IMG/VR virus record: IMGVR_UViG_3300035199_000659
Span: 32,006-96,005 of that record
DNA length: 64,000 bases
Strand: one strand, 5' to 3'
Source of the DNA: a virus
Shown: positions 1 through 64,000 of the stretch, one piece after another
Position numbering within the stretch: position 1 is the first letter of the stretch
How the letters are laid out: every line of letters starts with the position of its first letter
The notes under the pieces: generated by a model
What the model saw: only the letters and a program-made list of their open reading frames with translations
Database searches by the model: none
What the model was told of the DNA's origin: nothing
Translations under genes and position numbers: made by a program

Positions 1-456
1 TTGTGGATTGGTGAAATCGACATTAGCAGTCAAAACAAAGTTTAAACCACCTGTGGTGCTAAATCGTGTTCCCCGCTTGAGAATGGGGGTGTACCTGAGA
101 TCTGGACCAATACCAGTCGCACTAGCAGGCACTAGAACATACATCGAAACTGTTCCGAAGGTCGATGGGCGGCCGCGGTTTTTATATCCCAGTGCGCGGC
201 CGTGGCGGACAATATTATCATACTGGTATGCGGTGTCCAGAAACGCCTCATTGACATTGTAGTCTAAGTAAAAGTTTAGCTGGTCAGCCACATATGCGAC
301 AGCATCAACCATCATGGCCCCAAACGAACCTTCGCTAAAATCTCTGAAGGAATCTGGATAAAGCCTTTCCGCTACTTGTACAAGATCACTACGGATTGAT
401 TGGAACTCTCTATGTGTGTAGTCGATAGGGACTATCTTTTTTTGGTCATCTGACAT
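1..456 (-). CDS. Baseplate wedge protein, T4 gp6 / baseplate J-like (partial)
   Basis: First 152 codons of a gene that runs off the left edge; no stop occurs between 456 and 1. The ATG at 456 has GAGGG six bases upstream. The N-terminus (MSDDQKKIVPIDYTHREF) leads into a helical stretch with GAMMVDAVAYVADQLNFY and then a GRALGYKNRGRPS segment, the pattern of T4-like gp6 wedge proteins, which join neighbouring wedges into the baseplate ring. It directly follows the gp25-like gene, the usual gp25-gp6 pairing. Product class is fairly secure; the C-terminal part cannot be judged. Confidence 0.75.
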   Translation of the reverse strand, partial: MSDDQKKIVPIDYTHREFQSIRSDLVQVAERLYPDSFRDFSEGSFGAMMVDAVAYVADQLNFYLDYNVNEAFLDTAYQYDNIVRHGRALGYKNRGRPSTFGTVSMYVLVPASATGIGPDLRYTPILKRGTRFSTTGGLNFVLTANVDFTNPQ

Positions 457-472
457 AAAAAACCCTCATTTT

Positions 473-841
473 TTAAATAGTTATTTCTAATAAATCTGTC
501 GAGCCTATTCGTGGAATCGAATACTTCACCGCAACATTCAAAATGTTAGAATCTTGATCGGCAGCACTAAACATTATATCCCCAATAGTAATATAGGGCA
601 TATACATTGTTACCTGAGCCCTGATGGCATCATCCATTTGGCTATATGTATTTCCATTAAACGCCTCAAACAAAAAAGTTTTTAATCCAACGCCGTATTC
701 GGGTTCCATGACCCTTTCTCCCGGGATAGTCAATAGGAGCATCTTTAAATTTTGTTTCACTAAGGCCGAAAAGTCGCGGATGACTGTGAATCCGTCTGAT
801 GAGTCCCGAGTTATCGGCAGTGCTGGGGCATAACTTGACAT
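473..841 (-). CDS. Baseplate wedge subunit, gp25-like (GPW/gp25 family)
   Basis: A 122-residue protein close in length to T4 gp25 (132). The core motif around residues 20-60 (VIRDFSALVKQNLKMLLLT, then PGERVMEPEYGVGLKTFLF) is the gp25/GPW signature, including the conserved acidic EPEYG turn. In T4, gp25 links the baseplate wedge to the sheath and nucleates sheath assembly. The gene lies between the giant virion gene and gp6, and an AAGGA Shine-Dalgarno sits upstream of the ATG at 841. Confidence 0.85.
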   Translation of the reverse strand: MSSYAPALPITRDSSDGFTVIRDFSALVKQNLKMLLLTIPGERVMEPEYGVGLKTFLFEAFNGNTYSQMDDAIRAQVTMYMPYITIGDIMFSAADQDSNILNVAVKYSIPRIGSTDLLEITI

Positions 842-868
842 TATATTTTGATTCCTTTACTATAAATA

Positions 869-3800
869 TCACACATCTTTCTTTTCGCACAACTCATCTT
901 TAGCATTAAACGGGTTGCTCTTGAGTCTCTTGCGCTGCCACCATGGTATAAGCTGTCTGCCCGGGGCAGGTCGAAGGGCATCAAGAAGCTTCTTAAAGGC
1001 GATAGCGGCTGGTCCTCCCTCGGTTGATTTACCAATCTGGTCAGGATCAAAGTCCCGGGAATAATAATAAGCTTTAAAGATCTTTTTAATTCGCGAATTA
1101 GAGTTGGTGAGTAATTCTCGATCCCAATTGTCCCACTCCATGACACCTATGCCGCCTAAGAAATTGGGCGTACGATCTTTCTTGGAAGCCCACGCGCCGT
1201 CGGTATTACTGTCTCCAAGCGGGTTGTCCACTTCATCGGAGAACAGGGAGACACTCGTAACTTTGCCGTCTTCTTCTTTAGTCTCTTTCCACATGCCCGG
1301 CTTTGTGGAAGAGTCATAATCTAGGTTTCCTTTGAACGATGTTTCACCATTGGCTACAGTGACCTCACCAATAGAGGGCAGCATCCCCATATCGTTGTAT
1401 ATCGCCGCAACTGATAACAAGTGCGCGGAACCAAAGATGTATCGTGTAAGTAACTGGAACTCATCGCTTTCTTTCATTGTGTTGATGAGACACAAGAGGT
1501 TCTTGCTGTTTCCTGTTAGGGTTCGGAAGTCTCTAACCTTAAGATCTAGCGCGTCGATTTCTGTTTTAATCATGGTGTAGGCGGATCCGTCGATATCTAA
1601 TCGTAGTCGCAAGCCGTAGCGGACCCCCAACTTGCCCTCGATCCCAACAGCTTCACCGTCATCGTTCTCCACTACGCTCATGGTACCGGGGTAAATCTCT
1701 GACAACAGAGTATCGGGATCGTTCGCAGCAATTAATTCGGCGGCGATGTCCGGTGCATATTTGGAGCCATCAACGGAGATGTATTTTTCAAGGATTAAAG
1801 GTTGCGCTGTGCTCCCCATGGCCACTGTGGTGCCATAGTCGCCAACGGTTCCGATCGGCACTGTAATCATGTTAGCTAGCGGCTTCAGAACGTCGTGTGC
1901 TTCTTCGGAGTGATATTCACCGGCCATATAAACTTTGGCGTAATCTTCGTCAATATGCACATGATAGTAGCCGATATATTCTTGACCAACTTGATATCCA
2001 GAATCGTCATTGTCTTCTTCAACAACAAGTTCACCACCATAAGTATAGTATGGTTCAGACGCGTCTTCATTGTCTTCATAAGGCACTTCAGGTAGACCTC
2101 CGTAAGTAGCCTTAAACGTGCCATCGGGATTTATTGCCGAGTTAAGAGTAAGTTCGCTGCCGCGGACCATATTCTCTAAAATATAGTAGCCCATATCAAC
2201 AACGTCGGGTGCCAAATTTAGCCTAGCGAAATTCTCTTCAAGCTTCGTGGACATAAAATCAAGCTGCTGTTTCACCAATTCTTTCATAACAAGTTTGGCG
2301 TCTTCCTCTGTAGCTCGAATGGCTTCCAAGTTTTTATCCGTACGATAGCTTTCTAAAGTCTGAAACGTGCCGGCGTCGTCGGTCGCCTTGGCCACTTTCA
2401 AATCTTCTTTGTTGGGATAGAGGAAATCCTCTTGCAAATCATTGAGCCTAAAGAGGGCTTCAAGAACATCCGGCGATGGGTTTACGAGGCCTGCATCAAT
2501 TTGCATGTTATACATTTGGACACACGTCTCTAAAAACGCATACCAAAACTCAGTATCTTTGAACGTGTTAAACACTTCCCAGAAGGCCGGCTGGGCGTCC
2601 AAGAAGCCCGCTTCCATGTTCTCTACAATGTAAGATGCATATGCGGATCCAAACAGATCTGGGAATTTGGGAGAGAACTTAGTAAACGTCGGCAGCGTTT
2701 TAATCATGTGAACACTCACGTGAATGCGAATTGCTGCTATAACCAAGCCGTACAGGCCTGCTTTTGCCGAGCGATCTAATATCCTATTATATGGCACTTC
2801 TAAAATGCAATCGGGATCGCTTTTAAGGCGCTCATCTTCAGACAGAGAGGGATATATTCTGCTCATCTCATCTTGAATCTGCCCAAAGTCAATCATGTCA
2901 GTAGTCTGAGGTTTACAAGGGCTGAGTTCTGGGAAAAAAGCATCCACAACGCCCATCCAGCCAATTGGTTTTATGGGCTTAATATAAATCGGAGGGTTCA
3001 TATAGTTGCCACCAAATTTTGCAGGATCGAGGTAATATACGCGTGTAAGTTCTGGGGTGCCGGCTTGCTCCATCTCATATTGATTCCTACTCATTCCCAG
3101 TACCATGTCTGTATTGGAATAATCTGTGTCGCTGTAAAGGGTGAATCCGCCCTCCTTCACGCCATATTCGATGTCTTCTTCTGTTAAGCCATCAATTTGG
3201 GCTCCGTAGGACCAAGCCGTTTCGTTTGTTGCCACATCTGGATCTGCAATAGTGTACATAATGTTGGCTAAGAAATCCTTCATAACGTCGGATCTTAACG
3301 ACTTAACTGTCGAATTGGGGATATCGTGGCCATTGTTTTCTAGCATCTCGGCTAACAAAATTGTTTGGGGCGTGAAATTAGTTTTTGACTGAAACGAAGC
3401 CAAGAAGCTTGGGTAGTTCTCTAAAGTTTGTGCAATCGTGTCGCTAATTCCTGTTAGGGTGTCATCAACAGCTAAGAACTCAAAGACTGTTGATTTAATA
3501 ACGGCGTCTTCTCCAATATCTTGTGTCACTTCTTCATTGTCGTAGCCGGCGGCGGTCTCGGGTGGGTCGCCGCCTAGGCTGCCAAAACTGAGGCCCTCAT
3601 TTGGATCTCCGACTGCGCCGGCATCAAGTGACATATTGGTTCGGGCGCCCATATTGTATCGATCTACAATCTTGATTCTCATGTTATCGCTTTTTCTGTT
3701 AGTTATTTGGCCTTCTTCGTTCTCATATAAGTCCGAGAAATAAGCCTTGATGTCAAATCCATAACCATATACTGATTGATTGCCGTTGGGCCCAGAAGCC

Positions 3801-6800
3801 ATCCCGGCAGCATTATCGCTGAAAGATACTGATATATCTGCATCGGCTTTTCGGCCTTCGGCAGTAAATGCAATCCCCGACATGTCGCCGTCGCTGTCAA
3901 CCATTGCTTTCATTGTTATGTCGTAGCCCATATCCGGCAAGTTAACCAAATCTAGGTTATTGCCGAACAAGCTGTCCATATCTAAATCTGCTAATGATTT
4001 AGTCCAAGAAGAAGCCTCTTTCCACTCGTTATTAGGATCGACAGAGATTGAACCTGCGACATCGGTCATGACATCTTGTAGCCATGCGCCCACCTTTGTG
4101 GGAAATGCACCCTTTTGGAATAAGACTGTCCACGGCAACAGGGCTAAAGCGACCGGTGCAGCAAATATAGCAATAGGGGCATATTCTTCAAGCTTGGGGT
4201 TCCAACCGCCATTATAATCGGTATACATGGGATTGAATGAAGCTTTACGCATATGTGCGGTTAGAGGGTTACCCATCGTATCTGAAAGCATCATGTTGAC
4301 TAATCCCCAGTTGCCTTGGCCGGGGCCGTTGCCCAACATATCAGTGCCGTAATCGACCTTTAACTGCTCTAAAACATTCCCAAGGCCAGCGGTAACTGTG
4401 GCAGTCGTAACTGCGGGTTCATATGGAAGAAGGCCATTGTCGCATCCCGGATCGGAATAAGTTGGGGGCATTTGTTCGCCGAGGTATTGTTCAAGGGCTT
4501 CTGGAGATGAGATAGCCTGAAGGACTGTACTAAGGTCCCCTAAGTCATCCAGCATCTGCTCTTTCACGCTACTGTGCATCTTCTCACACTGCGCTGGGGA
4601 AGCGCGGCCTTCGAGGTAGGCGCACTGAAGCTCTTGGAATTCTGCCAGTTTGGCTGGGTCTGCACAGATTGAAGGATGTGCCGGCATATCATCAGGCATT
4701 GATTCTAATTGGTCTCGTAATGAAGCCCTAAAAGACGCCGGAAACAAGACACCCATATTACTCATAAAGCTGCCAATTGCCTCTTTGTTTGGAAGCGCTT
4801 CGCGAAAGGCTGGTGAGGTCTCATATTCTATATAACTATCAATGATTGTGAGTGTGTCACTAGTGGCTTCACCGAGCAGAGCTTGTGTAAGCTCAGCATT
4901 GGTAAGGGACATTGATATTCCTTGGGCGAATTGGAGTGAGGCCTCTCTGTCGGCGAGGGCGGCGCCGCCCACTCCAAGCTGTGCAACCATTTCTGCGATC
5001 GTGTCATCAACCTGATCTTGGTCTGCGTCTGGGCCACAAATTGAGTCTTTGATAACGTTGCTCAAGTTGTCGCGGCCAGACAACAAGTCCGGTAACGAGG
5101 CGGCGATATCGCCAACAGTACCCAGTGCATTACAAATCGCATTTCCGAGCAATTCACACAGTTTTACTATGAGACGAACCAAAATCTTAATAATCACCAT
5201 CTGAATGGCATACATAAGTGCTTGGTATAGCATCCAAAGCAAGTCTTTAATCTTTGGGTACCACGCGCTAATATTGACCAGCTTGGGCCAGTTAATCTCG
5301 TTAACATTCTTGCATATTGGAAGCTCAATGTCATTCATCCAGTCCATAAGGCCGGGCTGGAAAAGAGGAGGGCGGGGGCAATCCATAAGTGCGATGATGG
5401 TCGCGATCAGCTGGGCGCCCGGGAAGCGGTTTAGCTCATCGGCGAGTGATAATAGGTCATTACCATAAACTTCCAGAACTGCTTTAATATAGGCTTCTAA
5501 AATTGCTGAATCCCAGCCGGGGCCCAGAGCGCCATCAGCATTAACGCTCAAGGTTCCAGTTCCAGTGCCAGAGTCATAATTGACTGCCAGTGTTCTACGA
5601 CCGTCTGCGACTGGGGCTCCCACATTGGTGGATGCATCAGGCTTGTTTTTATCAGCCTCTTTTTGGGCCATTCGGCTAGTCCAATCGGCTAAGGAGGGTA
5701 GTTGTATATCGCCGGCGATGCCATCAGATAAGTTTTGGGCAAGAGAGCCTTCCGGGAATACATCCCCGTCTTGAATCTTCTTCTTCGCCAATTCTCCAAT
5801 TTCTTGTTGCTTTTCATATGGAAGCCCAACGAACAAGTCGCCCAAGTTGTTAATAGACATAGCTCTAAGGCCAGATTCAAGCACTTTCGCCAGAACCTCC
5901 TCAAGACTGAGTCCCGAAAACAAACATGTGATAGCTTCCATTAAAATATCGAAAAGGCCGCAGATTTTAATATCATTAAACCCATTCTTCCACAACATAT
6001 CCAACTGCTTCTCTGCAGAAAGAGGGCCAGCGGCGCCGGCAACTCCAGATGCCACGGGGCCGGGTGGCAGCATCGATGATGCAACATGGGCGCACAAGGA
6101 GACAAACGGGCTTTCAGATGCGTTTAATTCTTTGAAGGCTTGCTCAGTGGCAAATGCGGAGATGTTCTTTTCGTTTTCGCGTTGAGGTGTGAGCGGATTG
6201 TCTGACATTGACCGGTCGACCACAACACCAAGCCTAACATCTTCATCTAATTTCTCACCTAAAGAAGCCTTGCATATTTGTTCGTGAAATTTAAACGCAA
6301 TAGCATCGCCAATACTAAACACGTCGTCTAAGATATCTTCGCCCAATTGTTTGGCTTCCTCTTGAAGGGCCTCTTGAACACACCCAAGCGCATCTTGCTC
6401 AAGACTTTCTTCATCCTGTGTTGCGTATATCTCAGGATGGGTATATTCTGTTAAAAATTCGATCCATGGTTGCGGAGTTCTGGCTGTAAGGGCGGCCTCC
6501 ATCTCTCTAAGTTTGGTGAAATATGCCATGGCTGTTCGGTCTTTCCAAGCCGATTTTGAAAGCAGCTCTTTGGCTTTGCTGTTGAATGTTTGCTTATCCT
6601 CTCCGCAGCCTTCCGTATAAAACTCAATCTTTTTGATTTTATATTTATAATCAAAGGTGAATGTAATCTCTGTGACGGCATTGTTGCCATTAAAAACTTC
6701 TGAAAAGTATCCACCTACGTTAGGGATATTGTAGCCATATTTATTAAGGACACCATCAAGCTCTGGTAATATTTTAGACATGACTGCTTTATCGCCGCCC

Positions 6801-7486
6801 CATCCGATGTCTCCATAATTCTCTAAATTGAAAATCTTGTTCCCATCGGAGAATTTTAAGTTTCCTTTCTCGATGGCACGATAGACTTTTAGATATCTGT
6901 TGTATAGATTCAGGCCCTTTCGCACCTTCAACATCATAGGATCTATTTCATGGGCGGAAAAGCTGACGACGATATCACTTGTATCTTCCTCTTCGTCGTC
7001 CTCATCTGAATCTCGGGCGGGCAACTCTTCCAAAGCGTCGTACGGAACAGAATACAATAATTTTAGGCGTGTTTTGTGTCTGGCCTTGAGCCAGTAATCA
7101 GTATACTCTATGACCTCTCTTATCACCTCAACACTCGCAGCGCTGTTGTCTTTATCGTGAGTCTCTAGAAGTGTCTCGATAGCTTCGTCTTCATACTCCT
7201 TAAATATTTCATCAAGAGCAGCCTGTTCCTCATCTTCTGTGGCGCCGGGGAAGGTACCCGTGGTCATATGTTTTGCGGCAGTGATTGTAATCTGATACTT
7301 ACAATTCTTTTCGTTCAAGAACGATTCAAACTTGTCCTTTTCTCGCCAGTTGGGCACCAAAGCATTAGAATTGGGTTCACACCCCGGGCAATATTTTGGC
7401 TCTGTGGCAGCAAATTTTTCTGGGCAGTCATCATTTTGACCGTCGCCGTTAGCGTCCTGAAATGGCAGGAACTTTGATTCTGACAT
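869..7486 (-). CDS. Giant virion/tail protein, 2205 residues, unknown fold
   Basis: The largest gene of the window, with a good Shine-Dalgarno (AAAAGGTAAG) before the ATG at 7486. Residues 10-20 (DANGDGQNDDC) look like a calcium-binding DxNxDGxxD loop, followed by a CPGC pair. Two clearly hydrophobic stretches occur near residues 750-775 and 1102-1125; the rest is acidic and rich in Asp/Glu/Asn, with many extended beta-like segments. Between baseplate genes, it is most likely a structural tail or baseplate component. The hydrophobic helices would fit a tape-measure-like or membrane-contacting role, but no family is recognised, so that is inference. It is far longer than the T4 baseplate proteins. 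Confidence 0.6.
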   Translation of the reverse strand: MSESKFLPFQDANGDGQNDDCPEKFAATEPKYCPGCEPNSNALVPNWREKDKFESFLNEKNCKYQITITAAKHMTTGTFPGATEDEEQAALDEIFKEYEDEAIETLLETHDKDNSAASVEVIREVIEYTDYWLKARHKTRLKLLYSVPYDALEELPARDSDEDDEEEDTSDIVVSFSAHEIDPMMLKVRKGLNLYNRYLKVYRAIEKGNLKFSDGNKIFNLENYGDIGWGGDKAVMSKILPELDGVLNKYGYNIPNVGGYFSEVFNGNNAVTEITFTFDYKYKIKKIEFYTEGCGEDKQTFNSKAKELLSKSAWKDRTAMAYFTKLREMEAALTARTPQPWIEFLTEYTHPEIYATQDEESLEQDALGCVQEALQEEAKQLGEDILDDVFSIGDAIAFKFHEQICKASLGEKLDEDVRLGVVVDRSMSDNPLTPQRENEKNISAFATEQAFKELNASESPFVSLCAHVASSMLPPGPVASGVAGAAGPLSAEKQLDMLWKNGFNDIKICGLFDILMEAITCLFSGLSLEEVLAKVLESGLRAMSINNLGDLFVGLPYEKQQEIGELAKKKIQDGDVFPEGSLAQNLSDGIAGDIQLPSLADWTSRMAQKEADKNKPDASTNVGAPVADGRRTLAVNYDSGTGTGTLSVNADGALGPGWDSAILEAYIKAVLEVYGNDLLSLADELNRFPGAQLIATIIALMDCPRPPLFQPGLMDWMNDIELPICKNVNEINWPKLVNISAWYPKIKDLLWMLYQALMYAIQMVIIKILVRLIVKLCELLGNAICNALGTVGDIAASLPDLLSGRDNLSNVIKDSICGPDADQDQVDDTIAEMVAQLGVGGAALADREASLQFAQGISMSLTNAELTQALLGEATSDTLTIIDSYIEYETSPAFREALPNKEAIGSFMSNMGVLFPASFRASLRDQLESMPDDMPAHPSICADPAKLAEFQELQCAYLEGRASPAQCEKMHSSVKEQMLDDLGDLSTVLQAISSPEALEQYLGEQMPPTYSDPGCDNGLLPYEPAVTTATVTAGLGNVLEQLKVDYGTDMLGNGPGQGNWGLVNMMLSDTMGNPLTAHMRKASFNPMYTDYNGGWNPKLEEYAPIAIFAAPVALALLPWTVLFQKGAFPTKVGAWLQDVMTDVAGSISVDPNNEWKEASSWTKSLADLDMDSLFGNNLDLVNLPDMGYDITMKAMVDSDGDMSGIAFTAEGRKADADISVSFSDNAAGMASGPNGNQSVYGYGFDIKAYFSDLYENEEGQITNRKSDNMRIKIVDRYNMGARTNMSLDAGAVGDPNEGLSFGSLGGDPPETAAGYDNEEVTQDIGEDAVIKSTVFEFLAVDDTLTGISDTIAQTLENYPSFLASFQSKTNFTPQTILLAEMLENNGHDIPNSTVKSLRSDVMKDFLANIMYTIADPDVATNETAWSYGAQIDGLTEEDIEYGVKEGGFTLYSDTDYSNTDMVLGMSRNQYEMEQAGTPELTRVYYLDPAKFGGNYMNPPIYIKPIKPIGWMGVVDAFFPELSPCKPQTTDMIDFGQIQDEMSRIYPSLSEDERLKSDPDCILEVPYNRILDRSAKAGLYGLVIAAIRIHVSVHMIKTLPTFTKFSPKFPDLFGSAYASYIVENMEAGFLDAQPAFWEVFNTFKDTEFWYAFLETCVQMYNMQIDAGLVNPSPDVLEALFRLNDLQEDFLYPNKEDLKVAKATDDAGTFQTLESYRTDKNLEAIRATEEDAKLVMKELVKQQLDFMSTKLEENFARLNLAPDVVDMGYYILENMVRGSELTLNSAINPDGTFKATYGGLPEVPYEDNEDASEPYYTYGGELVVEEDNDDSGYQVGQEYIGYYHVHIDEDYAKVYMAGEYHSEEAHDVLKPLANMITVPIGTVGDYGTTVAMGSTAQPLILEKYISVDGSKYAPDIAAELIAANDPDTLLSEIYPGTMSVVENDDGEAVGIEGKLGVRYGLRLRLDIDGSAYTMIKTEIDALDLKVRDFRTLTGNSKNLLCLINTMKESDEFQLLTRYIFGSAHLLSVAAIYNDMGMLPSIGEVTVANGETSFKGNLDYDSSTKPGMWKETKEEDGKVTSVSLFSDEVDNPLGDSNTDGAWASKKDRTPNFLGGIGVMEWDNWDRELLTNSNSRIKKIFKAYYYSRDFDPDQIGKSTEGGPAAIAFKKLLDALRPAPGRQLIPWWQRKRLKSNPFNAKDELCEKKDV

Positions 7487-7499
7487 GTCTTACCTTTTA

Positions 7500-8447
7500 T
7501 TAATTAGTTAATACATTTCTACTTACAATATACTTTTTCTCAGGAGATTGTAAGTAGTTAAAATTCCAAAACTGAAGAGTCGTTCTAGTCTGGTAGAGGG
7601 ATGCAAGGACGCCGGTAAACTTTTGTTGCATAGATACTGGCATAGCAGATGCATGCCACGGGATCGGTGTAACCCCGAGTACCCCTTCTAAGCCGGCTTG
7701 GGTGATCCCCAAATTGAAGCATGCGCTCCAAATCTCTCCAATTATCTCGGTTAACTCTCTTAAACACTCTACAGTGTTCTCTCCGCGGGCTACGCCTTGA
7801 ACATTACTCATATCGTTGCCGGCAACCAATTGGATGGGTGCGGAATTGCTAATCTTGCCACCTAATGAGTTTGTTTCTCCTGAAAGGCCAAACTTGGCGT
7901 TGCGCATCTTGCCGGTGACGATCTTTACACCTTCTCTCCCGACAATTCTAACTCCATCTGCTTTAATCCCAACGCCCGACCTTGCGATGGCGCCGCGGCC
8001 CATGTTTTGGCTCCATATGCCGGAATCAAGTCCGAGGGCAAGATCAATATCACACAAGCGGCTAATATAGATTCTTGCAGCATCCGTAGCGAAGTTGTTA
8101 TCTATGGCAGACTTGGCTTTTGGGCCTTTTCCTCTGTGAGAAGATGAGTGTCTTCCAACTACCAAGTCGATAGAGTCTGCGGGTATGCCGCGGGCGCCAT
8201 AGTTTCCCGCGATGCCGGCGGCTGGAACTTGCCCGAATACAATATAAGCGCCCTGATTAGACAGAACAGATGCACCTCTGGGCTTGTTATAGGTAAACGG
8301 GACACGACAAACCGGGGTGTTGAACAAGCCCGAATTTGGCGGGGCTGCTCTCACATCGACGCCGCGGTCTATCATCTCTTGTACGGTTTCGCACTCGGTA
8401 TCCTTATTCCCCTTAAGGAAATCTCCAAATTTAATCTTCCTTGCCAT
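7500..8447 (-). CDS. Probable baseplate/spike-associated structural protein
   Basis: A 315-residue protein between the giant tail gene and the wall-hydrolase trio. The middle (about residues 120-190) has short repeating hydrophobic/glycine units such as GIKADGVRIVGREGVKIVTG, reminiscent of beta-prism or beta-helix spike domains in T4 gp5 C-termini and VgrG-like proteins. The C-terminal part is alpha-helical (VECLRELTEIIGEIW). No catalytic motif is visible. Position and repeats suggest a hub or spike component; a plain unknown structural protein is equally possible. Confidence 0.4.
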   Translation of the reverse strand: MARKIKFGDFLKGNKDTECETVQEMIDRGVDVRAAPPNSGLFNTPVCRVPFTYNKPRGASVLSNQGAYIVFGQVPAAGIAGNYGARGIPADSIDLVVGRHSSSHRGKGPKAKSAIDNNFATDAARIYISRLCDIDLALGLDSGIWSQNMGRGAIARSGVGIKADGVRIVGREGVKIVTGKMRNAKFGLSGETNSLGGKISNSAPIQLVAGNDMSNVQGVARGENTVECLRELTEIIGEIWSACFNLGITQAGLEGVLGVTPIPWHASAMPVSMQQKFTGVLASLYQTRTTLQFWNFNYLQSPEKKYIVSRNVLTN

Positions 8448-8470
8448 ATTAATATCCTATCTTATATGTC

Positions 8471-9781
8471 TTAACTTGTGTAGCCCCAATCTACACCCTC
8501 GACGCCATATGTGGGATCGGTCTCGGGCGGATCGCCGGCGGCTACCCAACTATCTCGATTCTCTGTGTCCCATGGACGCTCTGCTGAAACGACAGCGTTG
8601 CTGGTGCCGGTTAAATCTGACCACAACAATAGTGTGTATGTAACTCGCGTTTGACCGGTGGACTTCCAGATACCCCACGCTTTTTCAAAGTCAGAATTTT
8701 TCTGGAAAACTTGGCAGCCGGCGGACCAAGTACTGACTTGCTGGCTGTTTTTGCCTGATCTGTGAATATTGATGCCGAAGCGCTTACCGGTATCCTCTCC
8801 TCCACCGGATGATTCCCAATCTAAAACTGCATCAGCGTTGTTGTCACGATAAACTGTCACTTCACCAACTTGCTGCAGGCCGGGCTTTCCCGAATGCTTG
8901 CCAAAAATATACGCATCCACATATTGGCCCTCTTTAAGCTGGGCGGCTCCTTTTGCATTAAGATACTCTTTAGCAGCAGTTCGATTAATAATCGACAATC
9001 CGGGATCGGTCGTAATTTGAAAGCCTATATCGTTCCACATGCCGTCCTTAAACCATATAAGATGCATAACATCATCAAAGGAGTCTGGCACTCTATTCGA
9101 TGAGCGAACCCCGATAGAGTTAATCGTCCCATCTTCATATACTTTATATCCCTTGTTTCGCAATATGGTGATCAGCTTAGGCTCTTCAGCCGTTTGTGCA
9201 AGCTTGTCTGATGCAGTTAGGGGGAGGCCGGCCACGTTGCCTATAAAGCCGGGGGCTCCGCCTCCTCCAAAAAGGTTGCCCAATTTGGCGCAGGCGCCGG
9301 CTTTACTAATTTGCTGGTTCTGGAAAATATCTTTTACGCCGGTCATATCGCAAAACTGTAAGTCGTAAAGGTTTGTTAGGCCTCCGGCAAGCATCTCGCT
9401 CTCAATAATATCGCCGGGCTGGAACTGGGGCATTTCGCCCGCTTTACTAAATCGCACTTTTGTATGCAGCGCATATAATCTAGAGCCAGCGCCGGCATCG
9501 GGCGATACTGATTCGTTACACGGGTCTTCTAAGAATTTTTGATGTGGCATGCCGGGGTTAAGTATTCTTCCTGTAAATAAATATTTAGAGTCTATGTTGG
9601 TTTGGTTTAGCAATTCGGGATCTTGATTGGCGGTGGCTGGGCCTGAGTATGGCGCAGGGCTTGACATTACTTTGAACCTAAACGAATTGTCGTTTTGGAA
9701 AACACTAGAGTCTTTCTCGTCAACTTCTTCATTTTGCGTAGCAATTAACGTTTGCAATGCTTCTCTGTTTGTCAATGACAT
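8471..9781 (-). CDS. Tail-associated protein: shared hub-like domain plus YkuD/L,D-transpeptidase-like domain
   Basis: 436 residues. Residues ~35-165 form a domain shared with the next two genes upstream (YSGPAT, IDSKYLF-GR, LHTKV, GDII-YDLQ), with the feel of a gp5-type OB/hub domain. The C-terminal part (about 337-362) carries NIHRSG followed by WSAGCQVF, resembling the His and SxGC catalytic signature of YkuD-type L,D-transpeptidases. This implies peptidoglycan binding or cleavage. Asp/Glu-rich linkers separate the halves. The fold call of the C-terminal domain rests on a short motif only. Confidence 0.5.
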   Translation of the reverse strand: MSLTNREALQTLIATQNEEVDEKDSSVFQNDNSFRFKVMSSPAPYSGPATANQDPELLNQTNIDSKYLFTGRILNPGMPHQKFLEDPCNESVSPDAGAGSRLYALHTKVRFSKAGEMPQFQPGDIIESEMLAGGLTNLYDLQFCDMTGVKDIFQNQQISKAGACAKLGNLFGGGGAPGFIGNVAGLPLTASDKLAQTAEEPKLITILRNKGYKVYEDGTINSIGVRSSNRVPDSFDDVMHLIWFKDGMWNDIGFQITTDPGLSIINRTAAKEYLNAKGAAQLKEGQYVDAYIFGKHSGKPGLQQVGEVTVYRDNNADAVLDWESSGGGEDTGKRFGINIHRSGKNSQQVSTWSAGCQVFQKNSDFEKAWGIWKSTGQTRVTYTLLLWSDLTGTSNAVVSAERPWDTENRDSWVAAGDPPETDPTYGVEGVDWGYTS

Positions 9782-9830
9782 ACGTTTTCTCCACCTTATA
9801 ATTATATCAATAGCAAAATTTTACCAGCAG

Positions 9831-11075
9831 TTATGTTGTCTCTGTTTCTGGCTCTGTGGCGCCATCTCCAGCTTCTGGTGGCGGATCTTGCGGAGTAGAC
9901 GCGGCAGCAGCAGCGACTGCTTCCGCGTGGGCTGCGGCGCCTTTACGAAGAAGTGAACTGATGCGTGTAGATTCCCAGTGCCATACCTCAATGTTTGAGC
10001 CGCACTTCTTTTTAGGTGGGGCGACACAAGGACGACCAAGCTCAGCGCTAACGCTGGGCTTTTGGGCCCAGTATGGATGCTCCCAATTATATGTGGATGC
10101 ATTATCAAAAAGCCATTTATAAGCTTCCCCGCTAAAAGAAAGGGACTTCTTTTTACCATTTCCATCATAATAGTGGGTATCAACAGCAGCGCCCCAGCCG
10201 TGATTTGAATAGCCGGGCTTCGAAGCTTTTCCGCAAGATCCTTTGGCGCACCATGATGCCCTAAGCTTAACTTGTGTTTGATAAGTTCTATCGCCACTAC
10301 CGGCCAACTTCCACCCTTTATCGGAAAAATGAGCAGCAAAGGCTGCTGCCATTGAATCCCATTCTGGCGCTATGTCTGTCAAGACGCGGGGGTGACCTGT
10401 CAAATATCCTTGGGTTGCGGCAGTAATGAGGCCAGCATCAGACAATTTTCCATTAGTAACGGGAGTGTTGTTCCCTCCTCCAATATAGACAGCCTTTTGG
10501 CCCGGGCCATTGCCGGCTGCGGCGCCGACTGTGGTAGCACCCATCATGGAGCCTATTTCACCAAAGTTTGCTGCTATTTTACCGTTAGCGACAGTTTTAA
10601 CATCCGCACAAGTGATATCGGTACCAGCTTTACTTGGTTCTGTAAATATCTCAATCACTCTTTCGAAATCAACAGCTTGAAGATCATATTGAGCTACATC
10701 GCTGGCCGCGGCGTCACAAGATATTTCTACGATATCGCCCGCCGTGAAGGCTGGCATTGCGCCGGCCTTAGAAACAGTCACGATTGAGTGAAGGCAGGTT
10801 AGGCCAGTTGATTTATCAGAGGTACTGCTATCGCATACGTTTTCCAAAAAAACTTCATGTGGCATTTTCTTATCTAAGATTCGGCCCATGAACTGCCACT
10901 TTGAATCTATGCCAGCTTTATTAAGGGTCTCTGGATCATCAGTAGTGGTGGCAGGGCCTGAAATCGCAATTGGTTTGTCGATCACCTGAACTTTGAATGA
11001 ATTCTCATTTTGTTTGTTGTCTTGTGCATTGGAAAATTTTGCCCATGCCTCAAAATTGGAACGGTTGGTGGACAT
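9831..11075 (-). CDS. Tail-associated peptidoglycan peptidase: shared hub-like domain plus M15 (VanY/T5-endolysin-like) peptidase
   Basis: About 414 residues. The N-terminal ~140 residues match the domain of the two neighbours (SGPATTTDDPE, IDSKWQFMGRI, MPHEVFLE, CDSS, AGAMPAFTAGDIVE). The C-terminal domain has the M15 zinc-peptidase signature SNHGWGAAVD at about residues 287-299 and EVWHWE at about 362-368, with the HxxxxxxD and terminal His zinc ligands present. This family cuts D-Ala or L-Ala-D-Glu peptide bonds in murein. A TTG four codons earlier (11087) is too close to the AAGGAG to be a good start, so I chose the ATG at 11075. The tail is Ala/Glu/Thr-rich. Confidence 0.75.
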   Translation of the reverse strand: MSTNRSNFEAWAKFSNAQDNKQNENSFKVQVIDKPIAISGPATTTDDPETLNKAGIDSKWQFMGRILDKKMPHEVFLENVCDSSTSDKSTGLTCLHSIVTVSKAGAMPAFTAGDIVEISCDAAASDVAQYDLQAVDFERVIEIFTEPSKAGTDITCADVKTVANGKIAANFGEIGSMMGATTVGAAAGNGPGQKAVYIGGGNNTPVTNGKLSDAGLITAATQGYLTGHPRVLTDIAPEWDSMAAAFAAHFSDKGWKLAGSGDRTYQTQVKLRASWCAKGSCGKASKPGYSNHGWGAAVDTHYYDGNGKKKSLSFSGEAYKWLFDNASTYNWEHPYWAQKPSVSAELGRPCVAPPKKKCGSNIEVWHWESTRISSLLRKGAAAHAEAVAAAAASTPQDPPPEAGDGATEPETETT

Positions 11076-11083
11076 ATTCTGTC

Positions 11084-12466
11084 TCAAACTCCTTCCGTGG
11101 CGCTAGGTGTGGTGCCGGTTGCTGAACCAGTGGCAGCTGTCGCGACGGCTGGGGTTGATGATACTACGTTCTTGCATGGCCAAGTAGAATTGATAACGTT
11201 TGCTCGTCGCTGCCAGTGCTTCTTCATTGCAGGGAACTTGCGCGATGCTTGGGTCTCCTTGGGCATGCTGATGCCCTTCACATATCCAAGCAATGTTTTT
11301 TCTGCATCCCAGCCGGCCATTCCAGCTAGCTTTGTGAAACCCTCAACGCCCAAACTGTTGCTAATTCCGGCGGCGATTGCAAATTGTCGGCCGGTTACCC
11401 AGCCGTGAGCCTTGGCTTTTTCAGATCCGGGGCCGGCCTTGGAACTCATCCACGTTGCTGTTTGGATACGCTTGGACTCTGGGCTTGCTGTGAATTTCTG
11501 CATTCCGCTTTTCCACCAGCCGGTTGAATAACAGCCGGTGCCATTATCATTTTCGCCCATTGGCGTCGTACCTTTACAGTTATTTTTCTGCTTTGTGAAG
11601 CTTCTTAACTGCGACACACTTCTGCCAAAATACTTCTGAGACACAGTATCACCCATGGCTTTATATAGTGAGTGAAGTCCTGAGTCTGCCCAATGGGCGA
11701 TGCCTATGGAGCCGCCATCAATAGCGATAACATCAGTATACTTTTTAGATTTTCCTTTCTTTGAAATAACATGATAGAGTGTGGTCTCAGCCCAATCCGC
11801 AGGTGCGGGTTCTGTGTCGCCGCAAGATTGGGCGGAAGTGAGCATTGGGGCGCCCCCGCCGCCGGCGGTGCCACCAAAAGCTGAGCCGATCGCATGGGCG
11901 CCTGCTGGGATCATGCGACCCAAGGAGCCAAAATTTGTACTCGCGAACATCTTTGATATGTTTTCGCATGTTTCAGATACACTTTTCTTATCCTCAAACG
12001 AGTCTTTAATTCTCACAAAATCTGCATTTTGTAGATCATACATCGTTCCGTTATCTCCAGCGCGGAACTTGCAAATAATAACGTCTCCCGCCTTAAAAGA
12101 CGGCAGGGCGCCGGCTTTTGTTAACGTTATTTTGGTATGCAGGCACACAACACCGTTATTGGCGCCGGGTGATGGGGCTGTACTTTCGTCGCACGGGTCT
12201 TCGCACAGTTGGTTGTGCGTCATTTTTAGCTCCGTAATACGACCCATAAATACATATTTGGAATCTATGCCGCTATTTTGCAGATCTTCTGGGTCATCGG
12301 CAGCAGTTGCGGGGCCTGAGTATGCTACTGGATCTGACAAAAGCTTGACGGCAAATTTCTTCTTTTTCTTAAAAATGTTTTTGCCACTTTTCATATGAAA
12401 AGAGCCTTCTGCATACTCTTTGGGTCCGTATAGATCTTTGCCTCTTAGGGCTGTTTTACTGCCCAT
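11084..12466 (-). CDS. Tail-associated protein: shared hub-like domain plus lysozyme-superfamily-like domain
   Basis: 460 residues, third member of the tandem family. It shares the N-terminal domain (YSGPATAADDPE, IDSKYVFMGRI, EDPCDEST, LHTKITLTKAG, GDVIICKF, YDLQNADF). Around residues 245-275 is GGSIGIAHWADSGLHSLYK, a pattern like the active-site region of lysozyme/transglycosylase or chitosanase-type hydrolases, followed by a helical, Trp-rich domain typical of such folds. A role in cutting glycan strands during DNA entry is inferred. The exact glycosidase family is not recognised. Its start overlaps the end of the upstream gene by 11 bases. Confidence 0.5.
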   Translation of the reverse strand: MGSKTALRGKDLYGPKEYAEGSFHMKSGKNIFKKKKKFAVKLLSDPVAYSGPATAADDPEDLQNSGIDSKYVFMGRITELKMTHNQLCEDPCDESTAPSPGANNGVVCLHTKITLTKAGALPSFKAGDVIICKFRAGDNGTMYDLQNADFVRIKDSFEDKKSVSETCENISKMFASTNFGSLGRMIPAGAHAIGSAFGGTAGGGGAPMLTSAQSCGDTEPAPADWAETTLYHVISKKGKSKKYTDVIAIDGGSIGIAHWADSGLHSLYKAMGDTVSQKYFGRSVSQLRSFTKQKNNCKGTTPMGENDNGTGCYSTGWWKSGMQKFTASPESKRIQTATWMSSKAGPGSEKAKAHGWVTGRQFAIAAGISNSLGVEGFTKLAGMAGWDAEKTLLGYVKGISMPKETQASRKFPAMKKHWQRRANVINSTWPCKNVVSSTPAVATAATGSATGTTPSATEGV

Positions 12467-12758
12467 CGTCCGCTGTTCCCTGAATCATATCAAATATGCT
12501 GTCTTTGTCGCCATCTGATAGTTCCGACGTCTCAACACGGCGCTTCTGGCGCAGGCCGATGAGCTTTACAAGCTGTTCGTTCGACCGTTGCATTGTTTCA
12601 ATATGCTTGGCAGCTACGGGACTAAGGTACTTATTTTGTTCAGAATCAGCTGCTATCTGGTTCGCAATCTCGTTTAAAAATTCACGAGCCAATTTCCTAT
12701 CATCTCGGATATTATCCAAGGCTTCGGTCATCAAATTATCCATTTCTTTTGTTTTCAT
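12456..12758 (-). CDS. Small helical protein, possibly packaging-related
   Basis: 100 residues, almost all alpha-helical, with the segment AKHIETMQRSNEQLVKLIGL near the middle and an acidic C-terminus ending in DDGQ. The ATG at 12758 overlaps the stop of the sigma gene in an ATGA, which fixes the start against the longer frame. From memory, similar helical proteins accompany gp55 in marine T4-like phages, and the shape would suit a small terminase subunit. No HTH motif is certain, so treat the function as unknown. Confidence 0.45.
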   Translation of the reverse strand: MKTKEMDNLMTEALDNIRDDRKLAREFLNEIANQIAADSEQNKYLSPVAAKHIETMQRSNEQLVKLIGLRQKRRVETSELSDGDKDSIFDMIQGTADDGQ

Positions 12759-13465
12759 AGCGAGCCGTTTTCCCAATCCTGCCTAAAATTAGAATATTTC
12801 TTGCGAAATTTCTTAAGAGAGTTAACAATCTGTTTGGTATTGAGATCAGTAATCTCGCGCAGGTATAAATAAATAGCTTTTTTGTTGAAAATTTCTATAT
12901 CTTCTTTGGACTCAAACAAGATCATGATCGCTTTATATACTTTAAGATCGTTATCTTTCATTTGTGATTCGTCCCACGAACGAATCTCTTGATAAAACGA
13001 ATCCCAAAATTCTTGTTCCACTCTATTGGAGAGATAAGACTCGGTAGTTGCTAAATATTCTTCTTCATATTTCTTAGAAATGTTTCCCAAATCTACTTCG
13101 CGTCGATTGCGTTTCTGCTGTTGTTTTACTTTATGAATAAACCAATTTTTAGTTATGACTGAGAAATATGAAAAGGCTTTCGAGCCCTTGTTTGGATCAT
13201 ACTTGTCCAAGATGGTAACGAGCCAAATTTTACACTCATCCCTAAGCGAATCGCAGTTTGGAAGTGTCGTAAATTTATAAGTAAAAACAATTTTATCCAC
13301 CATTTGATCAAAGGCCGGCTGAATATAATCAACATATAGCTGTGTTCTCGTTTTTATACATCTAATGCGTGCATATTGAACGATAGCGTCTTCGTGCACT
13401 TGTGTAAAATAATAGTTTTTGGTCTTGCTTCTACGCCTGCGGCGCTTGATCTTCTTCTGCGTCAT
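12755..13465 (-). CDS. Late-transcription sigma factor, T4 gp55-like
   Basis: 236 residues, basic N-terminus (MTQKKIKRRRRRSK). The segment KYDPNKGSKAFSYFSVITKNW at about residues 108-128 is the diagnostic region-2-like motif of gp55 and its cyanophage relatives: YDP, F-SYF and the KNWFIHKVKQQQKRNRRE helix that reads the -10 box. In T4, gp55 binds host core polymerase and, with gp33 and the gp45 clamp, drives late promoters of the TATAAATA type. ATG 13465 is chosen over an in-frame TTG because AAGGA stands eight bases upstream. Confidence 0.8.
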   Translation of the reverse strand: MTQKKIKRRRRRSKTKNYYFTQVHEDAIVQYARIRCIKTRTQLYVDYIQPAFDQMVDKIVFTYKFTTLPNCDSLRDECKIWLVTILDKYDPNKGSKAFSYFSVITKNWFIHKVKQQQKRNRREVDLGNISKKYEEEYLATTESYLSNRVEQEFWDSFYQEIRSWDESQMKDNDLKVYKAIMILFESKEDIEIFNKKAIYLYLREITDLNTKQIVNSLKKFRKKYSNFRQDWENGSL

Positions 13466-13793
13466 CAAATAATTCCTTCTGTTCTTCTTCAGACATTTCT
13501 ATAGGTTCTTCCTCTGTGAGCGAGTAAACATATTCAAACGTCTCTAACTGCTCATTGAGAGAAACTGCGTGATTTAAGAGATGCTCTAATGTGGTGTCAC
13601 CATAAAACATTTCTAATTCATAAACTGATTTTGTGTGTTTTGCAAAAGCATCCACCATTGTTTGCAGGTCTCCCAGTTCCCCAGAAACCATTAACAGACG
13701 CCGGATTGCTGCTCGGGCATATACAAAAATCCCGACATTAAAGATGACTGAAAAAAATAGTACTGCGGACAATATTACTTCAAGTTTACTCAT
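13431..13793 (-). CDS. Small membrane-anchored coiled protein next to gp55
   Basis: 120 residues: an N-terminal transmembrane helix (residues 4-25, LEVILSAVLFFSVIFNVGIF), then a helical domain with KSVYELEMFYGDTTLEHLL and an acidic tail (EEQKELFDDAEEDQ). From memory, this architecture next to gp55 recurs in T4-like marine phages without an assigned role. It overlaps the sigma gene by 35 bases and the upstream zinc-ribbon gene by eight, so it is translationally coupled to both. Confidence 0.6.
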   Translation of the reverse strand: MSKLEVILSAVLFFSVIFNVGIFVYARAAIRRLLMVSGELGDLQTMVDAFAKHTKSVYELEMFYGDTTLEHLLNHAVSLNEQLETFEYVYSLTEEEPIEMSEEEQKELFDDAEEDQAPQA

Positions 13794-14046
13794 ATGTTTC
13801 TTCCTTTGCTTTACGCTTCTCTTCTTCTAAAATTTCTCTATTCTTCTCGATATACTCTTCGGTGACAGCTCCTACTTTTGTTTGCTGTTCTGCCGCAGGT
13901 ATCAAATATGTTGGTGATGTGAGGGCTCTTTGTAGTGCGGCTGGTGTGTTGCAGGTATGACAACTCAAATCAACCGCTTCTTCAAATAAATGAAAAATGA
14001 TCTTCTCGTCCTCACACATGCAACACACATAACGATAGCGCGGCAT
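13786..14046 (-). CDS. FmdB-like zinc-ribbon protein
   Basis: 86 residues beginning MPRYRYVCCMCEDEK with a second CHTC pair at residues ~29-32, so two Cys knuckles (C-x-x-C) can hold one zinc. The MPRYRYxC start is typical of FmdB-type regulatory zinc ribbons. The C-terminus is a charged helix (EEYIEKNREILEEEKRKAKEE). The same arrangement occurs in the gp55 neighbourhood of related phages, from memory. A nucleic-acid or protein-binding role is likely but not shown. Confidence 0.6.
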   Translation of the reverse strand: MPRYRYVCCMCEDEKIIFHLFEEAVDLSCHTCNTPAALQRALTSPTYLIPAAEQQTKVGAVTEEYIEKNREILEEEKRKAKEETYE

Positions 14047-14270
14047 TACTTTACCATATTTTCTAAATCATTATTAGAAATTTCACTCTCATCCGAGAAT
14101 CTGACTGACGGTGGATTCTTCACCATCAGGCCGTCTTCCGTACTCACCAGTTCAAAGCCCTTGAGAATAGGGACGATGTCTATCTGATTAAGCAAGGACT
14201 CTTGCAGGGCCATCATAATGGCCCCCAGAGCTTGGTTGGATAATCTCAAATCTTCAGTAGTGTTTTCCAT
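14046..14270 (-). CDS. Conserved small protein of the gp55 neighbourhood
   Basis: 74 residues. The ATG at 14270 is preceded by an excellent GGAGG seven bases upstream, which decides the start over a GTG/ATG four codons earlier. Key stretch: LSNQALGAIMMALQESLLNQ then DIVPILKGFEL, followed by a variable polar tail. Similar short proteins with GAIMMALQ and DIVP-LKGFEL are, from memory, present in T4-like marine phages. No known function. Confidence 0.5.
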   Translation of the reverse strand: MENTTEDLRLSNQALGAIMMALQESLLNQIDIVPILKGFELVSTEDGLMVKNPPSVRFSDESEISNNDLENMVK

Positions 14271-14271
14271 G

Positions 14272-15117
14272 TTAACCTCCAAAACAACTTTCTAGTCCAT
14301 TTTTAATATCAATTTGGGCAGACCACCCCAATTCTTTTAGCGCTTCCACTTTGGCACAAGAAAATTTAATATCCCCTTCTCTCTCGGGTTCTTCTGACCA
14401 TAGTGCGCGGACATGCTGGTTGATATGCTGTCTAACATAGTCGATACTTGTCTCTACGCCAGTACCAACGTCGTAATTAGCGCCATTAAAATTCTCATCG
14501 TGTTCCATGCAAAAAATATTTGCTGCTATTATATCATCGACGTGAATAAAATCTCTAGTTTGTAGTCCGTCGCCATCAATCCTTAGTTGGCGGCCAGCGC
14601 GAAGAGCATCCATCCAAGCAGAAATGACTGTAGAATAGGGGCCGCCGTACTTTTGATCTGCAGAATATACATTAAAATACCGAAGGCACACAGTGTCTAC
14701 ATCATACAATTTAGAATACAGTTTGCATTCATCTTCGGTCATCATCTTATGTAATCCATAGGGGCTTGAAGCCCCATAGACGGCCGCAGAGCTAGCAAAA
14801 ATTACGCGGCGGGCATTGACTGCCTTAGCAAATTCTAACACCCTTGAAGAGCCCAGCACATTGTGTGACAGTGATTCAGAAGGGTTTTCCACGCTCCAAG
14901 AAACACTCGGCTTAGCTGCCAGATGAAAAATATACTCCGGCTTACATTTTGGCCATGGTCGGCCGTTGAAAAACATATGCCGGCGGATGTCTAAACCTTC
15001 AATCGGGTCCAGTGATGCCATATCGATACCATGGACCTCGTGGCCCGACTCTATAAGCTTATTATAAAGTTTAGCACCTATATATCCCTTATGTCCGGTA
15101 ACGAGGCATCTAGCCAT
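14272..15117 (-). CDS. NAD-dependent nucleotide-sugar epimerase/dehydratase
   Basis: 281 residues, extended SDR fold. Rossmann dinucleotide site TGHKGYIG at residues 7-14; catalytic Tyr-x-x-x-Lys in the YGLHK segment preceded by FASSAAVYG; the C-terminal substrate domain has QTRDFIHVDDI. This is the UDP-glucose 4-epimerase/GDP-sugar dehydratase class that changes sugar stereochemistry on a nucleotide carrier in the cytoplasm. First (most distal) gene of the glycan island. Slightly short compared with GalE (about 330), mainly at the C-terminus. Confidence 0.75.
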   Translation of the reverse strand: MARCLVTGHKGYIGAKLYNKLIESGHEVHGIDMASLDPIEGLDIRRHMFFNGRPWPKCKPEYIFHLAAKPSVSWSVENPSESLSHNVLGSSRVLEFAKAVNARRVIFASSAAVYGASSPYGLHKMMTEDECKLYSKLYDVDTVCLRYFNVYSADQKYGGPYSTVISAWMDALRAGRQLRIDGDGLQTRDFIHVDDIIAANIFCMEHDENFNGANYDVGTGVETSIDYVRQHINQHVRALWSEEPEREGDIKFSCAKVEALKELGWSAQIDIKNGLESCFGG

Positions 15118-16084
15118 CTATCTCACCTATCTTATCAAATGCTGATTTCCAATCCGTAAATCGAATAGCTTTATCATCGATATAGTATCTGGCGCGAGGC
15201 TTCTCAGCGGTCACTTTGCTGACGAATTGTGCCATATTATGCTTCTTGAGCCACTCCCAAATAAGCGCTGTTCCGGTTTTTCCGTTAATCAGGCCTCTAT
15301 CCGGCTTTGCTTTGCAACTATAAATGATTATAGTATGCTCCTGTGACAGCTTCTTGAGCGCATCATATGAACCTTCAATGGGCTCATCATAAATTGTCCC
15401 ATCATAATAGCCCCTAGAGTTCTTGTGGATAACGCCGTCAAAATCAATGCCAATATTAATCTGTTCATCCGGGTAACTGTGTTCTCTAATTTTACCACCC
15501 TTCCAATTCAGCTTCTTAAGGGCCTCCGGGCTGTTTTCGCCAATGGGCGGGCAAACATTCCCAGAACCATGAGTTAGTTGGTATGTTAGAAGTAGCGTGA
15601 GCACCTCCGCAGTGTGGTAGTAGTCGGCGCCAAGGATAACTTTGGTAAGCTTATCAATCTCCAGAGGGATATCCTTTGAGGTAATCATTGCAATTTGCAT
15701 CCCATTTGAAGAGGCCCACTGCAGTGCCTTGAGAATGTCCACGGAGGTGCCAGAAGACGAGACTCCCAAAACCAAGGACTTCTTCATTTGCGACTTGGTG
15801 CGAGTTGCGGTTCGACAAGACAGCCAATTAACCATCCACTGCTCAAAGCTCGTATCATTAATGAAGGATGTGGCCACTACTCCGCTAGCGGGGCACATAG
15901 CATTCTTGGTGCCATTAGATAAACGCGTCATATCAACGGCAGCATGATCGGCTACAGCCATATTGCCGCCATGGCCTAGAACATATATATCGTCACACTC
16001 ATTATACTGGGCTTGTAACGCTTCCCATTCTGGAGTGTGTACGATTTGTACGAACTTTTCTCCAATATTTTCAAAATTAAGCAC
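15110..16084 (-). CDS. SIS-domain sugar-phosphate isomerase (GmhA-like) fused to HAD phosphatase
   Basis: 324 residues, GTG start right after the preceding stop with GGAG nine bases upstream. Residues ~1-200 are a SIS domain (YVLGHGGNMAVADHAAVD; GVSSSGTSVDILKAL) like phosphoheptose isomerase. Residues ~212-320 are a HAD phosphatase (IGIDFDGVIH as motif I; late IDDKAIRF as motif IV). The pair fits two consecutive steps in heptose-phosphate synthesis (sedoheptulose-7-phosphate isomerisation and a later dephosphorylation) joined in one chain. Substrate is inferred; the usual heptose kinase is not in the window. Confidence 0.65.
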   Translation of the reverse strand: MLNFENIGEKFVQIVHTPEWEALQAQYNECDDIYVLGHGGNMAVADHAAVDMTRLSNGTKNAMCPASGVVATSFINDTSFEQWMVNWLSCRTATRTKSQMKKSLVLGVSSSGTSVDILKALQWASSNGMQIAMITSKDIPLEIDKLTKVILGADYYHTAEVLTLLLTYQLTHGSGNVCPPIGENSPEALKKLNWKGGKIREHSYPDEQINIGIDFDGVIHKNSRGYYDGTIYDEPIEGSYDALKKLSQEHTIIIYSCKAKPDRGLINGKTGTALIWEWLKKHNMAQFVSKVTAEKPRARYYIDDKAIRFTDWKSAFDKIGEIDG

Positions 16085-16762
16085 TTAAGTTATCTCCTTG
16101 TAAAACTCTAGTAATCCTGTTGTATCCATTCCTACTGCTATAATACCATATCCTTGGTATTTTTTAAGCTGATTCTTCACGTCAGTGGGAATGTGAACAG
16201 CCATCTGGTGTATCGGAACAACTTTTTTTACCGCATGCAGAGCATCTAAGTATTCCTTATTGTCAAAATTGCCGGGGTCTCCCAGACTTGCGCTTAGATC
16301 ATACGGCCCAATCATATAATAATCAAAATCATATGAGAATATCTTTTTGATATTATCAATGCCGGCTTTAGTCTCTACCTGTGCGATAATGCGCGGTGGG
16401 TATGTGATTAGGGGGGCAATGCCCCATCTATTTTGCCTCACGAGGCCCAAGCCTCGCTTGCCCCCGTAATGAGGGAACTTGCAAATTTCATTAATCTTTT
16501 GACATTGCTCTTCAGTTTCAACAGTTGAAAAAATGATCCCGTCGGCGCCGGCATCAAGGCAGGCGCGGGCGAGAGTTTTGCTTGGTTCGGTTAAGCGCAC
16601 ATAGCACAATTTACCGCAACCTTCTATAACTTGTATACACGAATATAAAGTTTCATTATTAAAAAAGCCATGTTCGGTATCTATTACAATCCCAGCGGCA
16701 GAGGTGTTGCAAAGTAACTCTGATACTACTGGGGAAGGGATTTGCTGCCATGCGAATTTCAT
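16085..16762 (-). CDS. HpcH/HpaI-type aldolase
   Basis: 225 residues, close to the usual ~250 of the class II aldolase HpcH/HpaI family. Characteristic pieces are VIDTEHGF near residue 26, LDAGADGIIFSTVET near 70-85, and GKRGLGLVRQNRWG near 100, followed by VETKAG-IDNI and YMIGPYDLSASLG. These metal-dependent enzymes split or join pyruvate-type units with aldehydes. In this island it may make or degrade a keto-deoxy sugar; the substrate cannot be told from sequence. Confidence 0.7.
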   Translation of the reverse strand: MKFAWQQIPSPVVSELLCNTSAAGIVIDTEHGFFNNETLYSCIQVIEGCGKLCYVRLTEPSKTLARACLDAGADGIIFSTVETEEQCQKINEICKFPHYGGKRGLGLVRQNRWGIAPLITYPPRIIAQVETKAGIDNIKKIFSYDFDYYMIGPYDLSASLGDPGNFDNKEYLDALHAVKKVVPIHQMAVHIPTDVKNQLKKYQGYGIIAVGMDTTGLLEFYKEIT

Positions 16763-17214
16763 TTATGGTTGCTCACGTAATCAGAACATATCCCTGCACA
16801 AAGCTGTAGATCATGTTCTGTGTATTTAATATGACTAATTTCAGGCATAACGCAAATTGACCGCGGTGTCAAGATACTGCCCGGATAGGACCAAATAAAC
16901 CCGGCTGTTGTAAGGGTGTAATAATCTGTTTGGTGCCAAAAGGCGTTGCATGCTGTGGTTTGCTGGGAAAAGGTATAGAAGGATTGGATATCTTTGGTGT
17001 GCATCCATAAATATTGAGAGCGCTCAAAAATCCAATCTGGTGAAACCTCGTACCGTGCTTCGTCATGGCCAAGATATAATCCATCTGCAAAGGTGCCTCT
17101 TATATCCACCTCTACATTATAACCACTATCAATAGCTTTGTCAACATATTCTGGATTATTTTCCATTTCTATGTTGGGTCCGTTGATATTTCCTCTGTGT
17201 GCTATTAAAATCAC
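16759..17214 (-). CDS. GDPD/PI-PLC-like phosphodiesterase-fold protein (short)
   Basis: 151 residues starting MILIAHRGNINGPN, with NVEVDIR and LGHDE. This is the N-terminal half-barrel signature of glycerophosphodiester phosphodiesterases (AHRG as first catalytic His, E-D pair, second His). It is short compared with full GDPDs (about 240), as in related glycan loci where such proteins are encoded beside aldolases and methyltransferases. Overlaps the aldolase start by four bases. A role in trimming or adding a phosphodiester on the glycan is inferred. Confidence 0.6.
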   Translation of the reverse strand: MILIAHRGNINGPNIEMENNPEYVDKAIDSGYNVEVDIRGTFADGLYLGHDEARYEVSPDWIFERSQYLWMHTKDIQSFYTFSQQTTACNAFWHQTDYYTLTTAGFIWSYPGSILTPRSICVMPEISHIKYTEHDLQLCAGICSDYVSNHK

Positions 17215-17906
17215 TTCTTCACCACGTATGCTGTCGGACAGATATAATTCAAAGTCTTGATTTCTACGTCTTTATCGGCAAAAAAACGGTCAGCGCCGGC
17301 TGATTCCGACCATTTGTGAAAGGCATATTCATCAAACACAACAATGCCACCCTTTACAACTCGAGCCCACATCGCTTTAAGTGCCTCATAGGTGGGAATG
17401 TCTACGTCTAAATCGACATAAAGCATCGAAATTCTAAATCCGGGGCGTTCAGCAACATATTTTGCAGCTGTTTCGGTGATATCGCCGGGCACAAGGTCAA
17501 ATTCGTGCTCTTCAAAGCCACACTGCTTAACAAAATTGCCAAACAACTCGGCATGATTGTCTGAATGCTTGTAATTTCGTTGGTTAAACAGGGTATTCAT
17601 CGCCTCTTTGTCGATTCCAGAGAGGCTTTCTACAAGCTTTTCAGAGTCAAAAAAGTCAAATCCAACCACCTTTTTGCCGCTATTTGGGCATAAAAACCGC
17701 TTAAGCTTGAGAAAAGTAAGCATTCCAGTGCCTTTGAAGACTCCGCACTCAACAATGTCGCCCGGGAGGTCTTTTACCTGTTGGGCCAACAAAGTTCTGG
17801 CTAAAAGCTTGCCAAACACCTTTGTATCGGGACTCAAGATAAACCCATTAAAGCAATCGTATAGGTTCTGTGATGTATCGATGATTTCTAGTTCTTTAAG
17901 ATCCAT
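17211..17906 (-). CDS. TylF/MycF-type O-methyltransferase
   Basis: 231 residues. SAM-binding motif DIVECGVFKGTGMLTF (about residues 48-65), then VVGFDFFDS, MLYVDLDVDIPTYEAL and GGIVVFDEYAFHKW, the ordered signature of macrocin-O-methyltransferase-like enzymes that methylate sugar hydroxyls. The Asp pair in DLDVD probably binds the metal. It sits in the glycan island, so it likely methylates a surface sugar. Stop and start overlaps with both neighbours are very tight. Confidence 0.75.
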   Translation of the reverse strand: MDLKELEIIDTSQNLYDCFNGFILSPDTKVFGKLLARTLLAQQVKDLPGDIVECGVFKGTGMLTFLKLKRFLCPNSGKKVVGFDFFDSEKLVESLSGIDKEAMNTLFNQRNYKHSDNHAELFGNFVKQCGFEEHEFDLVPGDITETAAKYVAERPGFRISMLYVDLDVDIPTYEALKAMWARVVKGGIVVFDEYAFHKWSESAGADRFFADKDVEIKTLNYICPTAYVVKK

Positions 17907-19277
17907 CTACTTCTCATGAAATTTGTTAAAGTAATCCAAGTCTTCGGGTGTTCCGATGCCCCACATACCATCAAAGTGGAAAGTTTTGATCTTCTTGCCA
18001 TCATTCACAGCCTCGTTGAAAACGGGGCACACATAAAACTCATTGTTAACTCTATTGTTGTTGGCTATCATCTGCTCGGCATACTTTACATAATCAGAAC
18101 CATGTTTCCAGTAGTAAATGCCCGTTGTAGCAATATCACTAATAGGCTTCTTCTCAGCCACCTCTGTGACGAACCCTTCGGAACCAAGCTTTGCAAAACT
18201 CCACTTGGGGTGAGTCGCTGTAAACGTGAGCATGCCTCCGTCAACTTCGTCAGCTTCCATCGCATACATGAATTCGTTGCTGTCCCAGTCTAAAAACTGA
18301 TCTGAATTCGCATACAGCAAGGGTTCGTCGTTGTCAATAAACTCTTTGGCAAGAAGCGTGGTACACGCAGCGCCCTCGGTCATACCGTCGACCTGTATAA
18401 TCTCACAACCGGGGGAAATGAGGCCCAACAGGTGCTTTAGGTTATATTCTTCATAGTGTGATTTTTGAACCACGAAGATGTGTCGTGCATCAATATTTAA
18501 ATTTTCAACGACAACTTGAATCATTGGCTTTCCGTTCACCTCGATAAGGGGTTTGGGAAAGGTATATCCGGCTTTTTGAAAGCGTGAGCCGGCGCCAGCC
18601 ATGGGGATTAAAACGTTCATACCACCTCCTTGCCATTTGGGTCTTGTGTTTTCTTGTCCGTCTGCTTTTTTAATTGTACTCTTGATCTTCTCATATGTAA
18701 CATCACTGCTGTTTTTCACCCCGCACAAATGTGCGCCGCTGCGAAGGGCAGCCTTGCGGCCGTGGTGGGAATCTTCCACAATTAAAGTCTCGTCGGGCTC
18801 TACTCCGACTCGCAACATACAGCGCATGTATATTTCAGCGCTTGGTTTTGGTTTGCTTACATCTTGGTTAGAATACATAAAGTCAAGATGTTCAAAAAAG
18901 CCGCGCCGAATTAGCTGCAGTTTCGCTGTTTCTCTAATTGAGTTTGTGGCGCATGCCAGTGTATACCCCTCCGACTTTAGTTTCTTCAGCAGTTGAACGA
19001 TTCTGCGATCAATTGTAAAATTATCAATTATCTCAGTTGTCTTTTTTTGTTTTAGTTTCCACACTGCATTGTGAAGGTCTTTTGGCAGGTGTCTAGTTTT
19101 TGTTAACATTTGAAGCTTTTTCGTAGTTGATAGCCCATCAAATGTAGAAAGGTGCTCCTCTCTTCCAATTACATACTTTTCGTCGACATCACCCAAAGCC
19201 TCGTTCAAAGCCTCGTAATGCAACTCGCGTGCGTCGACTAACACGCCATCTAAATCAAATACAACTAATTTAATCAT
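17907..19277 (-). CDS. HAD phosphatase (beta-phosphoglucomutase-like) fused to sugar-nucleotidyltransferase
   Basis: About 456 residues. ATG 19277 (MIKLVVFDLDGVLVDA) is preferred over an upstream frame because the next gene ends at 19270. N-terminal ~215 residues: HAD with VFDLDGVLVDA, ATNSIRE and VEDSHHGRKAA. C-terminal domain: VLIPMAGAGSRFQKAGY and FPKPLIEVNGKPMI, the nucleotidyltransferase pattern of RmlA/HddC-like enzymes, with NSDQFLDW as metal site. The fusion couples removal of a phosphate with activation of the sugar by NTP. It pairs logically with the SIS-HAD gene. Confidence 0.7.
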   Translation of the reverse strand: MIKLVVFDLDGVLVDARELHYEALNEALGDVDEKYVIGREEHLSTFDGLSTTKKLQMLTKTRHLPKDLHNAVWKLKQKKTTEIIDNFTIDRRIVQLLKKLKSEGYTLACATNSIRETAKLQLIRRGFFEHLDFMYSNQDVSKPKPSAEIYMRCMLRVGVEPDETLIVEDSHHGRKAALRSGAHLCGVKNSSDVTYEKIKSTIKKADGQENTRPKWQGGGMNVLIPMAGAGSRFQKAGYTFPKPLIEVNGKPMIQVVVENLNIDARHIFVVQKSHYEEYNLKHLLGLISPGCEIIQVDGMTEGAACTTLLAKEFIDNDEPLLYANSDQFLDWDSNEFMYAMEADEVDGGMLTFTATHPKWSFAKLGSEGFVTEVAEKKPISDIATTGIYYWKHGSDYVKYAEQMIANNNRVNNEFYVCPVFNEAVNDGKKIKTFHFDGMWGIGTPEDLDYFNKFHEK

Positions 19278-20199
19278 TTCTAAATTTTTCTCCACTCTTA
19301 AACGGGTGAACATCGATATCAGAACACTTGTTGGCATCAAGCCAATAGTCGCCCGGGCGCCAGCCTACATAATTCTTGTCCTTCAATTCGATATCCTTTT
19401 CAAAATAATAATACTGCACAAAGCTTGGCACGTGTGGTGGACTGGGCGGGTTATCTACAAAATCTTTTGACCAGCGAGTAAGCCAACCATAATAACTTGG
19501 CTGCTCCTTCCACGTGTCTTTCCATTTCCAATAAAATATCTGGGATGTGTGATACCAACCTTCCTTAGCATTATCGTTACTCTTCATCTCTCGCCACGTG
19601 GCCTCTCCACCTTGATATTCAGAGGTATCTAACTCCAAAGCATCCTTCTCATTTAATAGTCTACCATGAACCCTGTCATTTATTAAGGACTTATCTTTAT
19701 TGTGAATGAGTGCTCTGATGTAGTAATCTGCTTCTTTGTTGGCCGGCGTAACAAAACGTTCGTCCCACATACCAATCTTCTTGACTGCTTCGGGTCGATA
19801 ACTTACTATATTGTCTCCTAGCTGGCCGGTGATGAATGTATATTTCTTGTGCATTTTCAACAAGTTGGTAGCCCAGTTAGAACTAAGAACTATGTCATTT
19901 TGCATTGTAGCAACAATTTTAGTATCAGGATTGTTTAAGTCTTTAAAACCATGTAAAAGGGCTTCGTTCCAGTTTCTCGCCAGATTGCCAGTGTCCCAGT
20001 CGGGTCGAGTGCTGTTATGTATTACATTGACTTTATCGACAAATTGCTCATCTAAGTGAAATTCAGAATGGTTATTGATAACGTTTACTTCGGTATCAGG
20101 AATATTTGCAAAATCTGTTTTGTTAAATAATGTATCTAAAGTTTTGTTTAATATATCAGTGCGTCTATATGTGACGATAAAGACTTTCATATTTTTCAT
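19270..20199 (-). CDS. Glycosyltransferase, GT2-like
   Basis: 309 residues. MKVFIVTYRRTDILNKTLDTL at the start is the classical GT-A family 2 opening; VATMQNDIVLSSNW places an Asp-containing metal/nucleotide motif in the donor site. The C-terminal third is Trp-rich (WYHTSQIFYWKWKD). The start at 20199 has GAGGA spaced about seven bases upstream. It transfers one sugar in the glycan island; donor and acceptor are unknown. Confidence 0.65.
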   Translation of the reverse strand: MKNMKVFIVTYRRTDILNKTLDTLFNKTDFANIPDTEVNVINNHSEFHLDEQFVDKVNVIHNSTRPDWDTGNLARNWNEALLHGFKDLNNPDTKIVATMQNDIVLSSNWATNLLKMHKKYTFITGQLGDNIVSYRPEAVKKIGMWDERFVTPANKEADYYIRALIHNKDKSLINDRVHGRLLNEKDALELDTSEYQGGEATWREMKSNDNAKEGWYHTSQIFYWKWKDTWKEQPSYYGWLTRWSKDFVDNPPSPPHVPSFVQYYYFEKDIELKDKNYVGWRPGDYWLDANKCSDIDVHPFKSGEKFRND

Positions 20200-21018
20200 T
20201 TATTGTCCTCGCTCGATTTTTCGCGGTATAAAGACGTGATATTCGATGAGACCGTCGAAAGCCTTAATCAGTCTCGGATCATAATCTACATTATATTTTG
20301 AAACTATATCCCACACGTCTTTAAATGTTACACCACCAAATGATTTATCAACATGAACTTCTAAGAAGATAGTAGGCTTAAATTTTTCTAAAAACTTTTG
20401 GGCGCCGCGCATCACCGCAGCCTCAGCGCCCTCAACGTCAATCTTTACCACATCTACTTTTGCATAATCTTTTATATAATCATCTAAAGTAGTAGAGGCA
20501 TAAGAAATATCCACTGCATGGCGATTTGGAAGTTCAATACCACCGCATCGGCTGCTACCGGCTCCGCCTTGGGTATCTGGACACATGTAATGTCGCAGAT
20601 CAATTTTCTGCCCTGTTGTATCTGATAAAACTGATTCATAAATATCAATGTTTATCTTATCTTTATCTCTCTGAAAGTGTTCAATATAAAAGTCTGCGTT
20701 CTGTTTGAATCTTTCATTTCGGGGGCGGTCGGGCTCGAAGGCCACGATGGTAGCCTTATGGCAAAACTCTATAACTGAACAAGAATAACAGCCTTCGGCG
20801 GCGCCCACATCAAAAAATACTAACTCATCCAGAATCATTGACATGCCCTTGATTTGTTTTCGAAAGGTTTGGTACATTTCTTCAGGATGATTGGCGGCAT
20901 CCCAGCGCCACTCTTTTGATGTGTCTAAGCACTCTTGCGTCTTAACGCGAATCTGCTCTGGCGTAAAATACTTCTCATATTGTTTGGGTCGCAGCATGTG
21001 TGTGGTTTTTTTAATCAT
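20200..21018 (-). CDS. FkbM-family methyltransferase
   Basis: 272 residues with ordered FkbM motifs: FFDVGAAEGCYSCSVIEF (SAM-binding glycine loop), VAFEPDRPRNERF (acidic loop), VVKIDVEGAEAAVMRGA (the family hallmark) and IFLEVHV. These enzymes O-methylate sugars or polyketides. The start has GAGGAAAG upstream. Expected to add a methyl cap to a surface sugar. Confidence 0.8.
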   Translation of the reverse strand: MIKKTTHMLRPKQYEKYFTPEQIRVKTQECLDTSKEWRWDAANHPEEMYQTFRKQIKGMSMILDELVFFDVGAAEGCYSCSVIEFCHKATIVAFEPDRPRNERFKQNADFYIEHFQRDKDKINIDIYESVLSDTTGQKIDLRHYMCPDTQGGAGSSRCGGIELPNRHAVDISYASTTLDDYIKDYAKVDVVKIDVEGAEAAVMRGAQKFLEKFKPTIFLEVHVDKSFGGVTFKDVWDIVSKYNVDYDPRLIKAFDGLIEYHVFIPRKIERGQ

Positions 21019-21683
21019 TCTTTCCTCATTTTCTCGTATAAAAATTCTGCCAGCATAAACTCATATTCGGTATCAACGTCGATGGCTTCGACTTCATCCA
21101 ACATATACGCATAAAAGTTGTCACCTAAGATGTTCTTGTTTTTGATCATCAACTCTCGTGGTAAGATGTTTACTGCAAAGTTAAGTGCATAAATGTTCGG
21201 CAAGTCTTGTGAGCGGGGATGATTCTTGGGGTCGTAATTGATGGCTTTGTTGTCGAGCCACATATATTCTTTAATAAGGTTAGTGGTGACAACTGAGTCG
21301 TGGTCGCCTCTGTGCTTATAAACATTTATGCAGTCTTGCATAGTCTGATCGGTGACCAGTGGGCTTGTTACCGGCGTCCACATTACATCTTGACAGTCTA
21401 ATGACGATGCAAGGTGAACATATACATCCCCCATGGGCACTGTGTCAGTCGCATAATATGGCTCTCTATCCATTGGTGTGGCACCTAAACGATATGCTGT
21501 CTCCAGCATGTCTTCGTCATCCGACGTTACTACCACGCCCGTGACATCCTCAAGCCTCATCGCTTGTTGTACTTTCAGTTCCAACATAGAAGAGCCACAG
21601 AAGGGCCTCACATTCTTACGAGGAACGCGCTTAGAGCCGCCTCTGACGGCTATTAAAATATTAATGTCTATATCACGGCTCAT
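21015..21683 (-). CDS. CMP-sugar synthetase (acylneuraminate cytidylyltransferase-like)
   Basis: 222 residues. ILIAVRGGSKRVPRKNVRPF at residues 9-28 is the RGGSKR-x3-KN nucleotide-binding loop of NeuA/KdsB-like enzymes, followed by VVVTSDDEDMLE and DTVPMGDVYVHL. It would activate a nonulosonic or similar acid with CTP, making a CMP-donor for a sialyltransferase-type enzyme, and two such candidates lie nearby (22817-24715 and 27474-28172). The exact sugar is unknown because no NeuB-type synthase is seen. Confidence 0.75.
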   Translation of the reverse strand: MSRDIDINILIAVRGGSKRVPRKNVRPFCGSSMLELKVQQAMRLEDVTGVVVTSDDEDMLETAYRLGATPMDREPYYATDTVPMGDVYVHLASSLDCQDVMWTPVTSPLVTDQTMQDCINVYKHRGDHDSVVTTNLIKEYMWLDNKAINYDPKNHPRSQDLPNIYALNFAVNILPRELMIKNKNILGDNFYAYMLDEVEAIDVDTEYEFMLAEFLYEKMRKE

Positions 21684-22405
21684 TAGAATTGTCCTCCGTT
21701 CACATCGAGCGCAGTGCCAGTTATGTATGACGCCCCATCAGAACATAAAAACAAAATAGGAAGTGCCTGCTCGGTAGTCGAAGCAATTCGGCGGATTGGT
21801 ATCTTTTCTGCTAAATCGTATAATTGCTCTTCAGTCATAGATTCAGCCAACATTTCCGTCAAAGTTTGACTTGGGCACACACAATTTACCAAGATATTGT
21901 GCTGTGAGACTTCGTTTGCCAGCTGTTTTGTCAGTCCAATGATTCCGTATTTGCTGGATGTGTAATGAACGCCGCTCACGATGCTCTTTGAGCGGCCGGC
22001 GATGGAAGACACATTGACGATCCTGCCGCCGGTGGTCTTCATTTGCTCAACTGCTCTTTTGCAAATCATAAAAAACGATCTCAAGTTTGTATTCATCAGG
22101 CGATCCCATTCCCATAAATCAATATTTTCAATTGGTTCACACAAATTTGTTCCGGCGACGTTTATAACAAAATCCACTTTTTCCACTGTATTGAATACTT
22201 TGTGGATATCGCATGGGAAGGAAATGTCACAGCATATGTGCTCTACGCCTTCCAGTTCCGGGGCAGTCCGAGAAGCACAATATACCTTGGCGCCGGAAGC
22301 TTGGAACTGGCGACATGTCTCTCTGCCAATTCCGCGGCTTCCGCCGAACACTACAACTGTTTTGTCGCTGAAATCATATTTAAGGTTACTCGTCTTCATA
22401 GACAT
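21683..22405 (-). CDS. Short-chain dehydrogenase/reductase
   Basis: 240 residues, classical SDR. VVVFGGSRGIGRETCRQF (cofactor loop), NVAGTN (NNAG equivalent), VNVSSIAG (catalytic Ser), HYTSSKYGIIGLTK (Tyr-x-x-x-Lys) and YITGTALDVNGG at the end are all present, so it should be active. It overlaps the upstream cupin gene by 20 bases. Possible role: redox change at a ring carbon of the nucleotide sugar or its precursor. Confidence 0.8.
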   Translation of the reverse strand: MSMKTSNLKYDFSDKTVVVFGGSRGIGRETCRQFQASGAKVYCASRTAPELEGVEHICCDISFPCDIHKVFNTVEKVDFVINVAGTNLCEPIENIDLWEWDRLMNTNLRSFFMICKRAVEQMKTTGGRIVNVSSIAGRSKSIVSGVHYTSSKYGIIGLTKQLANEVSQHNILVNCVCPSQTLTEMLAESMTEEQLYDLAEKIPIRRIASTTEQALPILFLCSDGASYITGTALDVNGGQF

Positions 22406-22817
22406 GGTCCACGTCCGGCCTTGTTATGGCATAGCGTACGCCCGGCGAATCACCAACACAAGTAATTTTGTGCCAAACACCCTTTGGCACAACTACGATG
22501 TCATTCGTTCTAACTGTTCTTGTTCCAACGCCTTCGATCCACCACTCCCACTCTCCATCAAGAATAACCCAGTTCTCATCGGCGTCATGATGAAAGTGTT
22601 TTCGATTTCCTTCCCCGGGGTGTTGCTGGATAACCACACCGCCAAAAAGTTCATTGTAGGCAATGCGGACAGCCCACGACCCCATTCCAAGGTCTGCGCG
22701 CAACTCTTCTAAATTGACAGTAGAGCAGTTTTCATACTTTTCAAGCTCAGATACCGGAACGCCGTCCTTCTCTAAAACGCTTATAAGATCGCTGTCTGAT
22801 TTTGTTTTTATTCCCAC
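22386..22817 (-). CDS. Cupin-fold protein, sugar-modifying or binding
   Basis: 143 residues. The second half has the cupin motif 1 pattern KHFHHDADENWVILDGEWEWW (His-His-Glu metal ligands) and motif 2 VVVPKGVWHKIT. Such single-domain cupins act as isomerases, epimerases or dioxygenases, or just bind sugars. Located between the SDR and GT29-like genes. Substrate unknown. Confidence 0.65.
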   Translation of the reverse strand: MGIKTKSDSDLISVLEKDGVPVSELEKYENCSTVNLEELRADLGMGSWAVRIAYNELFGGVVIQQHPGEGNRKHFHHDADENWVILDGEWEWWIEGVGTRTVRTNDIVVVPKGVWHKITCVGDSPGVRYAITRPDVDHVYEDE

Positions 22818-24715
22818 TATCTTGTCTCGTTCTTAAATTTTGGCAATTTCATAAATTTTTGCAATCTTTCTTCCATTTGATTTGAATATAACATGTTCAT
22901 AACCGTACTGTCAAGTTTAAAACGCTCATCTTTCAATAAAACATTAATGCAATGCATCATTTGTGATAATTGGTCATGCAAGATCTTGTCAGGGCCGTTA
23001 GGGGTGCCTGATTTGCCATAGGTGTCAGTATATGACTTGTCATACTTTTGTTCATCAGTTTGGGGAATACCGGTGTTATAGAAATCAACACCGAAAACAG
23101 CCAATTCTTTAATTGGATATCGCATTAAATAGTTCAGTGCGCCATAGCCAGAATTAAAATTTGCTGTATATTGAGTGTAATTTTTATGGTTAAAATTCTC
23201 GATGTGCTGCTTGGGGTATACTTGCCAATATAACGCCCAGCGATCCCATGTATCGTCTTCATTTTTTAAATGGGCAAAGGGAATATTTAATTCTTCGAAA
23301 GTTTGTGCGTATATTTCGTCAACAAAAGCCCACGTTCCATCTTGCTTAAGCTGGCTAGCCGTATCATTACAAATAATAAATCTAGGGCGCTCTTCGGGCG
23401 GAGTCGACATCAAATGTTTGACTAGGGGGGGTCCGTAATTAGAATTCAAACAGCTTTGAACTATGTCGGTTCTACTGCCATAATCTGCTTCGTTGGGGAT
23501 CCCATGTTGAATTCTAACCACCACATCGTAGGAATCAATTTTGGGGCCCATGCCAGAACCACCAAGGTACGGGGCGGGGCCCACAAACGCAACTTTGGCT
23601 CCATCTAAGTACTCAGCAAGTGATGCGTCGGTATTGCACGCATTGTGGAAATACGAAGGATGTGGGCCCATCTGTTGATATACTTCTACACATTCGTTAG
23701 CCTCAAGTTGGCGTTCGTTGGTTATCTTTTCGTTAATTTGGCCAGCAATGTCGAGCCATGGGTTTGTTTGTTTCTTAAAATCATTGAATGTCAGTGTTTT
23801 GAGGTGTTCCTCGGCCATAGCACGCGAAGCAGGGCTAATTGGGGACATTTGGCTTTCGGGACTCAAATCTATATTATTAAACCTTTCATGACTTAAGTCA
23901 AAAAATCGCGCTAATGCTTCAGTGTCCATATAGTTTTCGCGCTTTTCGGACGAAGATGGGCCCAAGCCGCTTCCTAATATTAAATTTATAAAGGCATTTT
24001 TGACCAGCAAAGAATCTCTTAAGTTCGGGGCTTGTGCGGAAGTGGCTACAACCCCCATTTTTTTAAAGGCCGGCAGGATCCAAGTCCACATCTCGTCCAT
24101 TCTATATTTATTCCATGCGCCATTTTGATTATGCGGCGCTTCTTCATCTGTATTCCCGTTGTCATAAACCATTTGGTGGCTACATACCACGTTTTTTAGG
24201 AATGGAATCTCTAGAATGTTAAACAGGTGGCATGCTTCTACTCCGCCGCCAAAGCGCGTTACCATCGGAAAAAACCAACTCATCAAGCTATGATGTACCA
24301 CTTTCATCCCACAATGACTGAACGGGAGAATAGATGCGCTCTTGCTGTCGCGATATTCAATATTTTGGGCAAATGGTGTTATCATCCCATTGCCGGGATA
24401 ATATGTCAACACGGCCGGCTCATAGGTCTGCAAGTCTTGTAATATTTGTTCTCTTGGGTTTAGTTCTCCAAGCGGTCTAAAATTGTAGTCATAATCCACA
24501 AACGCATAGTATTCATAATGTTTTGGGACCTGTGCTGCAAGGATATTGCGTGTATCAGTCCATGTTGTGTTCGGGCAGAATTTAAGAGCGTCTTTGTTGG
24601 GTCCATCGTGCGTAACAAAGAAAAAGTCGCAATCTTCCTGTTTAGCAAACAACTCGACATGCTCCGGGTTGGGTGCAATAGGTGTCACCTGCAATACGCA
24701 AAATCTTTTAGTCAT
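22817..24715 (-). CDS. Two-domain glycosyltransferase with C-terminal GT29 (sialyltransferase-like) domain
   Basis: 632 residues. The N-terminal ~290 residues look like a GT-A/unknown glycosyltransferase (FCVLQVTPIAPNPEHVEL; YAFVDYDYNFRP with an acidic D-x-D-like cluster). The C-terminal half carries VAFVGPAPYLGGSGMGP, IDSYDVVVRIQHG and YGSRTDI, around residues 372-422. These correspond to the L-sialylmotif pattern of GT29 enzymes, which use CMP-sialic acid. The matching CMP-sugar synthetase is about 1.1 kb away. An acceptor is not identifiable, and a GT29-like enzyme using a different CMP-acid is possible. Confidence 0.6.
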   Translation of the reverse strand: MTKRFCVLQVTPIAPNPEHVELFAKQEDCDFFFVTHDGPNKDALKFCPNTTWTDTRNILAAQVPKHYEYYAFVDYDYNFRPLGELNPREQILQDLQTYEPAVLTYYPGNGMITPFAQNIEYRDSKSASILPFSHCGMKVVHHSLMSWFFPMVTRFGGGVEACHLFNILEIPFLKNVVCSHQMVYDNGNTDEEAPHNQNGAWNKYRMDEMWTWILPAFKKMGVVATSAQAPNLRDSLLVKNAFINLILGSGLGPSSSEKRENYMDTEALARFFDLSHERFNNIDLSPESQMSPISPASRAMAEEHLKTLTFNDFKKQTNPWLDIAGQINEKITNERQLEANECVEVYQQMGPHPSYFHNACNTDASLAEYLDGAKVAFVGPAPYLGGSGMGPKIDSYDVVVRIQHGIPNEADYGSRTDIVQSCLNSNYGPPLVKHLMSTPPEERPRFIICNDTASQLKQDGTWAFVDEIYAQTFEELNIPFAHLKNEDDTWDRWALYWQVYPKQHIENFNHKNYTQYTANFNSGYGALNYLMRYPIKELAVFGVDFYNTGIPQTDEQKYDKSYTDTYGKSGTPNGPDKILHDQLSQMMHCINVLLKDERFKLDSTVMNMLYSNQMEERLQKFMKLPKFKNETR

Positions 24716-24983
24716 CTGTAGGCTCCCATAATTTTATCTGTACTGGGTGAGTGGCGCGAGTAAAAGGCTCTAATTCTACTTCTTCAAATATCATCGTGTC
24801 GCTGTGTTTTGTACGATAAACTGTGTAGTTAGCATACGGGCGGCCCATCCAAGCTAAGTTGAAATCCCTTTTCTCAACCACGACACCGTCGCCCACATCT
24901 CTCAGCATAAACCCATCTGCGTATCGTTCATGCCAGCGAACTAAGTCGCCGGGCTTATATTTAATTACAGTTCTCTCTGCCAT
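24708..24983 (-). CDS. Small SH3-like barrel protein (GD-motif family)
   Basis: 91 residues, YKPGDLVRWHERYAD then DGVVVEKRD, a short all-beta barrel pattern with an initial x-x-GD-[L/I]-V motif. At least eight similar small proteins are scattered in this window (for example at 34728, 38930, 45988, 60131, 60818, 61106, 61676 and 62546). Function unknown; such barrels commonly bind nucleic acid or protein tails. It overlaps both flanking genes slightly. Confidence 0.5.
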   Translation of the reverse strand: MAERTVIKYKPGDLVRWHERYADGFMLRDVGDGVVVEKRDFNLAWMGRPYANYTVYRTKHSDTMIFEEVELEPFTRATHPVQIKLWEPTDD

Positions 24984-25939
24984 CTCTCAATCATTTCCTC
25001 TAGCATAGATTCAAAAGTATATTCAGGCTTCCAGCCTAATACCTCGTGCGACTTGGAAGGGTCTCCCTTGAGGTATTTTAACTCTTCTGGTCGCATATAC
25101 TTTGGATTCTGGACAATATAGTCCTCATAATTCATATTAAGCTTGTTGAAAACTGTCTCACACAAATCTCGCACAGAGTGAGTTTCACCGGTGGCCACAA
25201 TGAACTCATCTGCCTCATCGTGGTTCACGATCATGTGCATTGCGCGAACATAATCTTTCGAATGTCCCCAATCTCTATAAGAGTCCATGTTTCCTAATTC
25301 AAGCTTGTCTTGTAGCCCTTTCTGAATTGCGACGGCGCCTTTCACGACTTTGTTAGTGACAAAGTTGGAGCCTCGTCGGGGAGACTCATGGTTGAACAGG
25401 ATTCCATTACATGCATGTAGTTTATATGCATGTCGGTAATGCCGAACGAGGTTATATCCCATCACTTTGGCGCAGCCATAAGGACTAACCGGGTTCATCG
25501 GTGTAGTTAAGCGCTGGCTGCCATCATCATCAACCGAATTTCCAAACATCTCTGAGGAACTAGCTTGATAAAATTTAGCATCTGGTGTAGACGTGCGATA
25601 TACTTCGAGCATGTTCAATACGCCCAACGCATTCGTTTGAATGGTGAAGGAGGGCATGTCATAGCTAATCCGGACGTGACTCATGGCGCCTAAATTATAA
25701 ATTTCATCGGGGTTGACTTCGTTGACAATTCGCATGAGAGAGGGATAATCCAACAAATCCCCGTAATAAGTGTGAACATTTTCGTTCAAATTTAACTTGT
25801 GTAATCTGTGGTTCTGGTTTTCTGCTACAGAGTGACGGCGAATAATGCCGTGGACCTCATATCCCAAGGATAAAAGGTATTCGGTTAAATAGCTGCCGTC
25901 TTGACCGGCGATACCGGTAATCAAAGCTTTCTTGGTCAT
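24965..25939 (-). CDS. gmd: GDP-mannose 4,6-dehydratase
   Basis: 324 residues. Motifs in order: TGIAGQDGSYLTEYL (Rossmann loop), GIIRRHS, NLGAMSHVR, SSSEMFG, YGCAKVMGY (Tyr-x-x-x-Lys), FNHESPRRG. This is the recognised Gmd signature. The enzyme converts GDP-mannose to GDP-4-keto-6-deoxymannose, the branch point for fucose, perosamine and rhamnose variants. A DegT-type aminotransferase follows immediately, which would fit GDP-perosamine synthesis. Mannose-1-phosphate could come from the phosphomannomutase at 37193-38008. Confidence 0.85.
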   Translation of the reverse strand: MTKKALITGIAGQDGSYLTEYLLSLGYEVHGIIRRHSVAENQNHRLHKLNLNENVHTYYGDLLDYPSLMRIVNEVNPDEIYNLGAMSHVRISYDMPSFTIQTNALGVLNMLEVYRTSTPDAKFYQASSSEMFGNSVDDDGSQRLTTPMNPVSPYGCAKVMGYNLVRHYRHAYKLHACNGILFNHESPRRGSNFVTNKVVKGAVAIQKGLQDKLELGNMDSYRDWGHSKDYVRAMHMIVNHDEADEFIVATGETHSVRDLCETVFNKLNMNYEDYIVQNPKYMRPEELKYLKGDPSKSHEVLGWKPEYTFESMLEEMIERWQREL

Positions 25940-26526
25940 TTAAAAATCTCCATCTGTGTTAAATCTGGCCAATCCGAAACAACCCACTGCTTCGGTTCTG
26001 TTTTGATTGCATCGGGGAGCTTCTTTGTTCCCAATTCAGCAATCTCTGGTGTCATGTAATAATGGTAGCCCATTGTTTCAATATTCTGTTCTCGCCATGG
26101 CGCGATCGGGTCTCTGCCGTCGTAGGCCATTTTTCTCAGTCGGGTGGCCGCTTTGCTGCTGTCGGTGAGGATCATGCCGCCGCGGCCTAGGCTAAGATGT
26201 TTTCTAAATTGAAAACTCAAGCACATAAATGTATCAGGCAAATACGAGTCTTTCTTCCATAATACCGCGGCATCGACAATATTTGTACCCCCAAGATAAT
26301 AAAAGTCAGCCCAGTCTTCATCGCGCCAGTCAAAATCAATATTTAATTTCTTAGCAAGAAACGGTACCGATATATATGTTCGCTTTGGGGTGCTATACCA
26401 TTGTGTATTTTGGTCTCGCAAACACAACTCAATTGCGTGGGTACAGCAATCTGTGGCTACTGCGTGTGGGGCGCCAAAGAAGGTCGCTACTTGCCTTTCA
26501 AAGTTTTCTACTGCCTGAAAGCTCAT
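25936..26526 (-). CDS. DegT/DnrJ/EryC1-type aminotransferase, short form
   Basis: About 196 residues against ~370 for full aminotransferases, yet the PLP-lysine region FQFRKHLSLGRGGMILTD is intact and the opening FGAPHAVATDCCTHAIEL matches the cofactor-binding N-terminal part. The start at 26526 overlaps the upstream stop (ATGA). The large C-terminal domain is missing, so activity would depend on a dimeric or reduced fold; the shortened form may be a regular variant in phages or decay. Likely works after Gmd. Confidence 0.65.
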   Translation of the reverse strand: MSFQAVENFERQVATFFGAPHAVATDCCTHAIELCLRDQNTQWYSTPKRTYISVPFLAKKLNIDFDWRDEDWADFYYLGGTNIVDAAVLWKKDSYLPDTFMCLSFQFRKHLSLGRGGMILTDSSKAATRLRKMAYDGRDPIAPWREQNIETMGYHYYMTPEIAELGTKKLPDAIKTEPKQWVVSDWPDLTQMEIFK

Positions 26527-27068
26527 GATATCTTTTGACACTCCACGTTAAGGCTTATGAGCACTCCGTTCTCTTTGTCCATATGGGGGAAATACGCCTG
26601 TGAATGGTCATCAAACTGGGCATGTTCTGTGAGGCGCCAGTCATATCTCTTGGTGCCATAAAATCCGTTTTGCATCAAAAATATACTCAAATTCTCAAGA
26701 TCGTAAGTTGTCTTGTGATATATTGTTTCTTCGCTCATTTGCATTGCACCATACAGGGGTCCTAAAACGTTTTCAAGTCTAATTTCTTTTTCTTGATAAA
26801 GCCGGCTCAATTCAGCAAAGTCTGGTACCGCTATACGTAAAAGACCATTTGGTTTAAGGGTCCGGCGCCACTCTCCCAATAACATACATGCCTCTTGTCG
26901 ATTAAAATATTCCAACACGTGAGAGGCGTAAATAAGATCTACAGTGTTGTCAGCAAATTCCAAATCTGTAATTGATTTATAATCTAAGTGTTTGTAGTTG
27001 CCGCCATCAATGTGGAACCAGTCAGGCCCAAAGTTGCGCCAGCCGCAGCCCATATTGATTTTAACCAT
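26523..27068 (-). CDS. SAM-dependent class I methyltransferase
   Basis: 181 residues: INMGCGWRNFGPDWFHIDG (motif I), LIYASHVLEYFNRQEA (motif II region) and RTLKPNGLLRIAVPDF (motif III), the methyltransferase 11-like pattern in sugar clusters. It may methylate a sugar or a polyprenyl acceptor. It overlaps the following DegT gene by four bases and the upstream cupin gene by eight. Confidence 0.7.
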   Translation of the reverse strand: MVKINMGCGWRNFGPDWFHIDGGNYKHLDYKSITDLEFADNTVDLIYASHVLEYFNRQEACMLLGEWRRTLKPNGLLRIAVPDFAELSRLYQEKEIRLENVLGPLYGAMQMSEETIYHKTTYDLENLSIFLMQNGFYGTKRYDWRLTEHAQFDDHSQAYFPHMDKENGVLISLNVECQKIS

Positions 27069-27477
27069 CTAAAAATACCTTGTCTTCAGCTTGGCCGTAA
27101 TAGGGGCCGGTCTTATATTCTAATACGCGGGTGCCTTCTTCGACGATCTCGTAATTATGGCCACCGAATAACGTGATCGACACATCGCCGGCCTCTAAAT
27201 CTTCTATGGCTATGATTTCATCATTCAAGTCATAAAGATATGCCCTCACTTTGCCGCTCATGACTACCCACGATTCTTGGGCTATAGTTTGTTTGGGTAC
27301 ATTCTTAAAAATATGCTTGTGAGCATTAAAAGTTTTACCTTTCTCATAATTCAAAATTGCTAACTGCAAATATTGCTCTTCTGGAATAATATCTTCGCGT
27401 GGGCCCTCATCCTCAGACGGCCTGCAAATAATATGTAGCAGCTTATCGGGCTCGATCCTAGAATAGTGCTTAATCAT
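27061..27477 (-). CDS. Cupin-like protein, WbuC-type
   Basis: 138 residues with the single-domain cupin pattern: FNAHKHIFKN, QESWVVMSGKVRAYLYDL, LEAGDVSITLFGGHNYEI. It resembles sugar-cluster cupins of the WbuC type. No enzyme activity can be named. Overlaps both neighbours by four to eight bases. Confidence 0.55.
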   Translation of the reverse strand: MIKHYSRIEPDKLLHIICRPSEDEGPREDIIPEEQYLQLAILNYEKGKTFNAHKHIFKNVPKQTIAQESWVVMSGKVRAYLYDLNDEIIAIEDLEAGDVSITLFGGHNYEIVEEGTRVLEYKTGPYYGQAEDKVFLDG

Positions 27478-28172
27478 CTTGACGTCTCTATGGCTTTTTC
27501 AATGGACATTCTTTTAAAGCACCTCAAAGTCGTAGTAGGGCTACAGTTAATAACTTCCACCTTGGCGTGGGCGGCACGGTATGCAAACATGTTCCACGTT
27601 GGCAGGTGAAAATCGTTGCCGCGGGGAATATTGTATTTATCGCCGGCCTGTTGGTAATCATCAAACCAATAATTGGGATTAGTGTCTGGTGTCTCCTCAA
27701 TAACAAGGCCCGGGCCGTCTTCTTTACTGCCCTCAACAAATTCTACGTAATTGCAGTCGACTCCCACCAAAATAATCTTCTTATAGCCCATACAAACGGC
27801 GGCCGAACATGCATTGGCTCCAGAATTGCCATTGTCGTGAAAATGGGCATAATCCTCTATCGTGTGGTTCCACTTGTTTGTTGTACCATACTCCTGCATA
27901 TTGATATGTTGCAACTTTGTATTTTGGCTGATATCCATAATATAGAACATTCGCTCGATGGGGCTATTGTCAATTAAGTTAATAAATTTGTCTTTGTGGC
28001 ACTCAGTTACCCGGTAATCAAAACAACCATGATAAGTTGGCCACCAATCCATTCGCTCATAAGCGCGGTATGCAGAATTTAAACCGAAGGTGTCAAAACC
28101 CTCTAACATATCAAAATCTAAATCCTTAAGTGACGGGCCATTGCCCATCAAAACCAATGTTTTATCCTGCAT
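27474..28172 (-). CDS. GNGPSL-motif glycosyltransferase-like protein (GT42/DUF115-type)
   Basis: 232 residues from the ATG at 28172, chosen since the upstream gene ends at 28162 and the longer frame lies inside it. LVLMGNGPSLKDLDF at residues 6-20 and SGANACSAAVCMGYKKIIL with VGVDC resemble the CMP-sialic acid-binding GNGPSL motif and the second fold motif of Campylobacter CST-type GT42 sialyltransferases and of DUF115/MptE-like proteins. With a CMP-sugar synthetase in the island, a second sialyltransferase-like enzyme is plausible. Confidence 0.5.
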   Translation of the reverse strand: MQDKTLVLMGNGPSLKDLDFDMLEGFDTFGLNSAYRAYERMDWWPTYHGCFDYRVTECHKDKFINLIDNSPIERMFYIMDISQNTKLQHINMQEYGTTNKWNHTIEDYAHFHDNGNSGANACSAAVCMGYKKIILVGVDCNYVEFVEGSKEDGPGLVIEETPDTNPNYWFDDYQQAGDKYNIPRGNDFHLPTWNMFAYRAAHAKVEVINCSPTTTLRCFKRMSIEKAIETSR

Positions 28173-29016
28173 AATAACCCCAAAATATATCTGACCGCGT
28201 ACGCAAATAATCAAAGGCTTTTTCTTGACTTTGAAACCACTCTTCGTCTTTGTGTTGAACATATTCATTCAAAATCACATCGCACCCCAAAAGCTTAGCT
28301 TCGATTACAATACGCGGGCACGTATCAGAACCAAGAGGGCGGAAAATCAACCCCTTAGAAGTAGACATCTTTATCAGCAATTCGTGATATGGTAGACCAC
28401 TCACAATCTCATATGCAAGTTCATTATCTTTAGCATATTCCACACAATCTTCGGTGCCCTTAATCCAAGAATTAGAGCCCAAGATCAGATACTTATCATC
28501 TTTCTCGTTATCTTTGATGGAGTCCATAAACTGCATATCGCCGGCAGAGAAGATCGAGCTTAACACTTCCGTATTTTCCTCTTTTAATACAGGTATTTGC
28601 TTAAGAAATATAGCACGCTGTGCGGCACTCATAAACCACACCTTTTTAGCATACCCATAAAAGGCGCTATTAATCTTGCCAGTAATCTGCTGGACACAAT
28701 CGCACTCCGAGCCTGTGGCAACAAAATGTTTTTCCATCGAGCGATATTCGCAAAATTTGTAATCATACTCAACAATCGAATAATCGGCATTTTTACACAT
28801 ATATAATTTAACCTTCTCGTCGAGGCCGGCAAAATTACACACAATGTAATGAGCGTCTGGATTTTGTGTGATCATGTCTGCAGTTAAGGAGCCAGAATGA
28901 ACTTTTGCTATCTGACTATCTTTTTTAGCCGCGTACATAATGGCAGCCGTGGTTAGCTCGGCGCCACCGCGGTAATTTTCGACAAACATGTCAGAAATAA
29001 AAACATATTTTTTCAT
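28162..29016 (-). CDS. Glycosyltransferase, GT-B fold (GT4-like)
   Basis: 284 residues. VFISDMFVENYRGGAELTTAA is a GT-B opening; the C-terminal half has LILGSNSWIKGTEDCVEYAK and RPLGSDTCPRIVIEAKLLGC, the donor-binding E-x7-E-like region. It is shorter than most GT4 enzymes (about 370). The start lies four bases inside the stop of the neighbouring GT gene, showing translational coupling. Confidence 0.6.
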   Translation of the reverse strand: MKKYVFISDMFVENYRGGAELTTAAIMYAAKKDSQIAKVHSGSLTADMITQNPDAHYIVCNFAGLDEKVKLYMCKNADYSIVEYDYKFCEYRSMEKHFVATGSECDCVQQITGKINSAFYGYAKKVWFMSAAQRAIFLKQIPVLKEENTEVLSSIFSAGDMQFMDSIKDNEKDDKYLILGSNSWIKGTEDCVEYAKDNELAYEIVSGLPYHELLIKMSTSKGLIFRPLGSDTCPRIVIEAKLLGCDVILNEYVQHKDEEWFQSQEKAFDYLRTRSDIFWGYYAG

Positions 29017-30272
29017 ATCAGGTCACTCAAAAGATCATCAATTTGAGACTCTAACTCTTTAAGCTCTTCGGCTGGTATAATACAGTTTACAAATTGTGCA
29101 TATAGGCTTTCAGTGGAGAATCTTTCCTTCAATTCAGCTGCATAATCACAACTTTGAGATGCAAAAGAGTCTTCTGTATTGTTGGTGATATCTTCGTAGC
29201 ACATACGCATTTTCTGTTTAGCAGATTGCTCACGTGGATAAGCCCACATCGATTCTTTAATCAAAACATTTTCCCAAACAACATTGTCTGCGATAGGTTG
29301 CAGGTCAAAGGCGACGTTATAAAATCTTTCTTTTGAGTTTTCGTCAACTAAAAAATCAAGTTGCCCTGACCAACCCGTAGCCACTACTGGAAGGCCACTA
29401 TATGCTGCCTCAAAAATGGGCAGGCCGAAGCCCTCACCATGTGGCAGAGCTAACAGGGCTGAAAGTTTAGGGTGTCGGTACAGCGAGTGAATCTCTCGAT
29501 CGGTCATATCGCCATGAAGTATATACACTTTGCACTTGTGTTCTGGCAGCGACGACATAAAGTTCTTCATATCTATTTTCAGCGTCTCTCTATCCAACAA
29601 ACAATTTTTAGCAATATTGGTTTTTACCACTAGCCCAACTTCCTCATCTTGAAACTCTTCAACGAACCACTTAATTGTATTAGGGAGGTTCTTTCGTGGA
29701 CCGAACTGGGCGACGGCCAAAAAGTTAAAGTCAAAATCTAAATTAAGCTCCAACTCTTCAAGGTTATCATATTCTTTAACAGGATAATTGACAGCATAAA
29801 TCGGCGTCTGAAGCCGGTAATCAATTTCTTGGCCTGTGTCGTTATCAACTGCAACGACTGCTGTGTTTTCGTATACATTCTTAGAATGATTTGATACTAC
29901 AATGACCTTGTCGACTTTTTCATTTGCAGCTTGGATCCATACCGGTGCTACCTTCGTGGTTTCAATACCGGCAGTATAGCCGATATTAACCGGGGCGATC
30001 TTTTCCCACTCATTGGGGATTGTAACCTGTACTGACATATCGAACTGGCCTCCGGCCTGCATATGTCCAATAGTCTTTTCAATTGTCTGATCGATAAACA
30101 CCCTCTCCGCGTCAGTGGTGGTTAACCACGAGGTGTTCCCCCATTGAAGGGGCTGAATATATAGTTCGAATAAATCTGGTCGGCTCTGGAGGGATCTTAG
30201 GGCAAATCTAGTTTGCTCCCCATACCCAGATCGGGTGAGGACCGGGCCTTTCAATAATACCTTTTTGCGCAT
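29013..30272 (-). CDS. Glycosyltransferase, GT4-like
   Basis: About 419 residues from the ATG at 30272, which shares one base with the upstream stop (TAATG). Opening VLLKGPVLTRSGYGEQTRF; centre FNFLAVAQFGPRKNLPNTI; C-terminal LPHGEGFGLPIFEAAYSGLP with VVATGWSG, the E-x7-E nucleotide-sugar-binding motif of GT4 enzymes. One of two adjacent GT4 genes, perhaps a duplication or a pair acting in sequence. Confidence 0.7.
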   Translation of the reverse strand: MRKKVLLKGPVLTRSGYGEQTRFALRSLQSRPDLFELYIQPLQWGNTSWLTTTDAERVFIDQTIEKTIGHMQAGGQFDMSVQVTIPNEWEKIAPVNIGYTAGIETTKVAPVWIQAANEKVDKVIVVSNHSKNVYENTAVVAVDNDTGQEIDYRLQTPIYAVNYPVKEYDNLEELELNLDFDFNFLAVAQFGPRKNLPNTIKWFVEEFQDEEVGLVVKTNIAKNCLLDRETLKIDMKNFMSSLPEHKCKVYILHGDMTDREIHSLYRHPKLSALLALPHGEGFGLPIFEAAYSGLPVVATGWSGQLDFLVDENSKERFYNVAFDLQPIADNVVWENVLIKESMWAYPREQSAKQKMRMCYEDITNNTEDSFASQSCDYAAELKERFSTESLYAQFVNCIIPAEELKELESQIDDLLSDLI

Positions 30273-31558
30273 TATGCCACCTCCAACAGGTGCCAAGTTT
30301 TATATCCCTTGCGAGTTTCCCAAGAGCCGTGCTTCTCAATTATTTCATCCATCAATTTAATCCATCCATTTTCATAATTTTCAAAATTGTAATTCTTAAC
30401 TACATGCCCCTTGCCTTGGGCTGCCCACTTCTTGTAAGTTTTGCTCGAGGCTTTAAGGGCAGTAGTAAGTGCCTTATCAAAGCTCTCTTGTGAGATTCTG
30501 TCTTCATAAATATAAGGAACTGATAGAGAGCCGATTATTGTTTTCGACGCCGGTTCGATGGCGAGGCCAAACCAATCCGTACCATTTGTGATTTGCTCCT
30601 TAAGGCCGCCTGTCATATTGACTATGATTGGGGTACCGCACGATAGCGATTCCAAAGTGGATAGGCCGAAACCCTCTGCATCGGAAATGTTGATGGTGTA
30701 ATCAGCAACATTATACATATTTGCCAATTCTTCTGGGGCTACTTTGTTGGTTGATAGCATCACTTGTCCGTCAGCCACTCCTACATGATCAATAAGATGT
30801 GGTAAGTCTTGACCATGTTGATCTCGGGCATCGGTGTGCATTAATAGGCATGCCTTATCGTGACCCACCTTGTCTAGCCACTCTTTAAACCACCAAATAA
30901 TAGTCCCACTCTGCTTACGGCGTGCATTGCGATTATTCCAAAAGAATATCTTCTTATTCATATTCTTATGGCTGTTTGTTGACTCAATACAAATCCTCTT
31001 TCTAAGAGTCTTTAGGAAGTCTTTCTGCTCCCGAGTCTTCTGCTTATAAAATATATTTGAATTAACCGCATGTGGAAGGTAGCACGAACTTACCTCTGGG
31101 GCGACTTGCTTAAGAATCTCATGTGTGACCTTGGATATACAAACCACTTCGTCGGTTGAACGATAGAAATTGGCGTTATAATGGGGTGCTGGGAAGTTGT
31201 CCCATACATGGTAATAAACCATCGGCACATTCGGCCTAATTTCGTTCTCAATCTCCCACAGCCATCCGTAGAAACGGGGATCCGTCATAAACCACAGTAC
31301 ATCAGGCTTCTCTTTTTGCAAGATGGAGCGAATGATCTCATGGTTACCATAGCCGTCAACTGGAAACACTCTCCAGTCTTCGCCCCATGGGTCAACAGTC
31401 TGTGGCTGATAACTGTGGTGCTTCATGGCACCTCCCAAGCATACTACTTGATAGCGCCCAGTTTTTAAAAGTGCCTCAATCATATATTTGGTTTGGGTAC
31501 CGACGCCAGATGGCGACAGCGGATGGTCAGAAAGGACCAAAATCTTCTTTTTCTTCAT
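30272..31558 (-). CDS. Glycosyltransferase, GT4-like
   Basis: 428 residues: KILVLSDHPLSPSGVGTQTK at the start, FWNNRNARRKQSGTIIWWF in the middle, and INISDAEGFGLSTLESLSCG with TPIIVNMTGG at the C-terminal donor site. It is the most promoter-proximal glycan-island gene: just seven bases separate its start from the nuclease gene end, so the island may be read from the promoter at 32359-32387. Predicted retaining glycosyltransferase of the surface glycan; substrate unknown. Confidence 0.7.
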   Translation of the reverse strand: MKKKKILVLSDHPLSPSGVGTQTKYMIEALLKTGRYQVVCLGGAMKHHSYQPQTVDPWGEDWRVFPVDGYGNHEIIRSILQKEKPDVLWFMTDPRFYGWLWEIENEIRPNVPMVYYHVWDNFPAPHYNANFYRSTDEVVCISKVTHEILKQVAPEVSSCYLPHAVNSNIFYKQKTREQKDFLKTLRKRICIESTNSHKNMNKKIFFWNNRNARRKQSGTIIWWFKEWLDKVGHDKACLLMHTDARDQHGQDLPHLIDHVGVADGQVMLSTNKVAPEELANMYNVADYTINISDAEGFGLSTLESLSCGTPIIVNMTGGLKEQITNGTDWFGLAIEPASKTIIGSLSVPYIYEDRISQESFDKALTTALKASSKTYKKWAAQGKGHVVKNYNFENYENGWIKLMDEIIEKHGSWETRKGYKTWHLLEVA

Positions 31559-31565
31559 TTATTCC

Positions 31566-32336
31566 TCATGGGCAGTGTTCTGTCCCGTAAAATTTACAAC
31601 CAAATCCCGACGTGCAGGATAATTTATTCTTAATATAGCGCTTTTTCTTAATATTGTATAGTGCTGTATTTAAGGTTTTTAGAGCGTTCTTAGTTTTCTG
31701 CGGGCCACTCGTCACCCGAAAGAATTCAACGCGATTCTTTTTTGCAGTTCTCTTAAGTAGTGCAAAATGCGTTTCTATGTGTTTTGGATCTACATCCATT
31801 TTCTGCGCAAAAAAGTGTTTATAAAGTGTTAACTGGTATGTTGTCATTTTATCCGAGCGGCGGCGGGCGTCCCAACCCCAAGAGCATGTTTTCCAGTCAA
31901 AAATGTGGATTTTATCATCCGGGGTTTTAACCACGGCATCAATATACCCCTTAAAGACATGTTCATCGTGCCCCTCAATCGGCTCATAAAGCGGCATTTC
32001 GACCGCAAGGACCTCATATTCTTCAAAATATTGGTCTAGGGCGCCTTGGATCTCTGGGATAAGCTGTCCCCCTTGGGTGCGCATGTCTTGTATAAGCTTC
32101 TCATCGATCGCAATGTCGTCATCTAACTCTTCAATACATTTTTCGAATTCTTGAATGAAATATTCTTCGTCTACTTCCTCTTGCAAAAGCTTCTTTTCGC
32201 AGACACTATGGACTGCTGTTCCAAAGGCCGTGTATGCGTTGCCCTTGAATCCGTCGATCTTGTCGACTCTTGTTAATTTGTGATAAAAAGCACAGAAAAC
32301 CCAATCTTTGAGTTCCGAGTATGATATATGTGCCAA
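31566..32336 (-). CDS. PD-(D/E)XK exonuclease, Cas4/AddB-like with Fe-S cysteines
   Basis: About 256 residues from a TTG at 32336, backed by AGGAGA eight bases upstream and a transcription start that lies inside the longer frame. Motifs: AHISYSELKDWVFC at the start, YTAFGTAVHSVCE, FKGYIDAVVK and HIFDWKTCS (the D and D/E-x-K catalytic core). Four cysteines (C15 and three in LSCTSGFGCKFYGTEHC) would hold a 4Fe-4S cluster as in Cas4 and AddB. Probable 5'-3' exonuclease for DNA recombination or repair, common in T4-like marine phages. Confidence 0.8.
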   Translation of the reverse strand: MAHISYSELKDWVFCAFYHKLTRVDKIDGFKGNAYTAFGTAVHSVCEKKLLQEEVDEEYFIQEFEKCIEELDDDIAIDEKLIQDMRTQGGQLIPEIQGALDQYFEEYEVLAVEMPLYEPIEGHDEHVFKGYIDAVVKTPDDKIHIFDWKTCSWGWDARRRSDKMTTYQLTLYKHFFAQKMDVDPKHIETHFALLKRTAKKNRVEFFRVTSGPQKTKNALKTLNTALYNIKKKRYIKNKLSCTSGFGCKFYGTEHCP

Positions 32337-32358
32337 AATTTCTCCTATATTCAGTCTT

Positions 32359-32387
32359 ATTATAACCGCCTGCGGAACTAATGTCAA
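32359..32387 (-). promoter_or_regulatory. Consensus sigma70-type promoter
   Basis: Reading on the minus strand: TTGACA (32387-32382), 17-base spacer, TATAAT (32364-32359), a full consensus match. It lies in the gap before the PD-(D/E)XK nuclease (TTG at 32336) and could drive that gene and the whole glycan island to the left. The predicted start site is about 16 bases upstream of the TTG. Confidence 0.8.
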
Positions 32388-32391
32388 GAGA

Positions 32392-33072
32392 TTATTTATC
32401 GTTCTTGTGCAAAAAGGCTATTTTTTTGTATAATTCCGGCGAAACTACTCGAAAATAGTTATGGTCAGACTCCATGAAAAAATCCGTGAATCCCGTCGCG
32501 AAGTATTCTCTTAGAGATGTCGGTGCATATACATTTATAAACATTCCCTCAATAAGCAGTGCAAGTTTATCATACCCCACCTTATTAAGAAGAAAATCAT
32601 CAAACTCTAAATTGTATTCCAAGTCTGTAAAAAATGCTTCTGGTGCTTTAATATCGTGGGCCCAGAGAACTTGGTGTAGTTGCAGACGCTTTTTTAGAAA
32701 TTCATTCTCTAATTTCTTATCTCCGTAAATGTCAAAACCGTAGGGCTCTTCCAGCGAGTGGGAGATTTCATGAACGACGTCGTCTATCATATCTTCAACA
32801 TTGTCTTGCTCGTTGGTAATATGCAAGCAGCCATCGCTATAAAAGGCATTAAGTTGTCTCTTTTCAAATTCCTCGAACCAGCCAATAATAATCATTTCTA
32901 CTTCTGACAACAAGTGATGGGGTATCAGCTCTTCTACTTTGGCTACTACATCTTCTGCACCCACGGTGTCTGGCAGAGGATCCTTAATATACACGTGTAT
33001 GCCCGTGGACGTGTAAAAGTCTTGCGCCCTATCTATGGCTTTCTTGTGGCTTTCTTTCAAGTAATTCAGCAT
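32392..33072 (-). CDS. Zincin-type metallopeptidase domain protein
   Basis: 226 residues with HEISH at 101-105 (H101, E102, H105), the HExxH zinc motif, preceded by DDVV and followed by SLEEPYG. No clear third ligand can be named, and no signal peptide is visible. The protein is intracellular. In T4-like marine phages such proteins occur near PhoH without assigned function. Start 33072 overlaps the previous gene by 44 bases. Confidence 0.55.
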   Translation of the reverse strand: MLNYLKESHKKAIDRAQDFYTSTGIHVYIKDPLPDTVGAEDVVAKVEELIPHHLLSEVEMIIIGWFEEFEKRQLNAFYSDGCLHITNEQDNVEDMIDDVVHEISHSLEEPYGFDIYGDKKLENEFLKKRLQLHQVLWAHDIKAPEAFFTDLEYNLEFDDFLLNKVGYDKLALLIEGMFINVYAPTSLREYFATGFTDFFMESDHNYFRVVSPELYKKIAFLHKNDK

Positions 33073-33310
33073 CGTTCAATCCTATTTGATATCCACGTAC
33101 AAAGTTCTCTTCTGCGAAAGCAAAAACGAACTCGGGAAAGTCTAATGCCAACACTTCAGCGATCATGTTGACAGTGACCTCTTCATTATCTAGTTTGGTT
33201 CCAACATACTCAACCAGATACTTCTTCAACTCGGAATCTGGTTCTACCGGCATGGCCAGCATTGGGTTTTGATGGATTTCTTCTTCTGTTTTTGTTATTT
33301 CTTCACTCAT
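33029..33310 (-). CDS. Conserved small protein of T4-like marine phages
   Basis: 93 residues with NPMLAMPVEPDSELKKYLVEYVG, then VTVNMIAEVLALDFPEFVFAFAEENFVRGYQ. From memory this LAMP...LVEYVG...FPEF...AEEN...RGY pattern is shared with small proteins of cyanophages and pelagiphages. Function unknown. It runs straight into the zincin gene (44-base overlap). Confidence 0.6.
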   Translation of the reverse strand: MSEEITKTEEEIHQNPMLAMPVEPDSELKKYLVEYVGTKLDNEEVTVNMIAEVLALDFPEFVFAFAEENFVRGYQIGLNDAELLERKPQESHR

Positions 33311-33365
33311 AATAAGCGCTCCTTTATTTAATATAACACAAAATAAGCGATTGTTTATTTCTTTT

Positions 33366-34703
33366 TTATAATACTTTTGAAGCCAACGTTGCCAATTCCG
33401 ATCTTTCGCCCTTTTTAAAGGTTACGTGGCCCGAAATTGTGTGGCTTTTAAAATTTTCTACGGCATGGGCCAGACCGTTTGATGTTTCGTTGACATAGAC
33501 ATTGTCAATTTGTTCTACGTCGCCGGTCAATACAATCTTGGTATTCTCGCCTATTCTTGTAATTATAGTCTTAATCTCGTGCTTTGTCAAGTTCTGAGCT
33601 TCATCAATAACAATAAAGGCATTTGAGATGGACCGACCGCGGATATATGTCAGGGCTTCAATCTCAATTTTGCCCTTGTCCATATACATCTCTAAGGACG
33701 TCCTATCGCCCATGAGGAACTTCAAATTATCTTGGATGGGCATGAGCCATGGTAACATTTTTTCTTCCATTGTGCCGGGCAGGAAGCCTATGTCTCGGCC
33801 CATTGGCTGTACAGGTCTAGACACTATAAGGCGCGAATAGTGATTATTCTCTCCGTGAAGGCCAATCGTCTGCTGAAGACCTGCTGCGATGGCACATAAA
33901 GTTTTACCCGAGCCGGCTCGGCCGACTAAAGAGACTAATTTAATATTAGGATCCATCAGCATGTCAATTGCGAAGGCCTGCTCTTTGTTTCTAGAGTTAA
34001 TTTTCCAATCTGAAATTCGATCATAAATTATTCGCAGCAACGGGGTGTGGTGATTTACGAACCGTGCGATGCACGATTTTTTTGGATTTGAGTTTGATAT
34101 AAGAAGAAGGTATTGATTGGGATACCATTTTTCTTTAGTTTCATCGGCGCCGATATATAATTCTTCGCCCTCGTAAAATCTTTCAACAAACTGGTCATCC
34201 ACTAAGACTTCGGAGAATCCCTGAAATAACTCATCGGATGAGGTAACGGCTTTTTCCGACACATAGTCTTCAGCCATTATCCCAATTGAGTCACAGATAA
34301 CTCGCATGTTAATATCGCGGCTAACAACAATAGTTTTGCGGTTTGGGACCTCCATCTGAACGACTTTGCCAGTGGCAATAATCGCGTGGTCTGGCACCCT
34401 CATATCTAGATCGGGGGGGAATACAACATCCTTCAGAGCTTCATAGGACATCACTTTGAGAATACCTTTACCCTTGCTGATTCTGACGCCACGTTCCAAG
34501 CTTCCTTTTTGTCGAAGCTCATCTAAAGAGCGAATTATCTTGCGAGCATTGATGCCCACAGAATCTTGTCTTTTCTTGTGTTTGTCAATCTCTTCTAATA
34601 CTTTTAAAGGTAAAAATAAATCGTGATTATCAAACTTATATATTGCATCTGCATCTGTCAGGCATACACTTGTATCTAACAGATAGTTCTTTTTAATGGC
34701 CAT
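33366..34703 (-). CDS. phoH: PhoH-like ATPase with N-terminal PIN RNase domain
   Basis: 445 residues, the PhoH2 architecture. N-terminal ~150 residues: YLLDTSVCLTDADAIYKF (PIN active-site Asp), VSRDINMRV. C-terminal: SLVGRAGSGKTLCAIAAG (Walker A, about 258), VSRPVQPMGRDIGFLPG, AFIVIDEAQNL (Walker B) and TGDVEQID. In bacteria such proteins are RNA helicase/RNases. PhoH is a frequent gene in phages, whose benefit is unclear. The product stops 56 bases before the gene at 33310. Confidence 0.88.
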   Translation of the reverse strand: MAIKKNYLLDTSVCLTDADAIYKFDNHDLFLPLKVLEEIDKHKKRQDSVGINARKIIRSLDELRQKGSLERGVRISKGKGILKVMSYEALKDVVFPPDLDMRVPDHAIIATGKVVQMEVPNRKTIVVSRDINMRVICDSIGIMAEDYVSEKAVTSSDELFQGFSEVLVDDQFVERFYEGEELYIGADETKEKWYPNQYLLLISNSNPKKSCIARFVNHHTPLLRIIYDRISDWKINSRNKEQAFAIDMLMDPNIKLVSLVGRAGSGKTLCAIAAGLQQTIGLHGENNHYSRLIVSRPVQPMGRDIGFLPGTMEEKMLPWLMPIQDNLKFLMGDRTSLEMYMDKGKIEIEALTYIRGRSISNAFIVIDEAQNLTKHEIKTIITRIGENTKIVLTGDVEQIDNVYVNETSNGLAHAVENFKSHTISGHVTFKKGERSELATLASKVL

Positions 34704-34727
34704 GGCTCCCCATATAACTGGTCACTT

Positions 34728-35051
34728 CTAATTAGTGCGGCTTTTTGATTTAGTTCTTCTTCGATGGCGCTTAAGAGGCTTATTCCTGCTTATTTTTTTA
34801 ATAATGTCGTTCTCATAGGTAAAGGTATCCATGTTGTCGGGATGCTTAAAGGGGATACCCCATCGTTTTCTAAGTAATTCTGCTTCTTCTGGATATATCA
34901 AAACACACTCCCAGCCGCTATAAGGGGGCCAGTCCATAGTGCGGCCTTTTCGGCCCTTAACTTCTACTCTTTCGATAAGCCTCACATGAACAGGGGGTAT
35001 GGCGTCTCCTGCGCATGACTTGATCAAAACTATATCACCTATTTCATACAT
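34728..35051 (-). CDS. Small SH3-like barrel protein with basic tail
   Basis: 107 residues: YEIGDIVLIKSCAGD at the start (GD-motif), WPPYSGWECVLIY in the core, and a strongly basic C-terminus (KKISRNKPLKRHRRRTKSKSR) suggesting nucleic-acid contact. It belongs to the window's family of small barrels. Located between PhoH and a tRNA. Function unknown. Confidence 0.5.
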   Translation of the reverse strand: MYEIGDIVLIKSCAGDAIPPVHVRLIERVEVKGRKGRTMDWPPYSGWECVLIYPEEAELLRKRWGIPFKHPDNMDTFTYENDIIKKISRNKPLKRHRRRTKSKSRTN

Positions 35052-35058
35052 AATATAA

Positions 35059-35133
35059 TGGAGCGGGTGACTGGATTCGAACCAGCGACAACCACGTTGG
35101 CAACGTGGGACTCTACCACTGAGTTACACCCGC
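35059..35133 (-). tRNA. tRNA-Gly (GCC)
   Basis: Full cloverleaf on the minus strand: acceptor GCGGGTG/CACCCGC, anticodon stem CCACG/CGTGG with loop TTGCCAA giving anticodon GCC, T-arm GGTTCGAATCC, and encoded CCA at 35061-35059 after discriminator T. It serves GGC/GGU glycine codons. Located 7 bases before the barrel gene start. Confidence 0.92.
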
Positions 35134-35160
35134 AAATGTTTTGGAGCTATAGGTGAGACG

Positions 35161-35244
35161 TTAAAGGATAGAAAGAGATATATACAAAGCAAATAATGCG
35201 CCTACTATTATAAACAACACGGCTTCCCAAAGTCTCTCTGTCAT
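35161..35244 (-). CDS. Possible 27-residue single-pass membrane peptide
   Basis: ATG at 35244 to TAA at 35161, between the tRNA-Gly and a tRNA-Asn. The sequence MTERLWEAVLFIIVGALFALY (positions 1-21) then ISLSIL is one hydrophobic helix after a charged start. No clear Shine-Dalgarno is visible. It is a plausible small membrane protein of a kind common in phage tRNA regions, but could be chance. Confidence 0.35.
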   Translation of the reverse strand: MTERLWEAVLFIIVGALFALYISLSIL

Positions 35245-35256
35245 ATCGTATATAGG

Positions 35257-35329
35257 CTGGGGCAACTGGATTCGAACCAATAACTTCCTGAGTAACAGTC
35301 AGGCGTTCTGCCAATTGAACTACACCCCA
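35257..35329 (-). tRNA. tRNA-Asn (GTT), first copy
   Basis: 73-base cloverleaf: acceptor TGGGGTG paired with TGCCCCA (two G-U pairs), anticodon stem CCTGA/TCAGG with loop CTGTTAC giving anticodon GTT, T-arm GGTTCGAATCC. The CCA is not encoded (CCT follows discriminator G), so host CCA-adding enzyme is needed. It differs in sequence from the second Asn tRNA at 35885-35961. Confidence 0.85.
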
Positions 35330-35334
35330 ATAAC

Positions 35335-35435
35335 CGGTTATTCTGCCGCGGGCTAGGAAACCGGGAAACCTCTGCCTACGTGAGGGTCGGGCAGCCCCCT
35401 GCCGTTATTATAGCCCGACGGCACAGCGGGCTAAA
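35335..35435 (-). other. GC-rich structured RNA element of unknown type
   Basis: Between the tRNA-Asn and a small gene. On the minus strand the order is TAGCCCG (35433-35427), CGGGCTA (35417-35411) and a second TAGCCCG (35355-35349), so the middle block can pair with either flank: mutually exclusive stems, as in riboswitch or attenuator designs. A further hairpin GGCAG-GGGG-CTGCC lies between. The GC content is much above the flanks. No known RNA family is recognised, and no tRNA T-arm is present. Confidence 0.45.
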
Positions 35436-35440
35436 AGTGT

Positions 35441-35644
35441 TTATTCTATTTTCGTATTGTTTTTCCAATCAAGCCAAAAGCCAAGCCCAACCATCATGTG
35501 CATAATAATTGAGCTTGATAATTCTATCATATCATGGTAGTCGTTTAGATGTAGATGAACATGGCCAACAATCCAGAATGGAATTGCAAATTGTTGACTG
35601 TACCATACTAACGAGAATCTTAAAAATTCTCTAATTTTAACCAT
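35441..35644 (-). CDS. Small hydrophobic protein, probable membrane
   Basis: 67 residues with two hydrophobic stretches (SQQFAIPFWIVGHVHLHL and SSSIIMHMMVGLGFWLDW), His-rich between. It starts eight bases inside the upstream gene end. No family recognised. Its position in the tRNA region is typical of small accessory genes. Confidence 0.4.
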   Translation of the reverse strand: MVKIREFLRFSLVWYSQQFAIPFWIVGHVHLHLNDYHDMIELSSSIIMHMMVGLGFWLDWKNNTKIE

Positions 35645-35834
35645 CGACGCGGTTAGTAAGATATTCTACATCTTTAGCCACATCAGATTTGAATCTATTG
35701 ACTTCGGCGCGTAGGACGGCGATCTCATCAGTCAGATTGCTAATGCGAGATAGTGCCTTAGATAGTGTCTCTTTCTGTGCTGCAACCGTCTTTTTAAGTT
35801 GAGCGGTTACCTTTGTATCGGTTGTTGTTGCCAT
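35637..35834 (-). CDS. Small coiled-coil protein
   Basis: 65 residues; the ATG at 35834 (MATTTDTKVTAQLKK) has GGAG seven bases upstream and is preferred to a frame opening 48 bases earlier. Heptads (KKTVAAQKETLSKALSRI, LTDEIAVLRAEVNRF) indicate one long coiled coil ending VEYLTNRVDG. Function unknown. Confidence 0.5.
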   Translation of the reverse strand: MATTTDTKVTAQLKKTVAAQKETLSKALSRISNLTDEIAVLRAEVNRFKSDVAKDVEYLTNRVDG

Positions 35835-35884
35835 GTTTTTCTCCTTTTTTTTAAAAAATAGCTTCCACATATGGGCTCTCATGG

Positions 35885-35961
35885 TGGCTCCCGCTCGCAG
35901 ACTCGAACTGCGGGCCCTCTGATTAACAGTCAGATGCTCTAACCAGCTGAGCTAAGCGGGA
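35885..35961 (-). tRNA. tRNA-Asn (GTT), second copy
   Basis: 77 bases with encoded CCA (35887-35885): acceptor TCCCGCT/AGCGGGA, D-arm TAGCTCAGCTGG, anticodon stem TCTGA/TCAGA with loop CTGTTAA (anticodon GTT), T-arm CAGTTCGAGTCTG. It resembles normal bacterial tRNA-Asn more than the copy at 35257. A consensus promoter lies 13-41 bases upstream. Confidence 0.92.
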
Positions 35962-35973
35962 ATACACATAGGT

Positions 35974-36002
35974 AGTATAACTTAATGTTCTCATAATGTC
36001 AA
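35974..36002 (-). promoter_or_regulatory. Sigma70-type promoter for the tRNA cluster
   Basis: Minus strand: TTGACA (36002-35997), 17-base spacer, TATACT (35979-35974). Predicted start about six bases before the 5' end of tRNA-Asn (35961). Five of six -10 bases and all -35 bases match consensus, so it probably drives the tRNA-Asn and, by read-through, the downstream small genes, structured element and tRNAs. Confidence 0.8.
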
Positions 36003-36008
36003 ATTAAA

Positions 36009-36590
36009 TTATATCTTTTCTTCAATTTTTTGTCGGATTGCAGACTCACTAAAGCCGGATATGTCACCATAAATCTTTAAATTTCTATCCACAAATAAAA
36101 ATGTTGGCCATGACATAATTGCGTAACCACTATCATATGAATAATCTATCAAACCGCGGAAGCCTTGCAATACCGGAGCATCTGTAATTCCAAACGATGA
36201 TGACCAGCTTGTGGCATCTTCTACATCCACGGTCTCACCTGCCGAGTCATCAATCAGTACAGTGACATACTGAAACCCCTGTGGGGTAAATTCATCTACT
36301 GTATTTTGGACGGTTGAAGCAGCCATCTGACATGGGCCGCACCACATAGCGGAAAAATCTAACACTATCACATCTCCTTCGTAGTCATGAAGTTGCCAAA
36401 TCTGATCATTTTGATCTCGAAGCACCAAATTACAAATAAAATCGCCGGGTTTCTGACTGCAGTAATCGTTTGCATGCACGCCCAAGGCTGGTGGTGTGGT
36501 GTCAATGCTTGGCTGGCCCGTCTCTAAGATTACTTTCGTAGGCGAACACCCAATCAAGCCCAATAACAATAGTGCATATTTTCTAATCAT
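36009..36590 (-). CDS. TlpA/thioredoxin-like lipoprotein
   Basis: 193 residues. A signal peptide ends in lipobox LIGC with C15 (LLLLGLIGC), so it is anchored in the host envelope. A thioredoxin-like domain carries WCGPC (C84-C87) in LDFSAMWCGPCQMAAS, plus ATSWSSSFGITDAPVLQGF and SWPTFLFVDRNLKIYG. A disulfide reductase outside the cytoplasm is a strange product for a phage. It could help fold exported phage or host proteins. It stands alone after a gap of 106 bases. Confidence 0.75.
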   Translation of the reverse strand: MIRKYALLLLGLIGCSPTKVILETGQPSIDTTPPALGVHANDYCSQKPGDFICNLVLRDQNDQIWQLHDYEGDVIVLDFSAMWCGPCQMAASTVQNTVDEFTPQGFQYVTVLIDDSAGETVDVEDATSWSSSFGITDAPVLQGFRGLIDYSYDSGYAIMSWPTFLFVDRNLKIYGDISGFSESAIRQKIEEKI

Positions 36591-36696
36591 CTAGAGATAT
36601 ATATGAACTTATTTGAATTCCCATAGATAATCTTTCCATATTTCATTGATTTGTTCTTTTTGGCAGTTAAAACTATTAATCGAGAAACGATGTGCT

Positions 36697-37191
36697 CTAT
36701 TTATCCGAAATTTTTGGTGTTGATCTGACAGGGGGGACCTCAAAATCTCGTTGAGGCTTTACTAGATCGGAAGAACTCTGCAGTTTTTCCTCTCCTCCAA
36801 TTCCCCACAACAATTCAACACCTAATTCATCACATACGTCTTGTTCTGGTGTATTTGACTTCCCCCGATCGCCACCATTCGCAAAGTAGGTAGGTTTCAG
36901 GCGGCGGATTGCCTTGCAGACAGTCCCATCGGAGTCGTCTACAGAATCAACTAACACAACGCCCTTAATGGCGTTTAGTATTTCCACTCGGCGCTCGTAC
37001 TCCATAAACACAAAGCCTTTTTTGCGCCATAGCCAAGCATCAGAGTTCGCTATTACAATAACATCGCCAAATTTGGCGGCGGATCGGATCATACGAATGT
37101 GGCCGGCATGTACGGGATCAAAGCCTCCTGACACCATTACTGTTGGTTTTTGCGGTTCCCCATTATCAAACATTTTTTTATGAACAGTCAT
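36697..37191 (-). CDS. Cytidylyltransferase-like nucleotidyltransferase (RfaE/TagD type)
   Basis: 164 residues: VMVSGGFDPVHAGHIRMI with HxGH (H28-H31), then VIVIANSDAWLWRKKGF and RPTYFANGGDRGKSN-like RLKPTYFANGGDRG, the adenylyl/cytidylyltransferase fold of the HldE C-terminal domain and TagD. It may activate a sugar or polyol phosphate for the glycan. It abuts the phosphomannomutase gene (one-base gap), indicating one functional pair. The C-terminal ~30 residues are a disordered tail. Confidence 0.7.
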   Translation of the reverse strand: MTVHKKMFDNGEPQKPTVMVSGGFDPVHAGHIRMIRSAAKFGDVIVIANSDAWLWRKKGFVFMEYERRVEILNAIKGVVLVDSVDDSDGTVCKAIRRLKPTYFANGGDRGKSNTPEQDVCDELGVELLWGIGGEEKLQSSSDLVKPQRDFEVPPVRSTPKISDK

Positions 37192-37192
37192 A

Positions 37193-38008
37193 TTATCTCC
37201 TGTATTGTAGTTCTTCTAATATATAGTTTTCAATTATTTCTATGGTCTCTTCGGGGCTACTAGTTTCAAAACTGTGGCCTGAATTTTTAAGAAGCTCGAA
37301 GATCTCATAGTCGTTTCCCTCAACCCCACATCGATCGCCCACAAACCAAAATTCCCACTTAGATTTGTCAAAGTGATTTAAGGCGTAAGTTTTGTCCCAA
37401 TCAATTGGATAAATATCGAAGGAGGTGTTTCCTCCCAACTTGACAGTCACTCCTATGTTCTGTTCCATCAGCTGTTTTTTCAGAGCTTGTATATACTTTG
37501 TTCGGATTCCGTACAGCTTGTCCAAGGCCTTAAACTGATTTCGATCACAAGGGAGTGCATTTCTTCCTATGGGACACCAGTTTAGCATCGAATTTCTATT
37601 TTGAATAAAGTTGCCAGTGAGGGGCATATCACTTATTTCATGAACCAAGTCAGATTGAAAGGAGCATAGCATTTTGAGTAATTCTCTAAATTGATTTTCA
37701 CCAATTTCATCTTTCATCGAGCCTTTATATATTGTTTGCACATTGAAGTCTGGTGGCCCAGTCGGAATTGCATATTCTGTACCATTACATGGTAGAAGGT
37801 GGCAATTATCTCGAATTATGGAGTCGTTGAGGGCTGGCCATAATTGTTCTTTGATATATTCCATGCCGCTGCCAGTAAGAAAGCCTATTTCAGCATGCCG
37901 GCACAATTCCCGCAAAAGAATGATCATCGGCATAGTAATAGGCAGTCTGGCCTCTGTCAGAGTGCCGTCTACATCAAAAAGAATTAGAGGGTTAGGAGTA
38001 TTTGTCAT
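37193..38008 (-). CDS. Eukaryotic-type phosphomannomutase (HAD, PMM family)
   Basis: 271 residues. Motifs in order match the eukaryotic PMM family: LILFDVDGTLTEAR (D12, D14), the FIQNRNSMLNWCPIGR region (family FI-x-RN-x-MLN-x-PIGR), GGNTSFDIYPIDWDKTYAL and FWFVGDRCGVEGNDYEIF. The reaction is mannose-6-phosphate to mannose-1-phosphate, feeding GDP-mannose for Gmd. This type is typical of eukaryotes and rare in bacteria. No Shine-Dalgarno is visible, and the promoter lies close by (38023-38050). Confidence 0.8.
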   Translation of the reverse strand: MTNTPNPLILFDVDGTLTEARLPITMPMIILLRELCRHAEIGFLTGSGMEYIKEQLWPALNDSIIRDNCHLLPCNGTEYAIPTGPPDFNVQTIYKGSMKDEIGENQFRELLKMLCSFQSDLVHEISDMPLTGNFIQNRNSMLNWCPIGRNALPCDRNQFKALDKLYGIRTKYIQALKKQLMEQNIGVTVKLGGNTSFDIYPIDWDKTYALNHFDKSKWEFWFVGDRCGVEGNDYEIFELLKNSGHSFETSSPEETIEIIENYILEELQYRR

Positions 38009-38022
38009 TAATCACACATATT

Positions 38023-38050
38023 ATTATAATCACTTTTAGTGTCTTGTAAA
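38023..38050 (-). promoter_or_regulatory. Sigma70-type promoter for phosphomannomutase
   Basis: Minus strand TTTACA (38050-38045), 16-base spacer, TATAAT (38028-38023). The predicted start lies around 38016, only about eight bases before the ATG at 38008, so the leader would be nearly absent. Placed after the stop of the small membrane gene at 38055. Confidence 0.7.
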
Positions 38051-38054
38051 GGAA

Positions 38055-38372
38055 TTATTTTTTTATCCATGTTTTTAAATGTGGAGAGTAAGCTAATCGA
38101 TATGAGCACATTTCTTCTAATAGAACATCGCGATCTACAAATATGTTTTCTTCATATTCCATATAATCAAGGATATCTATGACCTGACCCTCTTTTTCAT
38201 TATTTTCATATTTGTATGAAAGGAGTGCTTCGACTCTCTGGTTAATGTCGGTAATTGCTCTTTTGTGTTCTTGCTCATTATTAAATTTAAGAAAATCAAT
38301 TGTAAATTTTGCGAGAATTGTTAAAGATAGTGCCGATATAAAACACGCGATGTAAACAGAAACTGGTAGCAT
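38055..38372 (-). CDS. Small membrane-anchored protein
   Basis: 105 residues: one N-terminal transmembrane helix (residues 5-27, SVYIACFISALSLTILAKFT), then a helical segment with FNNEQEHKRAITDINQRVEA and an acidic C-terminal half. No family recognised. Some likeness to small host-membrane proteins found near gp55 and PhoH in T4-like phages. Confidence 0.45.
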   Translation of the reverse strand: MLPVSVYIACFISALSLTILAKFTIDFLKFNNEQEHKRAITDINQRVEALLSYKYENNEKEGQVIDILDYMEYEENIFVDRDVLLEEMCSYRLAYSPHLKTWIKK

Positions 38373-38440
38373 TCATAAGCACCTCTATGGTAGATTAAGT
38401 TGCGGCTTGATGGTTCTGGGCCACTGTAATTAGTCACAAT

Positions 38441-38923
38441 CTAATCTTTTGTTGTCTCATCACAATTGTCATAGAGCATATTGTATAGAAACCCCGGTGA
38501 TAAATCGGTACAGTCAAAAATTGCCTTTTTTTGCCAACTCACAACATCAGACAACATTAAGGCATATGCTATCCACTCACTGCAATACCATCGATTTCGC
38601 TGTTTAATATGAAAAGGTACAAACTGAGATAAGAACATACCGATCCAATCATATCTACAACCTGCCGTCTGTTCATAAAATTTTAATATTGTGTGATATT
38701 GTTTTTGTGTAACTTCAAAGGTTAAGAAATCCCATTCATTTTTGTTGTAAGTCAGCTTTGGGCGTGCGGTTACCTTGCAATTAACGAATGGGCTAATCGA
38801 TATCCACGTGATGTTATCCGGAAGCACTAATTCTGCATGACTATATGGGCTTGCTGTCCACCAGCTAATTAACCGGTTGTGCCAGCAGTCGACTCCTTTA
38901 TAGAAAGCAATTCTAATGTTCAT
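38441..38923 (-). CDS. Permuted NlpC/P60 (YiiX/YebB-like) cysteine peptidase
   Basis: 160 residues. TASPYSHAELVL (H29) and RWYCSEWIAYAL (C114), with YDWIGMFLS between, give the permuted papain-like His-before-Cys order of the YiiX/YebB family. Such enzymes cut amide bonds in lipids or peptides, and in phages often act on the cell wall. No signal peptide is visible. Activity is inferred from the two catalytic residues only. Confidence 0.65.
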   Translation of the reverse strand: MNIRIAFYKGVDCWHNRLISWWTASPYSHAELVLPDNITWISISPFVNCKVTARPKLTYNKNEWDFLTFEVTQKQYHTILKFYEQTAGCRYDWIGMFLSQFVPFHIKQRNRWYCSEWIAYALMLSDVVSWQKKAIFDCTDLSPGFLYNMLYDNCDETTKD

Positions 38924-38929
38924 ATATGA

Positions 38930-39130
38930 TTATTTTTCCATTGGATAAAGATCTGATTCGCGGGCTTTCTGATAGCGATCATCGCCCTCATTAATATATA
39001 TTTCATAATCGTATAAAGATCTATCACTTTTTGGAAGAACATATAAAATAACAGCTTTTTTTGGACTGCTTAAGACCGGATTATCGGCAAATTGATCGTA
39101 CATCACCCATTCGTCTACCCGATATTTCAT
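38930..39130 (-). CDS. Small barrel-like protein
   Basis: 66 residues from the ATG at 39130 (MKYRVDEWVMYDQFADNP), preferred to a frame opening 51 bases earlier because AGAGG precedes it. Opening YRVDEWVMYD resembles the GD-type barrels with the GD replaced by DE, and SPKKAVILYVLPKSDRSLYDYEIY gives alternating beta strands. Overlaps the preceding zinc-ribbon gene by 50 bases. Function unknown. Confidence 0.45.
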   Translation of the reverse strand: MKYRVDEWVMYDQFADNPVLSSPKKAVILYVLPKSDRSLYDYEIYINEGDDRYQKARESDLYPMEK

Positions 39131-39248
39131 CTTCAGCCTCTTCTTCTTCAATGCACATGACACATATAACTTCGTCTTCAATTATCTGGTATTCACCGGG
39201 ATAGACACACGTGTCACATAAATCACATATTTTTATACTAAGGTTCAT
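39081..39248 (-). CDS. Tiny zinc-ribbon protein
   Basis: 55 residues from ATG 39248 to TAA 39081. MNLSIKICDLCDTCVYPGEY and VICVMCIEEEE give C8, C11, C14 with C29, C32, a compact zinc site, followed by an acidic tail. The start lies inside the last codons of the gene at 39238. It may be a small zinc protein; its overlap of 50 bases with the following gene keeps confidence moderate. Confidence 0.45.
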   Translation of the reverse strand: MNLSIKICDLCDTCVYPGEYQIIEDEVICVMCIEEEEAEDEISGRRMGDVRSICR

Positions 39249-39417
39249 TCTTTTTGTCAGATTCTTCTTCGGCCGGGGCCTTAATCATCAATTCTTTTCT
39301 TCCAAGCCTCTTGCGCTTCTCAATCAAATGCCATGCATCTTCTAATTGCGCTGCAAAGTCCTCGTCGGCCTTTGTTTTTCTATGTTTTACTCTGTTAAGT
39401 GTCTTTTTCTTCTTCAC
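39238..39417 (-). CDS. Small basic-acidic protein next to tmRNA
   Basis: 59 residues from a GTG at 39417 with AAGAGG eight bases upstream; the longer open frame extends into the tmRNA 3' end and is not used. MKKKKTLNRVKHRKTKADEDF then an amphipathic helix FAAQLEDAWHLIEKRKRLGR. Function unknown. Confidence 0.45.
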   Translation of the reverse strand: MKKKKTLNRVKHRKTKADEDFAAQLEDAWHLIEKRKRLGRKELMIKAPAEEESDKKNEP

Positions 39418-39435
39418 AATCAACCTCTTGTATAA

Positions 39436-39771
39436 TGGTGGAGACGGCGGGAGTCGAACCCGCGTCCAGAATAAGTCCAATTGTAGTCATTCACAAGCTT
39501 ATCAGTTTTTATATCCCCCAACTGAGCGGGTAGACGGCTATAATCTAAAGCTTACCGTCCTGTTGCCTTAAATGGTTTGATTTTTACAACTTGTCTGTTG
39601 TTTTGCTTAGATTGGAAAGAAGGCTCTAAGCGACCTCCCGATTAAGCCGCTAAGCGGACAGATTCGAAGTGTGTGTTGTTATTTGCAACTATTGTTTTTG
39701 AACGATTAAGGTTGTATCATACCTGCTTGCACTATTCCTTTTTGTTACTCTGTCGAAACCATTTCATCCCC
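39436..39771 (-). ncRNA. ssrA: Transfer-messenger RNA (tmRNA)
   Basis: Minus-strand RNA of 336 nt. The 5' end GGGGATG at 39771 pairs with 3' CGTCTCC (39446-39440), followed by A and encoded CCA (39438-39436). The TTCGACTCCCGC T-arm and the conserved 5' GAAATGGTTTCGACAG element are typical of one-piece bacterial tmRNA. The resume codon GCA at 39686 opens the tag reading frame. It rescues stalled ribosomes and tags their products with a degradation peptide. Phage-encoded tmRNA is uncommon. Confidence 0.93.
39642..39686 (-). other. tmRNA proteolysis-tag reading frame
   Basis: From resume codon GCA (39686-39684) to TAA (39644-39642): tag ANNNTHFESVRLAA, 14 residues. The terminal LAA is the signal read by ClpXP-type proteases. 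AGTT lies just before the resume codon. The end of the tag resembles host tmRNA tags (xLAA). Confidence 0.9.
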
Positions 39772-40002
39772 TTTTTTTGTTTTTCTTACCTTTTTGACAA
39801 TCACTCCAAGAGGCTCACCGGCCTTTCCATCCAGCCAAATTACAATCTCTTTGCGCGCTTTAATATCGCGTGATTTGCTTTTTGTAGCCTTAAGGTATGG
39901 AATCGCTTTTTTGGCTGCTTTGAGGGCCGCTGCCTCAGAAGAGTGTGAACTAATTAGCTCTCCCTGAATATAATGGCCATCCCACTTATACACCCTCCAC
40001 AT
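39745..40002 (-). CDS. Small basic-charged protein whose C-terminus overlaps tmRNA
   Basis: 85 residues. Opening MWRVYKWDGHYIQGELISSH, then AAALKAAKKAIPYLKATKSKSRD. The last ~9 codons are inside the first 27 bases of the tmRNA, so residues GDEMVSTE and the stop are dictated by conserved tmRNA sequence. Family not recognised. Co-transcription with tmRNA is likely. Confidence 0.5.
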   Translation of the reverse strand: MWRVYKWDGHYIQGELISSHSSEAAALKAAKKAIPYLKATKSKSRDIKARKEIVIWLDGKAGEPLGVIVKKVRKTKKGDEMVSTE

Positions 40003-40003
40003 A

Positions 40004-40246
40004 TTACTTAAGACTCTCTAAGACGTCTATCATCGTGTCAATCTGAAAGAGTGCTACAGTGTCGCAGCGAAAGTATCCGGATTTTGAATCATAATTTGGA
40101 CTCTGACAGATATTTGCCGGGGCCCCATTGATCCAATCAATTTTATACCAAGTCCAGTTATCGCATGTACTTTGTTCGGTAATCTTACCGAACGAAAGCT
40201 TGTGGACGTCGCTAACCTTGTATACTGTTTTGCCTACTGAAGACAT
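40004..40246 (-). CDS. Unknown small protein
   Basis: 80 residues starting MSSVGKTVYKVSDVHKLSFGK, then CDNWTWYKIDWINGAPANIC, apparently all-beta, with an acidic helical end (VALFQIDTMIDVLESL). No family recognised. It is separated by one base from the next gene and reads through into the tmRNA neighbour. Confidence 0.45.
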   Translation of the reverse strand: MSSVGKTVYKVSDVHKLSFGKITEQSTCDNWTWYKIDWINGAPANICQSPNYDSKSGYFRCDTVALFQIDTMIDVLESLK

Positions 40247-40249
40247 TAT

Positions 40250-40600
40250 TTATTCCTCCTGTTCATTAAAGAAACTATCAATATTATATTTGTCATGCTG
40301 TTTTTTGAATTCAAGATATGTCAAGCCAAGAAATCTAGCAGCATCCTTTTTAGAATGTGTTGCTGAAATGGCAAACTTTAGTAATGCTTCTCTTATAATA
40401 TAACATGACCCATGCCATATGTCAAGGCCATAAAGTCTATTTTTCACGTGAGCACAAGAAAGCTCTAACTTCAGAGCTATCAAGTCTTCTAATGTAAGAT
40501 TGTTAATTAATACTAGTAGATCATTGCTGACAACACCTTCATGTGTTAGTTTATCAATTATACTTTTAGTACTAGTAGTTGATCTTTTATCTACTTTCAT
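40250..40600 (-). CDS. HTH DNA-binding protein, Fis/NtrC-C-terminal-like
   Basis: 116 residues. The C-terminal ~40 residues (ALLKFAISATHSKKDAARFLG then LTYLEFKKQHDKY) have the Fis-type helix-turn-helix pattern of the NtrC-family C-terminus (x-AA-x-x-LG). The N-terminal part is helical (SIIDKLTHEGVVSNDLLVLI). A consensus promoter lies just upstream (40627-40655), so it is an independently transcribed candidate regulator. Confidence 0.6.
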   Translation of the reverse strand: MKVDKRSTTSTKSIIDKLTHEGVVSNDLLVLINNLTLEDLIALKLELSCAHVKNRLYGLDIWHGSCYIIREALLKFAISATHSKKDAARFLGLTYLEFKKQHDKYNIDSFFNEQEE

Positions 40601-40626
40601 TGGCTTTCAAAAACCGTCACATACTC

Positions 40627-40655
40627 AGTATAATGCCGGCGGGGGATCTTGTCAA
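40627..40655 (-). promoter_or_regulatory. Sigma70-type promoter for HTH protein
   Basis: Minus strand TTGACA (40655-40650), 17-base spacer, TATACT (40632-40627). Leader is about 20 bases before the ATG at 40600. It is close to consensus, within the gap to the tagged gene at 40670. Confidence 0.8.
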
Positions 40656-40669
40656 GTACTTTTTAAAAA

Positions 40670-41104
40670 TTATTTTGTTATTTTGCCAGTATATGTATGC
40701 GTGGCGCCATCTGGCGTACTTGAGGCGCGTTTCATGGACAAATCACCGGAAAACACAAAGCTATCCGGGCTATCAGATTGCGCAGCCATGTGCTTCATCA
40801 AGGCGCTGTGAGCATTAGATCTGGCAACACTCCATGCCATAGAGCCCCTTAGCCCCTGTGGAGTTTCTACAGTGACTGTAAAACTCCCATCATCATCCAT
40901 ATCCACTTCACCAATTTCAGCCTGTTGTTGCTGTGTGTCTACTTGCTGAGTGGGTTCCGGTTCAGGCATATCAGGTACATCTGGCGTTCCTCCAAGTCCC
41001 AAAGCAAGCCCTAGACCAGCTAATGCGCTCCCAACTGGCCCCTCATCCAGTTCTTCTTGATCTTCATCCAGATACTCTCGCCAGTTTTCCATTAAGAGCT
41101 TCAT
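40670..41104 (-). CDS. Tagged protein (putative capsid-targeted), Ser/Pro-rich unknown
   Basis: 144 residues, opening MKLLMENWREYLDED: the tag form with a YLDE site at residues 11-14. A flexible linker (AGLGLALGLGGTPDVPDMPE, PTQQVDTQQQQ) precedes a ~70-residue beta domain (DDGSFTVTVETPQGLRGSM) with a DFTV-like core. No family is recognised. The tag suggests delivery into the capsid; the C-terminal domain may be the payload. Abuts 41107, so cotranscribed. Confidence 0.5.
   Translation of the reverse strand: MKLLMENWREYLDEDQEELDEGPVGSALAGLGLALGLGGTPDVPDMPEPEPTQQVDTQQQQAEIGEVDMDDDGSFTVTVETPQGLRGSMAWSVARSNAHSALMKHMAAQSDSPDSFVFSGDLSMKRASSTPDGATHTYTGKITK
41075..41104 (-). repeat. Tag module DNA repeat, diverged copy 1
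   Basis: Start of the gene at 40670-41104, encoding MKLLMENWRE. About six changes in 30 bp relative to the other four, so an older or drifted copy. Confidence 0.55.
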
Positions 41105-41106
41105 GA

Positions 41107-42018
41107 TTAAAGTCCCAGTGCAATCTCGTCAGCCGTCGGGCGAGAGAGGTCTTCCATCATTGCCTCTTCTTCGCCACCAGCGTCGTTTTTCGCCATATCG
41201 TATGCTTGATTGGTGGGCTCTTCTACAGAGCCAGTTAGCTCAGTTTCAAACTTATCAAAATAGAGTTTTGTGTTAGCAATCAAGTAATCATAGAATAGCT
41301 CTTGATCTTCAGGGTTCGAGAGCAGTTCATAAGAATCAATAATGTTACTCTCAATCTTTTTAAAGGTAGAGTAAGCAATATTGCGGCCAGTCTCATCGGC
41401 ACCCTCAATTCCGAAATCTTCGCGAGGATCTTCGGGCTCTGTGTCAGCAGAAATTTCTGAATCAGTACGGATATCAATAAACTTATCGTTATCCTCGGGC
41501 CCAGTTGCATCATCGGTAATCTCGATATCAATTTCTTCTTCCATGGGAGTTTGACCAACCTTACGCCCCATATCAGTGGGAGAAGCCGGATAACATTTGC
41601 CATTTATCTCTTTTTCGCCTTCACCACATTGAACGTTCTCTTCGGTCAGGCCGTCCGCCTCTCCGTCACCAGCCTCATTGTTAGCTTCAATGGGGGTGAG
41701 AGTATCAATGATGGCTTGCACGATGTGCGCACGGAAGGACTTGCGTTGTTCTGGATCGGTTGTCATAGACTTAAAATCATCTTCCAAAACTGGCACAATC
41801 TTCTTAAGAAGCTCCTCAAGCACGTTAATGCCCGTAGACTTGTTGGGTGTAGGATCCACATCTGCAGTCTGGCGCTCATCGAGCGTCTTCATTTCTTCAT
41901 CCATAAATGCACGAATAATTCCACGTAACTCCTGCTCTTCATTCAATTTTTTTGTCTTGACATAGCGGATCAAAGATCGTATACTAGATCTAAGGTTCTG
42001 TTCTTCTTTATGATTCAT
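41107..42018 (-). CDS. Acidic protein, possibly prohead core/scaffold-like
   Basis: 303 residues, highly acidic. Opening with RSSIRSLIRYVKTKKLNEEQE then LRGIIRAFMDEEMKTLDE; long disordered Asp/Glu-rich middle (EEEIDIEITDDATGPEDNDK) and helical C-terminus (IIDSYELLSNPEDQELFYDY). Its two helical segments resemble tag-like helices ending in x-E, and it sits between tagged genes. A scaffold or internal core role is inferred from composition only. Confidence 0.4.
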   Translation of the reverse strand: MNHKEEQNLRSSIRSLIRYVKTKKLNEEQELRGIIRAFMDEEMKTLDERQTADVDPTPNKSTGINVLEELLKKIVPVLEDDFKSMTTDPEQRKSFRAHIVQAIIDTLTPIEANNEAGDGEADGLTEENVQCGEGEKEINGKCYPASPTDMGRKVGQTPMEEEIDIEITDDATGPEDNDKFIDIRTDSEISADTEPEDPREDFGIEGADETGRNIAYSTFKKIESNIIDSYELLSNPEDQELFYDYLIANTKLYFDKFETELTGSVEEPTNQAYDMAKNDAGGEEEAMMEDLSRPTADEIALGL

Positions 42019-44135
42019 GTTTTAATTCCTCTTTCAATAAGTAGTTTGTATACATCCATAACTAAACTCATATCAATATTTTCGTTTTGCTTTTTCTTTT
42101 TAGTGTCGCGCTTACCCGGAGTAAATCCCAAGGTACGCATAACTAAAGGGTCATCTTTCTTTTTGCCCCCACTATTTTGCTCATCTTCATTAGAGTGGCC
42201 ACCAGCAGCGCCAGCCGATGCCATGGACATCTCCTCAAGAGGCTCATTGAGACCCGTATCGATGCCTAGGATGGACAGAAAATCATATACGTCCCCTTCG
42301 CCACCTATGAAATCTTCAAGCAGCTCAAGGGCTTCCTCATCCTCTGTAGCCTTTCCTAAAAGATATCGCATATCAGACGCATGGAAATCACGAGGATCAA
42401 CTTCTGGGTCTGGATTTTTTACACTTGGCATTTCTTCTGCCAAGGGGGATTCCTCTAAAAGTGCCATATATTCTGGCCCGTGTTGGGCGGCCGCGCAAGC
42501 AACACTGCGAGGATCCAGCAGTTCGACCCCATCTCTAATATACTTTTCGGCCTCGGACCACCGTTTCCAATCATCGCACTTCTCACTCGCTCCCAACGTA
42601 AGCACATCGCCCGGCTGTAGGGGGCCCACATCACCCATAAACTCGTATGCGGCTGTCAGTGGCGACGCTGCTGTGGATATTTCAATTGAAACGTTGGGGA
42701 GGTGTGCTGCAAGCGATTCCCACATTCTTTTTGCATGTGCTGCTGTAATGACAGTGCCGTCGGCCAAGGTACGTTGTCTCTTGAGTGGATTAGAAATGAG
42801 AACTTTAACTTCTTCATTGTTTACGGCATATTCTTCGACCATAGCAAGATGTCCCCTGTGAGGTGGCTTGAACGCGCCCGGCACAAGGGCGATCTTTTTT
42901 CCAGCAGCTGCGGCTGGATTGACATCTGCTGCAGCACTATCAACAATATTTAATTCAATAGCGCTCTCTTCGTCATCTTCTTGCTCATTAACTTGCCCAA
43001 ATCCTCCTCCCATATTACCAACAATGAATTCACCAGTAATTTTAACTGGTTTGGGCCCAAACTTCTTTTCATCTCGCAAAACGGCGCCTTCGTGGCCACT
43101 CAGGTCGCCCATGGGGCTAGTTAGTCCTCGCAAGACTTGATTTCCAAGTACGCGGGTGGCATGCATAAAAACAGCACCGTAAATAGCAGCTTCTGCATCT
43201 GCATCGTCAATCAATTCTGTAATTGGCAGCGCTTGATGTAAAATAGCTAAATACAAATTCTTATGTAATGCGTGTGTCTTTCTTTTCAAGCCTAAATCGG
43301 GAAATTCATCCTGCAATGTTACCACCTTATAACGAGGATTAGAAGCTTCATTTAGCCACTCTCCTATAGATTTCGTTATTTCGGTATCATCGCTAATTCG
43401 AACAGTGAATGGCTCGCTTAAAACCTCACTATAATCAATATCAACTTCACTTCTTTCGGTTGGTACAGAAGAATATACTTGAAAGCCATATTTTTCAGCA
43501 AGAGGTTTTAACTTTTCTACTAAACGCTCCATAACTTCAGGATCATAAGAGATTTCGCGACTTGGGTCTGGAAGTGGGACTTCTTTTTTCTTTTTGGCAT
43601 CCCAGATCATCGGCCGCTCGAGTCCCGGGCGATAATTACCCTTACTTGGTCCAGATTTGGCCGTTTTTTCATAAAACTGATTTAAACCGTGAATTGCTAA
43701 AAAATTAGTGTCGTATTGAGTAACATTTGTCGTCCCCTCAACGTATTCAGTATTTAAGAATTTAGTTGGGTCATCCCACATTCCCAAAGCTTCTAATTCT
43801 GGCTGTATGTCTTCAATTGAGCCATTGAGAATTTGTAAAAGAGTAGTAATAGCCACACGCATCCCGTGACCTTCTTTAAATCTCTTATTAACACGCGAAG
43901 CGGTGATACCCTCAATATCTATCATTGCCAAAGATCCGCGATCTACAGCCATTTGCTTTACGTCATCTTGGTCGGTCACTTTAAAAGACACATTAACGCC
44001 GTCAATCTTGACTGCCCCGCCGGCTTTCTTTTCAAGCATCCCCTTGGCCGTTTCAAAAAAATCTAAAAGATCATTTCCTGTGTTTACCCCCTGAAGATCA
44101 AAGGGGTGATTCATATGTCCTGCGCCACCACCCAT
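42015..44135 (-). CDS. Ligase-like nucleotidyltransferase fused to NMNAT-like nucleotidyltransferase
   Basis: 706 residues. N-terminal part: AVKIDGVNVSFKV (K43-G46, KxDG motif I of ATP-dependent DNA/RNA ligases), then GHEGAVLRDEKKFG and KITGEFIVG at about 345-372, like motifs IV and V. Then LVPGAFKPPHRGHLAMVEEY (HxGH of the cytidylyl/NMN-adenylyltransferase fold, about 415-430) and ISNPLKRQRTLADGTVITAA. Length and order are unusual; two NTP-using nucleotidyltransferases in one chain suggest nucleic-acid end processing or NAD/sugar metabolism. C-terminal 150 residues are acidic and disordered. Confidence 0.55.
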   Translation of the reverse strand: MGGGAGHMNHPFDLQGVNTGNDLLDFFETAKGMLEKKAGGAVKIDGVNVSFKVTDQDDVKQMAVDRGSLAMIDIEGITASRVNKRFKEGHGMRVAITTLLQILNGSIEDIQPELEALGMWDDPTKFLNTEYVEGTTNVTQYDTNFLAIHGLNQFYEKTAKSGPSKGNYRPGLERPMIWDAKKKKEVPLPDPSREISYDPEVMERLVEKLKPLAEKYGFQVYSSVPTERSEVDIDYSEVLSEPFTVRISDDTEITKSIGEWLNEASNPRYKVVTLQDEFPDLGLKRKTHALHKNLYLAILHQALPITELIDDADAEAAIYGAVFMHATRVLGNQVLRGLTSPMGDLSGHEGAVLRDEKKFGPKPVKITGEFIVGNMGGGFGQVNEQEDDEESAIELNIVDSAAADVNPAAAAGKKIALVPGAFKPPHRGHLAMVEEYAVNNEEVKVLISNPLKRQRTLADGTVITAAHAKRMWESLAAHLPNVSIEISTAASPLTAAYEFMGDVGPLQPGDVLTLGASEKCDDWKRWSEAEKYIRDGVELLDPRSVACAAAQHGPEYMALLEESPLAEEMPSVKNPDPEVDPRDFHASDMRYLLGKATEDEEALELLEDFIGGEGDVYDFLSILGIDTGLNEPLEEMSMASAGAAGGHSNEDEQNSGGKKKDDPLVMRTLGFTPGKRDTKKKKQNENIDMSLVMDVYKLLIERGIKT

Positions 44136-44396
44136 TTATTTTTCCTCATTCTCGTTTAAAGCTTCTTCAAGAATATTAAGCTTTTCTTCGAGTAAATCGA
44201 CTCTGTTTTGCATCCGCCGGGCGTACTTGCGTACTTCTCTAAGATGTTCGGCGGCCATATCCAATCGACGTTTTTCAGACACGCTTTTTGGTTTAAAATG
44301 CTTTACGATCTCTTGAAGAGACTGTATATACATGAAAATGTCTCGATCAATATTTTCATTGATTAAATATCGTTGCCAATCCTGTTCTAAGGACAT
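44136..44396 (-). CDS. Small helical protein with tag-like start
   Basis: 86 residues: MSLEQDWQRYLINENIDRD resembles the tag (W-x-x-Y-[L/I] spacing) but less well. The rest is an amphipathic coiled coil (HLREVRKYARRMQNRVDLLE, EKLNILEEALNENEEK). It abuts the start of the preceding 706-residue gene. Function unknown; it may be a core or chaperone protein. Confidence 0.45.
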   Translation of the reverse strand: MSLEQDWQRYLINENIDRDIFMYIQSLQEIVKHFKPKSVSEKRRLDMAAEHLREVRKYARRMQNRVDLLEEKLNILEEALNENEEK

Positions 44397-44407
44397 AAAA
44401 CATCCCC

Positions 44408-45670
44408 TTATTTGGTTTTCTTGACTAATGCTGCTCTAATAGCTTTGCGGATAGCCTCTTCCATAGGTCGAGCCCGTGGATCCGGCGCCCCACGCTGAAT
44501 ACGAGGATCTGCGCGCCCTCTTGCTCGACGCTCGTCTAAATCCTCTTCCTTCTCATCATCATAATCGCGATCCTTAATAAGCGCGTCTAAGTGATGCCTA
44601 ATGGCTTTAAGGTGCTCGTCGTCCGACATGGCGTTATCTTCATAATGCTCTTTCTCAGAATCATCATGAACCTTGTGGTGCGGGTGCCGCTTCTCGTAGT
44701 CTTTGCCAGTATCATCTTCATCTTCATCACCCTTGCGGTCACCACCGTGAGAATAATCCTTCTCATCTTCGTGACCGTCGGCGCCATCATCGTCTTTGCG
44801 ATCACCGCCTTCAATAAGGGCTTTCTTGAAAGCTTTCTTAAAACGCTCTTGAATATCTACGACCATCTCGTCTTCGCCGGCTTCGTCGCCGGCCATGCCA
44901 CCAAGGGCCGCTTGCAGACGTGCTACAAGGTCTCCAAGCTCATCAACAATGGCATTGGGATCCTGTGGGCCCTCTTCTTCGCCCGCACTCTGCATAACGA
45001 CCACATCGTCGTCTGCAACTGCTTCCGGCCCATGATCGCCGCAACCCATCTCATCTAGATCTTGCTCTTCGAGTGTTCCGTCGAGGCTTTCTCCAGCCAT
45101 GGCAGCATCTGACACCGCTTTTGCTTCTTCCTCTTTGGTCATCGCGCCAGATTCTGACTCTTCATTTAACTTGGTGAGATCCATCTTGAATCCCCAAGCT
45201 TCGCTAAGGAGGCTTTTAAGCTCTCCGTTTTTCCAATCTTTTGTTGACATAACTTTTTCTACTCCTTTTTGTAGATGTTCAAAATAAATAGTCTGCTTTA
45301 TGCTGTCTTCCCAATCTCGGAAGCATAAATTTCCGATTTCATATGCCTGACGTTCCATTTCACGGAGATGCGAGTCGTTTTGGGCATACCCGTGCCCCAT
45401 TTCGCCGACATTATTAAACTCTCCATTGCAATTTTGAGTATGATGGACCAATTCGTGTGACAACGACCGCATAACGTCCTTTGGGTGCCGGCCATTAATA
45501 TAAATTGTTACTGCTTTCGCGCTTGGATCATAATATGCTGTTTTCCCAAGCGGATCTTGCGCATTTTGCTCATCTCGGCGTACAAAGAGCCTTGGAGGGT
45601 CTTGAAAGCCCATTCTCTCTTGCGCAAACGGCAAAAATTGCTTAATTAGCGGTTTTATGATGTCAATCAT
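44408..45670 (-). CDS. Metallopeptidase-like protein with acidic/His-rich tail
   Basis: 420 residues. SHELVHHTQNC at 71-81 gives the HExxH zinc motif (H72, E73, H76) with REMERQAYEIG as a likely third-ligand helix, so the N-terminal ~115 residues are a compact zincin. Residues after ~140 include WKNGELKSLLSEAWGFKMDL, again tag-like (LLSE), and a long acidic, His/Asp-rich stretch (HEDEKDYSHGGDRKGDEDED) up to a basic end. Perhaps packaged in the capsid and possibly a protease; function unproven. Confidence 0.5.
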   Translation of the reverse strand: MIDIIKPLIKQFLPFAQERMGFQDPPRLFVRRDEQNAQDPLGKTAYYDPSAKAVTIYINGRHPKDVMRSLSHELVHHTQNCNGEFNNVGEMGHGYAQNDSHLREMERQAYEIGNLCFRDWEDSIKQTIYFEHLQKGVEKVMSTKDWKNGELKSLLSEAWGFKMDLTKLNEESESGAMTKEEEAKAVSDAAMAGESLDGTLEEQDLDEMGCGDHGPEAVADDDVVVMQSAGEEEGPQDPNAIVDELGDLVARLQAALGGMAGDEAGEDEMVVDIQERFKKAFKKALIEGGDRKDDDGADGHEDEKDYSHGGDRKGDEDEDDTGKDYEKRHPHHKVHDDSEKEHYEDNAMSDDEHLKAIRHHLDALIKDRDYDDEKEEDLDERRARGRADPRIQRGAPDPRARPMEEAIRKAIRAALVKKTK

Positions 45671-46004
45671 TCAAAAATACCTCTTTTTGCTCCGGAGAAT
45701 ACCAAATATACTCTAAATAGTTCCCAAATGGGTCTTCGACATAAACTCCTATAGTGCCATCGCGATGGTGGATTACCATACCTTGATCTATGGGCAGATC
45801 TTCTCTATTTTCGACTAAAACCGCAAAATGGGCACTAGAATAGTGTTTTCTGTCGATTAAAGCGATATTTGTGTTGGCAACTTGGATTCTAGTATACTTT
45901 TCATCGCGAAAGGTAACCACTCCCTTCAATTTTTGGACATACCACTCTTCTGCAACATCTAAGTCGTCCACCAAGATAGCGATATGGTCAATTCTTGAGT
46001 TCAT
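45663..46004 (-). CDS. Glyoxalase/VOC-superfamily protein
   Basis: 113 residues: IDHIAILVDDLDVAEEWYVQ, then FAVLVENREDLP and VYVEDPFGNYLEYIWYSP, the paired beta-alpha-beta VOC pattern with metal ligands H7 and E near the end. These enzymes act on small metabolites or confer resistance. Its role in a phage is unknown. Overlaps neighbouring genes by about 8-17 bases. Confidence 0.65.
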   Translation of the reverse strand: MNSRIDHIAILVDDLDVAEEWYVQKLKGVVTFRDEKYTRIQVANTNIALIDRKHYSSAHFAVLVENREDLPIDQGMVIHHRDGTIGVYVEDPFGNYLEYIWYSPEQKEVFLND

Positions 46005-46266
46005 ATTTTAATTCGTCTTTTTTAGAAGGAGAAACGAGCCTTAGACTTAAAGTAAAAAATTCTAATTCGCGATTTGAGTCATTGATCGGGATTACACGCG
46101 ATATTGACACAAGTCTGTTAGATTTAATTTCGTTCTTTACCTTAATAATTATCCCGTAATGCATGTCCCAGCCATTTTTTTCTGAATTCCATCGCGACCA
46201 CTCCACTATGTCGCCCACATCAAGATGATCTGCGAAGTTTTCACCAAAAATTGTTTTTTCATTCAT
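45988..46266 (-). CDS. Small SH3-like barrel protein (GD-motif family)
   Basis: 92 residues from the ATG at 46266 (MNEKTIFGENFADHLDVGDIV); the earlier in-frame start lies inside the upstream gene. LDVGDIVEWSRWNSEKNGW then HYGIIIKVKNEIK shows the GD-motif and alternating strands of the barrel family. Function unknown. Confidence 0.5.
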   Translation of the reverse strand: MNEKTIFGENFADHLDVGDIVEWSRWNSEKNGWDMHYGIIIKVKNEIKSNRLVSISRVIPINDSNRELEFFTLSLRLVSPSKKDELKYELKN

Positions 46267-46486
46267 TATACGACACCATCCACGCACAATAACCCCTAAG
46301 TAGGAATCCTTTCATCTTTTCATATGCTGAGACCTCTTCTGTGAATGGGCCATCGGTCATTAAAATGATATTCTCTGTGCTATAGTAATACACAAGGTAA
46401 GCTCGCGCCCCCGACTTTAAGGTGTCGTGGAAAATATACCGTCGCGATCGGCCCAATGATCCTCGTGTGGCTCTCTTGTTGCTCAT
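46259..46486 (-). CDS. Unknown small protein
   Basis: 75 residues starting MSNKRATRGSLGRSRRYIFHD (basic), then SGARAYLVYYYSTENIILMTD and GFLLRGYCAWMVSYNE. Probably a small basic, partly beta protein. No family recognised. Four to eight base overlaps with the flanking genes suggest a real translated unit. Confidence 0.45.
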   Translation of the reverse strand: MSNKRATRGSLGRSRRYIFHDTLKSGARAYLVYYYSTENIILMTDGPFTEEVSAYEKMKGFLLRGYCAWMVSYNE

Positions 46487-46522
46487 TATCAGAAATAAAT
46501 AGCAGCAAAATGCATAACATAT

Positions 46523-46672
46523 TTAAAGATACATAGATTTTTTAGCTTGACATACCAACAGCGCCGCTAATAGACTAATTGTGGTGAACTCAAAGCCCCA
46601 TACACCATATGATATCCATGACAGAATCATAGCTAACACAAGTTTCCAAAAGAAACCAAATTTAAATAACAT
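46523..46672 (-). CDS. Tiny two-helix membrane protein
   Basis: 49 residues from ATG 46672, which shares one base with the stop of the preceding gene (TGATG), to TAA at 46523. MLFKFGFFWKLVLAMILSWI and SYGVWGFEFTTISLLAALLV are two hydrophobic helices. The tight stop-start coupling supports it. Perhaps a holin-like or accessory membrane protein; unproven. Confidence 0.5.
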   Translation of the reverse strand: MLFKFGFFWKLVLAMILSWISYGVWGFEFTTISLLAALLVCQAKKSMYL

Positions 46673-46992
46673 CAGTCAAACCCCGTATAGATTAATTCGT
46701 CTTCTACTACAAGTATAACATCATTCGACGCGGTGTATACCAAAACTCTTCCTAAATCATCTTGTTGGGCGCTTATAATATAACATTTAATACCCCTCGC
46801 AACGCGGACAACAGATTTTTGTGCTGGGTCATAAAACCAGTCATATCCCTGTCCCTGAATAGCATATTCGGGGACCAACTCATCGTCCTCCTTAACAGTA
46901 CCACTCATCTGACTAAAGATTTTTTTTAATAGTTCTTTGTTGATATATGTTGCGGACATATAGTAACTAGATGATGTACAGCAAGGATGCAT
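46672..46992 (-). CDS. Unknown small protein
   Basis: 106 residues, start at 46992 or 46959 (MSATYINKELL); no clear Shine-Dalgarno separates the two. DELVPEYAIQGQGYDWFYDPA in the centre, then KCYIISAQQDDLGRVLVYTA and VILVVEDELIYTG. Likely all-beta. No family recognised. Confidence 0.4.
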   Translation of the reverse strand: MHPCCTSSSYYMSATYINKELLKKIFSQMSGTVKEDDELVPEYAIQGQGYDWFYDPAQKSVVRVARGIKCYIISAQQDDLGRVLVYTASNDVILVVEDELIYTGFD

Positions 46993-47029
46993 AGTTAAAA
47001 TATGCCCCTATTGTAGCAAAAACTTAAAT

Positions 47030-47350
47030 TTAAAAGAATTTTGAATAAGCAAGGGCCGATGCCATTAGGAATTGGACCACTGTAAATGTGGTGATAGCCT
47101 TGGTCTTAAATATTTTTAAGTCTTCGATATCATCGAAGGCCCCTTTAAGCTGAGTTGGTGAAGCAACTTCGTCTAACTTTTCTTTCCATGCTTTTAGATC
47201 CTGTACCCGGTCTTCCTTCGCTTTGAGTTCAGTCAGCTGACTCTTCATGTCTTGTAGTTCGGTCCGGAGACCTTCAATGCCGTGAGACAGGGTCTCTAAC
47301 TGTTGCAAAACTAATTTTGAGTATGTCTCCCAACCATTTGAATCGGCCAT
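47030..47350 (-). CDS. Coiled-coil protein with C-terminal membrane anchor, holin-like in layout
   Basis: 106 residues: long coiled coil (LQQLETLSHGIEGLRTELQD, MKSQLTELKAKEDRVQDLKA) followed by a single C-terminal hydrophobic helix (AITTFTVVQFLMASALAYSK). Coiled-coil plus membrane helix resembles XhlA-type or similar accessory lysis proteins. No direct evidence for lysis. AGGA precedes the start. Confidence 0.5.
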   Translation of the reverse strand: MADSNGWETYSKLVLQQLETLSHGIEGLRTELQDMKSQLTELKAKEDRVQDLKAWKEKLDEVASPTQLKGAFDDIEDLKIFKTKAITTFTVVQFLMASALAYSKFF

Positions 47351-47381
47351 AGTAAATCCTCCGGAGCTAACATAAATAGTC

Positions 47382-47393
47382 TCCCCGCGGGGA
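47382..47393. other. Perfect 12-bp palindrome
   Basis: TCCCCGCGGGGA in the gap between the tagged HAD gene and the coiled-coil gene. It could form a GC hairpin in the transcript, but no T-run follows on the minus strand, so a terminator is not supported. A site for a DNA-binding protein is equally possible. Confidence 0.3.
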
Positions 47394-47404
47394 AGAAAAT
47401 GAGA

Positions 47405-47992
47405 TTAATCTGTGCGATCTATATTTTCGTCGATATCTTCAGCATACTTAACTCTTCTTGCGCGTATTTTGATGTCAGGGAAGACGTCTCTTAGTTCTTC
47501 CACTGCCTCTACGTTCTTACCAGAGTCATCAAAGAACAACACATCTGTTGCGCCGGTCCTAATTCTGTCGTGAATCCAAGACGATTTGGCATGAGGGTCT
47601 GAATCGCCTAAAAGTTCAAATGTAATCATAGATGTATCAAGGCCGATGCTCTCAAGATAATCTCGAATGGCTTCCTCGGCTTCAGCCGCCCGCGCCGTTA
47701 AAATTGCAATCTCACGGCCTTCTGTGCCGGCATTAAGTGCGTTACGGATGATGTTTGTAATCTGTTTAATCTCGCGAGGGTTGATAACTTCATCAAACTC
47801 AGAGAAGTCATATTCATAATCTGGATTGATTTTGTGAGTTGCGTATTCGCCCGGAGTCATTGTGATGCTTTCTCCCGTATCGGTGGTAATATGAATATTT
47901 GAATCAGACTTTGCAATTGTGTCGTCAAAATCAAAAACACGTAGCTTTGATTCTTTTAAATACTCTCGCCAATTTTCAAGTAGGAGTTTCAT
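47405..47992 (-). CDS. Tagged HAD-superfamily phosphatase (putative capsid-delivered)
   Basis: 195 residues. MKLLLENWREYLKES with YLKE at 11-14, then directly RVFDFDDTIAKSDS (D21 nucleophile, D23) as HAD motif I, IAILTARAAEAEEA as motif II and VLFFDDSGKNVEAV as motif IV. A full active-site set, so a phosphatase acting on small phosphates or proteins is predicted. The tag ends just before the catalytic domain; cleavage after E14 would leave an intact enzyme. This is one of four genes starting with near-identical DNA (30-bp module). Confidence 0.75.
   Translation of the reverse strand: MKLLLENWREYLKESKLRVFDFDDTIAKSDSNIHITTDTGESITMTPGEYATHKINPDYEYDFSEFDEVINPREIKQITNIIRNALNAGTEGREIAILTARAAEAEEAIRDYLESIGLDTSMITFELLGDSDPHAKSSWIHDRIRTGATDVLFFDDSGKNVEAVEELRDVFPDIKIRARRVKYAEDIDENIDRTD
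47963..47992 (-). repeat. Tag module DNA repeat, copy 2
   Basis: About 30 bp at the 5' end of the tagged HAD gene, encoding MKLLLENWRE; a 23-bp core (positions 47970-47992) differs from the copies at 48511, 49152 and 49847 at only one base at most. The DNA identity is higher than needed for the protein tag, indicating recent duplication or exchange. Confidence 0.75.
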
Positions 47993-48540
47993 ACATCACT
48001 CCCCTTGCTCCTTAGAAATTCTAGATCTTCTTCTGTTACTTTACCGCCATGTTTTTTATAAAACTCTATGTCTTCTTTGGTTGCAAACCTAACTAAATTT
48101 GTGTAATCATCTACACTTACTTCTTCGATAGCGCAAGGAACTACTGGCCCATGTTCTTCTTCAGAAACCCATTCAGGTCTATCATCTGGGACTCCCGTGT
48201 TTCTAAAAGTTTTAGCTGGAAGTTTATATAAATATACTTTCTCTCCATTGCGTATTTCTCCATTAATCGATACTAATTGATCGGACACAGTAGGATTTAT
48301 GAAAGCTTCTGGAAACGAACCATCTGGTTTTCTTACCAAGCCGGGAATAATTGCCCATTCCCTATTTTCATACGCATATATTGCAACTAGATTTTGTTCG
48401 GGATTACCACTAATGTCGTGGGCTTGGCGAGGCTCCAGTGCACCATCGATCTTGTGTGTGGATCCGTGCCACACCACCTCGTCAGGACAACCCTGCTCTT
48501 CTGTTATATACCTTCGCCAATTTTCAAGTAGGAGTTTCAT
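47989..48540 (-). CDS. Tagged protein with ADP-ribosyltransferase-like HGS motif
   Basis: 183 residues from the ATG at 48540, overlapping the neighbour's stop (ATGA). Tag MKLLLENWRRYITEE with YITE. Then EVVWHGSTHKIDGALEPRQA and YAYENREWAII, resembling the H-G-[ST] and Y motifs of PARP-like or related ADP-ribosyltransferases. If so, this would be analogous to T4 Alt, which is packaged in the head and injected. The match is short, so weak. C-terminal half is helical and charged. Confidence 0.4.
   Translation of the reverse strand: MKLLLENWRRYITEEQGCPDEVVWHGSTHKIDGALEPRQAHDISGNPEQNLVAIYAYENREWAIIPGLVRKPDGSFPEAFINPTVSDQLVSINGEIRNGEKVYLYKLPAKTFRNTGVPDDRPEWVSEEEHGPVVPCAIEEVSVDDYTNLVRFATKEDIEFYKKHGGKVTEEDLEFLRSKGSDV
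48511..48540 (-). repeat. Tag module DNA repeat, copy 3
   Basis: 30-bp repeat at the start of the gene at 47989-48540, encoding MKLLLENWRR. The 23-bp core matches the other copies at all or all but one position. Confidence 0.75.
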
Positions 48541-49181
48541 TGCCCCTTCTTCCATTCAATCTCACCGGTCTCAAGATTCCGATAGGCTGTAATCTCAGCA
48601 TTCTTAGCTGCGCTAAACACCGAGAGTGCATTGGATGTCAGTGCCGATAGACCCGCCTTATTTGTCAAACCCGGCGAGTGCCACCATATACCATCATACC
48701 CTTGATTAATCAGCCATTGTTTAAATTCTTTAACGCTCTTCGTCATAGCCCCACTAACATCGGTGCCATCTTCGAGTGTTTGTGGAAACCGCCCCATTAG
48801 ATCGTTGATACTCATTTTGGCAAACTTGCCGTTTAATTTAACTGTTAATATATATTTTCCGCCAAGGGATTTAATGTGGTCGGAATTAAGTAGATTTTTC
48901 TTATCATTACCAAACATGGGCCCGAAAAGGCTATCTAGATTATATTTGCCCCCACCAACACCCGATGGATCCCCAGCAGTATGTGAACCAGTGCGACTAT
49001 CATCAAACTTTGTAAAGGGCCCGGGCGAAACATGGCCAACCTCATGATCTGTTACGTTAAAGGAACCCTGTATCATTTTCTTACCAAAATGTTCAATCCA
49101 TTCAGGCGGATGTGGCACTGTATAGGGTCTGGGTGCTTCTTCCTTCAAATACTCTCGCCAATTTTCAAGTAGGAGCTTCAT
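48537..49181 (-). CDS. Tagged protein, possible ADP-ribosyltransferase-like (PolyVal type)
   Basis: 214 residues: MKLLLENWREYLKEE tag, then FTKFDDSRTGSHTAGDPSGV with a GGKYN segment near the middle and INQGYDGIWWHSPGLTNKAG near residue 160-175. The GYDGI plus a later hydrophobic strand is reminiscent of the ADP-ribosyltransferase domains of polyvalent and MuF-type phage proteins, with the first motif of F-D/S type. The catalytic Glu cannot be confirmed. Overlaps the following gene by four bases. Confidence 0.4.
   Translation of the reverse strand: MKLLLENWREYLKEEAPRPYTVPHPPEWIEHFGKKMIQGSFNVTDHEVGHVSPGPFTKFDDSRTGSHTAGDPSGVGGGKYNLDSLFGPMFGNDKKNLLNSDHIKSLGGKYILTVKLNGKFAKMSINDLMGRFPQTLEDGTDVSGAMTKSVKEFKQWLINQGYDGIWWHSPGLTNKAGLSALTSNALSVFSAAKNAEITAYRNLETGEIEWKKGQ
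49152..49181 (-). repeat. Tag module DNA repeat, copy 4
   Basis: 30-bp repeat at the start of 48537-49181; the only core difference is one C/T change near its start codon end. Encodes MKLLLENWRE. Confidence 0.75.
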
Positions 49182-49183
49182 TT

Positions 49184-49876
49184 CTAATTTTCCACGTACT
49201 TTATATTTCCAAATCCAAGGGCCATGGCGTCTGCGATTGTCGCAACATAGGCGTTCATTGGTGTTCCATCTTCATTTTTAAATCCAGACTCAACCTGTTG
49301 TGCATTGGGGACTTTGCTTATTATATCCTTTTCGACAATAAATCTTGGGCCACTTGGAGGTGGGGTGGGGTCTCCGGGGTAAAAGGTCCAAATAACTGGT
49401 TTTTCTGGATCTTTTGCGTGGCCCGTGAACCATTGTGGGCCAATTAAAAGAGTTGTGCTGTCCACTTGGGGGCGCCCACCTTTAAAGACTGACACGGCCT
49501 CATACGCCGTTTCTCCAGTGTCTGATTTAACTTGCCCCATGTGGGCAGGTTGAAATCTCACTTGCTGCTGTTCTGGCAAACTTCCCACAGGGAGCACACC
49601 CAATACACCGCCGAGGTCGTTCGTTACAAATCCCCGGGCAGGTTCTCTTATATAGCCGTTCGGATCTGGGTGCTGTCCCCAGCCGGCATTTTTGAGTGAT
49701 TCAAGTGTTGCCCCAGAGTCAAAGGTGCTTCCTGCTCCGCCGGGGGCGCGCTGGGAGAATGCTTTTCGGAGGTGCCCTTCGGAGGTGTTCTCCCAAGCTT
49801 GTCCAATTATCTCGGAGTCGGAGACCTCTTCTTCCTCGGTCAAATACTTTCGCCAATTTTCAAGTAGGAGTTTCAT
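49184..49876 (-). CDS. Tagged protein, unknown payload
   Basis: 230 residues, tag MKLLLENWRKYLTEEEE with YLTE. The remainder is a Pro/Gly-rich, mainly beta sequence with QHPDPNGYIREPARGFVTND, VFKGGRPQVDSTTLLIGPQW and VIWTFYPGDPTPPPSGPRF. No family recognised. Cleavage of the tag would leave a ~215-residue domain inside the head. Confidence 0.5.
   Translation of the reverse strand: MKLLLENWRKYLTEEEEVSDSEIIGQAWENTSEGHLRKAFSQRAPGGAGSTFDSGATLESLKNAGWGQHPDPNGYIREPARGFVTNDLGGVLGVLPVGSLPEQQQVRFQPAHMGQVKSDTGETAYEAVSVFKGGRPQVDSTTLLIGPQWFTGHAKDPEKPVIWTFYPGDPTPPPSGPRFIVEKDIISKVPNAQQVESGFKNEDGTPMNAYVATIADAMALGFGNIKYVEN
49847..49876 (-). repeat. Tag module DNA repeat, copy 5
   Basis: 30-bp repeat at the start of 49184-49876 (MKLLLENWRK), sharing the 23-bp core. 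The four copies at 47963, 48511, 49152 and 49847 lie within 2 kb. Confidence 0.75.
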
Positions 49877-49912
49877 TTTTTAACCTCTATAGTGCCAAAT
49901 TAAATAGTCTAA

Positions 49913-50950
49913 TTAAAATGGCTTAACCTTATTATATTCCAACACAAGCTCGTCGACATAGTTTGCCAGTGTAAATCGCAGTGTCCATGAAGAGCCGTTG
50001 TCTGTTGAGGTGTGTATTTTGCTGTCCTTTCCTCCAACCACAACTGTCGTTCCATCTGATGCTAATCCCATAATTTGGCCAGCGCTGGGGCTGGTAGCCG
50101 GACTCCATGACGCACAATTATCTGTTGATAAGTATGGCTGATTGCCTTTGTTGGCAGTCATCCAAACATCTCCTGTGATGTGGCAAATTGCCCAAAGGCC
50201 TTCTGAAATGCCCGTTACGGCGCTCCAAGTATCTGTTGCGGTGTTGTCGGCAATTGTGGTTGCACGATAAGAGGTGGTGGTATTGCTAGCTAAGAACCAT
50301 ACTCCATTATTGTACTCAAGACCATTAACTTGTCCAACGCTCGTACCAGATACATACCAGTTTAAGCCATCATCCGTCGATTTAAGAACCGAGGAGCCTT
50401 TCCCCCCAGCCAGCCAAGTTCCCGCGCCGTCAGTTGCTAAGCAAAGCATTATGCCGGCGCCGGAAGCAACAGCGGTAATTTCAGTCCAGCTATCTCCGCC
50501 ATCGGTTGATCTAAATACATTATCGTTCTTGGATCCGGCAATCCAAGTTCCGTTGGTTCCATATTCAACTGTTCTGCATTTGTCGGCGGAACCCGGGAAG
50601 TTAATCGAAGTCCAAGAGCCATCACCGGCAGTCGGGTCTGCGGAATATCTAAGTTCGGTGCTTGTATTTGTACTAATAATCCATCGCGGGTTGTCGCTGT
50701 CGTCATGACCAAAAGATATGTCCCAATAGGCCGCTGAAGACCCCGGCGGAGTCTGATAAGAACTCCAGTTAATGGAATCGGAAGAATACACTACATGACC
50801 AGTCCTGCCAGTACCTACCCACAATGGGGTGTGTGACGGGTCGTCCCCCGCGGCCTCTTGTCCATTTATTTTATCAATGGCTGAGTCGGCAACATCTTGA
50901 ACCTTGCTGATATCAGAGAATAGAATTCCACCAACCTTGTTGATTGCCAT
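49913..50950 (-). CDS. BNR/Asp-box beta-propeller protein, tail-associated
   Basis: 345 residues. At least five repeats of the S-x-D-x-G-x-x-W Asp-box type, for example FRSTDGGDSWTEI, LKSTDDGLNWYVS, IHTSTDNGSSWTL and YLSTDNCASWSPA, spaced about 45 residues: a sialidase-like or photosystem-assembly-type propeller. The start MAINKVGGILFSDIS follows directly on the next fibre gene. No enzymatic residues can be named; a carbohydrate-binding role at the tail tip is inferred from position. Confidence 0.65.
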   Translation of the reverse strand: MAINKVGGILFSDISKVQDVADSAIDKINGQEAAGDDPSHTPLWVGTGRTGHVVYSSDSINWSSYQTPPGSSAAYWDISFGHDDSDNPRWIISTNTSTELRYSADPTAGDGSWTSINFPGSADKCRTVEYGTNGTWIAGSKNDNVFRSTDGGDSWTEITAVASGAGIMLCLATDGAGTWLAGGKGSSVLKSTDDGLNWYVSGTSVGQVNGLEYNNGVWFLASNTTTSYRATTIADNTATDTWSAVTGISEGLWAICHITGDVWMTANKGNQPYLSTDNCASWSPATSPSAGQIMGLASDGTTVVVGGKDSKIHTSTDNGSSWTLRFTLANYVDELVLEYNKVKPF

Positions 50951-51762
50951 TACGATAACTCTATTGTGGTGGAACTGGGGTTAAAATATATAACATTAGC
51001 AGTATTCGTGCAATAGCCCACACATCGGACTATATCGCCGGTTCCTGATGGTTGTGTTGTGTCCATGTTTGCGGCAGTCGTTGAAAGGTATACCGGCAAG
51101 CCCGATATAAAGTTTGAGAGATAAGTGGTCGCATCAAAGAAACCTCGCAACAACACGCCGTGAGATGAAGGTGAAGAGCCAAGCGCAATTCCAAGCAATC
51201 CATCGCTTGTGGCTATCGCATCTGCATCCGTCTCTGTCCATGCTCCGCTGCTGTTGAGGTAGTAGATTTTGCCGGCAGTCAGGGTGCCAGTTCCGAAGGT
51301 TGCCACTTCGCCACCGCCTGTGTCGTTTGATAGAGCAGTCGGATTATGGTGAACATCTAGTTTTACTTTTGGGTCAGTCGTTGCAATACCAATGTTACCA
51401 TCATTGTCTATATGCATTCTGTCGGCGCTGTTGACATAAAAACGCAAATCTGACGTGCTGCCCGGCATCCAAACATATGCCGACGATTGGCCATCCTGCG
51501 AAAGTTTGAGGGCTGATTCATCTCCAGCTTCGCTTTCTATCTTTACGTGACAAGTACCCGGACTCTTGACGTGTAAGGTATGGTCCGGCGATGTTGTTCC
51601 AATACCGACCTTTCCATCTTCTACGTATAGTTGTGCGCTGCCACTAGGCCTAAGCGTTATAGTATCTTGGCCAAAGTCAATATATGTTGCGGCGCCGGAA
51701 CGGTCATCTTCAAAGTAGATGTCGCCGCGGCGAACGCTGCCTGTTGAAAATTTATAGCTCAT
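50950..51762 (-). CDS. Tail fibre-like protein
   Basis: 270 residues. N-terminus GDIYFEDDRSGAATYIDFGQ, then TLRPSGSAQLYVEDGK and GIGTTSPDHTLHVKS, the repeated GIGT-SP-x-LHV pattern of phage fibre and structural proteins. It has the same N-terminal scheme (GDI-ED, IDFG, SGSA-L-V) as the gene at 51869. C-terminus is beta-rich. Receptor binding is likely. Confidence 0.65.
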   Translation of the reverse strand: MSYKFSTGSVRRGDIYFEDDRSGAATYIDFGQDTITLRPSGSAQLYVEDGKVGIGTTSPDHTLHVKSPGTCHVKIESEAGDESALKLSQDGQSSAYVWMPGSTSDLRFYVNSADRMHIDNDGNIGIATTDPKVKLDVHHNPTALSNDTGGGEVATFGTGTLTAGKIYYLNSSGAWTETDADAIATSDGLLGIALGSSPSSHGVLLRGFFDATTYLSNFISGLPVYLSTTAANMDTTQPSGTGDIVRCVGYCTNTANVIYFNPSSTTIELS

Positions 51763-51861
51763 CTAGGCGCCCCCATATGTAATCCACAGCTCGATTATCT
51801 CTTCGTAAGCCTGTAACTCACTTAAGTCTAATTCATCCAGCGCTTGGTCTAAGAGTTTCAT
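51763..51861 (-). CDS. Tiny protein between fibre genes
   Basis: 32 residues from ATG 51861 to TAG 51763: MKLLDQALDELDLSELQAYEE then IIELWITYGGA. It exactly fills the gap between two fibre genes (7 bases after one stop, adjacent to the next start), which suggests translation; it has tag-like MKLL but no cleavage site. It could be an assembly chaperone. Confidence is limited by its length. Confidence 0.4.
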   Translation of the reverse strand: MKLLDQALDELDLSELQAYEEIIELWITYGGA

Positions 51862-51868
51862 AAGAAGA

Positions 51869-53923
51869 TCACACTGAAGAACTGTGAGACGACAAAGTCA
51901 TCCATACATCGGCGTTTGACGCCAACGTCCATGATTGTCCGATCGACCCCGTGATGGAGATACCCCCATCGATTGTCTGAGAACCACTTGGTTTAATCAC
52001 CAATAATGCGCTATTTGAGTTTTTGATCGTGTAAACAATGCCATCCACAGTTGTCGCATCGGGCAGAGAGGCCGTAAGAATATTTGAGCCATGGCCAATA
52101 TAGACAATACTGTCGGCGTTTGTTAAAGTATAGCTAGCGCTCTTGTTGGTATATTTTCGATAATTTGAGCCATTCTGGCGCAAGGCCCCAGCGATTAACA
52201 GATCGGCGCTAGCTAAAGTCTCCACAGACGCAGTTATAGCATTCGTTCTGCCGTCCATTCGAAGGTACTCGGTACCAGTGGTTCCCGCCGTTGTTACTTC
52301 GAATAGCATATAGCCGGATTCACTAGTGTTAGTGGGAGATCCTATTTTGGTACTTATCTTGCTGTATTGTGTTTCGGCGGATGTGGAATCTTTAGACTTA
52401 AACGTAACACCTCCGCAAAAATCATCAGCCTGACCAGCATTACCAGCGCGAGTGTTAATTAAATCAAGAACTGCGCCGAAGGCGTTGTTACTGGTATTGT
52501 TTGCTTGAATTATCGGAGAAGTTAGGCTTTGCACGATCAATGTGGAGCCATCAAATGTCAATTGGCTCTCAACATCCGCTTGGGCAACACCACCATATGT
52601 CACGAGTCCGTTTGCAGTTGAGCCGTTAAAGGAAAGCCCCGGGACATTAGTGAGTTGACTACCGTCACCATAAAATTTGGAACCTGAGATATTTAATGAA
52701 CTTGAGATATGTGTGCTATCGATAATGGTGGCTTGCGTACGCAACATAGTGCTTTCGACCTGACTAGAACAGGAAACAGCTGTAGCTGCCATGGCCACAG
52801 AAGCTGTCAGGGTGCCCCGACCGCCATCGAGCGTTAAATAAGTAGTGCCAACCCCGCCCGGCTTAGCCTGCAGCAGCAAATCACCCCCGGTCGCATCTTG
52901 GGCTACTATTAAGTTCCCCCCAGACCCGAGCTTAAGATATGATTTAGCAGTGCCGTTGGTTGCAAATCTTAAATAAGCATCTGCGCTGGCGCCAGCATCG
53001 ATTGTTGCTTCTGTCACTCCCGCGCCGTTAACATGCAAGTCATAGACCGGAGACCCGGTACCAATGCCAAAATTTCCATTTCCTTTTACAACAAACGCTG
53101 GATTCGCTATATTGCTTTTAGCTGCGAGAAGAATCCCATCGTCTGAGCCGCTTACATTAAGGGTGCCGGTAAGGTACGCACCCCCAACTGTGACTTTACC
53201 AGAACCAGTAATCGCCAGAAGAGTGTCATAACTTGGTGACTTAAATATTGCGACTAGTTCACTATCAGCTTGCGCTTTCACATACAGCCGTGTGGAGGCG
53301 GTGTCTTCGCCAATAGACAACTTTCCTACAGAGGTGTTCCCAGAGCCAGATATATCTCCCGCCACAACTAAAGTAGAACCATCGAATGTCAACCCAGCCT
53401 CGGCCGAAGCTTGAGCACCCCCATCAGAAGTTATAACTCGATTAGTGCCGGCGTTCGAAAGGGTGGTGATAGACGGAGCGGCGCCATTTCCTGCTGCTGT
53501 GAGTCTCCCCTGTGCGTCTACAGTTAAACTAGAATATGTATAAGAACCTGCGCTAACTGAAGTGTTGTCCAAGGAGACAGTGACTGTGCGCCCGGATTCA
53601 GCGGTTGAAATGGGCGCCGTGCCGGCAATTGTGGCTGTTTGGCCATTAGCAACTGCGCTTGTGCCGGAGTCGCCTCCGATAGTCCAGCTAGACATAGTGC
53701 CACCAGAACCAGTAATTCCCTGAAGCGCCGTCCCATCTCCTGAAAATGCCGATGCTGTCAATGCAACTGTGCTTGTTACTGATGTGTTGGTGACGGTAAG
53801 TCTGGCCGAACCACTCGTTGTCAAGGCAATCGAGTCTGAGCCAAAGTCAATCTGGGTATCCGGATCATCTTCATTTTTGATGTCCCCTAAGCCACGGGGC
53901 CCTTTCGAAGTGTTATATGCCAT
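51869..53923 (-). CDS. Large tail fibre protein
   Basis: 684 residues, rich in Ser, Thr, Gly and Ala with a repeating beta pattern (SGSARLTVTNTSVTSTVAL, LSIGEDTASTRLYVKAQ, GIGTGSPVYDLHVNGAG). N-terminus GDIKNEDDPDTQIDFGSDSI matches the shorter fibre. C-terminus SYTLTNADSIVYIGHGSN and TIDGGISITGSIGQ is typical of trimeric fibre tips. Predicted receptor-binding fibre shaft with tip. Cotranscribed with 50950 and 49913. Confidence 0.7.
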   Translation of the reverse strand: MAYNTSKGPRGLGDIKNEDDPDTQIDFGSDSIALTTSGSARLTVTNTSVTSTVALTASAFSGDGTALQGITGSGGTMSSWTIGGDSGTSAVANGQTATIAGTAPISTAESGRTVTVSLDNTSVSAGSYTYSSLTVDAQGRLTAAGNGAAPSITTLSNAGTNRVITSDGGAQASAEAGLTFDGSTLVVAGDISGSGNTSVGKLSIGEDTASTRLYVKAQADSELVAIFKSPSYDTLLAITGSGKVTVGGAYLTGTLNVSGSDDGILLAAKSNIANPAFVVKGNGNFGIGTGSPVYDLHVNGAGVTEATIDAGASADAYLRFATNGTAKSYLKLGSGGNLIVAQDATGGDLLLQAKPGGVGTTYLTLDGGRGTLTASVAMAATAVSCSSQVESTMLRTQATIIDSTHISSSLNISGSKFYGDGSQLTNVPGLSFNGSTANGLVTYGGVAQADVESQLTFDGSTLIVQSLTSPIIQANNTSNNAFGAVLDLINTRAGNAGQADDFCGGVTFKSKDSTSAETQYSKISTKIGSPTNTSESGYMLFEVTTAGTTGTEYLRMDGRTNAITASVETLASADLLIAGALRQNGSNYRKYTNKSASYTLTNADSIVYIGHGSNILTASLPDATTVDGIVYTIKNSNSALLVIKPSGSQTIDGGISITGSIGQSWTLASNADVWMTLSSHSSSV

Positions 53924-54088
53924 TTAATATTCCTCTGCGCGCCCTTCCAACAATAATTGCTGGTTAATGTTGCATGCGCCTATAAATAGTGTGCCCAAAC
54001 ATCTTCCGTACTTGTCAACACCATGAGACTCAATAATTAGCTCCCCTATGCGTTCCCCGGCCGCATTGCCTTGTACTTTCTCGCCCAT
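53924..54088 (-). CDS. Truncated staphylococcal-nuclease-like fragment
   Basis: 54 residues from the ATG at 54088 (GGAG at good spacing): MGEKVQGNAAGERIGELIIES, then DKYGRCLGTLFIGACNIN and LLLEGRAEEY. This matches the C-terminal half of SNase domains (DKYGR-LG-xx, IN-LL-x-G-A-x-Y). The N-terminal strands with the Arg and Glu catalytic residues are absent, so no nuclease activity is expected by itself. It may bind DNA or a partner, or be a relic. It overlaps nothing. Confidence 0.6.
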   Translation of the reverse strand: MGEKVQGNAAGERIGELIIESHGVDKYGRCLGTLFIGACNINQQLLLEGRAEEY

Positions 54089-54089
54089 C

Positions 54090-57032
54090 TTATTCTCCTT
54101 TGCCAAAAACATATATAATTGGAAGCGCGATGTCCGTTCCACACTTCTGGGCCGCTATAAATCGGTTTGCGCCACTAACAACTTGATTAGATATCTCTCC
54201 CTTAGTAACGACCACAGGCTTTTTGATTCCCTCAGTACAAAGCTTTTTCCACACATCTTCTTGAATGTCGGCACCGCGGGTGGCTTCAACTTGTAATACG
54301 TACTTCTCAATTTCGCTTTTATGGCTTTTGACGCTAATGGTATCTTCTTCAGTCGCCACATCGTTTCGGTTAATGTCGTTGTCTTGAAGCCATTTGTTTA
54401 AATCATCATCTGCGGACTCCTGTGTGCCCGCAGCGGCCTCCTCTTGCTCAGTAAGGCGCCCCAGCAGTTTATCGACCCTCAGTATATCAAATTCTTCGCG
54501 AAGATCTCCCACTGCTGTGCCTGACATGCCAACTTTCTTCCGGAGTATATCACGAAAAACCTCGCTAACCACTTTGTCAATGTCGCCTTGATCGTCCCAA
54601 ATGTTCACTAATTCTTTGAGAACATTAACCTGCTCGTCAGGGTCCTCCCCGTGTATTGAGAAATACAAATTAAGTTCTTGGCTCTCGCCTTCTGTTCCGT
54701 GTATGCCAAATAAATCCATGTCTAGGGGCATTTGCGGATACATAGCTCCGCCAGTGGCTGCAAATGCCGGCACTGCCATCCGCCGGCGAATTTCAAGCCA
54801 GAAAATGCGATCATTCATAATCTGCATAGCTTGTTCTTCAGATGCTCCTAAATCCTTGTACCAGACCTCTGGGTGGGCAGTAAATTGCACAAACTCGATC
54901 TCGTCAGGCTCATAACCTTCTTCAACTTCAGCTTCCCAGTGGTAAAGGTCCATTTCGTCATTCATCACCTCGCGACCTAATGCCATGGCAGCCCCGCCGG
55001 CCATGTAGCCTTCTCGCTTGAAAAAAGTAGTCAACATTTGTTCAACGGCGTTGTATTTGTCATCTACTTCTACGTTAACTACGTCACAAAACTGTTCATA
55101 GCTATCCGGGTCGTACGCATATTCTTGCCCGTCAAATCCTACTAGTTTTTCTGGTATGACTGTAATCGGAAGCTTCCATCTACCATCGTTCATTTTCTGA
55201 AACACATATGGGTATTTGTCATCGGCCCAGTTCATCCCCCATGGTTCTAATTCTTGCAAACCGTGGCTAATCACATCAACACCGGGCATTTTCACAAAAT
55301 CCTCGCCGTCCCACCACATAAGAAGCGTAGCTTGACATGTGATATAGACACCACCGCCACCATCATCAACTGCGGTACCTTCGACAAAGGTGGATCTATA
55401 ATCGCGATTATAGTCTTCTGTTATCGTGTCACACTCAGTTTGATATCGCTGAATAAGACCGCCAAGCAGAAGTTCACTATCTAGCTCGTCTTCAGTTTCG
55501 CTGTCCTGTCGCACATATCCTTCAGTTCCGGAAATCAAATCACCAAACAAATCTTGTAACTGCATACTCATCGGGGTATCGTTTTGTGTACCTCCAAACT
55601 GAACAAGTTTCTCTAAGTTAAGCACACTGCTCCAGCCGTCGCGACCCGCTCTGGGTGCGTTCTCCATTTCCCTTTGCTGCACTTCTCGCAGCCATTTGAT
55701 TAGGCGCTCTTGAATGCCCGGGATTTGAGTCCCGTATACACGCCTCTCCACCGAAGCTAACTGGGTTGCCGACGGATCGCCCGCGCTGGTCGCGATCACG
55801 GCCGTGGCCACGTCGTCGAAATATTCAAGTTTGCGAATTCTTAAACGAGAGATAGGCAGTAAGTCGATTTCACTAGCCCTCCGTCGGCTGTTATCGTAAA
55901 AGATCTCGCCCATACTATTGATAGTGCGCTCAGCTTCTTCTAAATCAGCAGAAGCGGTATCTCCTAATAGTTCAGACGTTTCAACTACATATGCAAGGGC
56001 GCCATGTCCATGTGCTTCTGCTACCGCACACTTATAATACTCGCCCCCGCCACCTCTCGATGGAGGAGAATGACAAGATGTGATATTTTCAAAATCGGAC
56101 ATACGCCAAACATCAATAGGATCGCGAGTAACAATAATAGAATATCGATCACTGGTGAGCCCGGCGATATTCTCCTTAAGGTATTTGGCATTGTTTAGCC
56201 AATAAACCCCCCAGTCAACAAATTTAGTCTCCGGAGTAATAATCGGCTGCCGATTTCTAGGCTTTTTACCGTGTTCTATATCAGCTTGATCTTGTTCCTC
56301 TCGGCGCTCCTCTTCACTCTTTTTCCATAAAGCCTGTTCGAAGTCATTCATAATCCAATCAGAAAATTGGGTCAGAAGACTCATCCCGGTAAGGAACTCG
56401 AGCTGGTTTAGAATTTGCGCGTACCTCTCATGCTCCTTTTCTGAAAGATTCTCTAGCGTCTCTCCTACGGTGACCCGAGCCTTCCACAAGGGAATGTTCC
56501 CCAAGTTTCGGCCTTTGTGCACTTTCTCAGCGACTTTCTCCTTCATTTCTTTGAGTTGAATTATAAGGTCATCTACTTTGGCTAGATACCGGCCGATTTT
56601 CATATGAAGTTTTTTCTTCTTGGGTGGGCTCCCTCGGCCGCCCATGAGCCGGTCGACCAAGTCCTTCTGCGTGTTCTTGTGGTCAACCCACTCTCTTTCG
56701 ACCGAGACCATGCCTTTGTCCCAATCAACATCTAAGCCAAACTTGTGTTGAAGCAAATTAACAAATTGGCCGAGTTCAGATGTGTAATCAAAAGAGGGAA
56801 AATCAAGAACAAGACGTGATTTATCCCCAAAAATCTTTTGAAAAGCCAAATCATCATATGTTAGCTCGTCTATTGCGGCCGCAATGTGTTCAAACTCATC
56901 TTCGGTTACCTCTCGAAGAAGTTTTTGTTTGTTTTCGAGTTTTATTCGAATTCTTGTCTCCTTGAAGGGGACATTTTCTGTCTGAGAACTTTCTTTTAAG
57001 AAATTTCGCCAAGAATTATTCATATTTTCCAT
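54090..57032 (-). CDS. Large tagged protein (980 residues), possible internal head protein with ParB-like C-terminus
   Basis: Tag-like opening MENMNNSWRNFLKESS with FLKE. The middle has TRDPIDVWRMSDFENITSCHS and a Gly cluster (SRGGGGEYYKCAVAEAHGHG), plus acidic helical and W-rich segments. The last ~55 residues (KPVVVTKGEISNQVVSGANR, then FIAAQKCGTDIALPIIYVFG) fit a ParB/sulfiredoxin-like domain (I-x-x-G-x-x-R-x-x-A-A). A function in DNA contact inside the head is inferred. Largest of the tagged genes; length and multidomain form suggest a jumbo internal protein. Confidence 0.5.
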   Translation of the reverse strand: MENMNNSWRNFLKESSQTENVPFKETRIRIKLENKQKLLREVTEDEFEHIAAAIDELTYDDLAFQKIFGDKSRLVLDFPSFDYTSELGQFVNLLQHKFGLDVDWDKGMVSVEREWVDHKNTQKDLVDRLMGGRGSPPKKKKLHMKIGRYLAKVDDLIIQLKEMKEKVAEKVHKGRNLGNIPLWKARVTVGETLENLSEKEHERYAQILNQLEFLTGMSLLTQFSDWIMNDFEQALWKKSEEERREEQDQADIEHGKKPRNRQPIITPETKFVDWGVYWLNNAKYLKENIAGLTSDRYSIIVTRDPIDVWRMSDFENITSCHSPPSRGGGGEYYKCAVAEAHGHGALAYVVETSELLGDTASADLEEAERTINSMGEIFYDNSRRRASEIDLLPISRLRIRKLEYFDDVATAVIATSAGDPSATQLASVERRVYGTQIPGIQERLIKWLREVQQREMENAPRAGRDGWSSVLNLEKLVQFGGTQNDTPMSMQLQDLFGDLISGTEGYVRQDSETEDELDSELLLGGLIQRYQTECDTITEDYNRDYRSTFVEGTAVDDGGGGVYITCQATLLMWWDGEDFVKMPGVDVISHGLQELEPWGMNWADDKYPYVFQKMNDGRWKLPITVIPEKLVGFDGQEYAYDPDSYEQFCDVVNVEVDDKYNAVEQMLTTFFKREGYMAGGAAMALGREVMNDEMDLYHWEAEVEEGYEPDEIEFVQFTAHPEVWYKDLGASEEQAMQIMNDRIFWLEIRRRMAVPAFAATGGAMYPQMPLDMDLFGIHGTEGESQELNLYFSIHGEDPDEQVNVLKELVNIWDDQGDIDKVVSEVFRDILRKKVGMSGTAVGDLREEFDILRVDKLLGRLTEQEEAAAGTQESADDDLNKWLQDNDINRNDVATEEDTISVKSHKSEIEKYVLQVEATRGADIQEDVWKKLCTEGIKKPVVVTKGEISNQVVSGANRFIAAQKCGTDIALPIIYVFGKGE

Positions 57033-57073
57033 AGTTTATCCACCCACAAGTGTATTCCAATCGCAAAAAGCAC

Positions 57074-57538
57074 CTAACTAAGTTTTTCCATTGCTCTGTC
57101 CAATAAATAGGCTGGAAATGTTCTTAGTTCTAGAGATTTATCGTCTTTTACATCTTCTATGGACACCCACTTTGAGTCATTGTGCTCAATAACCCCTGTT
57201 TTTGGATTTTCTTGAAACTTTATTGTACCAGACCATTTTGTGGTTGTATAAAAATATTTATCTGCGTCTCCCGTGGTTACTTTGTCAACATAAATGAGGT
57301 CCTTTTTAGACGACGTGAGGCCTGTTTCCTCTTCCAACTCACGAAGGGCTGCAGCTTCAATTGATTTGTCGTCGTCATCTACATGTCCCCCGGGGAGATC
57401 CCAATGCCCCTGTTTAGTATCTTCGTCTTTGGAGCGTTTAATCACCAAAACTTTATCCCCTTCATTGACACAAATGATACAAGCTATAGTTTTCCGCTTT
57501 TTCTTGACTTCATTTAAAAAGTTATGCCATTTTTTCAT
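57074..57538 (-). CDS. Tagged Nudix hydrolase
   Basis: 154 residues from ATG 57538 (MKKWHNFLNEVKKKRK), tag-like with FLNE. The Nudix box at 50-74 is GGHVDDDD-KSIEAAALREL-EEETGL: REL-EEETGL is intact, but the first conserved Glu is replaced by Lys with one extra residue, so activity may be altered. Nudix enzymes hydrolyse nucleoside diphosphates linked to another moiety. A capsid-packaged Nudix could act early in infection. It starts five bases after the trypsin gene end. Confidence 0.7.
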   Translation of the reverse strand: MKKWHNFLNEVKKKRKTIACIICVNEGDKVLVIKRSKDEDTKQGHWDLPGGHVDDDDKSIEAAALRELEEETGLTSSKKDLIYVDKVTTGDADKYFYTTTKWSGTIKFQENPKTGVIEHNDSKWVSIEDVKDDKSLELRTFPAYLLDRAMEKLS

Positions 57539-57542
57539 TATA

Positions 57543-58292
57543 TTACCGGCAAGCTTTGGCTTTGACAACACCACTTTGACAGAGGGCCTGTAAAGAGTGC
57601 TCTAAATTCAAAACTTGAATGGGTTGCACCCAAATTAGGTTTCCGATAACTTGCAAGGCCGGCCGGTGTTCTATATCAACACCCCATAAAACACCTACAA
57701 TTTTACCATTGACGTCATAGACAATAGAGCCACTGCAGCCAAACCAACCATGGGTGTGAAGAAGTATCTGCACCCCGGCGCCATTAAGTACTTCGTAGCC
57801 CGCTACACGCCCTCTGAAGGTCATTAATTGATGGGATGATGGAAACCCAGAGTAGGTAATTTCATCGCCCACAGCGGCTAATTTCTCGCGAGGGGAATAT
57901 TTGAGTGGTACCACATTTTCGAATTGCTCAACCAGATAAAGAATGGCTATATCGTGTAAAGGATCCCCATGCACCAGAATTCCCTTTTTTATTTCACCGC
58001 CCTTCATTACCCAGTAATCTGCTCCTAGAGAACCCTCGACAACGTGCTGTGCCGTGAGCACCAACGTGAGTCCTTTATATTTTATAAGAGAACCAGAGCC
58101 ATGACCCCCTCTGGAAGTGACCACTCTTACGGCGGCATCTCTTACCTTCTTTTCTGTGCTAGACATAACTGAACTAACCGGTACTGGCTCAGTATTGATC
58201 TTAGAGTCAAATGTGTTGGCTATTTTGGCCCCATTGGCCATCGCAGGCTGGACACACATCAGCGCTGCTGCTAAAAATAGTAAATGTTTCAT
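57543..58292 (-). CDS. Secreted trypsin-like serine protease
   Basis: 249 residues from ATG 58292 (GGAG upstream). Signal peptide MKHLLFLAAALMCVQPAMA with cleavage after AMA. The catalytic triad is clear: TAQHVV (H83), HDIAIL (D114), GCSGS (S187) with GKIVGVLWG after it, in the trypsin/V8-type order. It would be exported to the periplasm or secreted. It is unusual among tailed phages. It may process host surface or phage proteins. Located between a tagged Nudix gene and the vWA lipoprotein. Confidence 0.75.
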   Translation of the reverse strand: MKHLLFLAAALMCVQPAMANGAKIANTFDSKINTEPVPVSSVMSSTEKKVRDAAVRVVTSRGGHGSGSLIKYKGLTLVLTAQHVVEGSLGADYWVMKGGEIKKGILVHGDPLHDIAILYLVEQFENVVPLKYSPREKLAAVGDEITYSGFPSSHQLMTFRGRVAGYEVLNGAGVQILLHTHGWFGCSGSIVYDVNGKIVGVLWGVDIEHRPALQVIGNLIWVQPIQVLNLEHSLQALCQSGVVKAKACR

Positions 58293-58306
58293 ACGGTTCT
58301 CCTGTA

Positions 58307-58314
58307 TATTTATA
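58307..58314 (-). promoter_or_regulatory. Late-promoter-like TATAAATA
   Basis: On the minus strand TATAAATA (58314-58307) lies 14 bases before the ATG at 58292. It matches the T4 gp55 late promoter -10 box; as the window contains a gp55-like factor this could be a real late promoter, but the short leader and AT-rich context keep it tentative. Confidence 0.35.
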
Positions 58315-58318
58315 ATTA

Positions 58319-59917
58319 TTACACACACTCAGAAACGGGATTATAACTGACATAAATATTAGATCCCGCTACCGGTATGTTTCCCTCATTGAAGCTAATG
58401 GCATTGGCTGTACTGTCGTAGGTCCACTCGGTGGAAATCACTCCATCCACTTCTATGTGAATGGTTTCCTCAACGGCTTGCTTTGTAAGGGTAAAAGATG
58501 TTTTAAGAATAGATTCGTTTGCTAGAGTCTCGAGAGGGGTACCCCAGTCATCAGCACAGATTGAAAGGAAGGTGCCATGCAGGTAACTGACTACGGTGTG
58601 GTATAAATGGGCTTCAACCGCGCCGCCGTTGGTGCTGCACCCACCCGGATAATCTCCAGCTACAGCATGGGCCGTAACATAATCCGCGCCGCCCTTGAGA
58701 GCAGTAATATATGTGTAGAATGTTGTGGGCGTTGTGGTTGAGTGGTCATCCTCATCTGATACAAAAATTACAATTAGTTTTGCATCATTTCTCCAAAAGG
58801 CGCTCCCGGGCCCAAAATCAGACCCGGTCTGAAGTGCCTCATAGGCATAATGGATCCCCTTCTCGTGCGCACTGCCGTGCGTGCCTATCCCGTCGATGAT
58901 GTCCTGAACATCGCCCACTGGATCAATAGCAGTGTCATCGATTACGCCTCCGACACTGATAGCAGAGTCAGTAGTGATGAACCCTATGTGATAATCAATT
59001 CCAGATAAGATAAACACGTTCATGAAGCTTTCGATATTGTTGGTAAGGTTCACTTGATTGGTACGCATGGAGCCGGAATTATCCACTACAAATAATATGT
59101 CGACTTCGTTTATTTCATTTTGTTCGAACGTCTCTTCATATACCGAGCCATAGCTGCCAATAGCGGTTTGTTCAGAAGTTGCTATTGGGGTATATGGGTC
59201 ATTAGAGTAAACTTCAATGTCGCCATAATCAATTTCTAAATCCATAGGGTTATGAAACACTTCCACCATGGCATAAGTCCCGGGAGCGATTGTCCATGGC
59301 AGGGGCCCATTAATACTTTCGTAATCGTTAATCCCCAAATCTGCAGGATATGTAATGAAATAGTCGATGCGATCTACTATGAGATCAACGTTCCCCAAGT
59401 TCCAAATATAGATTTCTTGAGCCTCTTCACAACCAACAAGCGTGGTACCGAAGTCGTAGTAGTCAGGATCGATCCAAACAACGGGGGCATCACCAGTCCC
59501 AGTAATGGGAACTTCCACGCGCCACTCGTCGGGGTCGTTGGAGTCGATTTGGATGGCCCCCACATCACTTGAGTATGTATTGGGGTTATATGTGACACTG
59601 AAAGTAGCCTCTTCCCCCGGCTCCAATTCGCCATCGCTATCGCTGAGGGCTGTTAAATTATAAACGGCACCATCTGCATTGAGAGTAATATCACTTAAAG
59701 TGAGTGTATCTACTCCGACATTGCCAATCGTAATAATTTGGGTATCCGATTCTGATTCGGCATTGAGGGCCCCAAAATTGATTTCTGTCGGCTCTACAGT
59801 AATATCGGGAACACTTTCCCCGGGAATAGGCTTGTCCTTAATCTTTGTGACACCGTAATCGCTATGACACGCTGCCAATATACTTAAGAAAGTGATTGTT
59901 TTCCATATGCGCCCCAT
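58319..59917 (-). CDS. vWA-domain lipoprotein with choice-of-anchor-D-like repeats
   Basis: 532 residues. Lipobox LAAC with C17 after MGRIWKTITFLSILAAC. Two Ig-like repeats (residues ~40-140 and ~148-255; TINFGALN, TGDAPVVW) of the choice-of-anchor D type seen in Bdellovibrio and myxobacteria. Then a vWA domain with MIDAS VDNSGS (D279-S283), TTDSAIS and SDEDDHS, so metal-dependent adhesion is plausible. C-terminus is beta-rich. Predicted as an envelope-anchored adhesin-like protein; its presence in a phage is unexpected. Confidence 0.7.
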   Translation of the reverse strand: MGRIWKTITFLSILAACHSDYGVTKIKDKPIPGESVPDITVEPTEINFGALNAESESDTQIITIGNVGVDTLTLSDITLNADGAVYNLTALSDSDGELEPGEEATFSVTYNPNTYSSDVGAIQIDSNDPDEWRVEVPITGTGDAPVVWIDPDYYDFGTTLVGCEEAQEIYIWNLGNVDLIVDRIDYFITYPADLGINDYESINGPLPWTIAPGTYAMVEVFHNPMDLEIDYGDIEVYSNDPYTPIATSEQTAIGSYGSVYEETFEQNEINEVDILFVVDNSGSMRTNQVNLTNNIESFMNVFILSGIDYHIGFITTDSAISVGGVIDDTAIDPVGDVQDIIDGIGTHGSAHEKGIHYAYEALQTGSDFGPGSAFWRNDAKLIVIFVSDEDDHSTTTPTTFYTYITALKGGADYVTAHAVAGDYPGGCSTNGGAVEAHLYHTVVSYLHGTFLSICADDWGTPLETLANESILKTSFTLTKQAVEETIHIEVDGVISTEWTYDSTANAISFNEGNIPVAGSNIYVSYNPVSECV

Positions 59918-59941
59918 ACTTTTAACTATAAGGAGGAGCAG

Positions 59942-60094
59942 CTATTCTCGCAAGAAAACAAAATTAAGTAAAAAAATATTAAGAATACTTAGTAGTTGGA
60001 GCGAAAAATCACCCATATAGGTGGCTAGTCCAAACAAAAAGATGTTTATTATAATCGCCGATAGGGAACTGTAGAGGATTATCTTGCTAAGCAC
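59942..60094 (-). CDS. Tiny membrane protein, GTG start
   Basis: 50 residues from GTG 60094 to TAG 59942. MLSKIILYSSLSAIIINIFL and SLQLLSILNIFLLNFVFLRE are two hydrophobic helices. GGGAG lies nine bases upstream. A TATAAATA sits just before the ribosome site (60117-60110). Could be a holin-like or small accessory membrane protein. Confidence 0.5.
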   Translation of the reverse strand: MLSKIILYSSLSAIIINIFLFGLATYMGDFSLQLLSILNIFLLNFVFLRE

Positions 60095-60109
60095 CGCCGG
60101 AGTCTCCCT

Positions 60110-60117
60110 TATTTATA
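60110..60117 (-). promoter_or_regulatory. Late-promoter-like TATAAATA
   Basis: Minus strand TATAAATA (60117-60110), inside the gap between the barrel gene at 60131 and the tiny membrane gene. Fits the T4-type gp55 late promoter box. Not supported by further promoter elements. Confidence 0.35.
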
Positions 60118-60130
60118 GGTAGGTTCCCAA

Positions 60131-60373
60131 CTATGAAACGGAGATGACCTCTACGCTCCCGGGCAAGCACTCTTTTATTGTCCCGGTTTGAAATATATAT
60201 ACATCGACGGCGGGCCACATGGGTATTTGTTGATCGTCGCGATGCTTAATTTCACTAATTACAACACCCTTTCGATAAATATACTCGTTGTCTCGGGACC
60301 CATAGTGCATTTTTAATTTCACTAAGTCACCCTTCTTTATCTCCCACACAAACCGGTCGCGGTCAAACATCAT
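60131..60373 (-). CDS. Small SH3-like barrel protein (GD-motif family)
   Basis: 80 residues. WEIKKGDLVKLKMHYGSRDNE then YRKGVVISEIKHRDDQ, the GD-motif with strand alternation. The start overlaps the next gene's stop (ATGA). One of the paralogous barrels; function unknown. Confidence 0.5.
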   Translation of the reverse strand: MMFDRDRFVWEIKKGDLVKLKMHYGSRDNEYIYRKGVVISEIKHRDDQQIPMWPAVDVYIFQTGTIKECLPGSVEVISVS

Positions 60374-60828
60374 AGTCTAGACATTTCCGCGGCCATCCAC
60401 GCGTCCGCCCGCGAAGAAGTGGGAAAAGTGGGAGACAGCCCGGCAAGATAACGAGAGGTACCTGATTCCAGCGCCGCCCATTGCCATTGCCAGTTGGTTT
60501 CCTTGCAAAAAATGAGGCCCCCGACGATTTGGCAGTTTTTGAACGACGCCACATCAATAGTTTTAAGGTATTTTGCAAAGACGCGATTTTTTCTTTTTTG
60601 TATTTTTTTTTCTGATTTGAGACTCTCCTCGGATTCCCGACCTTGCGGCAAATCGCTCCTCAAAATCATAATCTTCGATCCGCGAAGTTTTTCCGTAAAA
60701 TTTTCCTTAATTTCTTCCTCATAATATTTCCCTACACTCGCAGGGTCATGATATTCAAACACATAAAACGGTGCTTTCGCTCGTTTCCCATTTTTAAACA
60801 GTTTATACACATTCCAATTATAGCTCAA
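60370..60828 (-). CDS. Unknown basic protein
   Basis: 152 residues: MSYNWNVYKLFKNGKRAKAPF, then charged helices (YYEEEIKENFTEKLRGSKIM, LKSEKKIQKRKNRVFAKYLK) and a W-rich end (ETNWQWQWAALESGTSRYLA). No family is recognised. The stop overlaps the start of the gene at 60373. Confidence 0.4.
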   Translation of the reverse strand: MSYNWNVYKLFKNGKRAKAPFYVFEYHDPASVGKYYEEEIKENFTEKLRGSKIMILRSDLPQGRESEESLKSEKKIQKRKNRVFAKYLKTIDVASFKNCQIVGGLIFCKETNWQWQWAALESGTSRYLAGLSPTFPTSSRADAWMAAEMSRL

Positions 60829-61102
60829 TTGATTCTCCTTTTATTGATTGCCATTTCATTATACCAAGAAAGATAGACATTTTTAAGTAATCTTCTTCTA
60901 AGTAATTATTTAAGTAACGATCGCCCTCTCCATTCGCATCCGAGGCCCATCTGATTTTCCAAAAATACATATCGTCAAGAGCCATATCAATTCGATGAAT
61001 ACGCTCCATTAATACACCAACATCACCACTAGCCTTATCGATAATAATATCACCGACAGATAGCGCTATGACACCGACTTCTTCTTCTATTGCATCGATC
61101 AT
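60818..61102 (-). CDS. Small SH3-like barrel protein (GD-motif family)
   Basis: 94 residues: LSVGDIIIDKASGDVGVLMER then RIDMALDDMYFWKIRWAS. Related to the neighbour at 61106 (x-GD-x-V-x-D-x-x-x-x-DVGVLMERxxR), so a tandem duplicate. The D-V-G-V-L pattern suggests a stable beta barrel. Function unknown. Confidence 0.5.
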   Translation of the reverse strand: MIDAIEEEVGVIALSVGDIIIDKASGDVGVLMERIHRIDMALDDMYFWKIRWASDANGEGDRYLNNYLEEDYLKMSIFLGIMKWQSIKGESIEL

Positions 61103-61105
61103 ACA

Positions 61106-61465
61106 TTAAATACTTTTGTAAAGCAATAAAGCACCCGAATCAAATAAAATCTCAAGGCCCTCTTCCGTATACGTTTGAAGTCGATCATGTACAGGGAACA
61201 CATTGGGCCCAGTCCAATACAGGTCCCACACCATCACCGGCGCGCCCTCATCGTAACCCTCTTGCCATTCTTCTTCGAAGATGTCGTAACGACGCAATAA
61301 AACGCCTACATCGCGGTTAATGATATCGTACACAACATCTCCCACATTGAATATGGGTTTTTTATAGCGCCCCTTCTTTGTTGACAAAGTTAATATTGAG
61401 CCAATTGCGACGATTGGTGCATTGAAGCGCGTACTGCTCCAAAATTTGGCCCTGCTCCCCACCAC
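61106..61465 (-). CDS. Small SH3-like barrel protein, start uncertain
   Basis: Up to 119 residues; the first ~34 codons lie inside the following signal-peptide gene, so the true start may be a TTG or GTG near the FNVGDVV codons (about residues 40-45 of the long frame). FNVGDVVYDIINRDVGVLLRR is closely related to the 60818 gene. The rest has VMVWDLYWTGPNVFPVHDRL. Tandem paralogue; function unknown. Confidence 0.45.
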   Translation of the reverse strand: MVGSRAKFWSSTRFNAPIVAIGSILTLSTKKGRYKKPIFNVGDVVYDIINRDVGVLLRRYDIFEEEWQEGYDEGAPVMVWDLYWTGPNVFPVHDRLQTYTEEGLEILFDSGALLLYKSI

Positions 61466-61640
61466 TAACTATGCAGTTATTGGCAGGAACCTTAAGCACA
61501 TCAACTTTTTTCTCTAACACGATAGGGCCGATGCGTTTTTGAGCCGCAAATGGCGCGGGAATGCCTTCGTGTGCGCCTACATCGGCACTACACCACAAAA
61601 AAATCGCGGTTATGAAGAAAGCAGTTAAAAATTTAGCCAT
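61362..61640 (-). CDS. Small secreted protein
   Basis: 92 residues with signal peptide MAKFLTAFFITAIFLWCSADVGA and a short mature part including CIVSGGEQGQILEQYALQC, so two Cys could form a disulfide outside the cytoplasm. GGAG upstream at TATAAATA-ATG. No family recognised; the tail region overlaps the barrel frame at 61106. Confidence 0.55.
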   Translation of the reverse strand: MAKFLTAFFITAIFLWCSADVGAHEGIPAPFAAQKRIGPIVLEKKVDVLKVPANNCIVSGGEQGQILEQYALQCTNRRNWLNINFVNKEGAL

Positions 61641-61675
61641 TATTTATATCTCCAAAATGATACCACATATGTAGT

Positions 61676-61873
61676 CTACACAACCACGTAATGTCCATGA
61701 TTATCCCAAATTACCCAACTTAATTTTCCTATCTTGGGAAACTTGACCTGCATCATGCCGGTATCCTCATCGATTTGTGTCACCATTCCAAGAGAACGCT
61801 TAAGCGGGGACATGTCTTTAATAAAATCGCCTTCGTACGCAATGCGTCGTTGGGCAGCAAATGGGTCTCTCAT
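61676..61873 (-). CDS. Small barrel protein
   Basis: 65 residues: MRDPFAAQRRIAYEGDFIKD, then VTQIDEDTGMMQVKFPKIG and LSWVIWDNHGHYVVV. GD-motif in EGDFI. The start lies one base after the neighbouring gene end. Likely another small barrel. The PFAAQ-RI motif is shared with the next gene (PFAAQKRIG), a curious local repeat. Function unknown. Confidence 0.5.
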   Translation of the reverse strand: MRDPFAAQRRIAYEGDFIKDMSPLKRSLGMVTQIDEDTGMMQVKFPKIGKLSWVIWDNHGHYVVV

Positions 61874-61874
61874 A

Positions 61875-62132
61875 CTATACCTTGATTCGGTCGATAATGT
61901 AGGGGTGGTGATAGGACAGGTCCTTATACAACTTTTTCATCACCTTCTTGGTGATTTCGGCAATCTCTTCCTTAGTCGACTTGGAGTTGAGCGCCTTTGA
62001 AAGCTCTTCTTCGAGAGCAGACTTAAGTTCCTTCTTGATTGACTTGTCCAATTCCTTGGAAATCATGGATTTGATTTCAACCTTATCGGATTTGGTCAAT
62101 TCTTCAAGAATCAGTGTTTTAACGATATCCAT
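61875..62132 (-). CDS. Conserved small helical protein
   Basis: 85 residues from the ATG at 62132. MDIVKTLILEELTKSDKVEI, then ITKKVMKKLYKDLSYHHPYI and IDRIKV. From memory this TKSDKVEIK...HHPYIIDRIK pattern is widespread in T4-like marine phages. Highly helical. A sigma70-type promoter stands directly upstream. Confidence 0.65.
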   Translation of the reverse strand: MDIVKTLILEELTKSDKVEIKSMISKELDKSIKKELKSALEEELSKALNSKSTKEEIAEITKKVMKKLYKDLSYHHPYIIDRIKV

Positions 62133-62139
62133 TGTTAGT

Positions 62140-62168
62140 ATCATACCATAAATAGTACCAAAAGTCAA
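62140..62168 (-). promoter_or_regulatory. Sigma70-type promoter
   Basis: Minus strand TTGACT (62168-62163), 17-base spacer, TATGAT (62145-62140), ten of twelve consensus bases. The predicted start would be at or just before the ATG at 62132, giving an almost leaderless mRNA, unless translation begins later. A longer frame starting at the -35 TTG is therefore unlikely. Confidence 0.75.
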
Positions 62169-62237
62169 TGAGACTACTTAAAATGCTCAGAAATCTTAGC
62201 AGATTATCTCTGAAGGATTCAAGAATGAGGCTCGAAG

Positions 62238-62537
62238 CTATATGACTGTCTTGTTGTGACGAAGGACCTTGTGGGGCACGGCCGCACCCCCGCTGCTGAA
62301 TATATCAACAGCGCCATTCTTATTTCGTACGACATAGCCCTCCCACTTGCATGTAATCATATTCATTGGGTCTATCATGATTCGAGTAGCTATAACGTTA
62401 TTCGAACAATACGCCTCCGCGGTCTGGCCCTCGCGCCCACCATACATCGTCCAATATATGCTCCCGCGACACAGTGGGCACATCGGTATTAACTCGATTG
62501 CCGGTCCGATTAACTTGCGCGCATATCGCTTGCTCAT
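62238..62537 (-). CDS. Small zinc-finger-like protein
   Basis: 99 residues. IPMCPLCRGSIYW with AEAYCSN and ITCKWEGYV give four cysteines (C-x-x-C and two single) as a possible zinc site. The start is basic (MSKRYARKLIGP). No family recognised. A gap of about 70 bases to the promoter at 62168 follows. Confidence 0.5.
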   Translation of the reverse strand: MSKRYARKLIGPAIELIPMCPLCRGSIYWTMYGGREGQTAEAYCSNNVIATRIMIDPMNMITCKWEGYVVRNKNGAVDIFSSGGAAVPHKVLRHNKTVI

Positions 62538-62545
62538 AACTGTAC

Positions 62546-62797
62546 CTATTGAACCCGTACGCTGTTAACTACTTTTAAAAACCGTGCGTTGTTAACTCTC
62601 TTTTTCTCCGCGTACTGGTTATCCTCTTTGAACCAATATACTACTACGCTCTCACTATTGTCCTTAAATTGGTTGGCTTTAATCTCCAATATGATGCCAT
62701 ATGGCCTGTGATTAGCTGCTTCTGGTATAGAGTCAATTGCATAATCGTACGTTCTCGTCACTAGATCCCCCACGTGGAGCTTTGTATGCCGGCTCAC
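62546..62797 (-). CDS. Small SH3-like barrel protein (GD-motif family)
   Basis: 83 residues: TKLHVGDLVTRTYDYAIDSIP, then YGIILEIKANQFKDNSESVV and VYWFKEDNQYAEKKRV. The GD-motif and strand pattern match the others. The gene overlaps the neighbour's stop by four bases. Confidence 0.5.
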   Translation of the reverse strand: MSRHTKLHVGDLVTRTYDYAIDSIPEAANHRPYGIILEIKANQFKDNSESVVVYWFKEDNQYAEKKRVNNARFLKVVNSVRVQ

Positions 62798-62997
62798 CCT
62801 TCATGTCTCTTCTTGAATTGCTCTATTCTCTGGGCCATTACCATAGCCCTCTCACGTGCCTCTGCTTCCTGCAGCAGGTCCAATGCCATGGCGCATACAT
62901 CCGGCAGCCATACGGCGGCCTGTGTTGGGTCTAGCTGCCCGCTAATGCTACGATCGTATAGGTCTCGCAATTTTTCTTTGGGTATTTTTTGAGACAT
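62794..62997 (-). CDS. Small helical protein
   Basis: 67 residues from the ATG at 62997 (MSQKIPKEKLRDLYDRSISG). Then LDPTQAAVWLPDVCAMALDL and LLQEAEARERAMVMAQRIEQ, mostly helical. An earlier in-frame ATG eight codons back lacks a clear site. Function unknown. First (promoter-proximal) gene on the right side. Confidence 0.5.
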   Translation of the reverse strand: MSQKIPKEKLRDLYDRSISGQLDPTQAAVWLPDVCAMALDLLQEAEARERAMVMAQRIEQFKKRHEG

Positions 62998-64000
62998 GCA
63001 TGGTTCCGCCTTTCTCTTCACTTAAATATAATGTTAAAATATTGTTAACCATAAGTTTGAGAATTTTTTAGGCGCAGATCGAGAAGGGGTAAGGCACAGC
63101 CTACGCCCCATGTCAAGTACCGAGACATACATTCGGGTACGGGGGTAGGGGGAGGGTACCCCCATATGGTAGGTGTAACCTTGGTTATTTAGAAGTGATA
63201 CATTTTGATACATGTAGTGTGACATGTCAAATGTTTGTCAAGTGAGTGTCAGTTACTTGTCAGTTCTCCTGTATACGTGGTGGTATACTAAGCCAACGTA
63301 GACACATGCTATCACTGGTGCCCAGTACAATGTGTGGGCTGCTATGTCTCTTGTTAGTTTACTGTAAAGCTTTATTCTTTTTGTAGTAGTCTCGCGCATA
63401 AACCGGTTAGGCCTCCGTGATTAAATAGTATTAGTCTCGCCACAATCGTACGTCGGAGCCTCGCGCACTCCCCCGTTAACGCATTGTCGCATTTTGTAGC
63501 ATTAAAAAAGCTCTGCGATTACAGTAACTTAGTTAGCAGCTCCCTTAAAGGGAAAGGATTAAGGTTGTGTCTCCGTGTGCTGTCACACTCTCGGGCTAAT
63601 GTTTATTTGTAGCATAATGTAACATGGCGTGTTACGCTGGACGCCGGCGCATTATTGGCTGCGTCCGACGACAAAGGTTTGTTTGAAAACGCATAGGTGT
63701 AGGCCGCATGCTGTCGCATTTGTCACATCGTATATGTTACAACCCTATACAAAAGTATACGGTCATTAAATGGCTTGACACGAAATAGTGCTTGACATGC
63801 GTTGGGTGTGTATATACTAAACCCCTAAAGATACAGGCAGCATCATTCACAACCACTTAAAAAACAAACACATTGACGGCTCCTTAATCATGGCACTGTA
63901 AACCACCATAGACCACTGTGTATTAAAGTGTGACACGTGTGCATATGCTAATAGCATGCTGATAAAATGCCAATCTCACATTGAACCCCTACCATGCCAG
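62998..64000. other. About 1 kb gene-poor region
   Basis: No convincing protein gene, tRNA or known RNA is seen. It holds many TTGACA/TGTCAA and TATAC-like words (for example near 63225-63300 and 63760-63820) and short repeated words (TGTCGCATTT, near 63486 and 63713; TCTCGC repeats, near 63393-63465). These are compatible with a regulatory or replication region or an end of a divergent block. A clean plus-strand promoter candidate is listed separately. Confidence 0.4.
63792..63820 (+). promoter_or_regulatory. Possible plus-strand sigma70-type promoter
   Basis: TTGACA (63792-63797) followed by TATACT at spacer 15 or TACTAA at spacer 17, facing the right edge. If active, it would point to divergent genes beyond the window. 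Spacing is not ideal. Confidence 0.35.

Follow-up and report, generated by a model that had tools for sequence, protein, structure and literature searches.

We report a complete one-piece tmRNA gene (ssrA) in the window, a 64,000-nucleotide stretch (positions 32,006 to 96,005) of the IMG/VR virus record IMGVR_UViG_3300035199_000659, together with related phages in which the corresponding position is occupied either by a full tmRNA or by its tRNA-like domain alone. The locus of this phage family is better seen as one that sets host trans-translation, with most members supplying a full tmRNA and some a tag-less alanine-acceptor domain.

The window tmRNA and its genome setting

ARAGORN called the gene with the tag ANNNTHFESVRLAA followed by a stop codon, and the Rfam model RF00023 (gathering score 47 bits) matched it with identical ends along the whole molecule, model positions 1-374 of 374, as expected of a standard one-piece tmRNA. 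The preliminary description of this DNA had placed the gene and read its tag exactly, to which we add the strand, minus, and the covariance-model search that it had proposed bore out a complete tmRNA. Where it had called such genes rare in phage genomes, one census counted 402 tmRNA carriers among 18,146 phage genomes (~2%) by 2021 (PMC9004378). The features of the locus are as follows.

33366-34703, minus strand: phoH-like gene (PHROG 2765, E 8e-108), the conserved neighbour used for finding relatives
35059-35133: tRNA-Gly (ARAGORN, Rfam)
35255-35329, minus strand: tRNA-Asn(GTT) (ARAGORN, Rfam)
35885-35961: second tRNA-Asn(GTT) (ARAGORN, Rfam)
39436-39771, minus strand: one-piece tmRNA (ssrA), 336 nt (ARAGORN; Rfam RF00023, 121.3 bits, E 7.5e-47)
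39436-39439, minus strand: discriminator A and CCA (sequence and script)
39440-39446, minus strand: acceptor stem 3' strand CGTCTCC, with U70 at 39442 (sequence and script)
39447-39463, minus strand: T arm GCGGG-TTCGACT-CCCGC (Rfam and script)
39642-39686, minus strand: tag reading frame ANNNTHFESVRLAA and TAA, with the resume codon GCA at 39684-39686 (ARAGORN, gene positions 86-130; synonymous variation in relatives)
39750-39760, minus strand: GGTTTCGACAG, D-loop analogue (sequence; aligned in the Rfam match)
39765-39771, minus strand: acceptor stem 5' strand GGGGATG, with G3 at 39769 (sequence and script)
39745-40002, minus strand: 85-aa ORF MWRVYKWDGHYIQGE...MVSTE, sharing its final 27 nt with the 5' end of the tmRNA (most relatives have a homologue immediately upstream)

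By sequence reading and script, the tRNA-like domain has 7/7 acceptor pairs, including the G3:U70 alanine identity pair, 5/5 T-stem pairs and an encoded CCA, and it lacks an anticodon arm. The GGTTTCGAC element is kept, and the GGTTTCGACAG D-loop analogue is presumably the SmpB-binding region of this domain. The resume codon GCA opens a tag frame that is conserved as protein, carries a hydrophobic -AA end (LAA in the window) and stops at TAA. Nested helices of the molecule have covariation support, and crossing helices, candidates for the pseudoknots PK1-PK4, such as CUAUC/GAUAG near the 3' end in relatives, were read by eye only. The permuted tmRNA model RF04321 also overlapped the gene at 49 bits and was treated as a cross-hit, as its acceptor strands form the two ends of the gene and are not joined by a loop as in the two-piece form. 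A promoter scan gave sites not in excess of those in shuffled sequence, and no terminator was found.

The source record is a 96,005-base viral contig that encodes a baseplate wedge protein, a primase, an SbcCD-like nuclease, the phoH-like gene, many sugar/glycan genes and three tRNAs, two of them tRNA-Asn. Its closest baseplate relatives are from Microcystis and Flavobacterium phages at ~30% identity, its structural proteins are only distantly related to those of isolates, and the sole match in a search for near-identical DNA among GenBank phages was 65 bp long and lay in a huge uncultured phage. The two tRNA-Asn(GTT) genes accompany, possibly by coincidence, a tag that opens on three Asn codons, and tRNA-Asn is frequent in relatives as well. 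Since the small upstream ORF overlaps the tmRNA 5' end, 5' processing would cut that mRNA and give a non-stop mRNA; a comparable effect of overlap has been noted for Carsonella smpB-ssrA (PMC4131195). The overlap is also 27 nt in five relatives (L009, L010, L021, L037 and L038) and 8 nt in many others. A search for SmpB, positive in 10 of 14 control genomes, found none in the window's record (which is incomplete) or in 44 related contigs, so the phage tmRNA would depend on SmpB, alanyl-tRNA synthetase (AlaRS), EF-Tu and protease of the host.

Conservation of gene and tag in relatives

PhoH was used to collect 80 related viral loci, and in most relatives that reach far enough upstream the tmRNA occupies a constant position, 4-7 kb upstream of phoH. 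A match above the Rfam cut-off was present in 36 of 45 whole records, one of the 36 being a mini form. No tmRNA was found in the available stretch of the close relatives L006, L026, L043 and L052, which indicates that the gene is dispensable. G3:U70 and complete pairing of both the acceptor stem (7/7) and the T stem (5/5) are retained in all 43 distinct full family tmRNAs across 10 acceptor variants, and RNAalifold on 30 members gave 58 pairs, 26 of them with two-sided changes that preserve the pair, counts that are lowered by the displacement of the acceptor in a few rows of the MAFFT alignment. Because it is conserved with compensatory changes across relatives, the window tmRNA is not a chance match.

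Across 31 of the family's tags, all of the ANNN.[HNY]F[ED] type, codons 1-4 and 7-8 vary nearly only at third positions, and amino-acid change is confined to codons 5-6, beyond E/D at codon 8. Pairwise comparison of codons 1-8 gave 824 synonymous against 547 non-synonymous codon differences, the latter mostly at codons 5 and 6, and the final three codons of these tags have 12 spellings, all encoding [LVQ]AA. This pattern of codon variation supports a functional, translated tag that is selected as protein. In one relative (L020 5449-5794) the ARAGORN tag VQNKLVPVFANNNEHFDAVALAA is probably over-long, as the family pattern puts the resume codon at the GCA of ANNNEHFDAVALAA.

With charging determinants, tag frame and internal helices all under selection in relatives, support of ribosome rescue, as the preliminary description had it, stands as the best reading, and we consider it probable that the window gene encodes a host-charged phage tmRNA performing trans-translation with a phage tag. 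Such a molecule would borrow the host alanyl-tRNA synthetase, EF-Tu and SmpB, enter, once charged with alanine, ribosomes stalled on broken mRNA during infection, take over the nascent chain and append ANNNTHFESVRLAA, whose LAA end should send the product to ClpXP-type proteolysis. For the window gene we infer transcription, charging and tagging in the infected cell, and a benefit to the phage. The absence of the gene from some close relatives and its overlap with the upstream ORF speak against this reading.

The conservation described here also bears on two other accounts. The gene could be a passenger copy of a host ssrA, recently picked up or left over from integration at ssrA, with no phage role; the 3' end of ssrA is the attP of many temperate phages, and the mycobacteriophages Validus and Milly show it beside integrases. 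The window gene, however, is complete, diverged, always in one place and kept across family members whose phoH falls to ~60% identity, selection acts on its tag and stems, and no integrase was seen among the scanned neighbours (a subset of ORFs). The conservation largely refutes this account, which we judge very unlikely. Alternatively, a dedicated phage tag could redirect the proteins that carry it, for example to a protease of the phage's choosing or away from host adaptors, in which case the unusual ANNN.HFE part would matter more than rescue. Its N-terminal half, ANNN.[HN]F[ED], is indeed kept at the amino-acid level across phages, but the C terminus is of the ordinary LAA type and a phage protease or adaptor was not identified, and we regard a dedicated tag as very unlikely.

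The comparison of tags with those of bacteria, suggested in the preliminary description as a route to the host, was run and did not identify one. A single scan of bacterial and archaeal genomes for ANNN.[HN]F[ED]-type tags found three genomes, one of which had a real tmRNA, with the tag ANNNANFDVALAA, in a WOR-3 metagenome-assembled genome (MAG). This match does not identify the host. The MAG has two tmRNA matches above the cut-off (L086 2379-2755; G045:C1:1394619-1394967), of which one encodes the phage-like ANNNANFDVALAA and the other, at 156.6 bits, was not called by ARAGORN.

Tag-less mini-tmRNAs in the family and beyond

Whole-record searches turned up, in the relative G043/L073, an RF00023 match of 83 nt, and in four family loci the tmRNA slot holds the tRNA-like domain alone, ~82 nt in length and scoring 54-72 bits to RF00023 with ~300 model positions deleted. 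ARAGORN reported no mini in any of these four loci, which are listed below from the Rfam matches.

L070, 3958-4039: family mini-tmRNA
L071, 4724-4805: family mini-tmRNA
L073, 5066-5148: family mini-tmRNA
L074, 1676-1758: family mini-tmRNA

The family minis read GGGGGUG...GGNUUCGAC...short hairpin...GGAC, T arm, CACCUCC, ACCA, a layout into which neither a tag nor pseudoknots fit. The combination of G3:U70, GGNTTCGAC and a T arm with no tag space is found in these four and in the wider set described below, and not in the window gene. Full (L066, L068, L072) and mini loci have homologous neighbours, namely two genes upstream, of 260-290 aa and ~115-120 aa, and several downstream, and in the PhoH tree all four mini carriers fall with the full carriers L065, L066 and L072 in one clade of ten members (support 100/99, with no branching resolution inside). 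The shared neighbours and single PhoH clade imply that this one locus switched form inside a narrow clade. A slot that can hold a full or a tag-less tmRNA offers a natural experiment on the use that phages make of trans-translation.

These minis lend themselves to a further account, in which the tmRNA serves mainly to sequester host SmpB (or AlaRS/EF-Tu) by competition and to dampen host trans-translation, tagging is incidental, and the minis of relatives are a stripped-down version of the same device. That relatives in the same 100/99 phoH clade carry the tRNA-like domain alone instead is consistent with it, as is the statement, in a passage of PMC4131195 citing Mao et al. 2009, that a DS6A-like molecule consisting of this domain only is a strong inhibitor of tmRNA in E. 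coli "whether or not chargeable", an effect that may come from SmpB titration. Set against this, the tag amino acids and internal helices of the full forms are under selection, which would be needless for a decoy, and we find it rather unlikely that the window tmRNA acts mainly in this way.

Mini-tmRNAs are found well beyond the family. IMG/VR was scanned with a pattern of a GGGG..G acceptor strand, TTCGAC and a T arm within 20-50 nt, and sites were filtered for at least 6/7 acceptor and at least 4/5 T-stem pairs. Among the matches listed, with the family's own sites added, at least 121 sites passed, all of them actually with 7/7 and 5/5 pairs; five other distinct sites among the matches listed failed, two of which resemble the same RNA with an indel. 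A second scan, restricted to GGGGCTG acceptors, matched 71 contigs, 30 of which were already among the first scan's listed matches; taking the latter as ~42% of the total (30/71), we estimate that ~285 contigs match the strict pattern. Both scans combined gave at least 162 sites, at least 114 of them distinct, in viral contigs (L109-L277), with a few window-family contigs counted twice in the 162. U70 is present in 162/162 listed sites; the pattern did not require it, and C70 would pass the filter.

In the first set, the 94 distinct minis among the matches listed have G3:U70 and a discriminator A in 94/94 cases. Their P2 stem, measured free of alignment, averages 5.8 bp against 2.4 bp with 3' strands swapped (500 shuffles, maximum 2.8). 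In a model-fitted alignment, which leans towards structure, 96.7% of cells pair against 66.6% when shuffled, two-sided changes occur in 641 cells against 202, and slid controls reach 44-57% pairing. Genes for phage portal, terminase, major head protein and head protease recur beside the minis, which marks the contigs as phage. For several minis (L260, L252 and others), a portal or major head protein gene follows after 36-202 nt, which places them in the structural gene block. Four ARAGORN "full tmRNA" calls at mini loci (L124, L158, L198 and L200) were treated as mis-calls given their implausible tags; for L124 and L158, at least, the call takes in the 3' end of the mini itself. Outside the family loci ARAGORN called minis only as these four implausible long forms, and mini-tmRNAs appear to be a common and overlooked class of small RNA.

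A Blast search with one mini found cultured carriers, which were scored with a mini model. Those in Streptomyces phages are listed here.

Shaeky, L286 2491-2569: mini-tmRNA, 91.0 bits
LuckySocke, L284 2496-2573: mini-tmRNA, 80.8 bits
pSt2308, L288 1501-1578: mini-tmRNA, 78.8 bits
BRock, L285 2492-2569: mini-tmRNA, 69.6 bits
Alone3, L287 1487-1563: mini-tmRNA, 54.0 bits

All five sit within tRNA arrays with no annotated feature beneath the match, and three of them (LuckySocke, BRock and Alone3) show a change of pair 4:69 to U:A next to an intact G3:U70. A match to the mini query in GiJojo is annotated as a hypothetical protein. Mini-model scores were low, at 21-27 bits, for the Pseudomonas phages PA_L9 and SM1 and for S-CRM01 and LR756508, and Vibrio phage D239 is borderline at 41.6 bits, without TTCGAC. 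Validus (L235 2501-2532) and Milly (L236 2501-2530), both Weiservirinae, were rejected as minis: in each, the match is limited to the T arm and the 3' half of the acceptor, a stretch resembling a tmRNA 3' end right before a tyrosine integrase, and is read as a probable attP.

The invariance of G3:U70 and A73 in the distinct minis, and of U70 in all listed sites, suggests that the minis are probably charged. A pure sponge need not keep G3:U70, as C70 would pair better; the invariant pair thus suggests that natural minis are alanylated and act at the ribosome, and, by inference, argues against a pure SmpB sponge. Taken together, these patterns lead us to propose, with the chances of being right or wrong about equal, that phages widely encode tag-less, alanine-accepting, SmpB-binding mini-tmRNAs (~62-92 nt to the discriminator base), that these probably carry alanine and work on stalled ribosomes instead of serving as mere SmpB sponges, and that in the window's family the locus alternates between a full and a mini state. 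At the ribosome, the minis could capture or release the nascent chain without tagging it, or they could jam trans-translation. The invariant alanine identity pair makes the question of sponge or active acceptor directly testable in culture.

Comparison with known tmRNAs

The window tmRNA is one more phage tmRNA, an already known type of phage gene. The mycobacteriophage Bxz1 group and Wildcat, Bacillus phage G, and Streptomyces phages including Wofford and Yaboi are likewise tailed phages with a complete one-piece tmRNA and a tag ending in -AA; the window phage differs from them in its unrelated family, its tag ANNNTHFESVRLAA, the position of the gene, fixed throughout the family, and the existence of tag-less members. 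Melnitz and related phages (PMC9004378) are likewise environmental myophages with their own ssrA, but theirs is two-piece and permuted, whereas the window gene is one-piece, scoring 121 bits with RF00023 against 49 bits with the permuted model.

For the minis, the nearest precedent is mycobacteriophage DS6A, the only phage listed with a tmRNA reduced to the tRNA-like domain (PMC4131195, PMC11915505) in a literature searched mostly outside subscription papers. Its domain without tag or pseudoknots is like that of the four family minis and the at least 162 sites, a likeness drawn from its description. DS6A is a single genome, in contrast to the many phage groups with minis here, and in the window's family the mini occupies the slot of the full tmRNA. 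The tmRNAs without a coding sequence from jakobid mitochondria and Mallomonadaceae plastids (PMC3985003, PMC11915505) are organellar, whereas the minis described here are phage-borne. As far as we have searched, the alternation of full and mini forms within one phage family and the breadth of phage minis, both of which lie outside the window, are new to the literature.

Follow-up and report, generated by a model that had tools for sequence, protein, structure and literature searches.

The closest described counterpart of the N-terminal tag reported here is the capsid-targeting sequence (CTS) of phage T4. Mutations in the CTS showed that targeting depends mainly on residues 4 and 7 and processing on residues 8 and 10, and the prohead protease gp21 cleaves after [LI]-x-E (PMC9026906). 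The N-terminus of T4 ipII and ipIII is MKTYQEFIAE. In the cyanophage S-CREM2, the virion proteome includes a SAM hydrolase, an APH/ChoK-like kinase, a cytidylyltransferase, a Cas9-like nuclease, and hypothetical proteins (PMC10665884 Table 3); its authors noted that the non-structural virion proteins could be carry-over (PMC10665884). In the literature searched, we found no description of the present tag motif or of capsid targeting in marine or metagenomic phages. We consider it likely (probability approximately 0.85) that the tag is a lineage-specific form of the T4 CTS, cut after [LI]-x-E and borne on rapidly exchanged cargo, with packaging, cleavage, and injection being inferred.

The window, the whole 64,000-base stretch analyzed, corresponds to bases 32,006-96,005 of a 96,005-base IMG/VR virus record. 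This record covers a large phage only partly; it encodes three tRNAs and a tmRNA, along with tail and baseplate-like genes. The preliminary description had reported a shared N-terminal tag on eight window proteins, the good copies ending in [LI]-x-E. Both claims held: all eight N-termini were present as described, all on the - strand, and all eight carry [LI]-x-E, shifted by one residue in the 86-aa protein at 44396 (Y-L-I-N-E). Five start with the long tag, MKLLxENWRxY[LI]xE; the other three have a shorter form, W-x-x-[YF]-[LI]-x-E (Table 1). A profile of the long tag scored the five proteins at 29.5-32.2 bits, clear of all others, followed by the Nudix short form at 11.1 bits. The claim that the looser forms at 44396 and 57032 are the same tag held only in part. 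With this profile they were no better than background (9.0 and 8.1 bits, respectively); W..[YF]L(L)NE is conserved in about ten orthologues of the 86-aa protein, and the 57032 leader is not conserved among relatives of the 980-aa protein.

Table 1. Features of the window, with tags given together with the residue that follows them.
Feature	Coordinates	Strand	Tag codons	N-terminus	Tag	Remarks
230-aa protein	49184..49876	-	49832-49876	MKLLLENWRKYLTEE	long, MKLLLENWRKYLTE then E	payload orphan
214-aa protein	48537..49181	-	49137-49181	MKLLLENWREYLKEE	long, MKLLLENWREYLKE then E	payload nearly orphan
183-aa protein	47989..48540	-	48496-48540	MKLLLENWRRYITEE	long, MKLLLENWRRYITE then E	payload function unknown; longer ORF call begins 48555, tag ATG is 48540
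195-aa HAD / polynucleotide-kinase-like phosphatase	47405..47992	-	47948-47992	MKLLLENWREYLKES	long, MKLLLENWREYLKE then S	PHROG 415, E=3.4e-9
144-aa protein	40670..41104	-	41060-41104	MKLLMENWREYLDED	long, MKLLMENWREYLDE then D	
Nudix hydrolase	57074..57538	-	57506-57538	MKKWHNFLNEV	short, MKKWHNFLNE then V	PF00293, E=4.1e-22; ORF call begins 57574
86-aa protein	44136..44396	-	44352-44396	MSLEQDWQRYLINEN	short, MSLEQDWQRYLINE then N	
980-aa protein	54090..57032	-	56985-57032	MENMNNSWRNFLKESS	loose, MENMNNSWRNFLKE then S	weak ParB-like C-terminus
706-aa NMNAT/cytidylyltransferase-like protein	42015..44135	-				PF01467, E=2.6e-4; ligase-like KIDG motif; adjoins tagged genes
420-aa protein	44408..45670	-				HELVHH metalloprotease-like motif (sequence motif)
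303-aa protein	41107..42018	-				between NMNAT-like gene and tagged gene; conserved in relatives; N-terminal LRxxIRxxI helix-like motif
Phage tmRNA	39436..39771	-				Rfam, E=4e-47; tmRNA tag peptide ANNNTHFESVRLAA
Series of sugar-nucleotide, isomerase-like, and methyltransferase-like genes	14272..27068	-				from ORFs only

The motif is concentrated at these N-termini. W..[YFW][LIVM] occurs 15 times in the 31,154 aa of the 96-kb record, eight of them at the starts of the tagged proteins, and the stricter core [FYW]..[FYWH][LIVMF].E was found N-terminally seven times versus 0.9 expected (P=4.4e-5). The same core was N-terminal in 8 proteins versus 1.0 expected in G001, 8 versus 1.2 in G003, and 5 versus 1.1 in G047.

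The payloads of the window are varied. As proposed in the preliminary description, they include a HAD protein, which is HAD/polynucleotide-kinase-like, and a Nudix hydrolase. The possible ADP-ribosyltransferases were not confirmed: at E-values up to 10, the 214-aa protein had no Pfam match and the 183-aa protein none that was ART-like, and AlphaFold models of the two payloads were unusable (pLDDT 35-38). The ParB-like assignment was not confirmed either, resting on E=0.1 only. An IMG/VR search found no relatives for the payload of either the 214-aa or the 230-aa protein; the former has one tagged homologue, in L029 (37% identity). Among the neighboring genes, the NMNAT-like domain is joined to an N-terminal domain containing KIDGVN and HEGAVLRD, a resemblance to nucleic-acid ligases by motif only. 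The equivalent of the domain of the 420-aa protein sits inside an NMNAT-annotated protein in Flavobacterium phage immuto. Elsewhere in the window, the series of sugar-related genes may reflect phage-directed modification of surface sugars, a possibility inferred from sequence alone by reading of the ORFs.

The distribution of the tag was evaluated at the DNA level using the pattern M-[KN]-x-hydrophobic-hydrophobic-E-N-W-[RS]. At least 120 IMG/VR stretches matched and yielded 170 ORFs, with up to seven in one contig. The reversed pattern matched 8 times in the whole IMG/VR collection, and the tag pattern was absent from 32 of 32 random IMG/VR contigs. Among bacterial and archaeal genomes (257 Gb), a stricter form of the tag matched twice (L197 and L198). 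Both loci are likely phage stretches because of the neighboring leaders: L197 has several ENWR-type genes as well as the second tag described below, and at L198 a second W..FI leader lies next to the match. Searching isolates by tblastn with the 20-residue tag gave no useful match, a weak test with so short a query; the window HAD and NMNAT-like proteins were also without a match in isolates. The phages that carry the tag are related to T4, have not been cultivated, and are mostly marine.

Conservation was calculated from 134 non-redundant tagged proteins, in which positions 11, 12, and 14 lie outside the search pattern. Position 11 is Y/F/W in 117, position 12 is L/I in 99, and position 14 is E in 101 (p<=1e-54 for each). 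The [LI]-x-E element falls within residues 10-28 in 116 of the 134 long tags and is missing from that interval in 18. Among the 45 tags of non-canonical spacing, a shifted [LI]-x-E was present in 27 (60%), as in YLLTE, KSSNLITE, GYEKEVLSE, and PPTLNE; the corresponding rate in background windows drawn from these proteins was 17.6% (p=2.5e-10). The tag and this pattern of conservation are shown directly. Such independence from spacing is what a protease site requires; cleavage itself is inferred from sequence alone.

The tag also matches the T4 CTS in register. The window Nudix leader, MKKWHNFLNE, has spacing identical to that of MKTYQEFIAE, and the long tag, W8-x-x-Y11-L12-x-E14, is a T4-type core preceded by four extra residues; the core common to both is aromatic-x-x-aromatic-[LI]-x-E. 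Like a CTS, the tag is a short N-terminal leader (10-19 aa) on otherwise unrelated proteins (134 tags, 86 payload clusters), its W..[YF][LI].E matches the targeting and processing positions of Y-x-x-F-I-x-E at the same spacing, and its [LI]-x-E is conserved as an independent element.

The diversity of the payloads is likewise shown. The 133 payloads formed 86 clusters, including 60 singletons, with no BLAST similarity at 1e-4 between clusters. Pfam and PHROG families represented included HAD/polynucleotide kinase, GNAT, DUF192, M23 peptidase, amidase, RNase T, exonuclease, Nudix, ParB-like, and deoxyribonucleotidase/nucleotidase, and many payloads were orphans. Matches of tagged proteins to tape-measure and portal families were few and weak; the protein behind the Pfam portal match is probably L059, which is likely a chance match to the pattern because it lacks [LI]-x-E. 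Three enzymes (HAD, Nudix, and deoxyribonucleotidase) carry differing leaders in different phages. Relatives of the HAD protein mostly have the long tag; exceptions are L066, with MKNFNNIWRNYLTE, and G001, with MLKKWKQFLSE. Of the Nudix relatives, those in L066 and L033 bear the long tag and the others short forms. ENWR tags precede the deoxyribonucleotidase of L093, L039, and L063; its leader is a different one in Flavobacterium phage immuto, Pelagibacter phage HTVC008M, and Methylophilales phage Melnitz.

No prohead protease was matched in the 96-kb record, which is incomplete. A gp21-type (S77) protease is present in the relatives G047, G053, and G054, reached through a gp6-like protein; in G047 (195,690 bp), gp6 is 54% identical and the protease match has E=7e-35. 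Tagged genes abut or lie near the protease gene: the gene directly upstream of gp21 in G053 starts with MKLILENWNNFVNEE, the gene directly downstream in G047 starts with MSEPKSFHDSWKNYLVES, which contains a SWKNYLVES leader, and a tagged gene beginning MKLIMENWRQF lies two genes upstream of gp21 in G014. These observations, too, are shown. Several tag contigs have the head order terminase, portal, gp21, scaffold-like, and major capsid protein, from comparison of ORFs with T4 and Melnitz; this T4-like order (gp17-gp20-...-gp21-gp22-gp23) has HMM confirmation for gp21 only. By sequence reading, several contigs have a protease that itself starts with REYYELCxGGVCQDLLTE, and LLRE precedes the apparent mature start in the major capsid proteins of the tag phages.

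Co-occurrence of tag and protease was rejected as proof of capsid targeting and is weak support only, because random large IMG/VR contigs carry the S77 protease just as often: it was found in 11 of 32 tag contigs versus 10 of 32 random contigs, and in 4 of 4 random contigs of >=139 kb. The idea that the tag mimics the N-terminus of the major capsid protein (T4 gp23, ELLNKWKPLLEGE) was not supported; in a long-tag profile scan of one genome, the major capsid protein ranked fourth of 262, via a different submotif.

Leaders of this type are found on virion proteins of cultured cyanophages. We tested the 218 translated CDS of S-CREM2 (OR473000; loci L334 and L330) for a T4-register leader and found it on seven, of which five are virion proteins, versus 47 of the 211 others (p=0.009). 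A first CTS expression had given p=0.057 and the T4-register expression was chosen afterwards, so the lower value is indicative only. The leaders are MKDFDSFLEE for the SAM hydrolase, MKRFDAFLTE for the kinase, MKNFSSFLTE for the cytidylyltransferase, and MKDLHSFLTE and MQTFSMFFSE for further virion proteins; they are F-x-x-F, not W-x-x-Y, and the proteomics was of whole virions, not heads. The virion NMNAT of S-SCSM1 starts with MKSFLQFLKEA (PMC9602691), and its orthologues start with MKSFGQFLTEA in S-SSM7, MKKFSAFLNEA in S-SM1, MKKFSAFLKEA in P-SSM3, and MRSFLTFLTEA in ACG-2014f. The shared MKxFxxFLxE leader is not mentioned in the sections consulted of the S-CREM2 and S-SCSM1 papers (PMC10665884, PMC9602691).

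The preliminary description had further proposed that these proteins are targeted to the capsid, loaded into the head, and injected. This reading is supported by the T4-register core, the spacing-independent [LI]-x-E, and the many unrelated payloads, as well as by the gp21-type protease of relatives, the protease-adjacent tagged head genes, and the cyanophage virion proteins. In the proposed mechanism, the core aromatic-x-x-aromatic-[LI]-x-E would bind the assembling prohead core, such that any late protein bearing the tag would be loaded into the head. A gp21-type protease would cut after [LI]-x-E and free the payload, which would exit with the DNA at infection and act early in the host. Payloads would be swapped fast and the leader retained. 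For the present phage, core binding, cleavage, packaging, and delivery are all inferred, and the absence of virion proteomics for any ENWR-form phage limits the claim.

An alternative is that the 5' stretch encoding the tag is a DNA or mRNA element, such as a recombination cassette, a translation leader, or part of a promoter, and that the peptide itself is without function. In its favor, codons 3-10 are fixed beyond what the peptide requires (CTC-CTA-CTT-GAA-AAT-TGG-CGA-AAG). Compared with the rest of the same genes, the tag uses CTC at L3 in 42% versus 9%, CTA at L4 in 54% versus 11%, CTT at L5 in 98% versus 25%, and CGA at R9 in 49% versus 13%; fixation falls to background after about codon 13. 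Moreover, the identical 24 bases ATGAAACTCCTACTTGAAAATTGG occur in G000, G034, G041, and G047; the gp6-like proteins of these relatives share only 54-61% identity. Against this alternative, all 15 relatives have W..[FYV][LIV].E in the Nudix leader despite variable residues ahead of the W, and [LI]-x-E is retained at altered spacing. These two observations argue that the constraint acts on the protein, and we consider the alternative unlikely. A protein address and DNA-level shuffling could nevertheless both hold. The codon fixation and shared bases may reflect recombination within the tag or a further nucleic-acid constraint, alternatives that were not separated.

It is also unlikely that the tag addresses proteins not to the head core but to a different part of the phage, such as the tail or baseplate, or to a partner in the host. 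There are no localization data for the tagged proteins and the S-CREM2 proteomics does not resolve heads, which leaves room for this alternative. Against it, the tag agrees with the protease motif and is in register with the T4 CTS, tagged genes adjoin gp21 in the head module, and no baseplate or fiber protein was named in the families listed among 130 tagged proteins. Finally, that the tagged genes are paralogues of one family with a common N-terminal domain, as their frequent tandem arrangement and the high DNA identity in the tag might suggest, is very unlikely given the mutually dissimilar payload clusters and distinct Pfam/PHROG families.

The capsid-targeting reading may extend to a second tag, MKITKxQLKxIIKEE, found in at least 120 IMG/VR stretches and represented by 138 non-redundant proteins in 117 payload clusters (loci L350-L425). 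It shares contigs with ENWR tags (L027, L028, L080, and L086), occurs in the present record (L001:182-637 and L001:3925-4914), and is like the N-terminus of a conserved gene adjoining gp21. It could be a second head address, for which there are no localization data. In a bolder reading, to which we give rather less than even credence, the tag is a cassette at both the DNA and protein levels, two or more head addresses (ENWR and LKxIIKEE) coexist in one lineage, and recombination in the conserved 24-30 bases swaps payload genes from phage to phage while the head address is retained. If true, the repertoire of injected effectors would be open-ended. Separately, two adjoining proteins of Flavobacterium phage immuto (L329, 9631-10931) start with NFNLRSFLTENKLTKNAQLLKE and NFDLKKFLVENKLTTNSKILKE; located near terminase and gp21, these leaders are possibly a further lineage-specific tag.

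If the capsid-targeting reading is true, a short N-terminal motif predicts from sequence which proteins of uncultivated T4-like phages are carried in the head and probably injected, and many unannotated phage genes become candidate early effectors and counter-defense proteins. The few internal proteins of T4 might then mark the lower extreme of a cargo system that is large and changes rapidly, and the tags would be usable for loading proteins into phage heads.

Compared with known systems, the tag is most like the gp21-cut CTS of T4 IPI, IPII, IPIII, and Alt: in both, a short N-terminal leader with identical core spacing precedes unrelated proteins, and relatives of the tag phages encode a gp21-type protease. 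The tag differs in having W at the first aromatic position, where T4 has Y/F, in the four extra residues before the W of the long form, in its unusual codon fixation, and in the 86 payload clusters of the sample versus T4's handful. Like the NMNAT/cytidylyltransferase, SAM hydrolase, and kinase of S-CREM2 and S-SCSM1 virions, which bear MKxFxxFLxE-type leaders, tagged proteins include non-structural enzymes, and the window also has an NMNAT-like gene beside its tagged genes; the cyanophage leaders are F-x-x-F and lack ENWR. In phiKZ and SPN3US, many packaged and ejected head proteins are matured by a diverged gp21 homologue (PMC9026906), but those are cut at S/A-x-E and no comparable short shared tag appears in that review (PMC9026906). 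The tag system is far larger in scope than the known CTS cases.
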